This document shows positions 1 to 64,000 of a stretch of 64,000 nucleotides of DNA, in pieces. The notes below the pieces were generated by a model. That model did not search any database. It was not told where the DNA came from and was given only the letters and a program-made list of their open reading frames with translations. This DNA comes from Bartonella tribocorum CIP 105476 (GTDB taxonomy: Bacteria; Pseudomonadota; Alphaproteobacteria; Rhizobiales; Rhizobiaceae), in the NCBI RefSeq assembly GCF_000196435.1, contig NC_010161.1:868001-932000 (forward strand). Direction: 5' to 3'. How positions within the stretch are numbered: the first letter of the stretch is position 1; each line of letters opens with the position of its first letter. The position numbers and the translations under genes are program-made.

Positions 1-453
1 GAATTTGAATATAAACGTGATAGAGATGAATTTATTGAATGGGCAGAAGTCCATGGGAATTATTATGGCACGTTACGTGAAGCCGTTGAAAATGCATTGA
101 GTGCTGGCCGTGATATGTTATTTGATATTGATTATCAAGGCACCAAGCAGATGCAGAAAAAAATGCCAGGAGATACCGTATCTGTTTTTATTCTTCCCCC
201 CTCAATGAAAGAGCTTGTTTCGCGTTTAAATCGTCGAGCAGAAGATAGCCAAGATATTATCAATTTACGATTGGAAAATGCACGAACGGAGCTAACGCAT
301 TGGCGTTCTTATGATTATATTGTGATTAATGAAGATTTAGATCAGTCTTTATCTTTTATTAGGTCAATTTATTTAGCTGAAACCGTAAAACGCGAGAGAT
401 GTGCTTTTCTTGAAACTTTTATTGATGAACTTATTTCTGAAAAGATTGATTAA
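1..453 (+). CDS. gmk: Guanylate kinase, 3' part (start lies upstream of window)
   Basis: The reading frame is open from base 1 and gives the last 150 residues of guanylate kinase, which phosphorylates GMP to GDP with ATP in the cytoplasm. Visible family features are the GMP-binding stretch GNYYGT near visible residues 20-25 and the LFDIDYQG strand just after residue 39. The LID region and C-terminal helix follow. Bacterial Gmk is about 200-220 residues, so the P-loop and roughly the first 60-70 residues lie outside the window. It converges with rsmA, 31 bp away. The first in-window start-like codon (TTG at 97) is internal and is not the start. Confidence 0.95.
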
Positions 454-484
454 TATTTTTATTGTTTTGGAAAAGTTGTGCTTT

Positions 485-1315
485 TTAGGTTATCAAATTC
501 GCTAAAGTTACAAATTCGGAAATAGAGAGCGTTTCAGCACGGCGCGTTCCATCAATTCCAGCTTTTTCTAAAATGATTTCACCTCCAAGTGTTTTGAGAT
601 TTTGACGAAGCATTTTTCGTCTTTGTCCAAAAGCGGTTTTTGTGATGAGGCTTAGTTTTTGCGCAGAGCAGACAAGAGGTTGAGCGCGTGGAATGATATG
701 CACAACGGAAGAAGTGACTTTAGGCGCTGGTATGAAGGCTTGAGGAGGCACATCAAAAGCAATTTTAGCTATGGTACGCCAGCCAGTTAAGACACTAAGA
801 CGTCCATAATGAGAAGATTGAGGTTTAGCCGTAATTCGTTTGGCAACTTCACGTTGAAACATCAATGTCATTGATTCATAAAAAGGGGGCCATGGTTCCA
901 CTAATAGCCAATTTAATAAGAGTTGGGTTCCAATATTATAAGGAAGATTGGCAATAATGCGTGGTTTTTCTGGGCTTGATCCAAAGAGTTTTGAGAAATC
1001 TTGTTTCAGTGCATCATTACAAATAAGTTTTAATTGGTTCGGATAGTGCTTTTCTATTTCTAAGAGAGCCGGTATGCAGCGCTCATCGCGCTCGATTGCT
1101 GTTACAATAGCGCCCTTTGCGAGCAAGGCACGTGTAAGCCCTCCAGGACCAGGACCAATTTCAAGAACAGGTTTTCCTTCTATAGTGCCTGCTTGATGAG
1201 CAATTTTAGATGTTAAATTCAGATCAAAAAGGAAATTTTGCCCCAAAGATTTATGAGCTTGTAACCCATATGTATCAATGACCTCACGCAGAGGAGGGAG
1301 ATTATCTATTGGCAT
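485..1315 (-). CDS. rsmA: 16S rRNA (adenine1518/1519-N6)-dimethyltransferase
   Basis: RsmA/KsgA dimethylates two adjacent adenines in helix 45 of 16S rRNA late in 30S assembly, using S-adenosylmethionine. The 276-residue protein has the usual family length. It shows the N-terminal KSLGQNFL signature (residues 22-29), SAM-binding motif [10 protein letters not shown] (51-59) and the catalytic NLPY motif (123-126). The C-terminal helical domain carries the [12 protein letters not shown] segment. Its start overlaps the 3' end of pdxA by 10 bp, so it is the last gene of a tightly packed minus-strand operon. That order (surA-pdxA-rsmA) is also common in other Proteobacteria. Confidence 0.97.
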
Positions 1316-2319
1316 GGCATCGAATTATTTTTTGCAAGTTGATTTGCAAGTTTAAGAGCCGCAATAAAGCTTTCAGGAGAAGCGATGCCTTTATCAGCAA
1401 TATCAAAAGCAGTTCCGTGATCTGGAGACGTACGAATGAAAGGTAGACCTAACGTGACATTAACGGTGGTATCAAAATCTAATGTTTTAATAGGGATAAG
1501 AGCTTGATCATGATACATGCAAAGAGCAACATCATATGTTTTTCTTGCGCATTCGTGGAACATTGTATCGGCAGGAAGCGGACCAATAATATTGAGTCCT
1601 TTCTTTTTAAGATATTCAACAGCAGGAGTGATAATCTCGATATCTTCTTTTCCCATTGTGCCTTCTTCTCCAGCGTGAGGATTAAGACCAGCGACAGCTA
1701 GCCGAGGTGACGTTATTTTAAATCGTGTTTTTAAGTCACATTCAGTAATGAAGGCCGTTTGAATGATTAAATGACGGCTCAGTTTTGAAGGAACATCTTT
1801 GAATGGAATATGAACAGTCATTGGTACCGTTTTTAATCGAGGTCCCGCTAACATCATAACTGGATGATAACATTTATGAAAAGCTTTATGGGCCAAATCG
1901 GCTAAAAATTCTGTATGACCTGGAAATTGAAAACCAACATCATAAAGATTCTTTTTTGCAATAGGACAAGTGACAAGTGCACATGCATGTCCATTTTGAA
2001 TTAATTGAACACTGCGCTCAATAGCCTCAATGATTCCAGCAGCATTGTTTGGAGAAGGAAAACCTAATTGATCACTTTGTTTGTTTTTTAACGGTATGAT
2101 AGGAAGAGCGTTTTGAAAATTTTTGACAGGATTGGTGGTTAAAACAGATTCCACCTCAACATCCATCTGTAAAAAACGAGCGCGCGAACAAATAACATCT
2201 GGATCGGCGATAAGAACAAAAGCCGGAACTTGGCGGGTAACGCGCAAACTCCACGCTTTTAGAGCTATTTCAGGACCAATTCCGGCAGGATCACCACCAC
2301 TAACAACAAGAGCAATCAT
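1306..2319 (-). CDS. pdxA: 4-hydroxythreonine-4-phosphate dehydrogenase
   Basis: PdxA oxidises 4-phosphohydroxy-L-threonine in the DXP-dependent route to pyridoxal phosphate. The 337-residue length fits the family. The three metal-binding histidines are visible: H135 in GHTEF, H215 in NPHAGE and H270 in YHDQ. The N-terminal [11 protein letters not shown] signature is intact. The ATG overlaps the stop of the surA-like gene upstream in a TAATG arrangement, and the 3' end overlaps rsmA by 10 bp. Translation of the three genes is therefore probably coupled. Confidence 0.97.
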
Positions 2320-3287
2320 TATTGAATACGTGCTACACGCCGCAGTTCTTCTAAATATTTTTCGCTTAATTCTTCAAGTTTTTTTGGATCTCTTTTTTTA
2401 TTATCTTGAAGAGAAAATATCAGCCGAGCGACATAATCATCGGAAATCCTTTTTATTTTGCAAACAGCAATGGCTTCGATTCCATCAGATGTCTCTTGCA
2501 ATTTTGTCATTTTTCCAGCAGGTGTCGCAAGAATAGCTTGTTCCCATGCACTGGGAAGTTGAGGTTCTAGAAACTTTCCTAAGGGGCGGATCGTAACATC
2601 TAAAATACCTCTTGCTTGATTGTGAGCATTTGCACATCCACGGAAATGTGCGCGGAAATTGCTTGCTTCTCTTTGACGTCTTTCCAAGATTTCTGAACGA
2701 CGATGAGCAGGAATAACAAAAACAATGCGCTGTAATGTATATTCGTTGGTTGAAGGTTTAACACCACCATTTTTTAATATTCTGCGCACAGCTTCTTGTT
2801 CGCTAACCATACCCGTTTGAGCTTGATAGCGTGCGCTAACAAGACGCCCCCATCCTATTTGTCCACGGATGTAATCTTTAAAATGTTGCACAGTAATATC
2901 ATTTTGGATCAGAATCTGATTGAGCTGGTCAACCGTCATATTATTTTGCGTTGCAAAGTTCTCAAAAGCTCTATTAACTTCATCATTACTTACCTCAATA
3001 TTACGGCGTTTTATTTCAATATTTTTTAGCTCTTCGTCGATAAGCTCTTTTTTAGCTTGTGCCGCCAAACTGCCCTGCTTTTGTTGCAATCTGAGAAATG
3101 CAACGCGCCTTTGTATATCATAATTTGTGATAGGATTGCCATTAACTGTAACAACAATAGCAGTTTGAGCAAAGGCTGAGGAAATCAAAAATTCATTTAT
3201 GAGCAGGCTGCTTACGCCCAAAGACGCAATACAAAATAAAGCAAGAAGACGCTTTTTCAATTTATTCATGTAAATAGGCTTTCGCAT
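2319..3287 (-). CDS. surA: SurA-like periplasmic chaperone / peptidyl-prolyl isomerase
   Basis: This is probably a periplasmic chaperone for outer-membrane proteins. The 322-residue product has an N-terminal signal sequence (positive residues, then a hydrophobic run to about residue 40 ending SAFAQ), a SurA_N-type helical domain (about 45-170) and a degenerate parvulin-like region (about 180-290). It is shorter than enterobacterial SurA (about 430 residues) and seems to hold one isomerase-like domain, as in other Rhizobiales. An alternative ATG at 3269 (MNKLKK) would give a more typical signal peptide. It sits between lptD, which encodes a likely client barrel protein, and pdxA. The family is well supported; isomerase activity cannot be judged from sequence. 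Confidence 0.85.
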   Translation of the reverse strand: MRKPIYMNKLKKRLLALFCIASLGVSSLLINEFLISSAFAQTAIVVTVNGNPITNYDIQRRVAFLRLQQKQGSLAAQAKKELIDEELKNIEIKRRNIEVSNDEVNRAFENFATQNNMTVDQLNQILIQNDITVQHFKDYIRGQIGWGRLVSARYQAQTGMVSEQEAVRRILKNGGVKPSTNEYTLQRIVFVIPAHRRSEILERRQREASNFRAHFRGCANAHNQARGILDVTIRPLGKFLEPQLPSAWEQAILATPAGKMTKLQETSDGIEAIAVCKIKRISDDYVARLIFSLQDNKKRDPKKLEELSEKYLEELRRVARIQ

Positions 3288-3371
3288 TGTTTATTAATTC
3301 TCATCAATAACTTAAACTATACGCTTTTTTTCATAAAAACAATAATAAGTTAAATCACTTATACATTCTCT

Positions 3372-5741
3372 TTATAAATTTGAATCTATCTTTTTTCCGA
3401 TATCTGCGATTGTACGCAATGAAAGAGAGAAATTAAAGTTTTGCAAGGGCGTTTTTCTCCCCGGATTCATGACCTGTTGATAACCGAATGTGAGCCCGAA
3501 ACATTCATCTGCATAATTCAAGCTAATTCCTCGTTTTATAAATGTACCGGATACGAGATCATAACCGGCATTACTATTAACAGACCAATAGTCTGCCAGT
3601 TTTAAGCCCGTTTGAAAAGAAATTTCTTGCCGCTCTTGTGGATATTCATAATTCGGTTGGCTTGCGATATAAGCATATTGTACAGAGGCCCAAAAAAGAT
3701 TCCATTTTTGTGATACTTCAATTTCACTACGGCGGATTTTTCCTGTTTTTTTGTCAAAGCGTCCACGTGTTTCCAAGGAAAAGCCGCTTTTATGGGTTGC
3801 ACCAAACATAGCAACATAGTCTGAACGTTTTGCCTCTAAGCTAGAATGAATACCGACATTAACAAAGTCTTTTTCTGCAAAAGAATTCTTTCCTGCTAGA
3901 TGAAAGGACTGTCCAATAAGACCATACAGGGACCAAGTTTCATTAAAGCTTCCAGAATATCTTAGACCTATATTGGCTCTTGTCCCACCTTCTACACGAT
4001 CATAACCAGAAAATTTATCTCGTTGAAAGAGAGTGGTTGCATCAAAGATAAAGCTTTGAGCGTCTTCATTAGGAAGTTGTCCGATATATTTTTCGTTATT
4101 GCGTATAAAAATTTGTGCGGTTGGTTCTATAATATGTGTAGAATGAGCAGCTGTAATAAGGAAGGGATAGCGTGCTTCCAACCCTGCTGTTGCCATACTA
4201 CGAATTGTTGAGCTACGCATTGCGGATAAGGCATTGTTTTCTACAGAAGCAGCGTGATTTTCGTGTACATTTGTTGTAAGGATATCGGCCCGTAGAGAAA
4301 GAAGGGGGGTTAAGATGAGTCCATTGTGCGTGTTAAAACGTTTTTTCCACTGAAGCTCATTTGTCAAACGCAAACTATTTCCAGCCATACCAGAAAGTCT
4401 TACAGTGTTGAGAGGATTTTCGTTCCAGTCGGGTGAACTGAAGTCGGCATGACGACGATAAATTGATTGTATATTGCTATGGAAGGTAAGCTCTCCATTA
4501 TAAATGGGCTCATCTGGTGTAAAAGAATAATCGATACGTGGTAGAACCCATGCTTGCTGAGAGTGACGTTCATAATGAGGATCATTCGATACGGAGTCTT
4601 GAATTTTAAAATGATAAAAACGCATGTCAAAATAGTTTTTTCCTGCAAGACCATTTAGATAGATCTGAGAAAGTTGTGTAGGATTGCTATAGTTTTCCAG
4701 CTTGTATGCACGGCTAAAATGTCGATCGGATTGTGTAAAAATATCCCATCCATAAGTCCAGTGTGAATTAAGACGAAAGTCCCCCTTTGTCGCTAGCATA
4801 TAACGGTTTTTATGCTGTGCATCAATCGTATCATTGTCAAATCTATGTGGTTTCATTTGATATATATGAGCAAAACGAATGTTATAACTGCCCATTTTTA
4901 AACGTTGACGCCATTCCCCTTCAGTTAAAAGCCCTTGTTGAGTATAAACCGTAGAAGAAAGCGTAAAATCGTAATTGGGGGCAAGATTCCAGAAATAAGA
5001 ATTCTTTACTCCCATACCAAGATAATCAGTATAGAAAAAATGAGGTGTAAGCAGACCGCTCGCACGCCTGACAGTTGGATCGTAGAGCTCAAAATTGGGA
5101 AATTTTATAATCGGTACACCAAAAACTTCAAAACTGCTATTTTCAAACCGAATTTTTTTAACGCTATTATTCCATATGATCTTCCTGGCTTTAATTTTCC
5201 ACAGGACTTCTTTATCTGGTTTATAAGAGCAAGGTTCACAAGCTGTATAGCTTGCATTTTCAAAGATTGTTATTTGATTATTTTTACGCGTAGCATTTTG
5301 AGCGGCAAAGTGCACATTATTAGCTGTATCAATACGTAAGGCGTTGACAAAACCCTCGCCAAGATCTTTGGTCATATCAATTTGATTGGAATAAATCTTA
5401 TTACCATCTTTTTGAGTAATTTCAACGTTTCCTTGTGCTATAAGTCGTCCTGTTTTTTGATTGTAAATAATTTTCTGAGCGACAACTTTATTGCCGTCAT
5501 ATTCAACTTGAACATTACCTTGTGCAGAAACAGTGTTTTCATCACGATTGTAAATGAGTTCATCCGCAGAGAGCAAAAGAGGACGTTCCGGATTTTGAAT
5601 GCGACTTTGAGCAGGAGACATAAGGTTTTGAGCGTTTGCGCAATAAGGCAATGCTCCCCCTAAGATAACCGCTATAACACTTTTAAAAGTGAGAGCACTT
5701 AATTTTGTTAAAATGATTTTCTTACGTGTTAATGCTTTCAC
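3372..5741 (-). CDS. lptD: LPS-assembly protein LptD (outer-membrane LPS translocon)
   Basis: LptD is the outer-membrane barrel that inserts lipopolysaccharide into the outer leaflet, working with LptE and fed by LptA. The 789-residue protein has a signal peptide ending in CANAQ (about residues 34-38) and an N-terminal OstA/LptA-like jellyroll at about 55-170 (LLSADELIYNRDENTVSAQGN). A large C-terminal barrel rich in alternating aromatic strands follows. The start is a GTG placed immediately after the TAA of lptG, so the genes abut with no spacer. A gap of 84 bp separates its end from the surA-like gene. Its place beside lptG and lptF groups the LPS export genes. Confidence 0.95.
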   Translation of the reverse strand: MKALTRKKIILTKLSALTFKSVIAVILGGALPYCANAQNLMSPAQSRIQNPERPLLLSADELIYNRDENTVSAQGNVQVEYDGNKVVAQKIIYNQKTGRLIAQGNVEITQKDGNKIYSNQIDMTKDLGEGFVNALRIDTANNVHFAAQNATRKNNQITIFENASYTACEPCSYKPDKEVLWKIKARKIIWNNSVKKIRFENSSFEVFGVPIIKFPNFELYDPTVRRASGLLTPHFFYTDYLGMGVKNSYFWNLAPNYDFTLSSTVYTQQGLLTEGEWRQRLKMGSYNIRFAHIYQMKPHRFDNDTIDAQHKNRYMLATKGDFRLNSHWTYGWDIFTQSDRHFSRAYKLENYSNPTQLSQIYLNGLAGKNYFDMRFYHFKIQDSVSNDPHYERHSQQAWVLPRIDYSFTPDEPIYNGELTFHSNIQSIYRRHADFSSPDWNENPLNTVRLSGMAGNSLRLTNELQWKKRFNTHNGLILTPLLSLRADILTTNVHENHAASVENNALSAMRSSTIRSMATAGLEARYPFLITAAHSTHIIEPTAQIFIRNNEKYIGQLPNEDAQSFIFDATTLFQRDKFSGYDRVEGGTRANIGLRYSGSFNETWSLYGLIGQSFHLAGKNSFAEKDFVNVGIHSSLEAKRSDYVAMFGATHKSGFSLETRGRFDKKTGKIRRSEIEVSQKWNLFWASVQYAYIASQPNYEYPQERQEISFQTGLKLADYWSVNSNAGYDLVSGTFIKRGISLNYADECFGLTFGYQQVMNPGRKTPLQNFNFSLSLRTIADIGKKIDSNL

Positions 5742-6833
5742 TTAGCCATCCTCTTTATGAAGTAAAAAAGAGATTCCCAAGAATAATGCAATAACAACAG
5801 GTGTCCAAGCGGCAATAATTGGTGGAATATATCCAGCATTACCAAAAGCCTGAACAAGTACGGAAATAACATAAAGCATAAACCCAGCGATTACGCCACC
5901 AAGAATCAACGTTCTAGATTGTCCAAAACGTGTAAAATTTAAAGATACAGTTGCTGCAATGAGAGTCATTGCCACAAGCAATGCCGGTAAGGCAATCAAA
6001 GATTGTAAATACATATCAAAATTATGAGCAGAATAGCCAAATGAACGTGCGATCATGATCTTTTTGGGTAATTGGTAAAATGGAATAGTTGCGGGATTCA
6101 CTAAACGTTCCGTTAAAAATTCAGGCTTTAGATTGGTTTTTATTTTCAACACGGTAAATTTTTCAGGAGGATGTCCTATTTTATAGATTGTTCCATTTGT
6201 TAAGAACCAAGCGCCATGGGTCAAGGTTGCTTTTGGGGTGTTAATCCAATTTTTGACGGTTGCGTCGTCTTTGTATTGTACAAAGGTTGCATCGAGAAGA
6301 GAAAATCCTTGATCGGTGATAAATTTAGCACCAATGGTTGTTCTGCCTAAATCTGTACGCTGTGTTAACCAGTGGATACGCGTATTATGAAGAGATGTTA
6401 GCACATTATTATTGCGCCATTCAGTCATCATTTTTTCTGCTTGAGAAAATCCCCATGCAGCGAGTGGATTGATAAGAAGAATTGAAAATAATCCCAAAAG
6501 AAAAGCGCCCAAACAAGCTGGCATAAGAAATTGCCATGCAGAAACACCGATGGAGCGAGTCACGACAAGTTCAAGTTTTTTGTTAAGCGAGATAAGCGTT
6601 GTCATGGCAGAAAAGAGTGCAATAAAAGGGATAAGTTGTTGCATAATAAAAGGGATGCGTAAAACAGAGAGGAGAAATGCATCTTTTGCGGTATAATGCG
6701 GAAGGGAGGGCAGCCTACCGGAGTTTTCTGTAAAATCAATTAAAAGAGCAAGAACAAAAATACTCCCCCAAAAATAACAAGTTATTTTAAGATAACGTAT
6801 AAAAAAATAGCGTCCAAGTGTCCACCCAATCAT
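5742..6833 (-). CDS. lptG: LPS export ABC transporter permease LptG
   Basis: This is an inner-membrane permease of the LptB2FG transporter, which extracts LPS and drives it across the periplasmic bridge. The 363-residue YjgP/YjgQ-family protein has about six membrane segments: three in the first 130 residues, a periplasmic beta-jellyroll region (about 135-265) and three C-terminal segments. It overlaps lptF by 4 bp (ATGA), so translation is probably coupled, and runs straight into lptD. The lptF-lptG order supports the paralog assignment. Confidence 0.95.
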   Translation of the reverse strand: MIGWTLGRYFFIRYLKITCYFWGSIFVLALLIDFTENSGRLPSLPHYTAKDAFLLSVLRIPFIMQQLIPFIALFSAMTTLISLNKKLELVVTRSIGVSAWQFLMPACLGAFLLGLFSILLINPLAAWGFSQAEKMMTEWRNNNVLTSLHNTRIHWLTQRTDLGRTTIGAKFITDQGFSLLDATFVQYKDDATVKNWINTPKATLTHGAWFLTNGTIYKIGHPPEKFTVLKIKTNLKPEFLTERLVNPATIPFYQLPKKIMIARSFGYSAHNFDMYLQSLIALPALLVAMTLIAATVSLNFTRFGQSRTLILGGVIAGFMLYVISVLVQAFGNAGYIPPIIAAWTPVVIALFLGISFLLHKEDG

Positions 6834-8020
6834 GATATTTCATCCAGAGAATCTTGAGATTTTCGATGTTCAAATTTGTTCACTACTTTTTGAAAAGTGA
6901 TTTGCAGTATCTCATGAAATTTTGCGGGGAGTCCAATTTTATGATTCGTTAAAAGCATAAAAAAGACAAATAGACTTGTTCCTATGGGCGTAATATAGAG
7001 AAGGGGAACATATGCAAGATCGTTTTTTGCTTTTTCGGCGAAAAAATAACCTATCCAATAGACCAGAAAAGAAAGGGCAATCGCCGAAAAATTTGCGCAG
7101 TAGCGTGCTTGTCGATGGGAGCCTACATTTCCCGCCGCTGCTAATGCAATAAGTGAAAAAACGATTGGATAAAGCCATTGGGTTAGTCGTCGGTGAAACT
7201 CAGCTTTATATTGGAGTGGTTTTCGTTGATAGTAGGGATCTTTTGGGTCAGGGTTTTGTAAATAAGAAAGAGACCGATCTTTTGGATAAAGAGTAGGTGT
7301 TTTATCGCTGGGAATAAATTCCCCTAGGCTAAAGGTGTATGCGCTAAATTGAACGATTGAAACGCTATTATTTTCATGATTGACTCTTTCTATTTCACCG
7401 TTATTGAGGATTAAAAAACGACCATTTTTATTGCTTACAATGGAGGCTTTTGTTGCGTAATAAAAAAGATCAGTTTTAGGGTCACGCTGGTCGGCAATGA
7501 AAAGACGTTCAAGTGTTCCGTTTGGATTCCGTTCGCCAATTTCTATGTAAAGGTTATTGGCGAGTTTTTGAAAGCTTCCTTCACTAATGAATAGATTAAT
7601 AAGATCAAAGTGAGCACTGGCTAACATTTGTCGCATATGAAGACGCGCTTGAGGAACAACAAAATTAGCTATAGAAAAGGAGATACATGATGCAACAATA
7701 GCAAGAAGAAGCACTGGTTTCCAAACAGTACTCTTAGGAAAACCAGAGGCATTGATGACAGCAAGTTCGGATTCTTGATTCATTGCTGAAAGGGTGGTTG
7801 TAACTGCGATCACTAATGCAAATGGAATGACAAGAAAAATAACAGAAGGAACCAATGAGAGTGAAAATTGCAAGACTGTGAGGAGTGTTTGTTTACTTGT
7901 TGTGAGAAAATTTATCCGTGCAAGAATTTGCACTGTCCAACTAACGCCCACTGCTGCAATCAAAACAGAACTAAATAGAAAAAAGACACGTTTCAGGATG
8001 TAAAACTCAATAATACGCAT
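6830..8020 (-). CDS. lptF: LPS export ABC transporter permease LptF
   Basis: This is the partner permease of LptG in the LPS extractor. The 396-residue YjgP/YjgQ-family protein has an N-terminal membrane block to about residue 125, a periplasmic domain and a C-terminal block from about 285 containing PIVFSLIALAAAGN. The last 35 residues form a charged cytoplasmic tail. It is the first gene of the minus-strand operon lptF-lptG-lptD-surA-pdxA-rsmA. The operon promoter should lie in the 409-bp divergent region shared with holC. Confidence 0.95.
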   Translation of the reverse strand: MRIIEFYILKRVFFLFSSVLIAAVGVSWTVQILARINFLTTSKQTLLTVLQFSLSLVPSVIFLVIPFALVIAVTTTLSAMNQESELAVINASGFPKSTVWKPVLLLAIVASCISFSIANFVVPQARLHMRQMLASAHFDLINLFISEGSFQKLANNLYIEIGERNPNGTLERLFIADQRDPKTDLFYYATKASIVSNKNGRFLILNNGEIERVNHENNSVSIVQFSAYTFSLGEFIPSDKTPTLYPKDRSLSYLQNPDPKDPYYQRKPLQYKAEFHRRLTQWLYPIVFSLIALAAAGNVGSHRQARYCANFSAIALSFLVYWIGYFFAEKAKNDLAYVPLLYITPIGTSLFVFFMLLTNHKIGLPAKFHEILQITFQKVVNKFEHRKSQDSLDEIS

Positions 8021-8429
8021 AAATTGGGGAACACCCTTAGTCTTTAATTCGATAGCAAATATTTTTACTGCTTTTAGTTAAAATGTAATAAAATTCAAAA
8101 AACATCCTTCCCTGAATTGGACATTTTTAGCAAATAGATAGTATAAAATCTCTCGTTAAATCCCCTTTAATTTTTCACATATTATATTTTATTTTTAACG
8201 ATAGTCTACAAAGAATCTACAAAATAATTTAAAAAACTTTTTTATTAACGCTGAAAATAAATTTTTTTTATCTTTTAAAGAGTCTTTTAAAACCACGGGC
8301 AAAAAGATAATGCATCTCAATCGAAAAAGAGGTTTATATCTTGAACCGTTTCCTTTTATAGGAGGAATATAGAATTTTCTCTAAAAAAGATGTTAGCTTT
8401 TTTATAATGAGTGATGAGGGCTTAAGAGA
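8021..8429. promoter_or_regulatory. Divergent intergenic region between lptF and holC
   Basis: This 409-bp very AT-rich stretch separates two divergent genes and should hold both promoters. I see no reading frame or RNA structure in it. A GAGGG Shine-Dalgarno-like run at 8416-8420 lies 9 nt before the TTG start of holC. Many Rhizobiales carry pepA between these genes; nothing here resembles it. Confidence 0.4.
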
Positions 8430-8876
8430 TTGGATATTTTATTCTATCATTTGACGCAGTCAACGCTGAAAGATATTTTGCCAACGCTTGTGGAGCGTGC
8501 ATTGGCTCGTTTTGGTAAGGTAACAATACAATGCGTGAGTAAAGAACAACGCGATTCTATCGATATGCATTTATGGGTTTATGCTGATGAATCATTTATT
8601 GGACATGGAACGGAGTGTGATCAATATGCAAATCTTCAGCCTGTATTTCTGACGATAGGACAAGAAAATCCGAATGATTCAAAGATTCGTTTTCTCATAG
8701 AGGGAGCTGTTTGTTCGGATATTAATGTTTATCAACGGCTTGTCGTGCTCTTTGATGGTAGAAATGATGAGCAGTTGAATTTTGCTCGGGCACAGTGGAA
8801 AAAATATAAAATGGAAAATCATAATTTAACCTATTGGCAACAAACTGAAGATCGTTGTTGGGAAAAACAAGTTTAA
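8430..8876 (+). CDS. holC: DNA polymerase III subunit chi
   Basis: The chi subunit links the clamp-loader complex to single-strand-binding protein at the replication fork. The 148-residue product begins MDILFYHLTQ, the usual HolC opening (formylatable TTG start), and continues with the family's LVERALARFGKVTIQC region. The length is typical. TTG is chosen because the protein N-terminus matches the family there and a GAGGG sequence sits upstream. The stop codon overlaps the ATG of a 39-codon ORF (TAATG). Confidence 0.9.
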   Translation: MDILFYHLTQSTLKDILPTLVERALARFGKVTIQCVSKEQRDSIDMHLWVYADESFIGHGTECDQYANLQPVFLTIGQENPNDSKIRFLIEGAVCSDINVYQRLVVLFDGRNDEQLNFARAQWKKYKMENHNLTYWQQTEDRCWEKQV

Positions 8877-8995
8877 TGCACCTCGTATCTTTTGTTATGG
8901 TTTTGATAGGATTGGCGGGAATCGTAAACCCAGCCCTTTTTATTGTGGAAGGATCAGGGGGAGGGCGTTGGGTCTTTATTGTTATTTTTTTTTAG
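8876..8995 (+). CDS. Possible 39-residue hydrophobic protein, coupled to holC
   Basis: A short ORF starts with an ATG that overlaps the holC stop (TAATG) and runs 39 codons to TAG at 8993-8995. The product is one hydrophobic stretch (LVSFVMVLIGLAGI), then a glycine-rich turn and a second short hydrophobic end, which suits a small membrane peptide. I do not recognise it. The start-stop overlap is the main support; chance is not excluded. It could also be the remnant of a longer membrane gene. Confidence 0.35.
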   Translation: MHLVSFVMVLIGLAGIVNPALFIVEGSGGGRWVFIVIFF

Positions 8996-9043
8996 GCATG
9001 ATCAAGATATGGCCTATAATTAAAAAAATGAAACGGTATCATC

Positions 9044-9307
9044 ATGATTATTGATCGAATTGTGCTTGTTTTATGGGCTGTGATGTTGGCTTTTTTTTGC
9101 GTTTCGTGGTTAGGGACAACGCATATCTTATCAGGGGTATTTGCTGTTGCTGATATGAGCAATATCGCGGATTTTTTATTTTTCTTTTTGAGTGCATTGT
9201 TTGCAGGAATATTGTGGTGGAGCATACCGCAACCCATGTCTTTTAAAATGAGACTGGCAGCATTTTTTCTGCCAGTCTTTATTTTATTCTTTGCTCTTAT
9301 ATTTTAG
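9044..9307 (+). CDS. Small putative membrane protein, 87 residues
   Basis: This unidentified ORF encodes three hydrophobic segments (about residues 5-25, 40-60 and 68-87), so it would be an inner-membrane protein. It follows holC and converges on the MFS transporter gene, overlapping its 3' end by 4 bp. A perfect 10-bp inverted repeat at 9251-9278 lies inside its last third, so the same DNA may also terminate transcription. The membrane pattern favours a real gene; the low-complexity hydrophobic composition leaves doubt. Confidence 0.5.
   Translation: MIIDRIVLVLWAVMLAFFCVSWLGTTHILSGVFAVADMSNIADFLFFFLSALFAGILWWSIPQPMSFKMRLAAFFLPVFILFFALIF
9251..9281. terminator. Perfect 10-bp hairpin, possible bidirectional terminator
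   Basis: AGACTGGCAG at 9251-9260 pairs perfectly with CTGCCAGTCT at 9269-9278 across an 8-nt T-rich loop, followed by TTTATTTT. It lies 26 bp before the convergent overlap of the small membrane ORF and the transporter gene, a sensible position for termination. Confidence 0.55.
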
Positions 9308-10593
9308 TTGGATATTTCATCATCTGTAAATCCGACAAAACAAATCAGTGAAATAAAAGAAGCAAAAAGCAAATAATAGCCGATATAAGACGTATCAAAA
9401 TGTTGCACCAAGTATTCTGCAATATAAGGTGCGAGAGAAGCTCCTACGATACCAGATAAGTTGAAAGTAATAGAAGAGCCCGTGTATCGAATGGCTGTTG
9501 GGTATGGTGAAGCCAAAACAGCACCAAGAGGACTGTATATCATCCCCATGATAGACAAACCAATGACAGACATTGCAAGGACTCCTATAACTCCGGAATT
9601 TAAGAAATAAGGAATTGCAAAAGAATAGATACCGGTGATGATTGTAACCCAAATCATCAAAGTTCTCCGTCTAATACGATCAGCGAGTCTTCCAGTAATG
9701 ATCGTAAAAATTCCGCAGAAAATAGCACCGACAATTTCGACTTGAAGAGCTTGATAATATGACAATTGCAAATGGTTTGTTGAATAGCTTAACAAATATG
9801 CAGTAACCAAGTAAAACAAAACAAATGTGGCCATACCAGAAAATATTCCAAGAAATAAGATTCGTGGACATTTTAAGAAGACATCGATAATAGGAACTTT
9901 GACACGTTCTTGACTTTCAAGATTTTTTTTGAACTGAACAGTTTCATTGATTGAAAGACGAACCCATAATCCTATAATCATAAAAACAACTGAAGCAATA
10001 AAAGGGATACGCCATCCCCAAGCGACAAGTGCATCATGATCAAGGAAGTATAACAGACCTAAATACACAGCAATGGATAAAAACAAACCGATTGGAACGC
10101 CCAATTGGGGAAACATTGCATACCAGCCTCGCTTTTCTGGAGGGGCATTTTCTGTTGCGAGCAAAACAGCTCCACCCCATTCTCCTCCTAATCCCATTCC
10201 CTGCCCAATACGGCACAAGGTTAAGAGGAAGGGGGCAAACCATCCAGCGGTCTCATATGTGGGAAGAAAACCAATAATGACTGTTGAAAGACCCATTGTA
10301 AGAAGAGAGGCAATAAGTGTTGCTTTTCTTCCAATTTTATCTCCAAAATGTCCAAAGATAATTGATCCAAAGGGGCGCGCAAAAAAGGCCGCTCCAAAGA
10401 TCAGGAAAGATTGTAAAATGGCAATCTGATCATTTTGTGTTGGAAAAAACACATGAGGAAATATGAGAGCTGCGGCAGTGGCAAAAACATAAAAATCAAA
10501 GAATTCAATTGTTGGGCCAATAAGGCTTGCAAATAAAATGCGACGAGGGGAATTTCTGTTGCTTGTGCCTTGCATTTCTAAGTTTATAGACAT
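9304..10593 (-). CDS. MFS transporter, metabolite:H+ symporter (MHS) type
   Basis: This inner-membrane secondary transporter has twelve predicted segments over about 429 residues. The MHS hallmarks are visible: IGPTIEFFDFY in the first segment, the loop GHFGDKIGRK after the second and the long GMGLGGEWGGA motif in the fourth. Members of this family (ProP, KgtP, ShiA relatives) import organic acids, betaines or shikimate by proton symport. The substrate cannot be told from sequence. ATG at 10593 is preferred over an upstream TTG at 10623 because an AGGGA run lies about 10 nt before it. It stands alone, transcribed away from the autotransporter cluster. Confidence 0.88.
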   Translation of the reverse strand: MSINLEMQGTSNRNSPRRILFASLIGPTIEFFDFYVFATAAALIFPHVFFPTQNDQIAILQSFLIFGAAFFARPFGSIIFGHFGDKIGRKATLIASLLTMGLSTVIIGFLPTYETAGWFAPFLLTLCRIGQGMGLGGEWGGAVLLATENAPPEKRGWYAMFPQLGVPIGLFLSIAVYLGLLYFLDHDALVAWGWRIPFIASVVFMIIGLWVRLSINETVQFKKNLESQERVKVPIIDVFLKCPRILFLGIFSGMATFVLFYLVTAYLLSYSTNHLQLSYYQALQVEIVGAIFCGIFTIITGRLADRIRRRTLMIWVTIITGIYSFAIPYFLNSGVIGVLAMSVIGLSIMGMIYSPLGAVLASPYPTAIRYTGSSITFNLSGIVGASLAPYIAEYLVQHFDTSYIGYYLLFASFISLICFVGFTDDEISN

Positions 10594-11163
10594 GAATAGA
10601 ATGTCCCTTTCAGTATATGGCAAATCAAATATGAATTAACCAACTATAATTATAAAAATTTCAAATCAGTGTCGAGTCGATATTATAAAGTTCCTTAATA
10701 TATTAGAACAATGATGATGGACCGATGCACATCAATAAGTGTTTTTTTAGATTATCAAAATTGAATAGAATAAAGAAACTATTTTAAGTGCTGTAAAAGA
10801 TAAAATATTTGGCCATAAAGACTACTCTCATTCACAGTGCTGTTTTCTTTAAAGTTTTAAGAGCAATTTTTAGCTATTGAGGGATCAATCTTATTCATAG
10901 ATCAGTGTTTAGTGTCTCAAAAATATTAAAAAATTTTTTATGAATATAATTATAACACTTTTTAGTTGCATTTAATAAAACAAAATCTTTTAGTTGTGCA
11001 TATATTTAAAACACATGGTGTATATTTGATCTGTCAGAGCTTAATCATCGAATGGTTTATTAGCCTAAAAAAACATGAGGTTGAGCCATTACAGAATGTT
11101 GTTTTGGTCTATGCACTTTTTTCTAAATGAGGGATTTAAATTTAGAATGATGGAGTGTGAAGA
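10594..11163. promoter_or_regulatory. Upstream region of the first autotransporter gene
   Basis: This 570-bp AT-rich divergent region has no ORF. Near 10994-11026 it contains TTGTGC, a 21-nt gap and TATATT, with AAACACATGGTGTA in between. A similar arrangement (TTGCAT, 21 nt, TATGAT, with AAAACACAT) is at 20322-20354 before the third autotransporter gene. The spacing is too long for an ordinary sigma-70 site, so the shared element may bind a regulator. Confidence 0.4.
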
Positions 11164-14100
11164 ATGCAACGCAAATTGAAATTAAGTTTTTGTGCGTTAA
11201 TGACTAGTAGTTTTTTTGTCAAGATTGCGAATGCAGATGGAGTAGCAACACTAAAAGAAAAGCTGTTAACACCAGTAGTTATCAATGAACAGCTAGAAGA
11301 GACAAAAAAATTGTTATCAAAAGTGAGGGGATTAAAAGAGAAAAAAGAGGGGGCAAAAATGATAGTGCATGAAAAGACACTAGAAAGAAGGAAGTCTTCA
11401 GAAGAGGAAAAGAAGGGATTAGAAAATCTACTCTTTGAAGTTCTTACAAATTCAATAATAAACGATGGTGCTACTATTTATATTACGAACCGTGTCTCTG
11501 AAGGTTCTGAAATAAATAGCTTTAGCTATGAAGATGCTGCCTATTCCATCAATAATACGGTTCAGGAGGGTGGAAAACTTTACATTGATGCAGCAAGTGT
11601 GAGTAGGGATACGATCATTGAGCATGGTGGGATTGAGTTTGTCCAAAGCTTGAGCACTTCAGAATATGCCGTTGTTAAAAAAGGGGGACAACAAATTGTT
11701 GAAAGTGGTGCAAATGCTGAAGGAACTAAAATTCATGGTGGTGAGCAGATTATTTTTGGTAAGGGGATCCTTGGAGAAGGTTCGTCGCGTAAAGATAAGG
11801 AAAGCAGTGCTTATGGCACTGAAATTTATGCTGCTGATGGAATGCCAGGAATACAAAGTATCTATAGTGGAGGGATGGCTGTTGACACAAGGGTTATGAA
11901 AGGAGGTGTTCAGAATCTTGATGGTAAAGAGAATTTTAATAACATCTCCTCAGAAGATGCTGATACAGCCGATATAGAAGAGGAAGATTTTACGATCAAT
12001 GAGGGGGCTTTTGCACTCAATACCGAACTTTTTAAAAATGGGATGCAGAATATCTTTGCAGGAGGGAATGCGAGTGAAGTTACTTTATACCATAGAGCTA
12101 CGCAGAAGATATATGATTCTGGATATACGGATGATCTAACAATTAATCATCAAGCAAGGTCGTGGGCTTTTGCGGGGGCAATATTAGATAAGGATACAAA
12201 TGTTCATGATTTTGGCAGCCTCTATCTTTATGCTGGAAATGATGAAGCGGTTACGGAAGTAGAAAATCTTAATTTAAATGGAGAAGATACCAAACTATAC
12301 ATTATTGCTTCTGAAGATAACAGCAAAAAACCTCACGTTAATATCCAGAATTTAAAAGGAAATGGGAGAGTTATTTTTACGTCTTTAGGGATAGGTAAAC
12401 ATTACTCAGAGCTTAATATTGATAATCTTTCAGGTTCTCTCCATTTCGATTTTAATATCGATTTTGTCAAGCACCTTAAGGATTATCTTGTCATTAAAGA
12501 AAGTGGCTCTGGTTCTCACACAATAAGTGTGGCTGATTCTGGGGGTGAAATGACAAATTCTTCTCACAAAAAGTTTAAATTAATTTCTGATCACAGTGGG
12601 AATGCTCATTTTACTCTGACAAACACTTTTGGTGAAAAAATCGAAACGATTGATGCCGGAACCTATAGGTATCGTTTGAAACATAGAAAAGATAAGGGCA
12701 CTGGTAAAATTTGGTATTTAGATGCGAATTATGCTGTTGATGAAGCGAATACCTCTTTATTTTCTGATTTTAGCTTGCAACCATCTGTTATGGCTCCATT
12801 ATCGAATGATCTTACAGAATTTGTAATTGAAAAGGGAATGATTGTTACGATTGCGGATCCTAGCTTTGATGGGAACAGTGAGAAAGTTGATAGCAATGGA
12901 GAAACTTCAATTAGTAATACAGTTAAAGATGGTGGAAAGCTTTCCGTTTATAACGGTGGTTTTAGCTTGTATACGACAATTGAAAGAGGAGGGACTGAGC
13001 TTATTGGAAGGCAGGGGCTTTCACAAGATAGTACAGTTAAGAGAAGGGGAAAACAAAAGGTTGAAGATGGGGGGAAAATTGAAGGGGCTAAAATTTACGG
13101 TGGTGAGCAGTTTGTTTCAGGAAAGTCTGATATTAAAGGTGCGATGGTAAAGAGCAGCGCTTATGACAGCGTTATTTCTGGTGACAATGGAGCACTAGGA
13201 TATCAGAATGTGTACGATGATGGAGAGGTTTTTAATACAAAGATCATGGAAGGAGGGGTACAAAGTCTTTATGTAGAACAGGACCTAGACGATTATAGCA
13301 GTTTTGCATTTGATACGAAGGTCTTTTCTGGTGGACAACAACACGTTTTAGCAGGGGGAATCGCGATTGGCGTTCTTTTACAAGGGAACGCTTTCCAGAA
13401 AATAGATTTAGGGGGCTATGTAAAAGATTTAACAATCAAGGATCAAGCACAATCATGGTTACATTCTGGTGCAACATTAGAAGGAAGCACCATGATTCAT
13501 GATTCTGGACGCATTTACCTTTATGCTGGTGCAGATCAATCTCGCACTGAAGTAGAAACAATTGTTTTAAATGGCAAAGATACAAAATTGTACGCTATTG
13601 CTTCTAAGATGGATGGCGAAAGTTCTTTGATTGAGAATCTGAGTGGTGATGGCAGCGTTATTTTTACTTCTACCGTATTTAATCCACATTACTCTAAACT
13701 TGAGGTCGGGAATCTTTCAGGGAGTTTACATTTTAGACTGAACACCAATTTTGAAGAGCAACGCGGTGATTACCTCCTTATCGAAAAGGGGGAAGGACAT
13801 CACACCATAAGCGTAATTGATTCTGGTATTGAAATTGCCAATTCTTCTTTAGAAACGCAAAATTTAGTTCTTGAGCTTGATTTGATTAATGAAAAAAGCG
13901 GAAATGCTCATTTTGCTCTGTCGGATTTTTCTGGTGAAGAGATTAGTGCGATTGATGGTGGAGTCTACATGTATGATCTCAAGAAAAAAGATCATAACGG
14001 GGGAAAGATTTGGTATTTGGCACCGTTGGGAACACCTTCTACTCCTGTAATCCCCGCACCTCATGCAGAGTATCCTGTAAATAAGCTTCCTGAAAAAGAA

Positions 14101-16674
14101 GAAAATATAACCCCCTCAAAAGATTTTAGTATCTCTGATGTTATTAATTTCAGTATTCGTGAGGGAGGAGGCATTTTACAAAACTTTTGGCTTGGTGATG
14201 ACAGGGTAGTTTATATCTCTTATGATGGAGAGCAAGGTGCACTTAGACAGTCTATTAACACTACAGTTGCGGGATCTGGAACACTTTATGTTGAGGCTGG
14301 TGGTTTTGTTAAGAATACGACAATTGAAAATGGTGGTGCTGAGATTGTAGGGGAACAGGGGATTTCAGAGTCTACGATTATTTACGAGGGTGGAAAACAA
14401 AAAGTGGAGGGGGGAGGTTCTGCATTGAGAGCTGAAATTTATGGTGGGGAGCAGCTTGTTTTCGGAGATGGGTACGTGGACGGTGGGATTGTTGGGAGCA
14501 GTGTTTATGATACGACAATTCATGGTCAAGGGGACATACCGGGACAGCAGAATGTGTATGATGATGGAATGGCAGTGGGAACAAAAGTGATGAGTGGAGG
14601 AATACAAACTCTTGCTAAATGGTTTCCTGGTGATGATAACTTTGCAGAAAAAAACGGTGGTTTAGCCATCAATACGGAAGTCTTTTCAGAGGGTATGCAG
14701 CATGTTTTAGCAGGAGGTGAAGCGAATACAGTAATTTTACATACTGGTGGTGTTCAAGAAGTCTATGCGGGTGGAATTGTGAAGAATCTAAAGATTGAAG
14801 ATAATGCCAATTCATGGGTTTCTGCTGGTGCGGTATTAGGGGGAGAAATAAAGGTTCAGGATTTTGGTGGTCTCCATCTTGATGCAGGAAATGATACTCA
14901 ACAAACTATAGTAGAAAACATTGCTTTAAATGGAGAAGAAGCTCAATTATACGCCATTGCTAGTGAATTTGATGACAAAAGTACACACATTCAGCAATTA
15001 AGCGGTGTAGGAAAAGTTATTTTTACCTCTTCTGAAGATAGTTTGTATTACTCTAAGCTTTATGTTGATGAGCTTTCGGGTAATCTCCATTTTGATTTTA
15101 ATGTCAGTCTTGCAGAAGGAAAAGGTGATTATCTCTTTGTCAAGAATGGGAGTGGTTTTCACACAATAAGTGTTCTAGATTCTGGTATTGAAATTGTTGA
15201 GCCTTCGTCAGCAGAACTTGATTTAATTTTGGATCAAAGTGGAGGCGCATCTTTTACTCTACAAAGTTTTTCTGGTGCAAAAATTCCAATTGTTGATGGG
15301 GGAACCTACATGTATGGTTTAAAACAAAGAATTGCTGAGGGTGGAGGGCAAAAAGTTTGGTATTTATCTGCAATCTCTATTGATAATTCTTCATTTCTTA
15401 ATAGTTTGCCACGAAGTAGAAGCAGATCTGCGCGGCATTTAAGTCAAAATCAACCGATTTCTTCTCTTTCAACTCTTACGGCTACAAAAGAGCGTGCGAT
15501 TAAGTTGTCAGGTCAAAGAGAAAATCGCCAAAACTTGAGTCAAAAGTCTCCAGCTTCTGTTTCTCTAGCTATTTCAACTCAAGAAAAACAAGTTACAGAA
15601 GTATCAGATTCATCAGCTCTTCCTCCTCTTTCTGAAGAAAAACAGCAGGGTGCTGTTTCAACATCTTCTCATTCTTTAGCCGATCAAATGATTTTGTGTC
15701 CAAGTGCTCAGGAACAACCTTCTCCACAATTAAGTGAGAAGCTTTCAGTTTCTGACTTTTTAACCACACCTTCTACAGATGCAGTCTTGTCTATGTTTGT
15801 AGCGCCAGCGATGGTATTTCACAATGAAATGCAAAGCGTGCGTGCGGGAAGAGGAATTCTCGATAAAAGTAAAAAGAATACGGTTTTATGGACCTATGCG
15901 ATTAAGTCGAAAGAAAGCATTACGACAGAGCATATAGACTTTAAGCTGGATCAGACCGGTATCGTTTTGGGGATTAATGGCTTAAGCGAATGGGAAAATG
16001 GAGATTTTTATATCGGTGGTTTTGGCAGTTATGATCATGCCCGTGTTGCGCATGCACGGGGGGGGACCAGCGGTATCAATAGTTATGGCATTGGTGCTTA
16101 TGTCACGTATTTAGATCATAGTGGATGGTATCTCGATAGTATTTTAAAATATAACCATTATCAAAATACCCTGAAGGCCGTTTCAACGAATGGTTTAGGG
16201 ATTGAAGGAACTTATACGCAATGGGCGGTGGGCAGCTCCTTTGAAGTGGGGTATCGACTTCAGACCTCACAGAGCAGTTGGCTCCAGCCTTATGGACAAT
16301 TTACATGGTTGAAAGTTGAAGGTAAAGAAATCAAGTTATCGAATGATATGACAGGTGATATGCGTCCGTTTACTTCATTACGCAGTGAGGTTGGTTTATC
16401 TTTAGGGTATGAATTTGGCTCTCGTATGAATTCTTCATCCCTTGCGTATATTACCGCAGCATGGATGCGTGAGCATAAAGATGATAATCAAACGTTGATT
16501 AATCAGCGCCATCCATTTACCACGGACGTATCAGGGAATGCGGGTAAATTAGGAATAGGTTTAAGCAGTTTGGTGAGTGAGAAGTTGAAGTTCTATGGAG
16601 AGGCCCATTATATTAAAGGGCGTAAAACAAAACAGTCTCTTCAGGGCATTATAGGGGTACGCTATAGTTTCTAA
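11164..16674 (+). CDS. Large autotransporter with three tandem passenger modules (BafA/AIDA-like)
   Basis: This is a type V secreted surface protein of 1836 residues. A signal peptide ends at ANA (22-24). The passenger contains three tandem copies of a roughly 450-residue strand-loop-strand (AIDA-type) module: matching GG-rich openings recur at bases 11551, 12913 and 14257, and each module ends in WYL (about residues 517, 949 and 1398). A Ser/Pro/Gln-rich linker (about 1405-1530) leads to a C-terminal beta-barrel (about 1534-1836) that ends in a terminal phenylalanine (RYSF). ATG 11164 follows GGAGTG. Its two downstream paralogs have a single module. The repeats and barrel resemble the Bartonella BafA/Iba family; BafA is secreted and angiogenic, but the role of this larger member is unknown. 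Confidence 0.9.
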   Translation: MQRKLKLSFCALMTSSFFVKIANADGVATLKEKLLTPVVINEQLEETKKLLSKVRGLKEKKEGAKMIVHEKTLERRKSSEEEKKGLENLLFEVLTNSIINDGATIYITNRVSEGSEINSFSYEDAAYSINNTVQEGGKLYIDAASVSRDTIIEHGGIEFVQSLSTSEYAVVKKGGQQIVESGANAEGTKIHGGEQIIFGKGILGEGSSRKDKESSAYGTEIYAADGMPGIQSIYSGGMAVDTRVMKGGVQNLDGKENFNNISSEDADTADIEEEDFTINEGAFALNTELFKNGMQNIFAGGNASEVTLYHRATQKIYDSGYTDDLTINHQARSWAFAGAILDKDTNVHDFGSLYLYAGNDEAVTEVENLNLNGEDTKLYIIASEDNSKKPHVNIQNLKGNGRVIFTSLGIGKHYSELNIDNLSGSLHFDFNIDFVKHLKDYLVIKESGSGSHTISVADSGGEMTNSSHKKFKLISDHSGNAHFTLTNTFGEKIETIDAGTYRYRLKHRKDKGTGKIWYLDANYAVDEANTSLFSDFSLQPSVMAPLSNDLTEFVIEKGMIVTIADPSFDGNSEKVDSNGETSISNTVKDGGKLSVYNGGFSLYTTIERGGTELIGRQGLSQDSTVKRRGKQKVEDGGKIEGAKIYGGEQFVSGKSDIKGAMVKSSAYDSVISGDNGALGYQNVYDDGEVFNTKIMEGGVQSLYVEQDLDDYSSFAFDTKVFSGGQQHVLAGGIAIGVLLQGNAFQKIDLGGYVKDLTIKDQAQSWLHSGATLEGSTMIHDSGRIYLYAGADQSRTEVETIVLNGKDTKLYAIASKMDGESSLIENLSGDGSVIFTSTVFNPHYSKLEVGNLSGSLHFRLNTNFEEQRGDYLLIEKGEGHHTISVIDSGIEIANSSLETQNLVLELDLINEKSGNAHFALSDFSGEEISAIDGGVYMYDLKKKDHNGGKIWYLAPLGTPSTPVIPAPHAEYPVNKLPEKEENITPSKDFSISDVINFSIREGGGILQNFWLGDDRVVYISYDGEQGALRQSINTTVAGSGTLYVEAGGFVKNTTIENGGAEIVGEQGISESTIIYEGGKQKVEGGGSALRAEIYGGEQLVFGDGYVDGGIVGSSVYDTTIHGQGDIPGQQNVYDDGMAVGTKVMSGGIQTLAKWFPGDDNFAEKNGGLAINTEVFSEGMQHVLAGGEANTVILHTGGVQEVYAGGIVKNLKIEDNANSWVSAGAVLGGEIKVQDFGGLHLDAGNDTQQTIVENIALNGEEAQLYAIASEFDDKSTHIQQLSGVGKVIFTSSEDSLYYSKLYVDELSGNLHFDFNVSLAEGKGDYLFVKNGSGFHTISVLDSGIEIVEPSSAELDLILDQSGGASFTLQSFSGAKIPIVDGGTYMYGLKQRIAEGGGQKVWYLSAISIDNSSFLNSLPRSRSRSARHLSQNQPISSLSTLTATKERAIKLSGQRENRQNLSQKSPASVSLAISTQEKQVTEVSDSSALPPLSEEKQQGAVSTSSHSLADQMILCPSAQEQPSPQLSEKLSVSDFLTTPSTDAVLSMFVAPAMVFHNEMQSVRAGRGILDKSKKNTVLWTYAIKSKESITTEHIDFKLDQTGIVLGINGLSEWENGDFYIGGFGSYDHARVAHARGGTSGINSYGIGAYVTYLDHSGWYLDSILKYNHYQNTLKAVSTNGLGIEGTYTQWAVGSSFEVGYRLQTSQSSWLQPYGQFTWLKVEGKEIKLSNDMTGDMRPFTSLRSEVGLSLGYEFGSRMNSSSLAYITAAWMREHKDDNQTLINQRHPFTTDVSGNAGKLGIGLSSLVSEKLKFYGEAHYIKGRKTKQSLQGIIGVRYSF

Positions 16675-16680
16675 TGATAG
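15719..16680 (+). repeat. Near-identical direct repeat, copy 1 (autotransporter linker end and beta-domain)
   Basis: About 962 bp recur at 22035-22996 with a constant offset of 6316 bp. I count five base differences, giving two amino-acid changes (F/S and T/A near the start of the barrel). Identity begins abruptly in the linker and stops a few bases after the stop codon. Confidence 0.95.
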
Positions 16681-17027
16681 AGGTATTTTTTAGTTATCTT
16701 TAAAGGTATAATTGTTTTTAAAAGTCTTTAATGAAGCGTAAACAATTTTTCAGAGCATGCAGCTTCACTTTTCATGACAGATTATATGCTCTAATTTTAT
16801 ATTATAGTTTATTATGTGTTACTTTTTTCTTTGAAGAAAAAACTTTGAAGGAATGGAGGAATTCCCTTATATTTTCGATTAAAAACGCGTTGAAGAGATG
16901 GTAAAGAACAGTTTTTGAGTAAAGTGATGGGGCTACTCAGAAGAATTATTACAATCTAAGGTTGAAAATATATTTTGTAGAGCTAGTTACGTTTGGTGTC
17001 TATACAGACGTGAAGAGGGGGGAGGAT
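16675..17027. other. Gap between autotransporter genes 1 and 2
   Basis: These 353 bp are AT-rich and hold no convincing ORF. A G-rich run at 17015-17025 (GAGGGGGGAGG) supplies the ribosome-binding site of the next gene. The promoter-like motif shared by genes 1 and 3 is not evident here. Confidence 0.4.
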
Positions 17028-19592
17028 ATGGCTACACAATATAAATGGAAACGAAATTTTTGGGTACTCATGTTGAGCAGCTTTTTTGTACAGGCTGCTG
17101 CTGCAAGTGAGGGGGGGGCATCGCTTTTTTGTCAATCTTCGAGTTATGAAAATAACCAAGTATTTCAGGATCAATACAATGAAGATATGAAAACGGGAAG
17201 ATGCATCCTTGGAGCATCGAATGATGGCATTGTAAGAACACGCAATGAATTAGGCTTTTTAAAGAAGCCTAGCAATTTTACTCTTGTTAAAGGCACTAGA
17301 GTATTCGCAAGTCAACAGGAGTTTGACAGCAGTCATCATAACAATGTTGGGTATAATGTACATGAACAAAATACTACGTTTTTTAAAAAACCAGAGCTTA
17401 TCTTCATTAAAGATGGAGCACGGCTCGAAAACTATGTCCTTGATAATGAAGGTAAAGCATACATTTCCAATGATGGTGAGATTGATAGTCCAGGGCGGTC
17501 TATCGATAACACGGTAAAAAATGGTGCGGAGCTTTATGTGTATGCAGGAGGTCTCAGTGAGAATAGTAAAATTGAACATGGTGGAATTGAAAATGTTCAG
17601 GCTTTAAAGGGAAAACAAGGCTTTTCAAAAAATGCTGTCGTTAAAGAAGGCGGACAACAAAGTGTTGGAAATGGAGGAAAAGTAGAGGGGACTAAAATTT
17701 ATGGTGGTGAGCAGCTTGTTTTCGGAGAGGGGGATGTTGGAGGAGAGATTAAAGGGAGTAGCGCTTCTCATACAGTCATTTATGGTCAAGATGAAATATT
17801 AGGCCAACAAAAAGTATATGATGGGGGGAAAGTTTGGAATACAAAGGTTATGCGAGGGGGCGTACAAGAGATTGGAAAAAAATCTCAAAGTGCAAAAAAT
17901 GATGGTTTTGCGTTTGACACAGAGGTTTTTGCTGGTGGTAAGCAACGTATCTTAGGAGGCGGTCAGGCTATTGGAGTCACTTTAAATGAGAACGCTATTC
18001 AGGAAATAGATACGGATGGATTTGTAAAAAATCTAACAATGAATGATGAAACAAAATCATGGGTGCATGCTGGAGCGACATTAGAAGGCAAGACACAGGT
18101 AAATCACTCTGGGCAGCTTCATCTTTATGCTGGGAATGAACAACATCGCACCACAGTAGAGGATATTCTTTTAAATGGAAAAGAGACAAAACTGTATTCA
18201 CTCACGGATGAGTCTGATGGAAAAAGCTCTTTGATACAAAAATTAAGTGGTGAGGGGAGTGTTATTTTTGCGTTTACGGGTTCTGATCCCTACTATTCTC
18301 AGCTTCATGTGAATAATCTTTCGGGAAGTTTACATTTCGCGTTCAATACCACGATTGCCCAAAACCGTGGTGACTATCTCTTCGTTGAGAAAGGTATAGG
18401 GAATCATACGATCAGTGTTGCTGATTCTGGCGTTGAAATCACCGATCCTTTTTCAAATAAGCGTGATTTAATTACGGATCAAAGTGGTGGAGCGCATTTT
18501 ACGCTGACAGATCTTAAGGGTGTAAACATTAACGCCATTGATGGTGGAACTTATATGTATGGACTGAAAGAAAGAAAGGATGAAAATGGAAAAGTTTGGT
18601 TTTTATCTGCAGACCGCCTCAGTGGACCGGAAAACTCTATTCCAGATCCCACAAATCCGTTCGTTCCTGGGGGAACAGCAACAACACCTTCTACGGATGC
18701 CGTGTTAACGTCGTCTGTAGTCCCTGGACTTATTTTTAACAACGAGTTGCAAACTGTACGGAATGGTAGAAAAATTTGGAACAGAAATAGAAAAGGTATC
18801 GAGCTATGGACTTATGGGATTAAGAGCCGAGAACGCATTGCGACAGGACATACACACTTTAAGCTTGGGCAGACAGGTTTAGTCTTTGGGGCTGATCAGT
18901 TGAATGAGTTAAGGCATGGAGAGTTATATGTTGGTGGTTTTGCTAGTTATGATCAAGCACGTATTTCTCATGCACGAGGGGGTGACAGTGATCTGAGCTC
19001 TTATAGTATTGGAACTTACGCAACCTATTTTGATCATCGTGGATGGTATATGGATGGTGTTTTGAAATATAATTATTATCGAGATAATTTGAAAGCCATC
19101 TCAACGAATGGTTTAGCGATTCAAAGTCGTTATAATCAGTGGGCGATAGGTGGATCATTTGAGATTGGTTGTTATTTTGAACCAGCGCAAAATACTTGGA
19201 TGCAGCCTTATATCAAGCTAACAGGTCTACAGGTTGAAGGTAAAAAAATAAAACTTTCCAATGGAATGATCGGTGATCTAAGACCATTAATTTCATTTCG
19301 TAGTGAAGTTGGCTTGACGGCAGGACATGAATTCTTTGTGAATTCAGAAACTTCATTAACAGCTTACATTATGGCTGCTTGGTTGCGTGAGAATATCAAT
19401 AATAATTCTGCGATAATTAATAATCAGCATAAATTTATCACAAACTTATCGGGTAGTGCGGGTAAATTGGGAATAGGTTTAAACAGTTCGGTCAATGATA
19501 AACTAACACTTTATGCGGAAGCTCATTACCTCAAAGGACATAAGATTAAAAATGCTCTTCAAGGTATTTTAGGATTACGCTATAATTTCTAA
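17028..19592 (+). CDS. Autotransporter, single-module BafA/AIDA-like passenger
   Basis: This 854-residue surface autotransporter has a signal peptide (about 1-26, ending AAAA-S), a single AIDA-type passenger module (about 150-530, ending VWFL), a very short linker and a C-terminal beta-barrel (about 552-854, last residue F). The passenger shares repeat motifs such as KIYGGEQLVFG with the neighbouring genes. The barrel is clearly homologous to genes 1 and 3 but diverged throughout, so it has not joined their homogenisation. ATG 17028 is chosen over an upstream in-frame start at 16962 because the signal peptide and the G-rich ribosome-binding site fit it. Function is inferred from family only. 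Confidence 0.88.
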   Translation: MATQYKWKRNFWVLMLSSFFVQAAAASEGGASLFCQSSSYENNQVFQDQYNEDMKTGRCILGASNDGIVRTRNELGFLKKPSNFTLVKGTRVFASQQEFDSSHHNNVGYNVHEQNTTFFKKPELIFIKDGARLENYVLDNEGKAYISNDGEIDSPGRSIDNTVKNGAELYVYAGGLSENSKIEHGGIENVQALKGKQGFSKNAVVKEGGQQSVGNGGKVEGTKIYGGEQLVFGEGDVGGEIKGSSASHTVIYGQDEILGQQKVYDGGKVWNTKVMRGGVQEIGKKSQSAKNDGFAFDTEVFAGGKQRILGGGQAIGVTLNENAIQEIDTDGFVKNLTMNDETKSWVHAGATLEGKTQVNHSGQLHLYAGNEQHRTTVEDILLNGKETKLYSLTDESDGKSSLIQKLSGEGSVIFAFTGSDPYYSQLHVNNLSGSLHFAFNTTIAQNRGDYLFVEKGIGNHTISVADSGVEITDPFSNKRDLITDQSGGAHFTLTDLKGVNINAIDGGTYMYGLKERKDENGKVWFLSADRLSGPENSIPDPTNPFVPGGTATTPSTDAVLTSSVVPGLIFNNELQTVRNGRKIWNRNRKGIELWTYGIKSRERIATGHTHFKLGQTGLVFGADQLNELRHGELYVGGFASYDQARISHARGGDSDLSSYSIGTYATYFDHRGWYMDGVLKYNYYRDNLKAISTNGLAIQSRYNQWAIGGSFEIGCYFEPAQNTWMQPYIKLTGLQVEGKKIKLSNGMIGDLRPLISFRSEVGLTAGHEFFVNSETSLTAYIMAAWLRENINNNSAIINNQHKFITNLSGSAGKLGIGLNSSVNDKLTLYAEAHYLKGHKIKNALQGILGLRYNF

Positions 19593-19737
19593 GTACACCT
19601 TTACACGGCAGATTAACTTTACAAATGTCATTGTTTTACGAGCCTAAAAAGATAATGCATCGCTATGACTTATAGAGAGTATAGAGACTATCTCAAACGG
19701 TAGGAATATCTTTATACTCTTTTTTAAAGGCAAGGTA

Positions 19738-20182
19738 CTAATTTATAAAGAATGTCCATTATTGTGTACGTTGAATGAGAGTCCTGAATATCGTAGGATT
19801 TTCTTATTAAAAAACTGCTCCATGTTGAATTAATCAAAAATATTTGCTTGCTTGTCACAAGCGGGGAAAGCCGTGTGGAGTAAAATTGTATAAGAGGACT
19901 AAAAATGCCTTTTATAAACCGCTTCAAGTGCCAAGGGGTATTGCAACATTTTAGGGCTGGAAAAGTGTGTGATGGTGCCGGCTTACTTCGTCTTAAGCGT
20001 AAAGATAGTTATACTCAATGGATTTACCATTACTATTCACTGTCGACATTGGGAAATGGGCTTGGGCGTATTGAGAGATATTTCCTTAAAACAAGCGTGT
20101 GAATGCGCAACGCCAAGGGTGTTCTGTTTTACGTGAGGGGTATGATCCCATTAAAGGGCATAAGCATTTTTTTCATCCATAA
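19738..20182 (+). repeat. Dispersed integrase-leader repeat, copy A (longest copy)
   Basis: This is the most complete member of a family found at nine places in this window. A roughly 167-bp leader contains CAAGCGGGGAAAGCCGTGTG and ends in AGAGGACTAAAAATG. It is followed by about 278 bp of integrase-like coding sequence. Other copies share the leader but stop earlier in the coding part. Confidence 0.8.
19905..20182 (+). pseudogene. Phage-type tyrosine integrase, N-terminal fragment, frameshifted
   Basis: The ATG at 19905 follows an AGAGGA ribosome-binding site and opens a frame with CDGAGLLRLKRK and QWIYHY, matching the arm-binding N-terminus (DUF4102 type) of phage and island integrases. 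The match continues in a second frame from about 20041 (EMGLGVLRDISLKQA) and in a third from 20123 (SVLREGYDPIKGH), so at least two frameshifts have occurred. The catalytic domain is missing. It is a decayed fragment, not a functional recombinase. Confidence 0.75.
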
Positions 20183-20321
20183 TTTCAAATATGCAAATTA
20201 TTCCTTGAATTCAAGTAAATAGTTTGAATTTTATTCAGTTTTTTATCTTCATTTAGAGTTTTTTGTGGTTTATAAGATTACAACTTATAATTGTTTTATG
20301 TTAAAAAAATACACTAAAAAA

Positions 20322-20354
20322 TTGCATTTAGACATAAATAAAACACATTATGAT
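20322..20354 (+). promoter_or_regulatory. Promoter-like motif shared with autotransporter gene 1
   Basis: TTGCAT at 20322-20327, a 21-nt gap with AAAACACAT, and TATGAT at 20349-20354 mirror the sequence at 10994-11026 upstream of the first autotransporter. The distance to the ATG is about 70 bp. The role as a promoter or operator is inferred. Confidence 0.35.
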
Positions 20355-20425
20355 ACAATTTAAAATGAGCTACCTGCGTAGCCGCGGGATATTTCTCTAA
20401 ATAATTGAAGAGTGGAGTGTGGATA

Positions 20426-22990
20426 ATGAGGTATAAATACAAGTTAAGTTTTTCAGTATTGATGATCAGTAGTTGTCTTGTGCAAGTTGCAAATGCAGTT
20501 GAGAGTAGGAATAGAGAGTTAACAAAAGTAGGAGATATGAGAAATGGAGGGACGGTACCAAAAGGTTCAGCACTGATTAGCCGTACTTTCAGCAATAATG
20601 TTACAATCGAAGATGGTGGTGTTGAGATTGTTGAGAATGGAAAAACTTCCTTGAAATCCACTATTAAAAAAGGAGGGATGCAAATAGTTACACGTGGAGG
20701 AACTGCACTAGAAGCTAAAATTTTAGGAGGTCAGCAGTTTGTTCATGAAGAAAAAAACATTGATCTTAGAAGTGTGGTTAGAGGAAGTAGTGCGTATAAT
20801 ACCACAGTTTCTGGGGGTGGTGGAGCAGTAGGACAGCAGAATGTATATGATGGGGCATGGACTTGGTATACGAAAGTAGGAAATAACGGAGAACAAAATC
20901 TTTATGCGGGAGAAAGAAAAGAGGGGGGTAGGTCAATGGCTACAGAGGTCTCTGGGAATGGTAGACAGCATGTCTTAGCGTATGGAACCTCTTATACTAC
21001 TACTTTGAAGGATCAAGCTACTCAAGTAGTATATCCTCAAGGGTTTGTGGATACTTTAACGATTACGGATTTTGCCCAATCGTGGTTACATGTTAATGTG
21101 AAAGATGTTGTGGGAAAAGTAAGGATCAATGGTCACGGAGAACTTTATTTGTTTGCTGGTGATAGGACAAATCATACGACTAAGAAAAAGATTCCTATAG
21201 AAGGGAGAGCTGAGGAAACAATATTTGAGGTTGGTGAACGGAATATAGGAGAAAAACCTCAGGTTAAAATTGAAGATTTAGGGGGGCAGGATGGGACTGT
21301 TATTTTTACTTCTATTCCGTATGATCCACGACATATTTCACTTCATGTTGAGAAGCTTTCAGGGGATTTACATTTTCGCTTCAATATTAGTGCTGCAGGG
21401 GATGTGAGTGATTATTTGTCGATTGATGATGGCAGAGGTAATCACAAAATAAGAGTTGCAGATTCTGGTCGTGAAATTACAGGTCCTCTCTCACAAAGGA
21501 ATAGTTTTGTTACTGAGTTTCCGTTAATTACCGATAGAAGTCACAATGGCGGAGCTAATTTTACTTTGGCAGATCTTTCGGGCAAGGACATTACAGCTGT
21601 TGATAGTGGAGTCTATCAGTATCAATTGCTGAAGAGAGAAAGATGTGCTAGCTCTAGTGGTAATGCTACAATTTGGTATTTAAGTAGAGCCGGAGGTACG
21701 GAACGTTCTAGTCCTGAAGTAGAGTGTGTAAACAGGAAAACAAAGATTCCTGTTGCATTGTCTGATCAAGGTGCTTCATCTGGAGGAAAAAAGACTGGTC
21801 GTCGTCCACCTACTAAAAAAGAGCAACCTAAGCAACGGCCTCCGCGTCATTTAAGAGAAACACAGAATGTTTCTAGTGTTTCGGTATCTTCTTCTCAAGA
21901 AAAACGGACGCATGTGGTGTTCCCTCCAACAGGTTCTCGCCCTCTTTCTGATGAAAAGCAAGCGGTTGTTGTTTCAGCCTCTTCTCAATCTTCAGCTGAT
22001 CAAATGACTTTACGTCCAGTTCATAAAGATCAAACTTCTCCACAATTAAGTGAGAAGCTTTCAGTTTCTGACTTTTTAACCACACCTTCTACAGATGCAG
22101 TATTGTCTATGTCTGTAGCGCCAGCGATGGTATTTCACAATGAAATGCAAAGCGTGCGTGCGGGAAGAGGAATTCTCGATAAAAGTAAAAAGAATACGGT
22201 TTTATGGACCTATGCGATTAAGTCGAAAGAAAGCATTGCGACAGAGCATATAGATTTTAAGCTGGATCAGACCGGTATCGTTTTGGGGATTAATGGCTTA
22301 AGCGAATGGGAAAATGGAGATTTTTATATCGGTGGTTTTGGCAGTTATGATCATGCCCGTGTTGCGCATGCACGGGGGGGGACCAGCGGTATCAATAGTT
22401 ATGGCATTGGTGCTTATGTCACGTATTTAGATCATAGTGGATGGTATCTCGATAGTATTTTAAAATATAACCATTATCAAAATACCCTAAAGGCCGTTTC
22501 AACGAATGGTTTAGGGATTGAAGGAACTTATACGCAATGGGCGGTGGGCAGCTCCTTTGAAGTGGGGTATCGACTTCAGACCTCACAGAGCAGTTGGCTC
22601 CAGCCTTATGGACAATTTACATGGTTGAAAGTTGAAGGTAAAGAAATCAAGTTATCGAATGATATGACAGGTGATATGCGTCCGTTTACTTCATTACGCA
22701 GTGAGGTTGGTTTATCTTTAGGGTATGAATTTGGCTCTCGTATGAATTCTTCATCCCTTGCGTATATTACCGCAGCATGGATGCGTGAGCATAAAGATGA
22801 TAATCAAACGTTGATTAATCAGCGCCATCCATTTACCACGGACGTATCAGGGAATGCGGGTAAATTAGGAATAGGTTTAAGCAGTTTGGTGAGTGAGAAG
22901 TTGAAGTTCTATGGAGAGGCCCATTATATTAAAGGGCGTAAAACAAAACAGTCTCTTCAGGGCATTATAGGGGTACGCTATAGTTTCTAA
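20426..22990 (+). CDS. bafA: BafA-like autotransporter, single passenger module
   Basis: This 854-residue surface autotransporter has a signal peptide ending ANA (22-24), one AIDA-type passenger module (about 40-415, ending IWYL), a basic and Ser/Pro-rich linker (about 425-550) and a C-terminal beta-barrel (about 552-854, ending RYSF). The passenger features (KKGGMQ, VYPQGFVDTL) fit my memory of the Bartonella angiogenic factor BafA, whose released passenger signals to endothelial cells. The symbol is tentative. ATG 20426 is preferred over a TTG at 20405. The barrel and linker end are nearly identical in DNA to gene 1 but not to gene 2. Confidence 0.78.
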   Translation: MRYKYKLSFSVLMISSCLVQVANAVESRNRELTKVGDMRNGGTVPKGSALISRTFSNNVTIEDGGVEIVENGKTSLKSTIKKGGMQIVTRGGTALEAKILGGQQFVHEEKNIDLRSVVRGSSAYNTTVSGGGGAVGQQNVYDGAWTWYTKVGNNGEQNLYAGERKEGGRSMATEVSGNGRQHVLAYGTSYTTTLKDQATQVVYPQGFVDTLTITDFAQSWLHVNVKDVVGKVRINGHGELYLFAGDRTNHTTKKKIPIEGRAEETIFEVGERNIGEKPQVKIEDLGGQDGTVIFTSIPYDPRHISLHVEKLSGDLHFRFNISAAGDVSDYLSIDDGRGNHKIRVADSGREITGPLSQRNSFVTEFPLITDRSHNGGANFTLADLSGKDITAVDSGVYQYQLLKRERCASSSGNATIWYLSRAGGTERSSPEVECVNRKTKIPVALSDQGASSGGKKTGRRPPTKKEQPKQRPPRHLRETQNVSSVSVSSSQEKRTHVVFPPTGSRPLSDEKQAVVVSASSQSSADQMTLRPVHKDQTSPQLSEKLSVSDFLTTPSTDAVLSMSVAPAMVFHNEMQSVRAGRGILDKSKKNTVLWTYAIKSKESIATEHIDFKLDQTGIVLGINGLSEWENGDFYIGGFGSYDHARVAHARGGTSGINSYGIGAYVTYLDHSGWYLDSILKYNHYQNTLKAVSTNGLGIEGTYTQWAVGSSFEVGYRLQTSQSSWLQPYGQFTWLKVEGKEIKLSNDMTGDMRPFTSLRSEVGLSLGYEFGSRMNSSSLAYITAAWMREHKDDNQTLINQRHPFTTDVSGNAGKLGIGLSSLVSEKLKFYGEAHYIKGRKTKQSLQGIIGVRYSF

Positions 22991-22996
22991 TGATAG
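22035..22996 (+). repeat. Near-identical direct repeat, copy 2 (autotransporter beta-domain)
   Basis: This is the second copy of the 962-bp block at 15719-16680. The two blocks are in direct orientation and flank all of gene 2 and the passenger part of gene 3, so recombination between them would remove 6316 bp and leave gene 1 intact in frame. Confidence 0.95.
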
Positions 22997-23384
22997 GGGT
23001 GTTTTTTGATTGATCTCGGTGTGTGAGGGGATTTTCGAACTTAGATGTGAAGTGTCTCGATCCGTCTTCTTTAAAAGAAGAAGATTTTTTAAAAAGTATA
23101 TATTTTTCGTGTTGGTTTTTTCTTATAATTTTTATTGCTTAAATGGTCATTTTGATGGGAGGCATTGAGGAATATAAAAGGAGTTTAACATTTACTAAGA
23201 AGCGGATGCGCTCTTATGATGGGGTGAGAAATGGCATGCATACCTATTTTTATTGAAGTCTTTTTATAATTCATTCTATGTTTTTAAGAATTTATATAGA
23301 TTTTTGCAGAGTCACTTGGCAAAAGGCTGCTTGCTCGTTATAGAAATAGCCAGAGAATTTTATAAATAAAATAAAGGTGATTAA
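22997..23384. other. Gap between the autotransporter cluster and ndk
   Basis: About 390 bp of AT-rich sequence with no ORF or clear repeat. It marks the right edge of the accessory block, where the backbone order resumes with ndk. An AAAGGTG ribosome-binding site precedes ndk. Confidence 0.35.
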
Positions 23385-23807
23385 ATGGCTTTAGAGCGTA
23401 CTTTTTCAATGATTAAACCAGATGCAACACGTCGTAATTTGACGGGTGCAATTACGAAAATGCTTGAAGATGCGGGCTTGCGTGTTATTGCATCTAAACG
23501 TGTGTGGATGAGCAAGCGTGAGGCTGAAAAATTTTATGCTGTTCATAAAGAACGCCCTTTTTTTAGCGAATTGGTTGAATTTATGTCTTCTGGTCCAACA
23601 GTTGTACAGGTTTTGGAAGGAGAAAACGCAATAGCTAAAAACCGTGAAGTGATGGGTGCTACAAATCCTAGTGATGCAGAAGAAGGAACAATTCGTAAGG
23701 TTCATGCTTTGTCGATTGGTGAAAATTCTGTCCATGGCTCCGATAGTGCTGAAACGGCAAAAACAGAAATTACTTTTTGGTTTTCTGAGATAGAAATTGT
23801 TGGTTAA
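23385..23807 (+). CDS. ndk: Nucleoside diphosphate kinase
   Basis: Ndk transfers the gamma phosphate between nucleoside triphosphates and diphosphates through a phosphohistidine. The 140-residue length is standard. The catalytic H117 lies in NSVHGSDS, and FSMIKPDA (residues 7-14) is the family opening. The gene is single, with its own ribosome-binding site and a strong terminator directly downstream. Confidence 0.97.
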
Positions 23808-23826
23808 TAAAAGCGTAAATAAGAAG

Positions 23827-23859
23827 AAAAAACCCGAAAGATAATGTTTCGGGTTTTTT
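23827..23859 (+). terminator. Rho-independent terminator of ndk
   Basis: AAAAAACCCGAAA (23827-23839) pairs with TTTCGGGTTTTTT (23847-23859) around a 7-nt loop, with the U-tract in the 3' arm. It sits 20 bp after the ndk stop. Confidence 0.9.
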
Positions 23860-23868
23860 CTTACAAGA

Positions 23869-24096
23869 TTATAGATCTCTTTGATAGATATGCAGTTTCA
23901 CCGTTTTTTCTGCTTTTAATATTGCAACTGTTTTTTCGAGCGCCTATTTACTCTTTTCTTCAATGTCTTTTATCTGTACACCAACTTCGTTTGTGATGGG
24001 CAAAAGAAGTGTTTTAGTTGATTCATCATCAATAGATTTGAAATACGTAGATTTAGGGTAACTCTTCTCTTGTTTAAGTTGCAGCAAGATAGGGTA
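23869..24096 (-). pseudogene. Possible decayed coding fragment between ndk and pgsA
   Basis: On the minus strand a 76-codon frame is broken by one internal TAG (23944-23946). On both sides it reads like protein: TLLLPITNEVGVQIKDIEEK, then after the stop ALEKTVAILKAEKTVKLHIY. No start codon or family is recognisable. It may be the 3' end of a gene once downstream of pgsA. The coding-like composition is the only evidence. Confidence 0.3.
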
Positions 24097-24119
24097 TCAT
24101 TATAAATCAAGAGACAATT

Positions 24120-24698
24120 TCATGAGATGACGTGTTTTAAACCTGCGCGAAAATAATCCCATCCTGTCCACAATGTCAGGAGGGCAGAAATCCATAGCAT
24201 AGTAATGCCAAACTCTACTGTGTAGGAGAAAATTTTGTTACCCGCTGGTCCTGCTAAAAGAAAGACAATAGCGATCATTTGTACAAAAGTTTTCCATTTT
24301 GCAAGACGAGAGACCGGAACGCTTACTTTTAATTCAGCTAAATATTCACGTAATCCTGATACAAGAATTTCTCGGCAAAGAATGATAATGGCGGCCCATA
24401 GAGTCCATCCCGCAATGGTACTGTCTGCTGCAAGCAAGAGCAAGCAGGCAGAGACGAGAAGTTTATCGGCAATTGGATCTAACATGCGACCAATATTGGA
24501 TGTTTGTTCCCAAATACGGGCAAGGTAACCATCAAGAAAGTCAGTAATGGATGCAATGACAAAAATGGAAACGGCAATCCAGCGTGCGATATCACTAGAT
24601 TGTAGGCGTCCTTCTACAAAAAAGCAGGCAACAACCATTGGGACTGCAACAATTCGTGCATAAGTTAAAAGATTTGGAAAAGAAAAAGTATGATTTTT
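24120..24698 (-). CDS. pgsA: CDP-diacylglycerol-glycerol-3-phosphate 3-phosphatidyltransferase
   Basis: PgsA makes phosphatidylglycerol phosphate, the committed step to phosphatidylglycerol and cardiolipin, in the inner membrane. The CDP-alcohol phosphatidyltransferase signature is complete: DFLDGYLAR, then G, then D-x3-D in GRMLDPIAD. Several hydrophobic segments surround it, and 192 residues is usual. ATG 24698 (MKNHTFSFPNLLTY) is chosen because family members start close to NLLT; an in-frame upstream start at 24752 adds 18 unlikely residues. It lies 75 bp downstream of uvrC on the same strand, as in other Rhizobiales. Confidence 0.95.
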   Translation of the reverse strand, partial: KNHTFSFPNLLTYARIVAVPMVVACFFVEGRLQSSDIARWIAVSIFVIASITDFLDGYLARIWEQTSNIGRMLDPIADKLLVSACLLLLAADSTIAGWTLWAAIIILCREILVSGLREYLAELKVSVPVSRLAKWKTFVQMIAIVFLLAGPAGNKIFSYTVEFGITMLWISALLTLWTGWDYFRAGLKHVIS

Positions 24699-24773
24699 CA
24701 TAGAGCTATTTTTAATTCTTGTGAAAGAGAATATATCCCCTAAAAGTAACAAGGCTAAGGTGATGAAACAAGC

Positions 24774-26798
24774 CTATTTTTCATGAAAATGGTTATGAAT
24801 TTTTTGTGCAATTGCGGCAGAGATTCCTGTAACTTTTTTCAAATCTTCAAGTGAGGCATCAGCAACAGCTTTGGCACTTCCAAAATGATGAAGCAACGCA
24901 CGTTTTCTTGTTGGACCGATATTTTCGATTTCATCAAGTGGATTTTTGAATGTTGCTTTTTTTCGTTTTATTCTATGCGTTCCAATGGCAAAATGATGCG
25001 CTTCATCACGCAGACGTTGTAAAAAATAGAGGATAGGATCACGGGGGGGAAATGTAAAAGGAGGGGTACCTTTTATAAAAAATCGTTCACGTCCTGCATG
25101 ACGGTCAACACCTTTAGCGATTCCAACAACTGTGATCAGGTTATTTAATTGTAATTCAGTAAGGATTGTATGTACACTGTTGATTTGTCCTTCACCACCA
25201 TCGATTAAGATAAGATCAGGCCAAATAGGAAAAAGATCATTCTCTTGATTGTGTATGTCATGATTTTTATTGGGCAAATCATGCTCTTTGATAAGGCGTG
25301 AAAATCTTCGTTTAATAACTTCTTTCATCATGCCAAAATCATCGCCAGGCGTTATATCTGTTGAGCGAATGTTGAATTTTCGATATTGATTTTTAACAAA
25401 TCCCATTTGACCAGCAACAATCATAGCACCGACAGAATTTGTTCCCATAATATGAGAATTATCATAGACTTCTATACGGCGCGGAGGAAAAGGGAGCTGG
25501 AATGTTTCTGCAAGTCCTTGAAGCAATTTTGTATGGGTAGCTGTTTCAGCAAGTTTATGTTCAAGGGCTTCTTGAGCATTGAGATAGGCATGATTAACAA
25601 GCGTTTTCCGTTCACCTTGCTTGGGTAAAGAGAGAGATATTTTGTGGTTTGCTTTGAGACTCAATGCTTCTGTAAGAAGTGTCTTTTCTTCAATTTCTTC
25701 AGATAAAAGGATGCTTTTGGGAAGGGGTTTATCATCGTAAAATTGGGTCAGAAAACTCGCCAAAATTTCAGTACGGGAAAAAGAGGGATCTGCTTTAGGA
25801 AAATAGGCACGGTTTCCCCAATTTTGTCCCATGCGAAAAAAGAATACTTGAATGCAGGTCATTCCTTCTTTTTGCGCAATTGCAAAGACATCGGCTTCTT
25901 TTATCGTTTGAGGATTAATACCTTGATGGCTTTGTATGTGAGAAAGGGCTGATAAGCGGTCACGATAGGAAGCAGCTTGTTCAAAATCAAGATTTTCTGC
26001 GGCTTTATGCATAGCTTGAACCATATCATTTTTAACAGATTGATCTTTTCCCGAAAGAAACGCCTTTGCTTCTCTTACCAGTTCTTTATAATCAATGTCA
26101 TTAATTTCATGGGTACAAGGTGCAGAACATCGCTTAATTTGATGAAGCAAACAGGGGCGTGTACGATTTTCAAAAATTGTATCGGTACAGGTCCGTAATA
26201 AAAAAGCGCGTTGTAAAACATGAATTGTTTGTGTCACCGCACTAGCAGACGCAAAAGGGCCAAAATAATGCGCTTTTTGTGTTCGAGCACCACGATGTTT
26301 GTAAAGTGCAGGCGCTCGATGATCATTTGTGATCATGATATACGGGAAGCTTTTATCATCACGGAGTAATACATTAAAATGGGGATGCAATCTTTTGATG
26401 AGATTCGCTTCTAAAAGGAGTGCTTCTGTTTCTGTATGAGTAACAATAAATTCCATATGATATGTTGCACGAATCATACGGGTAATACGATTATTATGTC
26501 CTTGTTCACGTGCATAGTTTGAAACACGTTTTTTGAGATTACGGGCTTTGCCAACGTAGAGGATATCACCATTTTCACCAATCATCCGGTAAACGCCCGG
26601 CTTATGCGGAAGGTGTCTAACAAACTCTTGTATGAATTTGACACCTTGGAATTGGTTTTTTTCATTGCTTTGATTGGCATTGTTCCATGTAAGGTTAGAG
26701 AGAAAAGAAAGCTTTTCTCGTTTATTTTTCGGACAATTTGTATTATTTTTCAGAATCATTCCGTTTATCAAGAAATGCTTTTTGTTGACTCTATTCAA
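24774..26798 (-). CDS. uvrC: Excinuclease ABC subunit C
   Basis: UvrC makes both incisions during nucleotide excision repair after UvrAB find damage. The 674-residue protein has a GIY-YIG nuclease domain (about 62-140, [18 protein letters not shown]), a cysteine-containing region ([15 protein letters not shown]), a UVR motif (about 265-300, [12 protein letters not shown]), the RNase H-like C-terminal nuclease (DNSH, DGG) and terminal helix-hairpin-helix motifs. About 50 extra residues precede the GIY domain. An alternative ATG at 26759 would trim 13 of them. Confidence 0.96.
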
Positions 26799-27034
26799 TA
26801 TTCTTTTTTATTAAATAATGGTTATTTATGTCTTTAATAGTTTTTGTCCATCAATAACACATTATAGCATAAGAGCCTGATTTTAGAGTGCCTATTTTTC
26901 ATAAAAAATATAAGCGTTGTTATTTAAGATAGCTTTATGAATATGCCTCATTGATTCATTAAAAATGATTAGAATAGGAAATCTATGATGATAAGAGGAT
27001 AGATCTTCTAAGAAAAAATAATTACGAAATAAAG
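26799..27034. other. Upstream region of uvrC
   Basis: These 236 bp are AT-rich with no ORF. They lead into integrase-leader repeat copy B. The uvrC promoter should be near 26800-26900. Confidence 0.3.
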
Positions 27035-27315
27035 CATTGATTTACAAAGATAGTTTATCATTGTTGATATTGAATTATAAACTCCTAAATAGCGTAATAT
27101 TCTCTCATTTCAAACCTATTCTATGTTAAATCAATCAAAACTATATCTCTTGCATGTTACAAGCGGGGAAAGCTGTGTGGAGTGAAACTGTACAAGAAAG
27201 GACTAAAAATTTCTCTTACGAGTCGTCTCAAGTGCTAACGACTGTTGCACATTGAGGGCTGGTAAGATATACAACAGTACTGAATTACCTCTTTTATGAG
27301 GCGTAAAGAGGGGGG
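27035..27315 (+). repeat. Dispersed integrase-leader repeat, copy B
   Basis: The sequence aligns with copy A from TTGATTTA through CAAGCGGGGAAAGCTGTGTG and AGAAAGGACTAAAAAT, then on into the integrase N-terminal codons as far as CGTAAAGAG. The start codon has become TTT and stops interrupt the frame, so nothing is encoded. It fills most of the uvrC-rlmJ gap. Confidence 0.75.
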
Positions 27316-27454
27316 ACTCAAGAGCTTTAATATTCTATGAATTACCTAATAATTATAAACCTACTATATGTTTATATTATCCAAAAAATAATAGAATTTA
27401 CAGCCTTTGTATCTTACAAAAGGGTATTTTTAGGGAAAATATGCAAGAAAAAAT

Positions 27455-28318
27455 CTAACTTACTAGATATTCCTTTTGAATCCACTTATGCGTTATTTGG
27501 GCATTTTCATCTTGTCCAAGACGGCTGATAAGAAAAGGGCTGAGTTTTTTCATTTCTTCTTCCAAAAGATAGGGAGGATTGATAATAATCATCCCACTTC
27601 CATTCATTGTAGGTGGATTTGAATTTTTTCGGACACGCATTTCAAGCTGTAGAATTTTAGGAATTCCTGTTTGATAAAGCGCGTGAAGAAAACTTTCAAT
27701 TTCTTGTTCGTATTTAACAGGATACCATAAAGCGTAGATCCCTCCAGAAAAACGACGATAGGCTTTCATTAATCCCTCAATAAGGCGGGAAAATTCTCCA
27801 GTCCTTTCAAAAGGAGGGTCAACAAGGATAAACCCACGTTTTTCTTTTGGTGGTAAATGAGCATTTAAGGAAAGCCAACCATCCAAATGCAGAACTTTTG
27901 TCTGATAATCGCCGGAAAAATTTTTTGCTAAAATATAATAATCTTCATTGTGCAATTCTATTGCAGTGAGGCGATCTTGTTTCCGTAATAATTGACGAAT
28001 AAGAACAGGAGATCCAGGATAAAATACAATTTCTTTTTCCCCTTTATTGAGGGCATCAATGATATCACACCATGGACAAAGGAGCACTCTTAAATCTTCT
28101 GGGATAGGCGTTGAAAAAATTCGTTGTACACCTTCGCGCCACTCTCCTGTTTTATGGGCTTCTAAAGAAGAGAGGTCATAAATACCAATACCAGCATGCG
28201 TATCTATAACGCGAAAAGCTTTTTCTTTGCGTTTGAGATACTCTACAATGCGCGTGACAATAATGTGTTTAAAAACATCAGCAAAATTGCCAGCATGATA
28301 AATATGCCGATAATTCAT
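27455..28318 (-). CDS. rlmJ: 23S rRNA (adenine2030-N6)-methyltransferase
   Basis: RlmJ methylates A2030 of 23S rRNA using S-adenosylmethionine. The 287-residue product starts with the family opening MNYRHIYHAGNFADVFKH and has the SAM-binding VIDTHAGIGIYDL (about residues 38-50). The catalytic DPPFE (about 162-166) matches the D/N-PP-Y/F motif of N6-adenine methyltransferases. It is a single gene in an eroded neighbourhood, with repeat copies on both sides. Confidence 0.93.
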   Translation of the reverse strand: MNYRHIYHAGNFADVFKHIIVTRIVEYLKRKEKAFRVIDTHAGIGIYDLSSLEAHKTGEWREGVQRIFSTPIPEDLRVLLCPWCDIIDALNKGEKEIVFYPGSPVLIRQLLRKQDRLTAIELHNEDYYILAKNFSGDYQTKVLHLDGWLSLNAHLPPKEKRGFILVDPPFERTGEFSRLIEGLMKAYRRFSGGIYALWYPVKYEQEIESFLHALYQTGIPKILQLEMRVRKNSNPPTMNGSGMIIINPPYLLEEEMKKLSPFLISRLGQDENAQITHKWIQKEYLVS

Positions 28319-28552
28319 GGAGGAAACTCTATCATATGGATAATTGTATCAGATTATTAGCATAGAATAATAGAATTGATATCCATAAAATTTTCTTTTA
28401 TAAATCAAATAAGACCCTCATCAAAAAACTATACGCATAAAATATGAATGTCATGGGAGCATTTATTCATTACGATTTTAAATTTTTTATATGAAAGTTG
28501 GACAGTAAGAGGATAAACATTTGAATGGAAGCTCTTCGACTTAATAAAGAGG

Positions 28553-28710
28553 GAAGCTGGCATCATTATATCCCTAAATATTATAACTTATTTGCTAGCG
28601 TCTTTGACACTTAAGCTGGTCTATAAGAGCCGTTTTAATCATTTTGATCTCTCTATGCTAACCTTGTTTGTGATGTGCAAGTGAATGATTTTTATAAATG
28701 AATACATTTT
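28553..28710 (-). repeat. Dispersed integrase-leader repeat, copy C (degenerate)
   Basis: Read on the minus strand, this stretch aligns with the integrase start region and the inner leader: the plus-strand AAGCTGGCATCAT, GACACTTAAG and GTGATGTGCAAGTGAATGATTTT correspond to AAGCCGGCACCAT, GGCACTTGAG and GTAACGTGCAAG in other reverse copies. It has many substitutions and is the weakest copy. Confidence 0.5.
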
Positions 28711-29432
28711 ACACGTTAATAAAACATATTTCCAGATATGATCACACGCACAAATGTTGCCTCATATGCATTTTGAGTGAGTGCATATTGCGGTATCACA
28801 CTTAATATTTAGAAAAATATGATGTCGCATCTTTTAAACAATGTGACTGATTGATTGACGCTGATCATTGCTCATATTGCTTATGAAAAATCGATAACAG
28901 GATTCCTGCAACACAAAGAATTATCAAAAATATTATTCATAAGAGATGGGTGTTGAGGAAACTTTAATGTTCAGTGATGTGTCAAAGAAAGCTGTTTCAG
29001 AGAGTATACTTTCGAAAAATTTTTAGATACATGTAAATTTTTTTATAGAAGGTGATGATATTAGGTCTCATGGGTAAAGTTGATTGCAAAGAGATATTTA
29101 TAGTTTCATGGACGATACCGTTTTTAAAAGGAAAGACATTGGATACAATCTTTGCAGGAAGATGAGTCGTCCAAAGGATCATATAAAGTTCCTTTAGAAA
29201 AGTTTTTAAGCCTTTCGGACTTTGGAGGAAGTTGTTTATAATTTTTGAATAGTTTGATATCCTAAAAAGAGATGATAGGATAAAAGTTCGTTTACACCGT
29301 TTACGTTAAAAAACGTGTGATTGCTTTTAAGTTAAGAAAAAATATATAAGGAGGATGCGATATTTGATATATTCTTCAAAGAAAGCATGAATAAGTGAGA
29401 TAGCATTTAAAAGCATAGAGTTAGAGAGAATA
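28711..29432. other. Eroded gap before tatA
   Basis: About 720 bp with no gene that I can support. Rhizobial relatives usually carry nagZ, scpA and scpB before tatA, so the region may be a graveyard of such genes. I could not match any segment to them. The tatA promoter should lie near its right end. Confidence 0.35.
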
Positions 29433-29744
29433 ATGGGTAATATTTTTTCACCGACACATTTAATTATAATTTTATTGCTTATTTTATTGCTTTTCGGGCG
29501 TGGTAGAGTTGCTGAATTAATGGGCGATGTTGCTAAGGGAATTAAAGCTTTTAAAAAGAATATGAAGGAAGAAGAGGAGAGCATTGAGGATAAGGTTGAA
29601 ATGGCTGATACTTCTCAAGTAATTAATGAAGAATCTCAACAATCTCAGCCATTATCGGTAAAACGTGCCGCAATACGCAGAAAGGCTTCGTCTGACTCTA
29701 AAGGAGGGAAGGCATCTATTGCTAAAAAACAGCGTGTCAAATAA
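29433..29744 (+). CDS. tatA: Twin-arginine translocase subunit TatA
   Basis: TatA forms the variable-size translocation assembly of the Tat pathway, which exports folded proteins. The 103-residue product has a short membrane helix (about residues 6-22), a hinge FGRGR and an amphipathic helix ([19 protein letters not shown]). A charged unstructured tail follows. It is first in tatABC, with 55 bp before tatB. Confidence 0.95.
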
Positions 29745-29799
29745 CAAAAACTTTATCATCATTGTGCATTATTTTTTATGAGAAAGTCGAGTATAAGCG

Positions 29800-30240
29800 A
29801 TGTTTGGGATTGATGGACCAGAGCTTGTCGTGATCTTACTTGTTCTCATCATTGTCATTGGGCCGAAAGATTTACCTAAAATACTCAAGACAATAGCAAA
29901 GCTAAGGGCGTATGTATCTTCAACAGCAAATGAACTTCGTCACCAGTTTGATGATGTAATAAAACAAATCGAGCGCGATGATTTACAAAAAACGTGTCCA
30001 GATATTAACAATTCAAGCAAGAAGTTGGCAGAAACTTTTGATCCCACTCAAAATACATTAGAGGATATCTACGATAATTGGGATGTTAAGGCAACACACC
30101 ATAAATCAAAAAAAGATAAAGAAATTTTGGAATGTGATCAAAAGGTAATCAAGAAAGATAGGGCGGTCTCTATAGTTTCTCATCATTCTGAAAACATTTC
30201 TGTTTCTTCTAAAGATAAAGAAAAAGAAGATGTATCATGA
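29800..30240 (+). CDS. tatB: Sec-independent translocase subunit TatB
   Basis: TatB forms with TatC the receptor that binds twin-arginine signal peptides. The 146-residue protein begins MFGIDGPELVVILLVLIIVIGPKDLP, here named by its motifs: an N-terminal membrane helix, the conserved GPKDLP turn (about 20-26) and an amphipathic helix. A long charged tail follows. Its stop overlaps the ATG of tatC by 4 bp (ATGA). Confidence 0.95.
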   Translation: MFGIDGPELVVILLVLIIVIGPKDLPKILKTIAKLRAYVSSTANELRHQFDDVIKQIERDDLQKTCPDINNSSKKLAETFDPTQNTLEDIYDNWDVKATHHKSKKDKEILECDQKVIKKDRAVSIVSHHSENISVSSKDKEKEDVS

Positions 30241-31019
30241 ATGTAAAAAAAGATGAAGTTGATGCCAATATGGCACCCCTTTTAGAACATTTCATTGAAC
30301 TTCGTCAGCGAATTATTTCTTCCTTGATTGCATTTATGATCGCTTTTATGATGTGTTTTTTTGTTAAAGATTATATCTTAAATTTTTTACTATGGCCGTA
30401 TCAGTGGGCAATGAAAATAGCAGGAGGGTATCCTGAGAGTATTCGTTTGCAATCAACGCAAGTATGGGAAACTTTTTTAACGAAGATGAAGCTTTCTGCC
30501 TTTGGGGGAATTATTTTATCTTTTCCCTATACAGCTTTTCAGTTTTATCGTTTTATTGCACCAGGGCTTTATAAAGATGAGCGCATGGCTTTTTTACCAT
30601 TTCTCATTGGTGGTCCTATTTTATTTTGTATCGGAGGGGCGTTCGTTTATGCTCTATTGGCACCCATAATACTATGGTTTAGCCTTTATCAACAATTTCT
30701 TCCAGATGCCCATTTAAAAATAGAGTTTATAGTGCGTATTTCTGATTATTTGGGTTTTATGACGTCATTTATCCTTATTTTTGGTTTGATCTTTCAATTG
30801 CCTCTGGTCATTAGTCTTTTAATAAAAGTTGGACTTTTAACGTCTCATGATTTGGTGTCTAAACGAAAATGGGCTATTCTGCTCTCTTTTATCATTGCGG
30901 CAATGATAACGCCGTCGGATTTTTTTACGATGTTTGCAGTCGCTTTACCAACAATAGCGCTTTATGAGATCTCAATTTTAATTGCTTATGGTATAGAAAA
31001 GAGAAGAAGATCCGCTTAA
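30237..31019 (+). CDS. tatC: Sec-independent translocase subunit TatC
   Basis: TatC is the polytopic core of the Tat receptor. The 260-residue protein has the N-terminal LLEHFIELRQRI signature (about 14-25) and six membrane segments. The periplasmic loop carries the FYRFIAPGLYKDER region that is strongly conserved in TatC. Start and stop overlap tatB by 4 bp, implying coupled translation. serS follows after 76 bp. Confidence 0.97.
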   Translation: MNVKKDEVDANMAPLLEHFIELRQRIISSLIAFMIAFMMCFFVKDYILNFLLWPYQWAMKIAGGYPESIRLQSTQVWETFLTKMKLSAFGGIILSFPYTAFQFYRFIAPGLYKDERMAFLPFLIGGPILFCIGGAFVYALLAPIILWFSLYQQFLPDAHLKIEFIVRISDYLGFMTSFILIFGLIFQLPLVISLLIKVGLLTSHDLVSKRKWAILLSFIIAAMITPSDFFTMFAVALPTIALYEISILIAYGIEKRRRSA

Positions 31020-31095
31020 GAAAAGTGTATAATCTTACGCGATGAGAAATGAGTAAAAACGATATAGAATAAAAATAATTAAATGAGGAATTTTG

Positions 31096-32373
31096 ATGCT
31101 TGATATTAAGTGGATTCGTGAAAATCCTGAGAAATTAGATAAAGCGCTCGTAAGTAGAGGTCTTGAGCCACAAGCTGAAAGGTTAATACAACTTGATTTT
31201 GCACGCCGGTCGCATGTTGCTAAGGTGCAGTTGGCGCAGGAGCGTCGCAATGCGGTTTCAAAGGAAATAGGACAAGCTTTAGCTGTATCTGACGAGAAAA
31301 TGGCTGAACGTCTTAGGTCTGAAGTTGAAGAGCTTAAAGTCTTTCTTTCTTCTGCAACAGCGGAAGAGAAACAGCTGACGGAAAGTCTTGAAAAAATTCT
31401 TTCAGCACTTCCCAATATTCCATTGGATGATGTTCCAGAGGGTAAAGATGAAAGTGATAATGTCGTCATTCGACATTTTGGGCTACCTCCAACATTTAAT
31501 TTTACACCAAAGGAGCATTTTGATCTTGGTCAAGATCTCAAGCAGATGAACTTTGAGCGCGCTAGTCGTTTGTCTGGAACTCGTTTTACGGTGCTTTCAG
31601 GAGCGTTAGCACGGCTAGAACGTGCATTGGGACAATTTATGCTTGATGTGCATGTCAATGAGCATGGTTATACAGAAGTTTCTGTGCCTCTTCTTGTTCG
31701 TGATGAGATTGTTTATGGAGCAGCCCAATTACCGAAGTTTGCTGAAGATCTTTTTCAAACAACAGATGGTCGATGGCTTATTTCAACAGCAGAAGTGCCA
31801 TTAACCAACTTGGTCAACGATGAAATTCTTGAAGTATCAGATTTGCCACTGCGATTTTCTTCTTTATCTCCCTGTTTTCGTTCAGAGGCGGGAGCTGCTG
31901 GCCGTGATACGCGCGGTATGTTGCGTCAGCACCAATTTTGGAAGGTAGAAATGGTCTCGATTACCAGTGAAGAGCAGTCTCTCATGGAATTGGAACGTAT
32001 GACGGAATGTGCAGAAGATATATTAAAACGACTCGGTTTGCCTTTTCGCACAGTGGTTCTTTCTACGGGGGATATGGGGTTTGCAGCACGTAAAACCTAT
32101 GACATTGAGGTTTGGCTTCCTGGTCAAGAATGTTATCGTGAAATTTCTAGCTGTTCAGTTTGTGGAGACTTTCAAGGTCGACGTATGAATGCTCGCTATC
32201 GTAAAGAAGGTGATAAAAAATTGCATTTTGTTCATAGCCTTAATGGTTCTGGTACAGCTGTTGGCCGTTGTCTTATTGCTGTGCTTGAAAATTATCAACA
32301 GGCTGATGGATCAATTATTGTTCCAGATGTTTTACAACCCTATATGGGAGGCATGCGTTGTATTTCTGCTTAA
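31096..32373 (+). CDS. serS: Seryl-tRNA synthetase
   Basis: SerRS charges tRNA-Ser (and tRNA-Sec where present). The 425-residue class II synthetase has an N-terminal antiparallel coiled coil (about 30-100) that contacts the tRNA long arm. Motif 2 is [21 protein letters not shown] (discussed by its ends, about 255-275), and motif 3 is [16 protein letters not shown] (about 380-395). ATG 31096 follows AGGAA; an adjacent TTG at 31093 is not needed. The rhizobial order serS-surE-pcm is kept here, except that surE is a stub. Confidence 0.97.
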
Positions 32374-32394
32374 TTTTTTGAAAGGAGAAACAAT

Positions 32395-32490
32395 ATGCGT
32401 TTATTGCAAAGAGGTAATGGTATGCAAACGCAAGGTTTTGCCATTTTAAAAGAGGCAGTTTTTAGGGACGATAAAAGTACATCTCTATGA
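32395..32490 (+). pseudogene. surE: Remnant of surE (5'-nucleotidase/survival protein E), N-terminal stub
   Basis: Between serS and pcm lies a 31-codon frame with its own strong ribosome-binding site (AAGGAG, 32382-32387). The peptide MRLLQRGNGMQTQGFAILKE aligns with the SurE N-terminus, which normally starts MRILLTNDDG and continues with a GLAxLE-like helix. The catalytic Asp-Asp pair is gone, and the remaining roughly 220 codons are missing. SurE is expected at exactly this position in Rhizobiales. I read it as an internal deletion that spared the start region. Confidence 0.65.
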
Positions 32491-32494
32491 GAGA

Positions 32495-33166
32495 GTGAAT
32501 GATACTATGGGGCAAAAGGATATTTTACAATTTCGTGAGGAGTTGGCTGCTCTTGTACTGAAAATGCGTAGCAAAGGCATCGATGACGTGCGATTTTTTT
32601 CGGCATTAGAGAAAATTCCACGTCAACAATTTGTTTCTGCTCCTTGGTTTAATAGTGCTTATGATAATAAAGTTATTCCCCTTGAGTGTGGTGAATATAT
32701 GGAACGTTTGGAAGAACAACTCTTGATTCTTGCGGCACTATCATTGAAAAAAAAGCACCGTGTCTTAGAAATTGGTACAGGCTCTGGCTTTTGTACGGCT
32801 CTTATGGCATGTTTGAGTGACCGTGTGACAACGATTGATCGTTATAAAACGCTTGTTGATTTGGCTCGCCAAAAATTTCAAACTTTAGGCATCGAAAATA
32901 TTGTTATACGGCAGATTGATGGAAATCATAGTGTGACAGGTTTGGGATCATTTGATCGCATCCTTATTTGGCCATCACGTTCTGATGAACCCAAGGAATT
33001 TTTAGAACTTTTAGCTGAAAATGGAATTCTCATTCAGGCGATAGGACCTGATGAAGGGGTACAAACGGTGACGCGCTATACAAAAATTGGGTGTCGATTT
33101 GAGTGTTTAGAATTGTTTCAAGTGCGTTATCAACCTTTTATTAAAGGTATTGCGGAGATACTTTAA
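32495..33166 (+). CDS. pcm: Protein-L-isoaspartate O-methyltransferase family protein
   Basis: Pcm starts repair of isoaspartyl residues by methylating them with S-adenosylmethionine. The 223-residue protein has the SAM motif VLEIGTGSGFCTAL (about 90-103) and the family opening with PRQQF. Where classical Pcm has the GQTIS loop this protein has LECGEYME, a form I associate with rhizobial Pcm proteins, so substrate range may differ. A GTG start at 32495 is likely; ATG 32507 is possible. It directly follows the surE stub. Confidence 0.82.
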   Translation: MNDTMGQKDILQFREELAALVLKMRSKGIDDVRFFSALEKIPRQQFVSAPWFNSAYDNKVIPLECGEYMERLEEQLLILAALSLKKKHRVLEIGTGSGFCTALMACLSDRVTTIDRYKTLVDLARQKFQTLGIENIVIRQIDGNHSVTGLGSFDRILIWPSRSDEPKEFLELLAENGILIQAIGPDEGVQTVTRYTKIGCRFECLELFQVRYQPFIKGIAEIL

Positions 33167-33321
33167 TTTTTAAAATTTAAGAAAGAGCGCAAATTATTTC
33201 ACTTTTTTATTTCCTTTAAATTCATTTTGATCTTGATTAAAGATATTTATGAATAAAACATATCATTTTAACTCTTCGGTAATTTAAAAAAGCTTTAATG
33301 GAGTGAGTTGAGTATTGATGA

Positions 33322-34503
33322 GTGAGCAAAACGATGTGTTTAAAAGCTTTGGATAAAATTTTCCGGCATAATTTTCAGAAAATAACTTTTTTAGCGGTGG
33401 CAACTATTGTTGCTGGTTGTAGTTCTGGGACACAACGTTTTTCCAATATTTTCTCTCATCATACGGTATCATCTCAATCAAATATATCGAATTCTATGTC
33501 TACAGATCCACGAGTGCTAGCGTACGGTGGGGATATGATACAAAGCACTGAATTGCCACCTGTGGAACCAAGTAATAATTCGTGGATTGATGACAATTCT
33601 CCACAGCAAGGTAGGGGAGATTCTTCTGATGGTCGCGTTATGGGGGGGCCTCCACGTAATCTTGGCACACTTTCCCGTTCACAAATGGATAATTCTCCTA
33701 TTTTTCGACGGAATTCTTATATTGTCCAGAGTGGAGATACGCTCTTGAGTATTGCACGACAAGTAGGGGTTAGTGTTGAGGCATTAAAATCAGCAAATGG
33801 TATAAACAGCAATTCCATTTATATCGGCCAGGTTCTTGTGCTTCCAAGCAGGCGTACATTAGCAACTTCAAAAGCACCCAGTCGTAACGATTGGGCAGCG
33901 TCAACAGCAGAATCTTCATCTCAATCTCAAGTGATGTCTTCTATAAAGCCGAAGAAGACTTCTCCTATATATAAAGCTCCTGTAACACCACCACCTTCTG
34001 CACAGATGAACAGGTCAAATTTTGAAAAAAAATCTTCTCAACAGACGATGCAATTGAATCATGACGCTGATTTATCAGGTACTGTTACGAATACAGATAA
34101 TATTAAGACGCCGCAAGCTACAGGAATTTCTAAGATGCGTTGGCCAGTACGGGGGCGTTTATTAAGCCAATTTGGTCAAAAAAAAGGAACGGTAATGAAT
34201 CGAGGAATAGATATTGCTGTGCCTGAAGGATCATCGGTAAAGGCATCAGAAAATGGTGTCGTTATTTACGCGGGAGATGGATTAAAAGAGCTGGGTAATG
34301 TTGTCATGATTCGACATGAGAATAATATTATCACTATTTATGGATGTAATAGTAAGATTACTGTTAACAAAGGACAAAGGATAAGACGTGGTGATGAGAT
34401 TGCTAAGTCAGGTGTTTCAGGAAATGTTAAAACGCCACGTGTTTATTTTGAGATGCGGAAGAATTCATTACCAGTTGATCCGCTTAAATATTTAGAAAAC
34501 TAA
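33322..34503 (+). CDS. LysM / degenerate LytM (M23-like) lipoprotein, NlpD/DipM type
   Basis: This envelope lipoprotein of 393 residues is likely to bind peptidoglycan and regulate amidases during division. A lipobox VAGC places the acylated cysteine at residue 33. One LysM domain spans about 132-176 (YIVQSGDTLLSIA). A low-complexity linker leads to a LytM domain from about 272. The zinc ligands of active M23 peptidases are replaced: the first His by Asn (MNRGIDIA) and the HxH by R-V-Y (PRVYFE), so it should be non-catalytic like EnvC or NlpD. It follows pcm, as in other Rhizobiales. The start is GTG 33322 or ATG 33334. Confidence 0.88.
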   Translation: MSKTMCLKALDKIFRHNFQKITFLAVATIVAGCSSGTQRFSNIFSHHTVSSQSNISNSMSTDPRVLAYGGDMIQSTELPPVEPSNNSWIDDNSPQQGRGDSSDGRVMGGPPRNLGTLSRSQMDNSPIFRRNSYIVQSGDTLLSIARQVGVSVEALKSANGINSNSIYIGQVLVLPSRRTLATSKAPSRNDWAASTAESSSQSQVMSSIKPKKTSPIYKAPVTPPPSAQMNRSNFEKKSSQQTMQLNHDADLSGTVTNTDNIKTPQATGISKMRWPVRGRLLSQFGQKKGTVMNRGIDIAVPEGSSVKASENGVVIYAGDGLKELGNVVMIRHENNIITIYGCNSKITVNKGQRIRRGDEIAKSGVSGNVKTPRVYFEMRKNSLPVDPLKYLEN

Positions 34504-34572
34504 TTTATTGATGACGTTAAGTTTGAATAATCTTATAGTTTATAGAAATTTCGTGAAAAACAATTTATTTTC

Positions 34573-34880
34573 TTAAACCAATAGGCACGCATCAGAACGT
34601 TTTAATCTTCTGCTTTCGGAGCTAATTCTGCAATAACATGATCTTTCTGCTCGCTTTGCTCTTTTCGATGATTCAAGATACCAAGTAATGCTTGAGGAGT
34701 CGAATAACCAATTTGTGGTATTGCTCTTTCTTTTCAAGCTGTTCATATATGATAAAGTACTGACGTGCTTCATATACTTTATCATTATGCTTGATCATTG
34801 AAAGGTGTTTACTTGTGTCTAATGTCATGTGATAGCAGAAAACCATTGGTTTAGAAGAGCCGTTCGCTGGGTTCATTCGA
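34573..34880 (-). pseudogene. AntA/AntB-family phage antirepressor, frameshifted remnant
   Basis: On the minus strand one frame reads YHMTLDTSKHLSMIKHNDK and then YEARQYFI, the conserved core of AntA/AntB antirepressors. A second frame continues with TPQALLGILNH, KDHVIAELAPKAED, which is the usual middle of such proteins, before a stop. The N-terminus is missing and there is at least one frameshift. It lies next to repeat copy D in the same orientation, so both may come from one phage-derived insertion. Confidence 0.65.
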
Positions 34881-34911
34881 TTACTATCATCTTTGTGTTG
34901 ATGAAGTATAA

Positions 34912-35155
34912 GACGATAGCATCGTACTATCTGTCAGCATTCAATGTTCCGACTGCTTTTGCAGTTAAGAGGAGGCATGAAAAGAGATATTTCACTTCCT
35001 ATCATAAATAAATTTTCTCTCCATGTTCATTTCACAGGTGTGATGTGCAAGAAAATCATTTTGATTCATTCAAAGGGTTTGAAATGAGGGAGTTTTGCGG
35101 TATTTAGCTCTATCATTTGACATTTAAAATAATGAATTATCTCTATAAATTAAAT
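34912..35155 (-). repeat. Dispersed integrase-leader repeat, copy D
   Basis: On the minus strand this aligns with the whole leader: the outer part (GGGTTTGAAATGAGGGAG on the plus strand matches the complement of CTCTCATTTCAAACC in copy B), the GTGATGTGCAAG core and then the integrase start region to TTCAATGTTCCGAC. It extends farther into the coding part than most copies. No intact frame remains. Confidence 0.65.
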
Positions 35156-35430
35156 TTTTTTCATTAGAAAAATTATTTTATATCATTTATTGAGTGAGTA
35201 AGAAGGCTTCTCGTTGTAGGATATATGATAGAGAGAAATAAATCTGTTTTTTAAATATTTTTCTTATTGTATTCTATCTCTTAAGGATTTATTGCATTTT
35301 TATAAAGCTGAGATTAAATTATCTTGTCATCGCTTTTTATAATGAATTCTTTAGGAAAGTTTTTCTGAATCAGGATTTTATTTTAACAGAGTGGAAAATA
35401 ATACCTGAAGTTTAACTATAGGAGATAAAA

Positions 35431-35892
35431 ATGTTTATTACGAACGCTTATGCTCAGGGCGCAGGCGATGTTTCCGGTGGAATTTCATTTGTTGGCGCTA
35501 TCCCACTCATTTTAATTTTTGCAATTATGTATTTTTTTATCATTCGTCCACAGCGTGCACAAATGAAAAAACGTCAGGAAATGCTTGATGCAGTACGTCG
35601 CGGTGATACAGTTATAACGGGTGGTGGTATTATTGGCAAGGTTACGAAGGTTCACAATGAGAGTGGTGAATTAGAGGTTGAAATTGGTGAGAGTATGAAT
35701 ATTCGTGTTCTTCGCTCAACATTAGCTGATGTGCGCGTTAAAGGTGAGCCGATTGCAGAAAAGAAATCAAAGCTTAATGCTAAAGCAAAAACACCACAAA
35801 AGTCTAAATCTAAAACGGCAACGAACGAGAATGTGAGTATCTCTAAAGAGAAAAAAGCTATATCAAAGGAAAATAAAGAAAATGCATCTTAG
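35431..35892 (+). CDS. yajC: Sec translocon accessory protein YajC
   Basis: YajC associates with SecDF-YidC at the Sec translocon. The 153-residue protein has one membrane helix (about 22-40), the conserved IRPQRAQMKKRQEML motif and a small beta domain with GDTVITGGGIIGKV (about 67-80). A Lys-rich tail of about 45 residues extends beyond the usual 110. AGGAG at 35420-35424 precedes the ATG. In related genomes secD/secF follow directly; here 450 bp without a recognisable gene follow. Confidence 0.95.
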   Translation: MFITNAYAQGAGDVSGGISFVGAIPLILIFAIMYFFIIRPQRAQMKKRQEMLDAVRRGDTVITGGGIIGKVTKVHNESGELEVEIGESMNIRVLRSTLADVRVKGEPIAEKKSKLNAKAKTPQKSKSKTATNENVSISKEKKAISKENKENAS

Positions 35893-36342
35893 AGTGTAAA
35901 TGTAATTTATATTTTAAAAGTATTTTTATATAAAATGTCGAGATATAAAGATAGTTTCATTAGAAGGAATAATTTTTATAGTCATTAAAAAGAAATAGTG
36001 TCTTTGTTTTTTGTAGACGATTAAAATAGTTAATTTATTTATGGGATATTACGGAAAATTTTTCTGTCTTTTAAATAAAGTCCTTATTTCTATAAAAAGA
36101 ATTTTCTCACTTTTGAGTCAACTAAGTTGAGGACAGTTTTAAAAACGTAGATAAGTATAGCCTCGCGGGTTATTGCTAGTTTTTCATATATTTTTGTATG
36201 ATTCAATCAAGATTTATAGTAAAAATTTCTACCTCAATATGTCGGTAGGCTATGGTTAACATATCAATGTTTGTATTGCCATTAACTTTTATAGTGAGAA
36301 GTAAAAGACAAGCGGATTTTCAAAAATAAAAGGTGCTTATTT
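35893..36342. other. Gap after yajC where secDF would be expected
   Basis: About 450 bp of AT-rich sequence with no ORF of note and no stretch that I can match to SecD or SecF. The promoter and ribosome-binding site of the Mth938 gene lie at its right end (AAAAGGTGC near 36330). Confidence 0.4.
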
Positions 36343-36729
36343 ATGTCCGATGCAATTCAAATTCGTGAAGCACATTTTCCAAGTCGTGCGCCTATTGATG
36401 CTTATGGAAATGGTGGATTTCGTTTTGCTGATATGTCACATAAAGGTTCTATTATTTGTGTCCCATCAGGAATTTATGGCATTGATATGGCAGGGCCTAT
36501 TCCCACTCAACGGGATCTATCTCGTATTTTAGAAGAAGCAAATGAGATTGAAGTTTTATTAATAGGTACTGGAACTGAATTATTACGATTACCTGAAGAG
36601 TTACGGGGCCTTTTATGGGAAAAGCGTATTTCATCAGATACAATGGGTACGGGTGCAGCGGTGCGTACATTTAATGTTTTATTGGCTGAAGATCGCGCTG
36701 TTGCAGCCTTATTATTTGCGGTAGAATAA
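36343..36729 (+). CDS. Mth938 domain-containing protein (NDUFAF3-like)
   Basis: The 128-residue product is a single Mth938/DUF498 domain, with the motifs YGNGGFRF, a central IDMAGPIPT and LIGTGTELLRLPEELR. The mitochondrial relative NDUFAF3 is a complex I assembly factor, and bacterial members lie near secDF and a squalene/phytoene-synthase-like gene, as here (37831). A role in respiratory complex I assembly is inferred from that relationship. No catalytic residues are known. Confidence 0.85.
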   Translation: MSDAIQIREAHFPSRAPIDAYGNGGFRFADMSHKGSIICVPSGIYGIDMAGPIPTQRDLSRILEEANEIEVLLIGTGTELLRLPEELRGLLWEKRISSDTMGTGAAVRTFNVLLAEDRAVAALLFAVE

Positions 36730-36949
36730 AGTATTATTTAATAAAATAAATATTCTTGCTTAGCCATAAAAGACGGGGGGTATTATTTTATTGTGCGGCA
36801 AAATACCGTTGTTTAGGGTGGTCATATAAGGAACATAATATACATTAACGCATTAAGTGTATTTTAATACAGCAGCAAATATTCAGAATTAGGCTAGTCT
36901 GTGGTATCTAGTGTATCACATAAGGTGATAAGCCTCTGGCACTAACAAC
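36730..36949. other. Gap after the Mth938 gene
   Basis: These 220 bp are AT-rich with no ORF. They lead directly into repeat copy E. Confidence 0.3.
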
Positions 36950-37146
36950 GCATTGATTTATAATGATAATTTAGCGTTATTCATATTGAATGAGAGTCCC
37001 GAATAACCTAAGATTGTCTCATTTTAAATTAGTTTATATTGCTTCAATCAAAACCACTCATTTGCACATAACAAGTGGGATGAATGTGTGGATCAAATTT
37101 GTATAAGAAAGGACTAAAAATGCTTCTTATGATCGTCTCAAGTAAC
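36950..37146 (+). repeat. Dispersed integrase-leader repeat, copy E
   Basis: A full leader, from CATTGATTTATAATGATAAT to AAGAAAGGACTAAAAATGC, is followed by only about 25 bp of the integrase start (CTTCTTATGATCGTCTCAAG) before it joins an inverted copy. The 5' part is the best preserved example of the outer leader. Confidence 0.75.
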
Positions 37147-37149
37147 AAG

Positions 37150-37236
37150 CCGGCACCATCATTATATTTGCCTGCTCCCAATGTTGCGACAGATCTTGCA
37201 TTAAGACGGTTCATAAGAAGCATTTTTAGTCCTTTT
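37150..37236 (-). repeat. Dispersed integrase-leader repeat, copy F, tail-to-tail with E
   Basis: On the minus strand this reads AGGACTAAAAATGCTTCTTA followed by TGAACCGTCTT, CAACATTGGGAGCAGG and GATGGTGCCGGCTT, the integrase start region in opposite orientation to copy E. Its leader is lost beyond about 37236. With E it makes a large inverted repeat with arms at about 37112-37142 and 37206-37234. Confidence 0.75.
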
Positions 37237-37830
37237 TAAAGAGTACTTACATACCCGCTCTACGTGTGAAGTGAAAGGGAATAGATTTGAAACAAGAGAG
37301 TCAAGTCATAAAATCTTAGTTTTTTTCATTCAACAGACAAAACGATAAATTATTATTATAAATTAATTTGTTATGAGCAGTAGGAACATGTTAAGAGCAA
37401 TTGGATTTTTGACAGACAGATGTGGGTGGAAATCTTTGTTCTTTGAGGTGGCGGGAAGAGGTCAATAATTTGTTTTAAGTCTTTGTGATCAGTACATTAT
37501 CATCTATTCAGTCAAAAAGTGTTTTGCATTGTCTGTTGTTCTAAGTTTCATGATGCATGTTACGGTTCATTTTTGGCTGTTTTTACGATAAATAAAAGCT
37601 TAAATCCTATAAGATAAATTTTATCAAAAAAATGATTTATTTAATTTTAAAGATTCTTCTTTTTGAAAAGAAAAGACCCTAAGAAGAAATTTTCATTCAT
37701 AATACGGTTAAAAGACACATTTAAAAATCTTATTCTCTGAGCTGTATTTTCTTATCTCTCATTTTTTAATATGAATAAAAAGAGAATTTTAATTTAATTG
37801 CTAAAAAAGGAACGTTAATAGGCTCATAGA
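37237..37830. other. Gap before the squalene/phytoene-synthase-like gene
   Basis: About 590 bp of AT-rich sequence. I see no supportable gene. The ribosome-binding site AAGGAACG at about 37806 is near its right end. Confidence 0.35.
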
Positions 37831-38691
37831 ATGATAGGTTCTCTTCCTTATAGTTTTGATATTTTACGCAACATAGATCGTGATCGCTATATATCGGTTT
37901 TATTTGCACCTAAAAAAAAGCGCAAAGCATTGGCTGCTCTCTACGCATTTAATGCTGAGATTTCTCGTATTCGTGAAAGTGTCCATGATCCATTCATCGG
38001 AGAAATACGATTACGCTGGTGGTATGATTCTATCGCACATGGTGAAATGCAAACGAGTGGAAATAATCCGATTTTGAGTGATTTATGGGCAGCAATGACT
38101 CTTTTTAATTTACCTAAGACAGCTTTTTTACGGTATTGTGATGCACAAATTTTAGATCTCTATCACAATCCGATAGAAACACTTCATGATCTCGAGTATT
38201 ATTGTGGTGAGACAGCAAGTATAATTTTACAGCTTTCTTGTCAGGTATTAGATCCTGATGCCGCACAAGACTTTACGGATATCTATGAACATGGAGGGAT
38301 TGCTCAAGGATTAAGCGGTGTATTACGACTTTTATCATTCATGCAATCACGATATCACTACTATTTACCTACCGATATGCTGAAGGCTGTAGGGGTGAAT
38401 AGGAAGGATTTAGACTCTCATCATCTTAGTGATCAACAAAAGGGCCATATTGTTGAAGCTATGGTCGCATTATCACGCGATCATTATAGCAAATTTTACG
38501 CATATTCTCATGCTTTACCTAGAGCTCTTAAGCCAGCATTTCTTCCATTGGTCATTATACCGGCTTCTCTTCAAAAAGCTTTACAGCTGAGGTCTGCAAT
38601 TTTTCAAGAAAGCGCAACTTTACCATTGATACATCGCTATTGGTTGATAACAAGAGCCGCAATAAGCGGTAATTTTCCAAAGATATTATAA
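37831..38691 (+). CDS. Squalene/phytoene-synthase-like protein (NDUFAF6-like)
   Basis: The 286-residue protein has the all-alpha squalene/phytoene synthase fold signature: LYAFNAEISRIRE (about 47-59), LRWWYDSI (about 73-80) and a second helix pair around GGIAQGLSGVLRLL (about 160-173). The first Asp-rich motif of the catalytic enzymes is altered (NAEIS), which argues against prenyl diphosphate coupling. The mitochondrial relative NDUFAF6 is a complex I assembly factor. Its pairing with the Mth938 gene supports an assembly role; this is inference. Confidence 0.82.
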   Translation: MIGSLPYSFDILRNIDRDRYISVLFAPKKKRKALAALYAFNAEISRIRESVHDPFIGEIRLRWWYDSIAHGEMQTSGNNPILSDLWAAMTLFNLPKTAFLRYCDAQILDLYHNPIETLHDLEYYCGETASIILQLSCQVLDPDAAQDFTDIYEHGGIAQGLSGVLRLLSFMQSRYHYYLPTDMLKAVGVNRKDLDSHHLSDQQKGHIVEAMVALSRDHYSKFYAYSHALPRALKPAFLPLVIIPASLQKALQLRSAIFQESATLPLIHRYWLITRAAISGNFPKIL

Positions 38692-38865
38692 AAGGATATG
38701 ACGACGTTAGAGTTAGGCTGATTTTTTTCATGTTGAAGATAAAGGGAGATATTGTCATTCCAAATCATTTCTTTGTTATCAAAAATATTGATATCGTTCT
38801 TTCTATGAATGCAAAAGAATGAGAAATTTTAAGACCTTGAAAATACGGTGTATGGGATAACTGCG
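38692..38865. other. Gap after the phytoene-synthase-like gene
   Basis: 174 bp with no ORF, leading into repeat copy G. Confidence 0.3.
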
Positions 38866-39098
38866 GGACAAGCACCATTGTTATATCGATCACCTTCCAA
38901 TATTGTGCAGCCCTTGTCCTCTTCATAAGAAGTATGCCCTTTCTTTAATGTTTATCCAAACGCTAATTCTGCTTATAGCGTGCAAGCGAGAGGTTTTGAT
39001 TGATTCAATCATAAACAGATTTGGAATAAAAGAAGCTTACGGTATGCAGGATTTTTATTCAGCATAAATAAACTATATTGTCATGATAAATCAATGCA
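38866..39098 (-). repeat. Dispersed integrase-leader repeat, copy G
   Basis: On the minus strand it reads TGCATTGATTTATCATGA at the outer end, then GATTGAATCAATCAAAACC, TTGCACGCTATAAGC, TTAAAGAAAGGGC and the integrase start region to ATGGTGCTTGTCCCGC. The full leader is present with point changes, and the coding part is truncated. Confidence 0.7.
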
Positions 39099-39800
39099 TT
39101 ATCTGATAAAGGAAAACATAAGATAAAGCTTAATACATTGATTCATTTGATGAAAAATTTTGATATTAAGTGCTCTGAATGTGTTGGTCGCGTTTTATTT
39201 TTAAATGAAATATAATTTCTGTTTTTTATGAGAGCAGTGATCTTAGCGGCCTATTAAGTCTATAAAAAAAAACGCTCATTTTTGAGAAATTAAAATGATG
39301 AAGCCATAATCGATAACTGTTATGATATATTAAAAATATTAATTTATCATGAAGTTTTTTCTCTCATATCGCATGAAAGTCTTGAAGGGAAGAAGATTTC
39401 CTCATTTTAGATCATGTTTAGAATGAATTTTTAAAATAGTTTTTTCCATATCATAAGTTTGGGTGTGTCAATGAAAATCATTTAAGGAAGAAACAATAGG
39501 CTCCTTATGAATGAATATTAAGATTAGTAATATGACGAGCTGTAAATGGATGATAATAGAGACGAGATTTATAGCTTAATTTGGATGGATGAATTGCTTA
39601 CTGCATTGAAAAAAGGGACTCCACATTGTCTATTGACTATTTTCTCGCAAATTGACACATACACTGATTTGCGAGAGAGCTCATTATAATGCCGATTTTT
39701 AAATATAAGCAAACAAGAGATCGCTCTTACCTTTTCAACGATAGACGAAGTACTGATAAAAACTCTATCAAATAAGCTTTTTAAATTATGTATATCCTTT
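39099..39800. other. Gap downstream of ppiD, with a perfect hairpin
   Basis: This 700-bp AT-rich stretch has no gene that I can support. At 39643-39652 TCTCGCAAAT pairs perfectly with ATTTGCGAGA at 39667-39676 across a 14-nt loop. There is no T-run, so it is not a typical terminator, although it lies 125 bp past the ppiD stop. Confidence 0.4.
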
Positions 39801-41687
39801 TTATTGGAGAGCGTTAAAGATCTGATTGTAGTTTTTGCTATTAATTTCCAAAGGATGTTCTTTATTGGCAATTTGTAACATTTCTAACTTGAGATCTTCT
39901 CTTATCATCATATCTATATTGGTCCGAACCTCAGGTGAAAGAGTATGAGGCGTGATATCTTTAGGCATCGTTACAGAATTTATTTGATAAATGATACGGT
40001 TTGTTGCAACCGGACCTTTTATGATGCCATAATGACCTTTGGGACCAGAAAATAATGCTTTAACCCCTTCAACACCAAGAATTTCAAAGGGATCTTGACG
40101 CCGGAGGGGTGGTGTTGTTTGTTTTGTAACACCAAGTGTCCGAGCAAGGTCAACAAGACTTTTTCCTTCCATAAACTGTTTGAGAGCATTTTGGGCTTTT
40201 TCATCAAGAAGGCGCTGAGTTTCCTCACTTTTCCATTGAGAAAGAACATCGAGCTCAGCTTCTTCAAGTGTTTTATCGCGGGCCGGAATAATTTTATCGA
40301 CCTTATACCAGAGATATCCACCATTTTGAAAAGAGAGAGGATCAAGATCGACTCCTTCATTGGATTGATAGATGGCATCGAGTAAAGCATCTTTTTGAGG
40401 CAAATCCGTGAGGGTTTCACCTTCAAGCGTTTTGCCCGTTTTATCAAGGGTAATTGTGCGCAGAGATAATTTGTATTGGTCAGCAAGTTCTTTGAGAGAA
40501 GCACCTTCAAAACGAGCATTTTCAATGGCGACATAATTGTTACGGATATCATCAGTCGCACGATTTTTGGCAAGTGTTTGGCGAATACTTTCTTCTACAC
40601 TTTCAAAAGGAAGAGAACTTGAAGGTTCAATATGTGTGACGCGAATGAGGACAGGTCCCTGTAAGTCATTTATTACAGGACTGACTTGCCCTTGTTGGAG
40701 TTCAAAAATTTCAGATGCGAGATGATTAGGAAGTTCATTTTCTGCAAGAGGCCCTTTTTTGATGTCATTAAGAGTCTTTTTTTCAGCTTTTACCAGTTCA
40801 TCAAAACTCAATCCATCGGCTATTTTTTTTGCTGCATTATCGGCTTCTTCGCGTGTGGGAAATCGCAGTTCTTCGAATGTACGCTTTTCAGGCGTTACAA
40901 AATGTGAAGTATTTTGGGTATAATAAGCTTTTGCCTCATCTGTTGAGATATCTTTAGGTTTTACGAAATCGTTAAGTTCCATCGATAGCAAAGAGACAGT
41001 ACGGTATTCCGGAGCGCGAAATTCACTTTGATGTGTTTCAAACCATTTTTGCAGTGTTTCGTGATCAGGATCAGCAATTGTTTGCTCTTTTAGATCAATA
41101 ATGAGATAATCAGCGCTCCGCTTTTCTTCTTGATAAAGAGCAAGCGCTTTATAAAAGAGATTGGGGGCTTTCATATCAGAAAGTAAAGCGGCAATAAGTT
41201 GGTTACGCTTTTCTTGTTTGGTGTAATAATTAAGAAAAGCACTTTCACCGATCCGTAAATGCTGAAGATAGTTATAAAATAAATCTTTATTAAAAGTGCC
41301 ATTTATCTGAAACATCTTATCAGAACCAATCGTATGAGCGATTGTATCTTTTGAAAGACTTATTTTCATTTTACGGGCTTGTTCATCAAGCAGTACATTT
41401 TGTTGCAATTGATTAAACACAAAAGCAGGAATTTGGTATTGCTGCATTTCATTTGGTGTAAACATTCGTCCAAGATGAGCAGCCTGGGCTAAACGTGCGC
41501 TTTGATCGGCAAGTGCGAGACGATAATCATCAATAGTGATTATGGACTTTCCAGAAGTAATAAGATCTCTTTCGCTTTTTGTGTGTAACTGTGGTATTCC
41601 CCATAAGAGAATGAAGCATAAGAGTAAAATAGCAAGAAAAATTCTGAAAATCCAAGAATTTGCAGCACTTCTTATGACGTCAAGCAT
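39801..41687 (-). CDS. ppiD: Inner-membrane-anchored peptidyl-prolyl isomerase PpiD (SurA_N family)
   Basis: PpiD is a membrane-anchored periplasmic chaperone at the Sec exit. The 628-residue product has a short cytoplasmic N-terminus (MLDVIRSAANSW), one membrane helix (about 14-32), a large SurA_N-like helical region to about 230, and a parvulin-like PPIase domain (about 240-360). A long C-terminal part follows. It is divergent from tpiA with a 154-bp shared promoter region, the arrangement typical of Rhizobiales. Confidence 0.93.
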   Translation of the reverse strand: MLDVIRSAANSWIFRIFLAILLLCFILLWGIPQLHTKSERDLITSGKSIITIDDYRLALADQSARLAQAAHLGRMFTPNEMQQYQIPAFVFNQLQQNVLLDEQARKMKISLSKDTIAHTIGSDKMFQINGTFNKDLFYNYLQHLRIGESAFLNYYTKQEKRNQLIAALLSDMKAPNLFYKALALYQEEKRSADYLIIDLKEQTIADPDHETLQKWFETHQSEFRAPEYRTVSLLSMELNDFVKPKDISTDEAKAYYTQNTSHFVTPEKRTFEELRFPTREEADNAAKKIADGLSFDELVKAEKKTLNDIKKGPLAENELPNHLASEIFELQQGQVSPVINDLQGPVLIRVTHIEPSSSLPFESVEESIRQTLAKNRATDDIRNNYVAIENARFEGASLKELADQYKLSLRTITLDKTGKTLEGETLTDLPQKDALLDAIYQSNEGVDLDPLSFQNGGYLWYKVDKIIPARDKTLEEAELDVLSQWKSEETQRLLDEKAQNALKQFMEGKSLVDLARTLGVTKQTTPPLRRQDPFEILGVEGVKALFSGPKGHYGIIKGPVATNRIIYQINSVTMPKDITPHTLSPEVRTNIDMMIREDLKLEMLQIANKEHPLEINSKNYNQIFNALQ

Positions 41688-41841
41688 TATTCAATTCCAT
41701 TTTAAACATAAGTTATTATTAAAGCAGGAATGGAATTTGCAATAAAGAAACGAAAGATGCAAGCTTTTAAAGACTTGCTTTCGTTTTATAATTTGATACT
41801 ACAAATAAATAAAGTGTTATAAGAGCTCTTGAGGTGAAAAT

Positions 41842-42606
41842 ATGTCTCTAAATATTCGGCCTTTTCTTGCTGGAAATTGGAAAATGAATGGAACGAGAGA
41901 ATCGCTTGGAGAGTTACGTGCTATTGCAACGGGCGTTAGCTCTAATTCAGGTCATCTATTTGAAGCACTCATTTGTGTTCCTGCAACGCTTTTATCGCGT
42001 GCTTATGATACGCTGAATGGTGAGAGTCTCCTTTTAGGAGGACAAAATTGTCACTTTGATGATTATGGTCCTTATACGGGAGATATTTCAGCTTTTATGC
42101 TTAAAGAAGCAGGAGCAAGTCACGTTATTATTGGGCATTCGGAACGTCGTACAGTGTATCAAGAAAATGATGCAATTGTCTGTGCTAAAGTGCAAGCAGC
42201 GTGGCACGCTGGTCTTGTGGCTCTTGTGTGTATTGGTGAAACATTAGAGGAGCGCGATAATAATAAAGTAATGGATGTTCTTGCGCAGCAGCTTGAAGGA
42301 TCTTTACCAGATGATACAACAGCAGAGAATACCATTATCGCTTATGAACCTGTCTGGGCGATAGGTACTGGTAATACGGCAACTTCAGAAGATATTGCAA
42401 AAGTGCATTATTTCATTCGTGATAAGATATGCTCTCGTTTTGGTGATGAAGGAAACAAGATACGTTTGCTTTATGGTGGATCCGTCAAGCCATCCAGTGC
42501 CTTTGAGCTTTTAAGCATTCCTCATGTTAATGGGGCTTTGATCGGTGGAGCCAGCTTAAAAGCCATTGATTTTTTAACGATTTGCGATGTTTGTCGCAAA
42601 TTATAG
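41842..42606 (+). CDS. tpiA: Triosephosphate isomerase
   Basis: TpiA interconverts dihydroxyacetone phosphate and glyceraldehyde 3-phosphate. Catalytic residues are all visible in the 254-residue protein: K14 in NWKMNG, H99 in IIGHSERR and E169 in AYEPVWAIGTG. The phosphate-binding GG near the C-terminus (LYGGSVKP) is intact. GAGGTG precedes the ATG. Confidence 0.98.
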   Translation: MSLNIRPFLAGNWKMNGTRESLGELRAIATGVSSNSGHLFEALICVPATLLSRAYDTLNGESLLLGGQNCHFDDYGPYTGDISAFMLKEAGASHVIIGHSERRTVYQENDAIVCAKVQAAWHAGLVALVCIGETLEERDNNKVMDVLAQQLEGSLPDDTTAENTIIAYEPVWAIGTGNTATSEDIAKVHYFIRDKICSRFGDEGNKIRLLYGGSVKPSSAFELLSIPHVNGALIGGASLKAIDFLTICDVCRKL

Positions 42607-42689
42607 TAGAGAAATTTGAGTTTTCCCCTTGGATTGTGTGTTATTTATGTATAAATAATTGTGAAAGAGTTATTTGAAGAGTAGGGTTT

Positions 42690-43142
42690 ATGCAAACAGT
42701 ACTTATTGTTATTCATTTATTGATTGTGATTACTTTGGTTGGGGTGATTTTAATCCAGCCTTCAGAAGGTGGTGGGCTTGGTGTGAGTAATAGCTCAGGG
42801 TTGATGAAAACCCGTGGGTCTCGAAACCCTTTAACACGTTTGACAGCTATTTTAGCCTGTTGTTTTTTTGTTGTTTCCATTGCCCTTACTGTTGTGGGAA
42901 GTATATCAAATTCTGGTTTTGATATTTTAAAACGCATACCGGTTAATTCAGAGCAGAACTCTACCAATAAAAACTCAGAATCAGTTCCATCATCAGATGG
43001 TGAGTCTCAACCTTCTATTCTTGAACAGCTCGGAGGCACTTCGGATTTCCAGCAGGAACGAAAACAGTCTATAAAACCTGAAACGGAAAACCCAGTTCCA
43101 CCGGTTCTTGAAAATCCAGTTCCGGATAATAGTAAAAAATAG
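42690..43142 (+). CDS. secG: Preprotein translocase subunit SecG
   Basis: SecG assists SecYE during protein export. Two membrane helices span about residues 3-22 and 52-73, separated by the conserved QPSEGGGLG and NPLTR loop. The roughly 75-residue Ser/Pro-rich tail is longer than in enterobacteria but usual in Rhizobiales. It follows tpiA by 83 bp and ends at a strong terminator before pyrG. Confidence 0.93.
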   Translation: MQTVLIVIHLLIVITLVGVILIQPSEGGGLGVSNSSGLMKTRGSRNPLTRLTAILACCFFVVSIALTVVGSISNSGFDILKRIPVNSEQNSTNKNSESVPSSDGESQPSILEQLGGTSDFQQERKQSIKPETENPVPPVLENPVPDNSKK

Positions 43143-43166
43143 TTTTTTGAAGAAAATATAGACTTT

Positions 43167-43195
43167 TAAAAAGGTGATTTTTTCACCTTTTTTTA
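43167..43195 (+). terminator. Rho-independent terminator of secG
   Basis: AAAAAGGTGA and TCACCTTTTT form a stem around a short T-rich loop, followed by a T-run. It lies 25 bp after the secG stop and before pyrG. Confidence 0.85.
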
Positions 43196-43270
43196 TTTTA
43201 AAAGAAAAATTGTTTCTTTTTGTATTTTTTGCTGGAAAAATCATTATAAATTGCTTATCACCATAAGCCC

Positions 43271-44899
43271 ATGGCACGTTATGTTTTTATTACTGGTGGT
43301 GTGGTTTCTTCCCTTGGAAAAGGCATCGCAGCGGCGGCGTTAGCAGCGTTATTACAGGCACGTGGCTATCGTGTACGCCTTCGCAAACTTGATCCTTATT
43401 TAAATGTTGATCCAGGGACGATGTCTCCTTATCAACATGGTGAAGTATTTGTGACCGATGATGGTGCGGAAACGGATCTTGATCTTGGTCATTATGAGCG
43501 TTTTACTGGGCGTTCTGCAAATAGCCAAGATAATATTACAACAGGGCGTATTTATCGCAATATCATTGAACGAGAACGTCGGGGTGATTATTTGGGAGCG
43601 ACAGTTCAAGTTATTCCTCACGTTACAGATGAAATTAAGCGATTCATTACGACAGGGAATGAAGAATTTGATTTTGTTTTGTGTGAAATAGGTGGAACGG
43701 TTGGTGATATTGAGGCTATGCCTTTTCTGGAAGCGATTCGTCAACTTGGGAATGAACTTTCCCGACAAAATGTCATTTATATCCATCTTACATTAATGCC
43801 TTTTATTCCCTCGGCAGGTGAATTAAAAACAAAACCAACACAGCATTCTGTCAAAGAATTGCAATCAGTTGGTATTTCTCCAGATATTTTGCTTGTGCGT
43901 GCAGATCGATCTATTCCAGAAACAGAAAGGTGCAAATTATCACTTTTTTGCAATGTTCGCGCCAATGCTGTGATTCAGGCATTAGATATGCCAACAATTT
44001 ATGATGTTCCTATGGCCTATCATAAAGAGGGTTTAGACTCTGAAGTTCTTTGCGCCTTTGGAATCGATTCGGCTCCGCCTCCCCAGATGGATCTTTGGGA
44101 AGATATTACGCATCGCATTCATCATCCTGAAGGAGAAGTGACGATTGCTGTTGTAGGAAAATATACGGGCTTAAAGGATGCTTATAAATCTCTTATCGAA
44201 GCGATTGCGCATGGTGGCTTAGCAAATAAAGTGAAAGTTAATATCGAGTGGATTGATTCGCAACTTTTTGAAAAAGAAAATTCTGTTTTAGCTTTACAAA
44301 AAGCGCATGGAATTTTGGTTCCTGGGGCTTTTGGAGCTCGAGGGGCAGAGGGGAAAATTCGAGCCATTCAATTTGCACGAGAGCGTAAAATTCCATTTTT
44401 AGGGATTTGTTTTGGAATGCAATTGGCTTGTATAGAAGCTGCGCGCAATATTGCACAGATTGAGAATGCTTCATCAAGTGAGTTTTGCGAAACAGAAAAT
44501 CCAATTGTAGGCTTAATGACAGAATGGCTTAAAGGTGATGTTCTTGAAAAACGGACAAGAAATGGTGATCTTGGCGGCTCCATGCGCCTTGGTGCTTTTG
44601 CTGCTGAATTAAAAGAAGAAAGTCATATTGCTAAGATTTATGGGATGACAAAGATTGTTGAACGACATCGTCATCGTTATGAGGTCAATATTGATTATAA
44701 AGATAAATTGGAACAGTGTGGTTTGATTTTTTCTGGCATGTCTCCAGATGGTGTTTTGCCGGAAACGATAGAGTATGTAGATCATCCATGGTTCATTGGT
44801 GTTCAATATCATCCAGAACTAAAGTCACGTCCTTTTGATCCACATCCGCTTTTTTCTTCTTTTATTGAAGCCGCTGTAGAACAAAGTCGATTGGTTTAA
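43271..44899 (+). CDS. pyrG: CTP synthase
   Basis: PyrG makes CTP from UTP with glutamine as nitrogen donor. The 542-residue protein has an N-terminal synthetase domain ([13 protein letters not shown], residues 6-18) and a class I glutamine amidotransferase domain. The nucleophile is C380 in GICFGMQ, and the triad is completed by H514 and E516 (QYHPEL). The usual Leu before GMQ is Phe here, a mild change. The length is standard. Confidence 0.98.
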
Positions 44900-44940
44900 T
44901 GCATAAATTTGGTTACTTTTCTTTTGAGGGATAAGATAAA

Positions 44941-45777
44941 ATGACGAAACCAAATGCGCGTGTAAAAGTTGGAAATATTATTTTTTCAAATGAAATGCCT
45001 CTTTCATTAATTGCAGGGCCATGTCAAATGGAAAGTCGTGATCATGCTTTTGAAATGGCTGGTCGTATTAAGACAATGACCGATCAGCTTGGTATCGGAT
45101 TTGTTTATAAATCAAGTTACGATAAAGCTAACCGGACCTCTTTGAGTGCTGCACGTGGCATTGGTCTTGAAAAAGCAATGGCTATTTTTTCTGATTTAAA
45201 AAAAGAGTTTGATTGTCCTATATTAACTGATGTGCATACCGAAGAGCAGTGTACAATTGTTTCTTCTACGGTTGATATTTTACAAATACCTGCTTTTTTA
45301 TGTCGTCAAACAGATCTTTTGGTCGCAGCCGCCAAAACAGGGTGTGTTGTTAATATTAAAAAAGGTCAGTTTTTGGCTCCGTGGGATATGGAGAATGTTT
45401 TAAAAAAGGTTGTTCACAGTGGTAATCCCAATGTTATGCTTTGTGAGCGCGGCACATCATTTGGTTATAACCGACTGATTTCAGATATGCGTTCGTTGCC
45501 TATTTTACGTTCATTTGGGGCTCCTGTTATTTTTGATGCCACACACTCCGTTCAAGAACCTGGAGGGCAGGGAGCTTCATCTGGTGGACAGCGTCAATTT
45601 GTTGAAGTTTTAGCGCGTGCAGCTGTTTCTGTTGGGGTTGCTGGTATTTTTTTAGAAACACATCAAGATCCAGATCATGCACCTTCTGATGGACCCAATA
45701 TGATTAAAATTGATGATTTACAAAGATTGATTGAAACTTTAATGGAATTTGATGATCTGTCAAAGAAGTTGAATTAA
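44941..45777 (+). CDS. kdsA: 3-deoxy-D-manno-octulosonate 8-phosphate synthase
   Basis: KdsA condenses arabinose 5-phosphate with phosphoenolpyruvate to give KDO 8-phosphate for the LPS inner core. The 278-residue protein shows AGPCQMES (about 25-32), the YKSSYDKANRTS loop (about 57-68) and FDATHSVQ (about 198-205). It lies between pyrG and eno; all three genes connect to nucleotide or PEP use, and the order is conserved in Rhizobiales. Confidence 0.97.
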   Translation: MTKPNARVKVGNIIFSNEMPLSLIAGPCQMESRDHAFEMAGRIKTMTDQLGIGFVYKSSYDKANRTSLSAARGIGLEKAMAIFSDLKKEFDCPILTDVHTEEQCTIVSSTVDILQIPAFLCRQTDLLVAAAKTGCVVNIKKGQFLAPWDMENVLKKVVHSGNPNVMLCERGTSFGYNRLISDMRSLPILRSFGAPVIFDATHSVQEPGGQGASSGGQRQFVEVLARAAVSVGVAGIFLETHQDPDHAPSDGPNMIKIDDLQRLIETLMEFDDLSKKLN

Positions 45778-45830
45778 GAAGAGAAAAAATATTTCGTGAA
45801 TAGAACATTAGAGATGAATCGCGGCTTTGA

Positions 45831-47117
<1,287 letters not shown>

Positions 47118-47231
47118 TCGTTGTGAGCATAAAATCTGAAAATATCATATCATTTAAATTATGAAATTGAGATTTCTTATCAAAGGTATGGAGCAATCAT
47201 TTTATAGGCATTTAAATTTATAGGGATTAAG

Positions 47232-47639
47232 ATGAGAGGTATAATCATTAGTCAAGATCAAGGAACATATCTCGTTTCAGGTGATGATGGTAAGCGTTAT
47301 CAGTTTGCGACTTGGGATTGGTTGGGAAAGAAACCACCAAGGATTGGTGATACTGTTGATTTTGTCTGTGAAGGAGGTGTGGTCAGTTCTGTTTTTCCGT
47401 TGTTGAGATCAGGTGCAGAGAACTCAAAGATAATGTTTGCACTTCTTTGTTGGGTTGCAGGGATCTTTGGTGTTCATCGTTTTATGGTTGGGAGAGTTCG
47501 TACCGGTGCTTTAATGCTCATTCTATCTTTATCGGTTGCTGGGTTGGTGATCACTGGTATTTGGGCAATCGTTGATTTTATACTCATTGTTGCAGGAAAA
47601 TTTACAGATAAAAATGGAAATCAGATTACAGATTTGTAA
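47232..47639 (+). CDS. TM2-domain protein with N-terminal OB-like domain, copy 1
   Basis: This 135-residue membrane protein has an N-terminal soluble part (about 1-58, MRGIIISQDQGTYLVSGDDG and a GDTVDFVCEG strand) that resembles a small beta-barrel. A TM2 domain follows, with the GIFGVHRFMVGR signature and two membrane helices. Function is unknown. It is the first of three tandem paralogs placed between eno and ftsB, where most Rhizobiales have none. Confidence 0.85.
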   Translation: MRGIIISQDQGTYLVSGDDGKRYQFATWDWLGKKPPRIGDTVDFVCEGGVVSSVFPLLRSGAENSKIMFALLCWVAGIFGVHRFMVGRVRTGALMLILSLSVAGLVITGIWAIVDFILIVAGKFTDKNGNQITDL

Positions 47640-47789
47640 AAATTTTATAATTTTTATAATAATGTAAAGAGCAGGGAATTGCTTTTTATTTTTACAGATA
47701 TATTAAGTCCATCATGCAGAATTATTGTACTCTATTTCTTTAATGTGAGATATTAAGAAAAATATGCACAGTTAAATAAAACTATTGAA

Positions 47790-47994
47790 AAAGACTGTGC
47801 TATTTTATATGGGTGAAACAAAGACGCAAATCGATTAAAGTGTACTTTGAGCTGCAGCTTATAGCAGTGGAAAGCATTAGGTTATCGGGGGGCTTAGCTA
47901 TTTTAATTTCACGTTTATCACGACTGCTATGAATTTTATTTACGCCGTGAGGTTAATCAGCATATTATAAAATTAGAAAAATCTCTTTATGAAT
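47790..47994 (+). pseudogene. ftsB fragment 1 (5' part, frameshifted)
   Basis: After TM2 copy 1 the sequence matches the start of intact ftsB at 49477: KQRRKSIKV in one frame, and after disrupted sequence RREVNQHIIKLEKSLYE in another. There are frame changes, and the coiled-coil C-terminal part is absent. It is followed 34 bp later by TM2 copy 2, so it marks the end of the first duplicated unit. Confidence 0.7.
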
Positions 47995-48028
47995 AATACA
48001 TGGGGAGCAGCTTTATAGGTGGGCAAAG

Positions 48029-48481
48029 ATGAAAGGTATGATTATTGGTCAAGATCAAGGGATGTATCTTGTTTCGGGAGATGATGACAAACGTTATCAA
48101 TTTTCGTGTGAAGATTGGTTAGGAAAAAAAGCACCAAAGGTAGGAGACACTGTTGATTTTGTGTGTGAAGGAGAGAGCGTTAAGTCTGTTCTCCCTTTTT
48201 GGGATCGAACAACAACAGAACAATCGCGATTAGCTTTAGCTCTTATTTGTTGGTTTTTTGGATGCTTGGGTATTCACCGCTTTATGGCCGGTAAAATTGC
48301 GACAGGTACTGTAATGCTTGTTATAAGTATACTAGGTATAATAACTGGATTTTTTACTTTTGGGGTAGGATTTGTTTTTTTTATTCTTTTTATAACTATG
48401 CCTTGGTCATTTATTGATTTTATAGTTATTTTATCTGGGTATTTTAGGGATGTAAATGGCAATAAAATTACAAAGTGGTAG
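48029..48481 (+). CDS. TM2-domain protein with N-terminal OB-like domain, copy 2
   Basis: This 150-residue paralog of the 47232 protein has the same N-terminal domain (MKGMIIGQDQGMYLVSGDDD) and TM2 signature (GCLGIHRFMAGK). The hydrophobic loop between the two membrane helices is longer. It is intact and preceded by a ribosome-binding region (GGTGGGCAAAG) that resembles the one before copy 3. Confidence 0.85.
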   Translation: MKGMIIGQDQGMYLVSGDDDKRYQFSCEDWLGKKAPKVGDTVDFVCEGESVKSVLPFWDRTTTEQSRLALALICWFFGCLGIHRFMAGKIATGTVMLVISILGIITGFFTFGVGFVFFILFITMPWSFIDFIVILSGYFRDVNGNKITKW

Positions 48482-48616
48482 CAATCATATAAAGTTATAC
48501 ACAAACAAACATTTTATTTATTCTTATTAAGGTATTAATTTAATAATGTAAATTATTTAAGTATGTGTATCTAATGTTAAATATTAAATAAAATTATAAA
48601 TATTTAAATAAAAATA

Positions 48617-48823
48617 TTGAAAAAGACTGTACTATTTCATATAAGAAACAAAAGTGCAGATCGAACAACGTGCTTTGTATTACCACTTATAATTGCGGGA
48701 ATTTTAAGTTGTTGGGGGATTTTTAGCTTTTTAGATTGTCATATGCACGGTGAATACAGATTGTATTCATGCTGTGAGGTTTATCCAATATATTATCATA
48801 TTAGAAGAAAAACTTCTTTATGA
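48617..48823 (+). pseudogene. ftsB fragment 2 (truncated copy)
   Basis: A 68-codon frame matches the N-terminal half of intact FtsB: FVLPLIIAGILS and HGEYRLYS align with FVLPLMTVGVLS and HGEYGLYS of the 49477 gene. The coiled coil and C-terminal motifs are missing, and only a non-standard TTG could start it. It is probably not functional, though a short membrane peptide could still be made. Confidence 0.65.
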
Positions 48824-48847
48824 ATAACAATTTTATAGGTGGTGAAG

Positions 48848-49291
48848 ATGAAAGGTAAGATTATTGGTCTGGATCAGGGAAATTATTTTATTTCAGGTGC
48901 TGATGGTAAACGTTATCAGTTCTTGAGTAAGGATTGGTCAGGGAAAAAGCCGCCTAAGGTGGGTGATTCTGTTGATTTTGTGTGTGAAGGGGATAGCATT
49001 AAATCTGTTTCCCCTATCTTGTCAGCAGGGCAGTCACAACAATCAAAAGTGACGTTAGCGGTTGTTTGTTTTTTTCTAGGTGGACTAGGAATTCATCGTT
49101 TTATGGTTGGTAAAATTATAACAGGCATTGTAATGCTTCTTATAAGTATAATAAGTATAATAACTGTACTATTTATGTGGATAGGGTTTATTTTAATTGC
49201 CTTTATAATTATACCTTGGGTATTGATTGATTTTATAGTCATTTTAACAGGAAATTTTAAGGACAAAGATGGGTGTAAAATCACAAATTAG
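48848..49291 (+). CDS. TM2-domain protein with N-terminal OB-like domain, copy 3
   Basis: This 147-residue paralog opens MKGKIIGLDQGNYFISGADG and carries the TM2 signature GGLGIHRFMVGK and two membrane helices. ATG 48848 is preferred over a GTG at 48839 because the other two copies begin at the aligned methionine. It is followed by the only intact ftsB of the array. Confidence 0.85.
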   Translation: MKGKIIGLDQGNYFISGADGKRYQFLSKDWSGKKPPKVGDSVDFVCEGDSIKSVSPILSAGQSQQSKVTLAVVCFFLGGLGIHRFMVGKIITGIVMLLISIISIITVLFMWIGFILIAFIIIPWVLIDFIVILTGNFKDKDGCKITN

Positions 49292-49476
49292 AGGCTATCC
49301 AATATTTGTCATATAACAAAGTGGGGCATTCAGCTTACTTTGATTGTCTTGAGGGGGGGGATAAATTGGTGGTAACAAATTGTTTGCGTGTGTAGATTTG
49401 GTAATGAGGTGTTAATCAAAATCGTGCATAGTTGGGCAGAATATTAAGAAATTTGTGCTAGAGACTGTGCTATTGT

Positions 49477-49788
49477 ATGTGGACAAAGCAGAAACGTCGA
49501 TCAATCAAAGTACGCTTTGTACTACCTCTTATGACGGTGGGTGTTTTAAGCTATTTCAGTTACCATATTTATCATGGTGAGTATGGATTATATTCACGCA
49601 GTGAAGTTAATCAGTATATTAGCGAATTAGAAAAGGAGCTTCATAAAATAGAAGCTGAGCGGAAATTCATTGAAAAGCGCATTTCTCTTTTACGCAATGG
49701 ACATATTGAAAAGGACATGTTGGATGAGTATGTCCGAAAGAATTTAAATTTTTCTAAGCCAAATGAATTGACAATCTTAATGCCTTGA
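49477..49788 (+). CDS. ftsB: Septum formation initiator FtsB/DivIC-like protein
   Basis: FtsB is a bitopic division protein that links FtsL and FtsQ in the divisome. The 103-residue product has a short basic N-terminus, one membrane helix (about 12-30), a coiled coil (about 42-75, ISELEKELHKIEAERKFIEK) and a conserved C-terminal stretch with DEYVRKNL. In Rhizobiales it lies between eno and pdhA, as here. It is the last and only complete unit of the TM2-ftsB triplication. Confidence 0.88.
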   Translation: MWTKQKRRSIKVRFVLPLMTVGVLSYFSYHIYHGEYGLYSRSEVNQYISELEKELHKIEAERKFIEKRISLLRNGHIEKDMLDEYVRKNLNFSKPNELTILMP

Positions 49789-49923
49789 AATGATACCAAA
49801 GGTAAATGAGAAATCGCTTAATTTAAACGACAATCAGCAATGATATTATTTAAGCCGATTGATAAGGCTTGTAACTTTCGTTCGTAAAGGTTATTCCTAG
49901 ATAATCATAAAAGGGAGTTTAAT

Positions 49924-50964
49924 ATGGCAGAACGACTTAAAAAAAATTCTGCGTCGGTAACGCACACTGCATTATCAAGCACCACGAAAAAAGCACCAAT
50001 AGCAGTTTTTACAAAAGAGGAAGAAATTGATGCCTATCGTGAAATGCTTTTAATTCGCCGTTTTGAAGAAAAAGCAGGACAACTTTATGGTATGGGGCTT
50101 ATTGGGGGATTTTGTCATCTTTATATTGGACAGGAAGCTGTTGTTATAGGAACATTAAAGGCAACAAAAGAAGGTGATCAAGTTATTACGTCTTACCGCG
50201 ATCATGGCCATATGTTAGCAGTTGGGATGAGCCCGCGTGGTGTCATGGCAGAATTAACGGGACGCCAAGGGGGATTTTCCAAAGGCAAAGGTGGCTCGAT
50301 GCATATGTTCTCTAAAGAAAAGAACTTTTATGGTGGACATGGTATTGTTGGTGCGCAGGTTCCCATAGGTTCAGGCTTGGCATTTTCGAATCAATATCTT
50401 GGTAAAGATAATGTGACATTGGTTTATTTTGGTGATGGTGCTGCAAATCAGGGGCAGGTTTACGAAAGTTTTAATATGGCTTCACTTTGGAAGCTGCCCG
50501 TTGTTTATATTATTGAAAACAACCAGTATGCTATGGGAACATCCGTTTCACGGGCATCTGCAGAAACTGATTTTTCTCGTCGTGGTCTTTCTTTTGAAAT
50601 TCCAGGTATTGTTGTTGACGGTATGGATGTTCGATCCGTAAAAGGCGCTGCTGATGAAGCAATTTCTTGGGCTCGTTCGGGTAAAGGGCCGATCATTCTT
50701 GATATGCAAACCTATCGTTATCGTGGTCATTCCATGTCTGACCCGGCAAAATATCGCTCTAAAGAAGAAGTCCAAAAAATAAAAGAGGAACACGATCCGA
50801 TTGATCAAGTAAGAAGTCGGATTCTTAAACAAAATTGGGCGAGCGAAGATGATTTTAAGTCTATTGAGAAAGAGGTCCGTGCAATTGTTGCTGATGCGGC
50901 GGATTTTGCACAAAGTGATCAAGAGCCAGATGCTTCTGAGCTCTACACTGATATTTTAGTTTGA
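49924..50964 (+). CDS. pdhA: Pyruvate dehydrogenase E1 component, alpha subunit
   Basis: The E1 alpha subunit binds thiamine diphosphate and decarboxylates pyruvate. The 346-residue protein has the TPP motif beginning GDGAANQG and ending ENNQYAMGT (about 168-203), and the [11 protein letters not shown] loop (about 263-273) typical of the subunit. It starts the pdhA-pdhB-pdhC-lpdA operon; 16 bp separate it from pdhB. Confidence 0.97.
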
Positions 50965-50980
50965 TGCGAGGGAAGCAAGT

Positions 50981-52345
50981 ATGTCTATTGATATTTTGAT
51001 GCCGGCGCTTTCACCAACTATGGAAGAAGGTAAATTGTCTAAATGGCTCAAGAAAGAAGGTGATAAGGTTAGCTCTGGCGATGTTATTGCTGAAATTGAG
51101 ACGGATAAGGCGACAATGGAAGTAGAGGCTGTTGATGAAGGAACTCTTGGTAAAATTTTTGTGCCTGAAGGTTCTGAAGGCGTAAAGGTTAATAGTGTTA
51201 TTGCGGTTTTATTAGAAGAAGGTGAGCGTGCTGAGGATATTTCGCAACCTACAGATACAGCACAAGCCCCTAAAGCATCCTCCCCTTCTCTTTCCTTGTC
51301 AGTTCCGCAGTCTCCGACTTTTGCTATCCCTGCTGATTTTGATATTCCAGCGGGAACACAAATGGTGACAATGACAGTCCGTGAAGCGCTTAATCAGGCT
51401 TTGGCTGAAGAAATGCGGCGTGATGAAAAAGTTTTTCTCATGGGGGAAGAAGTTGCGCAATATCAAGGGGCCTATAAGGTTAGCCAAGGTTTGTTGGAAG
51501 AATTCGGAGAACGGCGCGTTATTGATACCCCCATTACAGAGCACGGCTTTGCTGGGTTGGCTGTTGGTGCTGCTTTTGGAGGGTTACGTCCTATTGTCGA
51601 GTTTATGACCTTTAATTTTGCCATGCAGGCAATGGATCAAATTATTAACTCAGCAGCCAAAACACGTTATATGTCTGGTGGACAAATGACGGCTCCTATG
51701 GTTTTCCGTGGTCCCAATGGTGCGGCAGCTCGTGTTGGTGCTCAACATTCTCAATGCTATGCTGCATGGTATAGTCATATACCAGGTCTGAAAGTTATCA
51801 TGCCTTATAGTGCAGCAGATGCAAAAGGTTTGCTAAAAGCTGCTATTCGTGATGATAATCCTGTTATCTTCCTTGAAAATGAGATTTTGTACGGGCATCA
51901 ATTTGAGGTTCCTCAACTCAATGATTTTATTTTGCCTATTGGTCGAGCGCGTATTCATAAGTCTGGACAAGATGTGACGATTGTTGCCTGTGGAATTGGA
52001 ATGCATTATGCTGTTCAAGCGTTACCAGAAATTGAGAAACTTGGTATTGACGTTGAATTAATTGATCTACGAACCATTCGTCCGATGGATCTTCCGACAA
52101 TTCTTTCTTCCGTTAAAAAAACGGGTCGTTTGATAACAATTGAAGAGGGTTTTCCTCAGTCATCTGTAGGAACTGAAATAGCAACACGTGTTATGCAGCA
52201 GGCTTTTGACTATCTTGATGCACCAATTGCGACGATTTCTGGTAAAGATGTTCCAATGCCTTATGCTGCTAATCTTGAGAAGTTGGCTTTGCCTGATACT
52301 GCTGAAATTATTGAGGCTGTTAAGGCTGTGACGTACAGAGCATAA
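50981..52345 (+). CDS. pdhB: Pyruvate dehydrogenase E1 component, beta subunit with lipoyl domain
   Basis: The 454-residue protein combines an N-terminal lipoyl domain (lipoyl lysine K43 in [10 protein letters not shown]), an Ala/Ser/Pro linker (about 85-125) and the E1 beta transketolase-like domain (from about 128, with [16 protein letters not shown]). A lipoyl domain on E1 beta is known in alphaproteobacteria. The domain closely resembles that of pdhC 1.4 kb downstream. It is 14 bp from pdhC. Confidence 0.97.
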
Positions 52346-52359
52346 CGGAGGAAAGCACA

Positions 52360-53697
52360 ATGCCCATTAAAATTACAATGCCAGCGCTTTCCCCTACGAT
52401 GGAAGAGGGAAATTTAACAAAATGGAATATTAAGGAGGGCGATAAGGTTTCTTCTGGAGATGTTATTGCTGAAATTGAGACGGATAAAGCGACGATGGAA
52501 GTTGAGGCCGTTGATGAAGGTACGGTTGCCAAAATCGTTGTTCCTGCTGGAACACAAGGCGTTAAAGTGAATTCTTTGATTGTTGTTTTAGCAGAAGAAG
52601 GTGAAGAGTTAGCTGAAGCTGCAAAAGTTGTAGAAGAGACTTCTTCTTCTACAAGACAAGAATCAGAGGGCATAAAACAACCAGATTCTCTGAAGCCGAC
52701 GGACGCAAAGGGAGCAAAAATGTCTCATGAATCATCAGCTCAGCAATTAATACAGCAAGATAAAAAGAGGACTCGTCTTTTTGCCTCTCCTTTAGCGCGG
52801 CGATTAGCTTCTCAGGCAGGTCTTGATTTATCGCTTATTTCTGGGAGTGGTCCTCATGGACGTATTATTAAGTGCGATGTAGAAAAAGCTATGGGCGGTG
52901 ATATTTCTCAAGACTCGTCCCGGGTTGGAGAGGCAGCCGCAGCCGGTGTTTCTGACAAACAGATATTGCAACTCTTCAAAGAGGATGAATATATTTTCGC
53001 ACCCCATAATAATATGCGTAAAACGATCGCCACACGTTTGGTGGAATCAAAGCAAAGAGTTCCGCATTTCTATGTGACCGTAGATTGTGAACTTGATGCG
53101 CTATTAGCGTTGCGTACACAATTGAATGCTGCTGCTCCAATGGTTAAGACTCTGGAAGAAGCTAAGCCTACTTATAAGCTTTCTGTTAATGATATGGTCA
53201 TTAAAGCGGTTGCACTTTCTTTGAAAGCCGTTCCTGATGCGAACGTCTCTTGGCTTGAAGGTGGCATGCTTTATCATAAACATTGTGATGTTGGGGTTGC
53301 TGTTTCTGTTCCCAATGGATTAATTACGCCGATTATTCGCCATGCAGAGGAAAAGCCGTTATCGCTTATTTCCAAAGAGATGAAGGATTTTGCAAAGCGT
53401 GCGCGTGAACGCAAGTTAAAAATGGAAGAATATCAGGGGGGAACAACAGCTGTATCAAATATGGGGATGTATGGTGTAAAAAGTTTTTCTGCTATCCTTA
53501 ACCCACCACATGCGACGATTTTTGCGATTGGCGCAGGGGAGCAACGCGCCGTTGTTAAAAATGGTGCATTAGCCGTTGCAACAGTTATGTCGGTTACACT
53601 TTCTGTTGATCATCGTGCTGTTGATGGTGCTTTAGCAGCAGAGCTGGCACAAACTTTTAAGAAGATGATTGAAAATCCATTAGCAATGTTGGTTTGA
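52360..53697 (+). CDS. pdhC: Pyruvate dehydrogenase E2 (dihydrolipoyl acetyltransferase)
   Basis: E2 forms the core of the complex and transfers acetyl groups to CoA. The 445-residue protein has one lipoyl domain (K43), a peripheral-subunit binding domain (about 138-173, ASPLARRLA and SGSGPHGRI) and the catalytic acyltransferase domain ending with DHRAVDGA (about 417-424). Only one lipoyl domain is present, the second in the complex being on E1 beta. Confidence 0.97.
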   Translation: MPIKITMPALSPTMEEGNLTKWNIKEGDKVSSGDVIAEIETDKATMEVEAVDEGTVAKIVVPAGTQGVKVNSLIVVLAEEGEELAEAAKVVEETSSSTRQESEGIKQPDSLKPTDAKGAKMSHESSAQQLIQQDKKRTRLFASPLARRLASQAGLDLSLISGSGPHGRIIKCDVEKAMGGDISQDSSRVGEAAAAGVSDKQILQLFKEDEYIFAPHNNMRKTIATRLVESKQRVPHFYVTVDCELDALLALRTQLNAAAPMVKTLEEAKPTYKLSVNDMVIKAVALSLKAVPDANVSWLEGGMLYHKHCDVGVAVSVPNGLITPIIRHAEEKPLSLISKEMKDFAKRARERKLKMEEYQGGTTAVSNMGMYGVKSFSAILNPPHATIFAIGAGEQRAVVKNGALAVATVMSVTLSVDHRAVDGALAAELAQTFKKMIENPLAMLV

Positions 53698-53913
53698 ACG
53701 ATAGTTCTTCACGTAAATTATGAGCGTGTGTGTTAAGAGAGTAAAAGAGAATTTAAAAAGTTTGAAGAGGAATGCTATTGCTGTTTCTGGTTTGGGTAAA
53801 GCATTTATGTGAAGCATAGAGTAAAAAACATAAGATAAGTTTATCATGTTGGTTTTCAGTCTTAAGTTCAAAAAGTTCATATCCATTTTATATATATCCA
53901 TGGAGGAGTTACT
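53698..53913. other. Gap between pdhC and lpdA
   Basis: These 216 bp contain no gene. A strong GGAGG ribosome-binding site near 53902 precedes the GTG of lpdA. In many Rhizobiales a small hypothetical gene lies here; only eroded sequence is seen. Confidence 0.35.
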
Positions 53914-55374
53914 GTGGCAAATCTTTATGATGTAATTGTAATTGGATCAGGTCCAGGCGGATATGTAACCGCAATTCGTGCCGCGCAATGTGGCTTTAAG
54001 ACTGCAATTGTTGAGCGTGAACATCTGGGAGGGATTTGTTTAAATTGGGGATGTATTCCAACAAAGGCCCTTTTACGTTCGGCGGAAATGAAACATTTTG
54101 CTGAACATGCGAAGGATTATGGACTAAAAATTAATGGTTCAATTGAAGCAAACATCAAAGATGTTGTGACACGTTCACGCAGCGTTTCAGCACGTTTAAA
54201 TGCTGGTGTTGGTTTTTTAATGAAAAAAAACAAAATTGATATCATCTGGGGTGAAGCGAAGCTTACGAAAGAAGCAAAAGGAAACCAACCAGCGGAAATT
54301 ATGGTTTCTTCATCCTCCAAACCGGTTATGCAACCGCAAAATCCAATCCCTAAAGGAATATTAGGGAAGGGAACTTATCAAGCAAAGCACATCATTATTG
54401 CAACAGGAGCACGACCTCGTGTTCTTCCTGGTATTGAGCCAGATGGAAAGCTCATTTGGACTTATTTTGAAGCGATGATCCCGCCAGCAATGCCAAAATC
54501 GCTTTTGGTTATAGGGTCTGGGGCTATTGGTATTGAATTTGCTTCCTTTTATCGTGATATGGGCGCTGAGGTTACTGTTGTTGAAATGATGCCTCACATC
54601 ATGCCCGCTGAGGATATTGAAATTTCAACATTTGCTCGTAAACAGTTAGAGAAAAAAGGTTTACGTATTCTTTGCCAAGCAAAAGTAACAAAGGTTGAAA
54701 AAGCTTCCAATTCTGTGACAATACATATTGATGTTCAGGGCAAAACAGAAACAATGACTGTTGATCGTGTGATTTCCGCTGTTGGGGTGCAGGGTAATAT
54801 TGAGAATATCGGCTTAGAAGCGTTGGGTATAAAGACCGATCGTGGGTGTATTGTAACCGATGAATGGAGTTGGACAGGGATTACAGGTATTTATGCTATC
54901 GGTGATGTGGCTGGTCCTCCTATGTTAGCCCATAAAGCAGAAGAAGAAGGCGTGATATGCATTGAACACCTTGCAGGTTTGAAAAATACGCATCCACTTG
55001 ATAAAAGAAAAATTCCAGGGTGCACCTATTGCACACCGCAAGTTGCTTCTGTAGGTCTTTCAGAAGCAGCAGCAAAGGAAGCGGGTCATGATATACGTGT
55101 TGGTCGTTATTCTTTTTCCGCAAATGGCAAGGCAATTGCTTTGGGTGAAGATCAGGGGTTAGTAAAAACGATTTTTGATAAAAAAACAGGACAGCTTCTT
55201 GGCGCCCATATGGTAGGGGCGGAGGTAACAGAACTGATACAGGGTTTTGTTATTGCCATGAATCTGGAAACAACAGAGGAAGAATTAATGCATACTGTCT
55301 TTCCACATCCGACCTTATCGGAAATGATGAAAGAAAGTGTATTGGATGCTTATGGTCAAGTTTTAAACGCTTGA
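53914..55374 (+). CDS. lpdA: Dihydrolipoyl dehydrogenase (E3)
   Basis: E3 reoxidises the lipoyl group with FAD and NAD. The 486-residue protein has the FAD-binding GSGPGGY (11-17), the redox-active disulfide C42/C47 in GGICLNWGCIP, a second Rossmann motif (GSGAIGIEFAS, about 206-216) and the C-terminal dimer motif FPHPTLSE with the active-site His. It starts with GTG after GGAGG. Confidence 0.97.
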   Translation: MANLYDVIVIGSGPGGYVTAIRAAQCGFKTAIVEREHLGGICLNWGCIPTKALLRSAEMKHFAEHAKDYGLKINGSIEANIKDVVTRSRSVSARLNAGVGFLMKKNKIDIIWGEAKLTKEAKGNQPAEIMVSSSSKPVMQPQNPIPKGILGKGTYQAKHIIIATGARPRVLPGIEPDGKLIWTYFEAMIPPAMPKSLLVIGSGAIGIEFASFYRDMGAEVTVVEMMPHIMPAEDIEISTFARKQLEKKGLRILCQAKVTKVEKASNSVTIHIDVQGKTETMTVDRVISAVGVQGNIENIGLEALGIKTDRGCIVTDEWSWTGITGIYAIGDVAGPPMLAHKAEEEGVICIEHLAGLKNTHPLDKRKIPGCTYCTPQVASVGLSEAAAKEAGHDIRVGRYSFSANGKAIALGEDQGLVKTIFDKKTGQLLGAHMVGAEVTELIQGFVIAMNLETTEEELMHTVFPHPTLSEMMKESVLDAYGQVLNA

Positions 55375-55443
55375 TGATTTGGTTTTGAGTGAAAAATCTT
55401 ATATTTTTCATTGCGACTTCGTATTTATAAGGCAAAGGCTTAA

Positions 55444-56406
55444 ATGGTTACGGTTGTTGATAGAGTTACGAATAGACGTTTGCGTCATCCTGAAAAGGCA
55501 CATCGTCCGGATACAAGCGTTCAGAAAAAGCCGGATTGGATTCGTGTAAAAGCACCGACATCACCAGTTTATAAAGAAACGCATGGTATTGTCCGCACAC
55601 ATAAGTTAGTGACTGTCTGTGAAGAAGCAGGTTGTCCTAATATTGGTGAATGTTGGAGCCAGCGGCATGCCAGCTTTATGATTTTAGGTGAGATATGTAC
55701 ACGTGCGTGTGCTTTTTGTAATGTTGCAACAGGTATTCCGCTTGCCGTTGATGATGATGAGCCAGAACGTGTAGCTGATGCTGTTGCACGGATGGAATTA
55801 AAGCATGTTGTCATTACATCTGTTGATCGTGATGATCTTGCTGATGGTGGCGCTGAGCATTTTGCAAAAGTTATTTATGCGATTCGTCGAAAAGCGCCTA
55901 AAACGACAATTGAAGTTTTGACACCTGACTTTCGTCATAAGGATGGTGCTTTAGAAGTTGTCGTTGCTGCTAAGCCTGATGTTTTTAATCATAACTTAGA
56001 AACAGTTCCTTCTAAATATTTGAAGGTTCGTCCAGGAGCGCGTTATTTCCATTCAATTCGACTGTTACAACGCGTTAAAGAACTTGATCCAACAATTTTC
56101 ACAAAATCAGGAATTATGGTTGGCCTTGGAGAGGAACGAAATGAAATTCTGCAATTGATGGATGATTTACGTACTGCTGATGTGGACTTTATGACAATTG
56201 GACAATATTTGCAGCCTACGCGAAAACATCATCCAGTTATTCGTTTTGTGCCTCCTGAAGAGTTTGAATCTTTTGCCAAAATTGGTAAAGTAAAAGGGTT
56301 TTTACATATGGCTTCCAATCCTCTGACGCGTTCATCTCATCATGCAGGAGATGATTTTGCCATTTTGCAAAAAGCGCGTGATGAAAAATTTGCCTTACAG
56401 AGATAA
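55444..56406 (+). CDS. lipA: Lipoyl synthase
   Basis: LipA is a radical-SAM enzyme that inserts sulfur into octanoyl groups on lipoyl domains such as those of pdhB and pdhC upstream. Both iron-sulfur clusters have their ligands: C59, C64 and C70 for the auxiliary cluster ([12 protein letters not shown]) and C85, C89 and C92 for the radical-SAM cluster (CTRACAFC). The 320-residue length is standard. The next gene starts 2 bp after its stop. Confidence 0.98.
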
Positions 56407-56408
56407 TT

Positions 56409-56870
56409 ATGCCAACTTTTTCAACACATCGGCAAGTTGCCCATAGTGCTCGTGAGATGTTTGATCTTGTGTCAGATATTGAATGTTATCCTGAGTTTTT
56501 ACCCATGTGTGAGGCTTTAAGAATACGTTCTCGCAAAGAATGTGAGGAAAAGACATTGCTTCTTGCAGATATGACCGTTGGTTATAAGGTTATTCGAGAG
56601 ACATTTACGACCCAAGTTTTTCTTCAGCCCCAAAAAGGTTTGATAGAGGTTAACTATATTGACGGTCCATTTAAATATCTTGAAAATCGTTGGATTTTTC
56701 ATAATATTAAAAATACTCATGCATGTAATGTAGAATTTTTCATTGATTATGAATTTAAAAGTAAAATACTTGGACGTGTAATGGGCTCAATGTTTGATAT
56801 TGCGTTTCGTAAATTTACCGATGCTTTTGAAAAGCGTGCTCATCAGATTTATGGTTCTGCAATAACATAA
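56409..56870 (+). CDS. RatA / COQ10-type START-domain protein
   Basis: The 153-residue protein is a single polyketide-cyclase/START-like domain opening TFSTHRQVAHSAREMFDLVSDIE, given here in parts: THRQVAHSA then MFDLVSDIE and YPEFLP. Family members bind ubiquinone (COQ10) or were named RatA after an anti-ribosome activity in E. coli. In alphaproteobacteria the gene next to lipA probably supports respiration. Quinone binding is inferred. Confidence 0.85.
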   Translation: MPTFSTHRQVAHSAREMFDLVSDIECYPEFLPMCEALRIRSRKECEEKTLLLADMTVGYKVIRETFTTQVFLQPQKGLIEVNYIDGPFKYLENRWIFHNIKNTHACNVEFFIDYEFKSKILGRVMGSMFDIAFRKFTDAFEKRAHQIYGSAIT

Positions 56871-57005
56871 TCTATTCTGTTATTTTTTAACAAGACACAT
56901 TGTTTATAAAGGCGTAAAGATGAAAACCGATTTCCATCTTTATAATTTCTTTCTTTTTTAGGGCACATCCTTTAAACAGAACATCACAATAGAATTAGAA
57001 AAGAT

Positions 57006-57300
57006 GTTGATTTATAATGATAATCTAGCGTTATTGATGTTGAATTAAAACTCTTAATACCGTTTCTCTCGTTCCAAGTCTGTTTTTATGTTGAATCAAT
57101 CAAAACCACTTTCTTGCACGTTACAAGTGGGGAGAGCCGTGTGGATAAAAAACTATTAAAGAAAGGAATGTTATGCCTTTTATGAACGGTCTCAAGTGCC
57201 TAGGGTTATCGTCATATTGGGAGCTGACAAAGTGTGTGATGATGTTGGCTTGTGTTACATATTCATGGGCTTTGCTTTAAAGAAATATCTCTCAGCACAA
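57006..57300 (+). repeat. Dispersed integrase-leader repeat, copy H
   Basis: A full leader runs from GTTGATTTATAATGATAAT to AAAGAAAGGAATGTTATGCC, then the integrase start region to GTGTGTGATGATGTTGGCTT. After an internal deletion, a further piece (ATGGGCTTTGCTTTAAAGAA) corresponds to the later EMGLG...LK part of copy A. It lies in the gap between the RatA-like gene and pncC. Confidence 0.7.
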
Positions 57301-57379
57301 GTTATACCCATTTCACGGCAGCGCTTATAAATAGTATAAAACCCCTGTAAAAGTGTATAAAATCTATTGTGCACTCCAT

Positions 57380-57545
57380 TGACACTTATGAAGAAGTGAG
57401 TCTGCACTAAATTGGTTATCTCTTAGATGTTGCAACAGTTTTCCCTGCTTGTAACGTGCAAGAGACGAGTGGTTTTGTTTGTTTCAACATAAACAGGACA
57501 GGAGATAATCTTATGATATTTAGATCTTTCATTTCTAAGTTGGGA
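57380..57545 (-). repeat. Dispersed integrase-leader repeat, copy I, opposite to H
   Basis: On the minus strand, TGTTTATGTTGAAACAAACA, AAAACCACTCGTCTCTTGCA and CGTTACAAGCAGGG match the leader of copy H at the same relative positions. The outer leader and the integrase start are weaker. H and I face each other across about 80 bp. Confidence 0.65.
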
Positions 57546-57626
57546 GATAATAAATTATTTTTTTCAAGATACTGATGATTATGGACTCCTCTGAGGAACA
57601 GAGAGTTTTGAAATTGATATGGAAAT

Positions 57627-58115
57627 TCAGTGAAGTCGTTCCAGAATCATTTGAAAAGCATTTTCAACAGTTGCATGGCGGATAGCCTTGCGATCAAGAT
57701 GACCAAAGTGCATTTCTTTGTGCACGGGGGAGTGATTTTTGTAAGCAACTGCGCAATGCACAAGTCCTACAGGTTTGTTCAGACTTGCACCTCCTGGACC
57801 AGCAATTCCTGTTACAGAAACTGCAATGTCAGCTTGTGAATGTTTTAATCCGCCCTCAGCCATTGCAAGAGCAACTTCTTTTGAAACGGCACCATAGGTT
57901 TTTATAAGTTCAGCACACACGCTAACAAGGCGCATTTTGGATTCATTGGAATAAACAACAAATCCACAATCGAGGACATCTGACGATCCTGCAATATTTG
58001 TGAGGCTTGCAGCAATGAGTCCTCCTGTACAAGACTCGACAGTTGTTAACAATAAACTCTTTTGGCGACAGGCATTAAGAACTTCACGCGCTTGTTTTTC
58101 ATAAAAATATGTCAT
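57627..58115 (-). CDS. pncC: Nicotinamide-nucleotide amidase (CinA C-terminal domain)
   Basis: PncC converts nicotinamide mononucleotide to nicotinate mononucleotide in pyridine nucleotide salvage. The 162-residue protein is a stand-alone CinA C-terminal domain with ESCTGGLIAASLT (about 27-39) and VTGIAGPGG (about 100-108). The N-terminal CinA domain is absent, as in many alphaproteobacteria. It overlaps ispDF by 4 bp (ATGA). Confidence 0.92.
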   Translation of the reverse strand: MTYFYEKQAREVLNACRQKSLLLTTVESCTGGLIAASLTNIAGSSDVLDCGFVVYSNESKMRLVSVCAELIKTYGAVSKEVALAMAEGGLKHSQADIAVSVTGIAGPGGASLNKPVGLVHCAVAYKNHSPVHKEMHFGHLDRKAIRHATVENAFQMILERLH

Positions 58116-59308
58116 TGGGGAATTTCTCCTGGATAAAGAACACTTGCTGTTGCCAAAGCTGCAATGCCTTCGCCACGACCAATAAATCCGAGCCTTTCAT
58201 TTGTTGTTGCTTTGATAGAGATTCGGTCCGGTGTTATTGCAAGTATTGTCATAAGATTTTCTATCATAGCATGACGATAGGGACCAATTTTAGGGTTTTC
58301 TGCGATAACTGTGATATCAACATTGGCAATACGCCCTCCTGCTTGTTTTAGAAGGCTAAGAGCATGACGGAGAAAAATTTCTGATGAGACATTTTTCCAT
58401 TGGGGATCAGAAGGAGGAAAATGTGTACCGATATCTCCTGCACCTCTGGTTGCAAGAAGAGCGTCTGTTAATGCATGAAGAGCGACATCCGCATCAGAGT
58501 GTCCATTTAATTTTTTATGAAAAGGGATTCTTATACCACATAATATAAGAAAATCCCCTTCTTCGAAAGAATGAACATCATAACCATTGCCAACACGGAT
58601 ATCAGGGAACATTTGCATTTTTTTCTGGAGATATAAATGGGCGGTATCAAAATCTTTGTGCCATGTGATTTTTATATTATGAGGATCACCTGGAATGGTG
58701 CGCATAGGGAGACCAAACCATTCGGCAATTGCACAATCATCAGTGAAATCTTCTTTACAAACTCTTTTTGCTTGTTTATGGGCCGCTAAGATAGGTTCAA
58801 AGGGAAAACACTGTGGCGTTTGTGCACTATAAAGATGGGTACGGGGAATTGTTTCTAAAACATACTGGTGATTGACGCGTTTAAGGGTATCAGAGATGGG
58901 CAGAACAGGAAGAACGCCTTCTTGAGGTGTGAGAGTGTTATGAATATTATCAAGGAGCTCATTTTCGATAAAGGGACGTGCACCATCATGAATATGCACA
59001 TATTGGGGATTGAATTTTTTAAGTGCCTGAAGCCCATGTAAGGTAGAGATTTGACGCGTACTGCCTCCTTCAACGATAATAAAGCGCTCTTTAAATTCGG
59101 CGAGTGCTTGTTCACAGATTTGGCGATCTTCTGGATGAATAACAAGGATAATTGTTGTGATAGCGGGATGCCGCAAAAAACGGCACACGGTATGATAAAT
59201 AATCGGCTTTTTTCCTAGAAGCCGATATTGTTTTGGAATTTTATGAGGAGATCCTGCTCTTTCACCACGTCCAGCGGCTAATATTATTGCTGCAATAGAA
59301 ATACTCAA
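58112..59308 (-). CDS. ispDF: Bifunctional IspD/IspF isoprenoid enzyme
   Basis: The fused protein carries two steps of the MEP pathway: IspD (CTP-dependent cytidylyltransferase, about 1-230; AAIILAAGRGERAGSPHK and the CDP site near TPQCF) and IspF (MECDP synthase, from about 236; GNGYDVHSF metal site and NGHSDADVALHALTDALL). The fusion is typical of alphaproteobacteria. In many Rhizobiales dusB-ntrB-ntrC lie next to it; here rirA and ntrYX do. Confidence 0.97.
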   Translation of the reverse strand: MSISIAAIILAAGRGERAGSPHKIPKQYRLLGKKPIIYHTVCRFLRHPAITTIILVIHPEDRQICEQALAEFKERFIIVEGGSTRQISTLHGLQALKKFNPQYVHIHDGARPFIENELLDNIHNTLTPQEGVLPVLPISDTLKRVNHQYVLETIPRTHLYSAQTPQCFPFEPILAAHKQAKRVCKEDFTDDCAIAEWFGLPMRTIPGDPHNIKITWHKDFDTAHLYLQKKMQMFPDIRVGNGYDVHSFEEGDFLILCGIRIPFHKKLNGHSDADVALHALTDALLATRGAGDIGTHFPPSDPQWKNVSSEIFLRHALSLLKQAGGRIANVDITVIAENPKIGPYRHAMIENLMTILAITPDRISIKATTNERLGFIGRGEGIAALATASVLYPGEIPQ

Positions 59309-59331
59309 TCTCCTTATTTTATAACTTTAGT

Positions 59332-59766
59332 TTATTGTTTATTAACTTTAAAATGATTGTGAAAGGACGGTCGTTGTAGATCAGCAAGGGATATCACGGA
59401 TAACACATCAAAAAAAGCACTTAATGCTTTTTGAAGTGCGATATTTAAACTACAAAAATCGATCAATGGGCAAGTAGGTTCTGCATTATCGAAACATTCT
59501 GCGAGAGAAAAGTTATCTTCTGTTACTTTCAAAACATCAGCAACAGAAATCTCTGTTGCCGGTTTAGCCAATTTAACACCACCATTGCGTCCACGCACTG
59601 TTTGTATAAAGCCTGCTTGAACAAGCGGTTGAAGGATTTTAAATAAAAAAAGCTCTGAAACAGCATACGCTTTAGCAATTTCTGAAACACGACTGAGTGA
59701 TCCCTGATTATCTGCGCAATACATGAGCATTCGAAGAGCATAATTTGTTTGTTTTGTTAATCGCAT
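59332..59766 (-). CDS. rirA: Rrf2-family iron-responsive regulator RirA
   Basis: RirA is an iron-sulfur-sensing repressor that controls iron uptake in Rhizobiales. The 144-residue protein has the N-terminal winged helix (MRLTKQTNYALRML) and three cysteines at 91, 99 and 105 (ECF, CPL, FC), the same positions known as cluster ligands in rhizobial RirA. The recognition-helix region SELFLFKILQPL matches RirA. It is divergent from ntrY with a short shared promoter region, so autoregulation or control of ntrY is possible. Confidence 0.92.
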   Translation of the reverse strand: MRLTKQTNYALRMLMYCADNQGSLSRVSEIAKAYAVSELFLFKILQPLVQAGFIQTVRGRNGGVKLAKPATEISVADVLKVTEDNFSLAECFDNAEPTCPLIDFCSLNIALQKALSAFFDVLSVISLADLQRPSFHNHFKVNKQ

Positions 59767-59931
59767 CGCATTTCCTTTGTAAAGTATCGTCGAGCGCAGT
59801 TTATTTTAAAGATATTTTGCGAAATGAAGAAGTCCTTTATTTATTTGCTCTATTTTAAATGGAGTATTATTATTGTCAATTTTTGTCACAAAAGGTTATA
59901 TGAGAATAATGGGATAAGGATCTGTAAGCTT
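59767..59931. promoter_or_regulatory. Divergent promoter region rirA / ntrY
   Basis: 165 bp of AT-rich sequence between two divergent genes. I could not identify a clear RirA operator. AAGGA at 59916-59920 precedes the ntrY ATG. Confidence 0.4.
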
Positions 59932-62199
59932 ATGATGAATGCAACATCTGTGATGAAGCCTCAAGATAGTGATAAAAATACTTATAACGATGAGTTATAT
60001 CGTTTAAGTAAGGTATATATCTTTTTAGGGATTGCAATTATTGTATTAGCTTTACTTACAGCTTCTGTTTCGTTTATTATTCTTATTGGATTAACCCCTG
60101 TTGTTCCTAGTAGAACAGTAACCCTTATTCTTATAGGGATTAATAGTTTTTGGGTTTTAGGGCTTGTTGTCATCGTTTTTTATGAGATGATCCCCATCAT
60201 CCGTGCTTGGCGTTCAAGGCGTGCTGGCTCGCGTCTTCATGTGCGCCTTATTTCATTGTTTGCACTTGTTGCAACCATGCCAGCTGTTGCTGTCGCTCTT
60301 GTATCGGGTCCAGCACTCAATTTAGGACTTGACCGATGGTTTGATACAACAACGCGGCAAATTGTAGGTTCTTCTATTGATTTAGCAAATGCTTATGCAG
60401 ATGAAATGCTTCAAAATTTAAAAAATTTATCCTACGCTATGGCATTTGCGCTTGATAACAAAAAACTTTTAGAACGTAATCCAGCTGAATATCGGATGCA
60501 ATTGACGCGTCATGCTCTAGGACGCAATTTGCGTGGTGCATTTTTGTTAAGTTCTAGCGGAACTATTTTTGTATCGAGCGCTCTTGGTGATGAGGATAAA
60601 CTCCCAATTCCTCCGTCCAATCTTATTGAACGTGCAACCAGTGCGCGGCCTTTTTCTTTTCAACCAGGCATTCATGATTATTTTGGTATTATTTTAAAAT
60701 TTAACAATATTCCAAACACATTTTTATATTTGGTGCGTGACGTTGATAAAGGCGTTTTATCGGCTTTGCGTTTGACAGAAGTTAATACAGATCGTTATCG
60801 TGATTTAAATGAAAATCGCCTACTGACACAAATTGCATTTGGTATGCTTTATTTATGTCTTTTTTTTAGTTTATTCTTATCCGCTATTTGGGCAGCTATT
60901 GCGGTTGCTGATCGCTTAGTTCGTCCTATTCGTCTTCTCATTAGTGCTGCTGATGATGTTGCTTCTGGAAATATGGAAATTTTTGTGCCAGTACGAGCAA
61001 AAGATGGAGATATTGGGCAATTATCCAAAACTTTTAATTACATGGTCAGTGAATTGAAAAGTCGGCGCAATGAGTTGATTGCAGTGCGTGATCAAATTGA
61101 TGAGAGGCGGCGTTTTTCTGAAGCTGTGTTATCGGGTGTAACAGCGGGAGTAGCAGGTATCGATGATAAGGGTGATATTACCATTATCAATCGGTCTATT
61201 GAAACGATGTTTGATATTCGTTCTGAACAGGTTGTTGGACAAAGTCTTTTATCTTTAAGTGCTGAAATTTGGCAGGTTTTTCAGTTTGCACGTTCATTGG
61301 GGCGTAAAAATCACCGTGAGCAAGTCACTTTAAACGTTGCAGGAAAAGAGCGCGTCTGTAATGTCCAAGTTACGATGGAAGAGGATGATGGGCAGGGACA
61401 ATCTTGGGTTCTCACAATTGATGATATTACAGACCTGGTTGCAGCGCAACGTACAGCGGCATGGGCGGATATTGCACGGCGTATTGCACACGAAATTAAA
61501 AATCCCCTCACACCTATTCAATTATCCGCTGAACGTATTCGTAAACGTTATAACAAAGTTATAACACAAGATAGAGAGGTCTTTGAGCGGTGTATTGAAA
61601 CAATTATTCGCCAAGTTGGAGATATTGGGCGTATGGTTGATGAGTTTTCTTCTTTTGCACGTATGCCCAAACCACAAATGCATGTTTTAGATATACGTGA
61701 ATTGCTGCGTGAAGCATGTTTCTTGATAGAAGTGACGCGACATGATATTCAATTTGAGCAAGACTTAGGAAGTCTACCCCTTATGGGGGCATTTGATAAC
61801 CGTCTCATTGTACAGGCTTTTTGCAACGTTATCAAAAATGCGAGCGAATCCATAGATTCGGTTATGCGAGAGGAAAGTATTCACGGTCATATTCTTGTCC
61901 GTTCTTACCGTCAAGAAGAATGGGTGGTTGTGGATGTTGTTGATAACGGGAAAGGACTTCCTAAAGAGCAAAGACAAAAGTTATTAGAACCCTATATAAC
62001 AACGCGGGAGAAAGGGACAGGACTAGGCCTAGCCATTGTGCGCAAAGTTATTGAAGATCACGGTGGTTCCATGGAGCTTCATGATGCACCGAAGAGTTTT
62101 TATGAAGGTCGTGGTGCGATGATCCGTTTGATATTTCCCTCAGATGGGGGTAAGCAGGGTAGTATTATACAAGCCATAAATCATAAGATAGGGGAATAG
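59932..62199 (+). CDS. ntrY: Sensor histidine kinase NtrY
   Basis: NtrY is the membrane sensor partner of NtrX; in relatives it responds to nitrogen or redox state. From ATG 59932 it is 755 residues: several N-terminal membrane segments, a periplasmic region, a fourth segment near 305-325, a HAMP domain, a PAS domain (about 400-480), and HisKA/HATPase with phosphorylated H520 in AHEIKNPLTPI and the NIKNASES-like N-box. The start at 59824 sometimes predicted adds 36 residues without a ribosome-binding site. ntrX follows after 1 bp. Confidence 0.93.
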   Translation: MMNATSVMKPQDSDKNTYNDELYRLSKVYIFLGIAIIVLALLTASVSFIILIGLTPVVPSRTVTLILIGINSFWVLGLVVIVFYEMIPIIRAWRSRRAGSRLHVRLISLFALVATMPAVAVALVSGPALNLGLDRWFDTTTRQIVGSSIDLANAYADEMLQNLKNLSYAMAFALDNKKLLERNPAEYRMQLTRHALGRNLRGAFLLSSSGTIFVSSALGDEDKLPIPPSNLIERATSARPFSFQPGIHDYFGIILKFNNIPNTFLYLVRDVDKGVLSALRLTEVNTDRYRDLNENRLLTQIAFGMLYLCLFFSLFLSAIWAAIAVADRLVRPIRLLISAADDVASGNMEIFVPVRAKDGDIGQLSKTFNYMVSELKSRRNELIAVRDQIDERRRFSEAVLSGVTAGVAGIDDKGDITIINRSIETMFDIRSEQVVGQSLLSLSAEIWQVFQFARSLGRKNHREQVTLNVAGKERVCNVQVTMEEDDGQGQSWVLTIDDITDLVAAQRTAAWADIARRIAHEIKNPLTPIQLSAERIRKRYNKVITQDREVFERCIETIIRQVGDIGRMVDEFSSFARMPKPQMHVLDIRELLREACFLIEVTRHDIQFEQDLGSLPLMGAFDNRLIVQAFCNVIKNASESIDSVMREESIHGHILVRSYRQEEWVVVDVVDNGKGLPKEQRQKLLEPYITTREKGTGLGLAIVRKVIEDHGGSMELHDAPKSFYEGRGAMIRLIFPSDGGKQGSIIQAINHKIGE

Positions 62200-62200
62200 T

Positions 62201-63559
62201 ATGGTATCAGATATCTTGATTGTTGATGATGAAGCAGATATTCGGGAGCTTGTTGCTGGTATTTTAGATGATGAAGGTTATGAAACGCGTGTTGCTTGTA
62301 ATTCTGATGAAGCATTAGCACAAATTAGTGAGCGTATTCCAAAGCTCATTTTTTTAGATATTTGGTTACAGGGGAGTCGCCTCGATGGTTTGGCACTGCT
62401 TGATGAAATTAAAACGCAATATCCAGCTCTTCCAGTCGTTATGATCTCAGGTCATGGTAATATTGAGACCGCTGTTTCTGCTATAAAGCGTGGGGCCTAT
62501 GATTTTATTGAAAAACCTTTTAAAGCTGATAGACTTGTATTGGTTGCAGAGAGAACGCTTGAAAACTCAAATTTAAAACGTGAGCTTTTAGAATTGCGAA
62601 AACGTTCAAACGAGACATTGGAGCTGCTCGGAAAATCGACAGTTATAAGAAATTTGCGTCAAATCATAGAAAAAGTAGCGCCAACCAATAGTCGCGTCAT
62701 GATAACAGGTCCTTCAGGGGCTGGAAAAGAGACTGTTGCACGAACTATTCATGCGCTCTCAACACGTTCGAATGGGCCCTTTGTTACAATAAATGCAGCA
62801 ACGATTACACCGGAAAGAATGGAAATAGAGTTGTTTGGTAGCGAAATGGAGGGAAGAGAGCGCAAGATCGGTGCCTTAGAAGAAGCCCATGGTGGGATAC
62901 TCTATCTTGATGAAATTGCTGATATGCCACGTGAGACTCAAGGTAAGATTCTTCGGGTGTTAACGGGACAGACATTTGAGAGAGTTGGCGGTACAAAACG
63001 TGTTAAGGTGGATGTTCGTATTATTTCTTCAACCGCGCAAAATCTTGAAAACCTCATTTCTGACGGGCGCTTTAGAGAAGATCTTTTCCACCGCCTTTCC
63101 GTTGTTCCTATTGCTGTTCCGCCTCTTTCAGCCCGCCGTGAAGATATTCCAGAACTTGTCCATCATTTTGTAAAAACAATATCACAGCAGGTTGGAATTA
63201 AACCGCGTGAAATCAGTGATGATGTGATCGCTATTTTGCAAACGCATGCTTGGCCGGGTAATGTACGGCAATTACGGAATAATATCGAGCGCCTTCTTAT
63301 TCTTGTACGGGATGGTGATGGCCCTATAACAGCGGACTTTCTTCCCAGTGAAGTGAGTGATTCTTTACCGCGTCTTCAAATGGATTCGGATGAGAGTATA
63401 ATGGATTTACCATTGCGTGAAGCACGGGAATTGTTTGAAAAGAGATATTTAGTGGCGCAGATTGGGCGTTTGGGGGGGAATATATCGCGTACTGCTGAAT
63501 TTATAGGCATGGAGCGTTCAGCTTTGCACCGTAAACTTAAAGCGCTTGGAGTTTCTTAA
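62201..63559 (+). CDS. ntrX: Response regulator NtrX (sigma-54 activator-like, lacking GAFTGA)
   Basis: The 452-residue regulator has a receiver domain (D53 phosphoacceptor in FLDIWLQG), an AAA+ domain (Walker A GPSGAGKE at about 170-177, Walker B LYLDEIAD) and a C-terminal Fis-type helix-turn-helix (NISRTAEFIGMERSALHRKL). The GAFTGA loop needed to contact sigma-54 is absent: ELFGSE runs directly to GRERKIGALEEAHGG. It may therefore act without sigma-54. Overlap in function with NtrBC is not possible to judge. Confidence 0.93.
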   Translation: MVSDILIVDDEADIRELVAGILDDEGYETRVACNSDEALAQISERIPKLIFLDIWLQGSRLDGLALLDEIKTQYPALPVVMISGHGNIETAVSAIKRGAYDFIEKPFKADRLVLVAERTLENSNLKRELLELRKRSNETLELLGKSTVIRNLRQIIEKVAPTNSRVMITGPSGAGKETVARTIHALSTRSNGPFVTINAATITPERMEIELFGSEMEGRERKIGALEEAHGGILYLDEIADMPRETQGKILRVLTGQTFERVGGTKRVKVDVRIISSTAQNLENLISDGRFREDLFHRLSVVPIAVPPLSARREDIPELVHHFVKTISQQVGIKPREISDDVIAILQTHAWPGNVRQLRNNIERLLILVRDGDGPITADFLPSEVSDSLPRLQMDSDESIMDLPLREARELFEKRYLVAQIGRLGGNISRTAEFIGMERSALHRKLKALGVS

Positions 63560-63563
63560 AACA

Positions 63564-64000
63564 ATGCGTGTTATTATTTGTGGTGCAGGACAGGTTGGTT
63601 ATGGAATAGCAGAGCGTCTTGCTGCTGAAAATCATGATGTTACTGTTATTGATATTGAAACCAGATTAATTGAAAAAATTCGCGATACATTGGATGTGAG
63701 AGGTTTTGTTGGTCACGGTTCTCGTCCTGAAGTTCTTTTGGCTGCAGGTGCAGACAAGGCTGATATGTTGATTGCTGTTACTTTGTTTGATGAAGTGAAT
63801 ATGGTTACTTGTCAGGTCGCCCATTCGTTATTTGATGTTCCTACAAAAATTGCTCGTATTCGCTCACAATCTTATTTAGAACCACGCTATAAGACGCTTT
63901 TTTCCAGAGAAAATATTCCCATTGATGTGGTTATTTCACCAGAAGTTGAAGTCGGGGAAATGGTTTTACGTCGTATTGCTCTGCCTGGTGCAATAGATGT
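63564..64000 (+). CDS. trkA: Trk potassium uptake protein TrkA, 5' part (continues past window)
   Basis: The frame from ATG 63564 is open to the window end (145 codons). It has an N-terminal Rossmann RCK domain with the NAD-binding motif MRVIICGAGQVGYGIAERL (glycines at 7, 9 and 12) and the acidic end of the second strand (DIET). TrkA gates the TrkH/TrkG potassium channel. It lies 4 bp after the ntrX stop, matching the rhizobial order ntrY-ntrX-trkA. Confidence 0.93.
   Translation, partial: MRVIICGAGQVGYGIAERLAAENHDVTVIDIETRLIEKIRDTLDVRGFVGHGSRPEVLLAAGADKADMLIAVTLFDEVNMVTCQVAHSLFDVPTKIARIRSQSYLEPRYKTLFSRENIPIDVVISPEVEVGEMVLRRIALPGAID

Follow-up and report, generated by a model that had tools for sequence, protein, structure and literature searches.

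We found that the repeats dispersed through this DNA are 3'-truncated remnants, and that their source is islands with an intact tyrosine integrase of 388-400 aa. The window (the whole stretch analysed, 64,000 bp, C2:868001-932000 of a 2.64-Mb genome in two contigs) contains 11 places of this kind; across the family, left and right ends are strongly asymmetric in number, and the truncation points cluster. We tentatively read the repeats as remnants of the left ends of Bartonella islands, mostly of ~15 kb; each would comprise the att-side terminus, the integrase leader and a short 5' stretch of int. Feature coordinates below are positions in the window.

Left-end remnants in the window

The 11 places were matched by a nucleotide profile built from four plus-strand copies (19738, 27035, 36950 and 57006); the matches at these four are by construction, and the remaining seven places are independent of the model. 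The nine segments that the original prediction had joined into one family were all recovered (9/9), including the minus-strand copies at 28553, 34912, 37150, 38866 and 57380, in each of which the leader begins at the high coordinate. The expected alignment above chance was borne out by copy-versus-copy BLASTN E values as low as 2.1e-32, and, of the nine, 28553 matches most poorly (profile E 3.7e-6), its left end being unmatched. The leader, proposed to be about 170 bp and to end at a start codon, measures ~172 bp, with its left edge at model position ~10 and the ATG at 182, and good copies terminate in AAAGGACTAAAAATG. The coding part is shortened, as had been described, and its proposed range of 25-280 bp was approximately right: the four plus-strand copies keep ~22, 81, 122 and 259 bp.

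The copy at 19729-20163 (+; profile) consists of the leader, an ATG at ~19905 and ~259 bp of a broken integrase gene that runs to int model position ~438; relative G001 has its ortholog, and the site is empty in G011 and G023. At 23940-24112 (-; profile) lies a degraded old leader remnant, one of two places additional to the original nine, with family matches at the corresponding place in G001, G011, G019 and G023. The left-end remnant at 27029-27330 (+) has ATT in place of the start codon and a coding part of ~122 bp, with an ortholog in G019 and an empty site in G011 and G001. The profile also places a weak remnant, composed of the second half of the leader and the integrase start, at 28544-28696 (-), and profile and comparison with relatives together identify 34887-35156 (-) as an old left-end remnant also present in relatives.

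A young left-end remnant (36945-37141, +; ATG at ~37120, coding part ~22 bp) is missing in G019 along with an adjoining 59 bp. Beside it, at 37136-37374 (-), is an inverted hybrid remnant in which an old leader (72% to consensus) is fused to a young coding part (93%). Another left-end remnant occupies 38870-39104 (-; profile and empty-site comparison), and the second additional place is a weak old leader remnant at 39336-39511 (+; profile). The left-end remnant at 56998-57253 (+; profile) has an ATG at ~57173 and ~81 bp of coding part; its inverted neighbour, the 57380 copy, splits under a longer profile model into an integrase-side piece (57252-57438, -) and a leader piece (57443-57533, -). 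The neighbours of the window copies are ordinary core genes, including those of the RlmJ, YajC, squalene/phytoene-synthase, SurA and CinA families.

The family is spread across the genome and confined to Bartonella in the searches made

Searching the genome with a consensus model revealed that the family, originally described over 38 kb, is spread across the genome rather than restricted to that region. All 150 scored candidates matched the leader model (sequence only, built from 45 copies; E <= 2e-11), and, as they were drawn from 2371 first-look candidates, the figure of 150 leader copies is a lower bound. Since the model recovers 6 of the 11 window places, the true copy number is probably above 150. 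The exact left-end 17-mer occurs 39 times in the genome (reversed control, 0), in 12 of the 25 Bartonella genomes searched (this one included) and in none of 16 genomes from elsewhere in the order. Copies are not locally clustered, with 12 gaps of <5 kb among 76 17-mer sites versus 10.1 expected (p = 0.295).

The integrase has a match (E <= 1e-20) in 30 of 41 Bartonella genomes, some of these at only ~50% identity and hence paralogs. Among the best 80 of 237 loci encoding integrase relatives, all are Bartonella records, and the best are those of B. tribocorum L103 and Bartonella sp. AU16XJBT (99%). The family had been introduced as one without a known name, and the open-licence PMC literature searched likewise yielded no description of it.

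The leader is the terminus of an integrase island

An intact element with a full integrase does exist, in the form of islands carrying open integrase genes of 388-400 codons. The one integrase scanned has the domains Arm-DNA-bind_3, Phage_int_M and Phage_integrase. In the islands, the open integrase genes adjoin other large genes; the cargo of the one island whose proteins were scanned comprises a DUF3987 protein and a Type ISP restriction-modification enzyme, and genes with the same N-terminal sequences were seen by eye in other islands. The islands are mosaic. By position and orientation, we paired eight left ends with far ends, which gave seven spans of ~15 kb and one of ~26 kb. Read by eye, direct repeats of 15-17 bp lie at the ends of three of these eight pairs (one with a mismatch), a partial end repeat is present at one (193 kb) and none at four, and the direct-repeat cores differ from island to island.

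Thirty-six aligned copies have a common sharp outer edge, beyond which the sequences diverge. Hence, the 'leader' is the integrase-side island terminus and its outer edge is the att end, and the earlier suggestion that the leader end is the recombining part agrees with this shared edge and with the direct repeats at 3/8 pairs. One island interrupts a phage-like gene, and an uninterrupted copy of that gene elsewhere in the genome represents the empty site. In a six-frame reading by eye, the left flanks of seven islands mostly resemble phage genes. No tRNA was found in the window, and the targets of these seven islands seem not to be tRNA genes, a location that is usual though not strictly defining for islands. 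Target duplication of random host sequence, suspected from one island, was rejected, since three islands have these same 16 bp at their right ends.

Copies are one-ended and their truncation points cluster

We searched in the same way for the leader side, the int C-terminus and the far island end, using queries of 281, 445 and 146 bases, respectively. The leader query produced 180 first-look candidates, of which 40 were scored, and 42 matches. For the int C-terminus, there were 36 first-look candidates, all scored, with 21 matches (12 near-complete), and for the far end likewise 36, all scored, with 16 matches (10 strong). Neither a far island end nor an int C-terminus was found within the window. 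As detection is leader-based, copies cut within the leader are under-sampled, whereas remnants of the C-terminus alone are within reach of the C-terminal search.

Of the copies in the 449 kb examined, 124 are truncated, left-anchored and uncut; 97 of these stop short of int model position 440, and the other 27 end there or further on. The 124 are what remains of 178 pieces after removing 37 without a left end and 17 that are either intact or interrupted where a stretch stops. Truncation peaks near int model positions 256-270, 366, 405 and 430, and 19 of 103 ends fall within one 15-bp window, the maximum being 17 in 3000 uniform simulations. These copy ends are the ends of profile alignments and hence approximate; extending the ends very permissively produced spurious ones, which were excluded.

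The leader decays like the coding part

The original observation that the leader is retained while the coding part is cut stands as a pattern; it follows from the left end being fixed while the right end varies, and in part from the copies having been found via the leader. A retained function had also been proposed for the leader; we consider it very improbable, whether as a small RNA, a promoter or a regulatory target. The leader is indeed in most detected copies, though detection partly ran through it, and a Bartonella sRNA family located upstream of genes, Brt, is already known (PMC5387305). Identity to the intact consensus is however 78.6% for the leader versus 77.9% for the coding part (Wilcoxon p = 0.27; 48 truncated copies, a subset picked by score and span), RNAalifold on 45 leaders found a single 5-pair stem (-1.17 kcal/mol, compensatory change in 2 pairs) and no conserved structure, and Rfam gave no match at gathering score. 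Moreover, one intact leader folds like its shuffles (-33.8 vs -30.8 kcal/mol, z -0.81, 36/200 shuffles as good). Hence, with equal decay and structure absent, a small-RNA role is unsupported, and a function for the leader is an unnecessary assumption.

Most testable sites are nearly clean

Six sites have an empty relative, and 5/6 are nearly clean in at least one comparison, under a filter that took gaps of <=120 bp only and so favoured clean sites and left unclean ones invisible. At 19.7 kb, the gap is 0 when the G001 ortholog is compared with G011. At 27 kb, the G019 ortholog gives gaps of 7 and 10 against G011 and G001, and the window's own copy is less clean than this ortholog, with a gap of 30-47 bp. 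The 36.9-kb site is nearly clean against G019, in which the further 59-bp piece, an inverted one, is also missing; a G019 copy compared with G001 has a gap of 4, and the 2367-kb site has a gap of 13 against G017 and of 25 against G051 and G056. The 38.9-kb site is unclean (50-76 bp).

Three comparisons were excluded from the six. At the 57-kb place, compared with G019 both from the window and from G011 (39373-39869), the apparent empty site in G019 is a deletion instead, as the older minus-strand copy is present in G001, G011 and G023; in the third (G017 49142-49266), the genomes compared, G011 and G001, both carry the older copy. Around 37 truncated copies, direct repeats are in weak excess over permutation (p = 0.013), and the match between flank and breakpoint is weak (41 copies; p = 0.095, 0.016 and 0.019 at three window sizes). 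By eye, one site has the 5-bp repeat AGGCA.

Explanations for the remnants

Ordinary deletions may have whittled old islands whose left end happens to stay recognisable, which we consider quite unlikely. The islands are mosaic, some junctions are unclean and the copies look old and neutral, with a flattened codon-position mismatch (0.208/0.175/0.256 vs 0.072/0.043/0.157 in intact genes), all of which random decay would produce. Random deletion should also leave N- and C-terminal pieces of int in similar numbers, whereas leader-side copies far exceed int C-termini and far ends, the truncation ends are clustered and the right junctions are nearly clean. The main rival is different: left-end units of 260-440 bp would be non-autonomous mini-elements that move using integrase from intact islands elsewhere in the genome. 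As a general account we find this unlikely; for a subset of copies, such mobilisation in trans is possible. Short units inserted nearly cleanly at 5 of 6 testable sites and recurrent 3' ends fit it, although no conserved right terminus or terminal inverted repeat was seen and right ends vary among copies. An insertion of ~11 bp that breaks the int frame is common to four recent truncated copies at separate sites, which would also fit. It is found exactly in four places of this genome and in none of 15 other Bartonella genomes searched, though the G019 ortholog of one of the four also has it. As proof of movement, the shared insertion is weakened by an identical patch of ~110 bp around it in G000 and G019, and this patch suggests that gene conversion could have spread the insertion.

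The tree of copies bears on the same rival. To a first tree of 83 copies, a subset picked by score and span, 78 rows were added from the best 80 of 237 related loci (10 matches skipped), and the resulting tree of 161 copies, 81 of them full-length, is poorly resolved (79/157 inner branches open). In this tree, 52 of 74 truncated copies are closer to a full-length copy and just 22 to another truncated one, and this nearness to full-length copies favours many separate truncations over mini-elements. In the 83-copy tree, copies sharing a 3' end near 430 are scattered (9 rows, 9 changes). In the larger tree, one supported set of six truncated copies lacks any of the 81 full-length copies, which fits mini-elements better.

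Our preferred reading, to which we give somewhat less than even confidence, is that the remnants are frozen integrations, in which a deletion ran from a site within int to the far att end. Tyrosine-integrase islands would integrate at many relaxed targets, and most would exit precisely, without trace. Some may recombine aberrantly, the partners being the far att end and core-like TTA-rich sequences within the initial 250 bp of int; this would remove the remaining int, the cargo and the far end. Having lost these, the remnant would be unable to excise and would therefore persist as a fossil of the integration site. For frozen integrations, we counted the intact islands, the sharp left end, the core at three islands, the equal decay, the asymmetry, the clustered ends, the 5/6 nearly clean sites and the 52/74 truncated copies closest to a full-length one. 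Counted on the other side were the weak direct-repeat and flank-breakpoint signals, the 4/8 island pairs without an end repeat and the one with a partial repeat, the unclean 38.9-kb site, the less clean 27-kb copy of the window, the clean-site filter, the unequal query lengths, the set of six truncated copies and the poor resolution of the tree. We hold frozen integrations no more firmly, and random decay no lower, because the empty-site filter favours clean sites. Whether frozen integrations or trans-mobilised mini-elements, we infer the mechanism from anatomy.

Should the remnants indeed be fossil integration sites, past island integrations, and the way in which they were frozen, would be readable from the Bartonella chromosome. 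The many short integrase pseudogenes in Bartonella spacers would be accounted for without a regulatory RNA, and one-ended polarity would stand as a new property of tyrosine integrases, one open to testing.

Comparison with known systems

MITE-like elements have terminal inverted repeats; in the integrase-leader remnants none were seen, nor was a shared right terminus. The fha-repeat of Bartonella grahamii was compared by description only, and the available portion of its report (PMC2697382) leaves a large set of truncated integrase leaders unmentioned. Like the Brt RNAs of Bartonella henselae, the leader is genus-specific, repeated, leader-sized and upstream of a gene. Brt RNAs lie 10-18 nt upstream of HTH trp genes and have folding energies between -56.3 and -85.5 kcal/mol, and B. 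tribocorum has 33-34 of them (PMC5387305). In contrast, the leader described here precedes an integrase, running into its start in aligned copies, folds like shuffled sequence and has at least 150 copies.

As in other tyrosine-integrase genomic islands, the integrase lies at one end by the att site, and a direct-repeat core is present at some islands. Unlike the usual ones, these islands have cores that vary, prophage-like gene targets and a fossil record that is one-ended, with 150 or more left ends. It is doubtful, if conceivable, that a tyrosine integrase has repeatedly used core-like sites in the start of its own gene to leave irreversible N-terminal stubs, or stubs that spread as trans-mobilised mini-elements. 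If it has, Bartonella genomes would be littered with one-ended remnants, and the family would be a bacterial counterpart of the self-splitting integrases, a self-disrupting class called exclusively archaeal in a review (PMC8371274). In the archaeal suicidal integrases, as described there, N-terminal integrase pieces likewise stand apart from the remainder at integrated sites; their att lies inside int, whereas in the paired intact islands of Bartonella the att core lies outside it.

Identical patches in remnants and autotransporter-like genes

We compared orthologous remnants (3'-truncated left ends of tyrosine-integrase islands) from B. tribocorum (G000 C2 2367238-2367682) and a second Bartonella genome (stretch L235), and found a patch of about 110 bp that is identical within a match that is 89% identical as a whole. 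The patch suggests gene conversion between dispersed copies.

Within the window, at 15998-16674 and 22314-22990, two autotransporter-like genes contain segments, 300 and 242 bp long, with 100% identity, which suggests that duplication or conversion took place recently.

Also in the window, a stretch of about 250 bp (34584-34833) adjoining a remnant is unmatched in three other Bartonella genomes (G001, G011 and G023), and our search of the window with the family profile, built from remnant copies, did not match this stretch. Farther along, three related genes arranged in tandem (47232-49291) have TM2 domains.

Insertion sites and cargo of intact islands

Intact islands, the source elements with a full tyrosine integrase, were found inside genes of the same contig (C2) near 1063570, 1080703 and 507058. 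Inspected by eye, the interrupted genes look like phage ssb and terminase.

Since a large Type ISP restriction-modification enzyme adjoins the integrase in the intact island at L033 6815-11776 (L033 is a stretch of C2; about 197314-202278 on the contig), this island looks like a mobile defence island.
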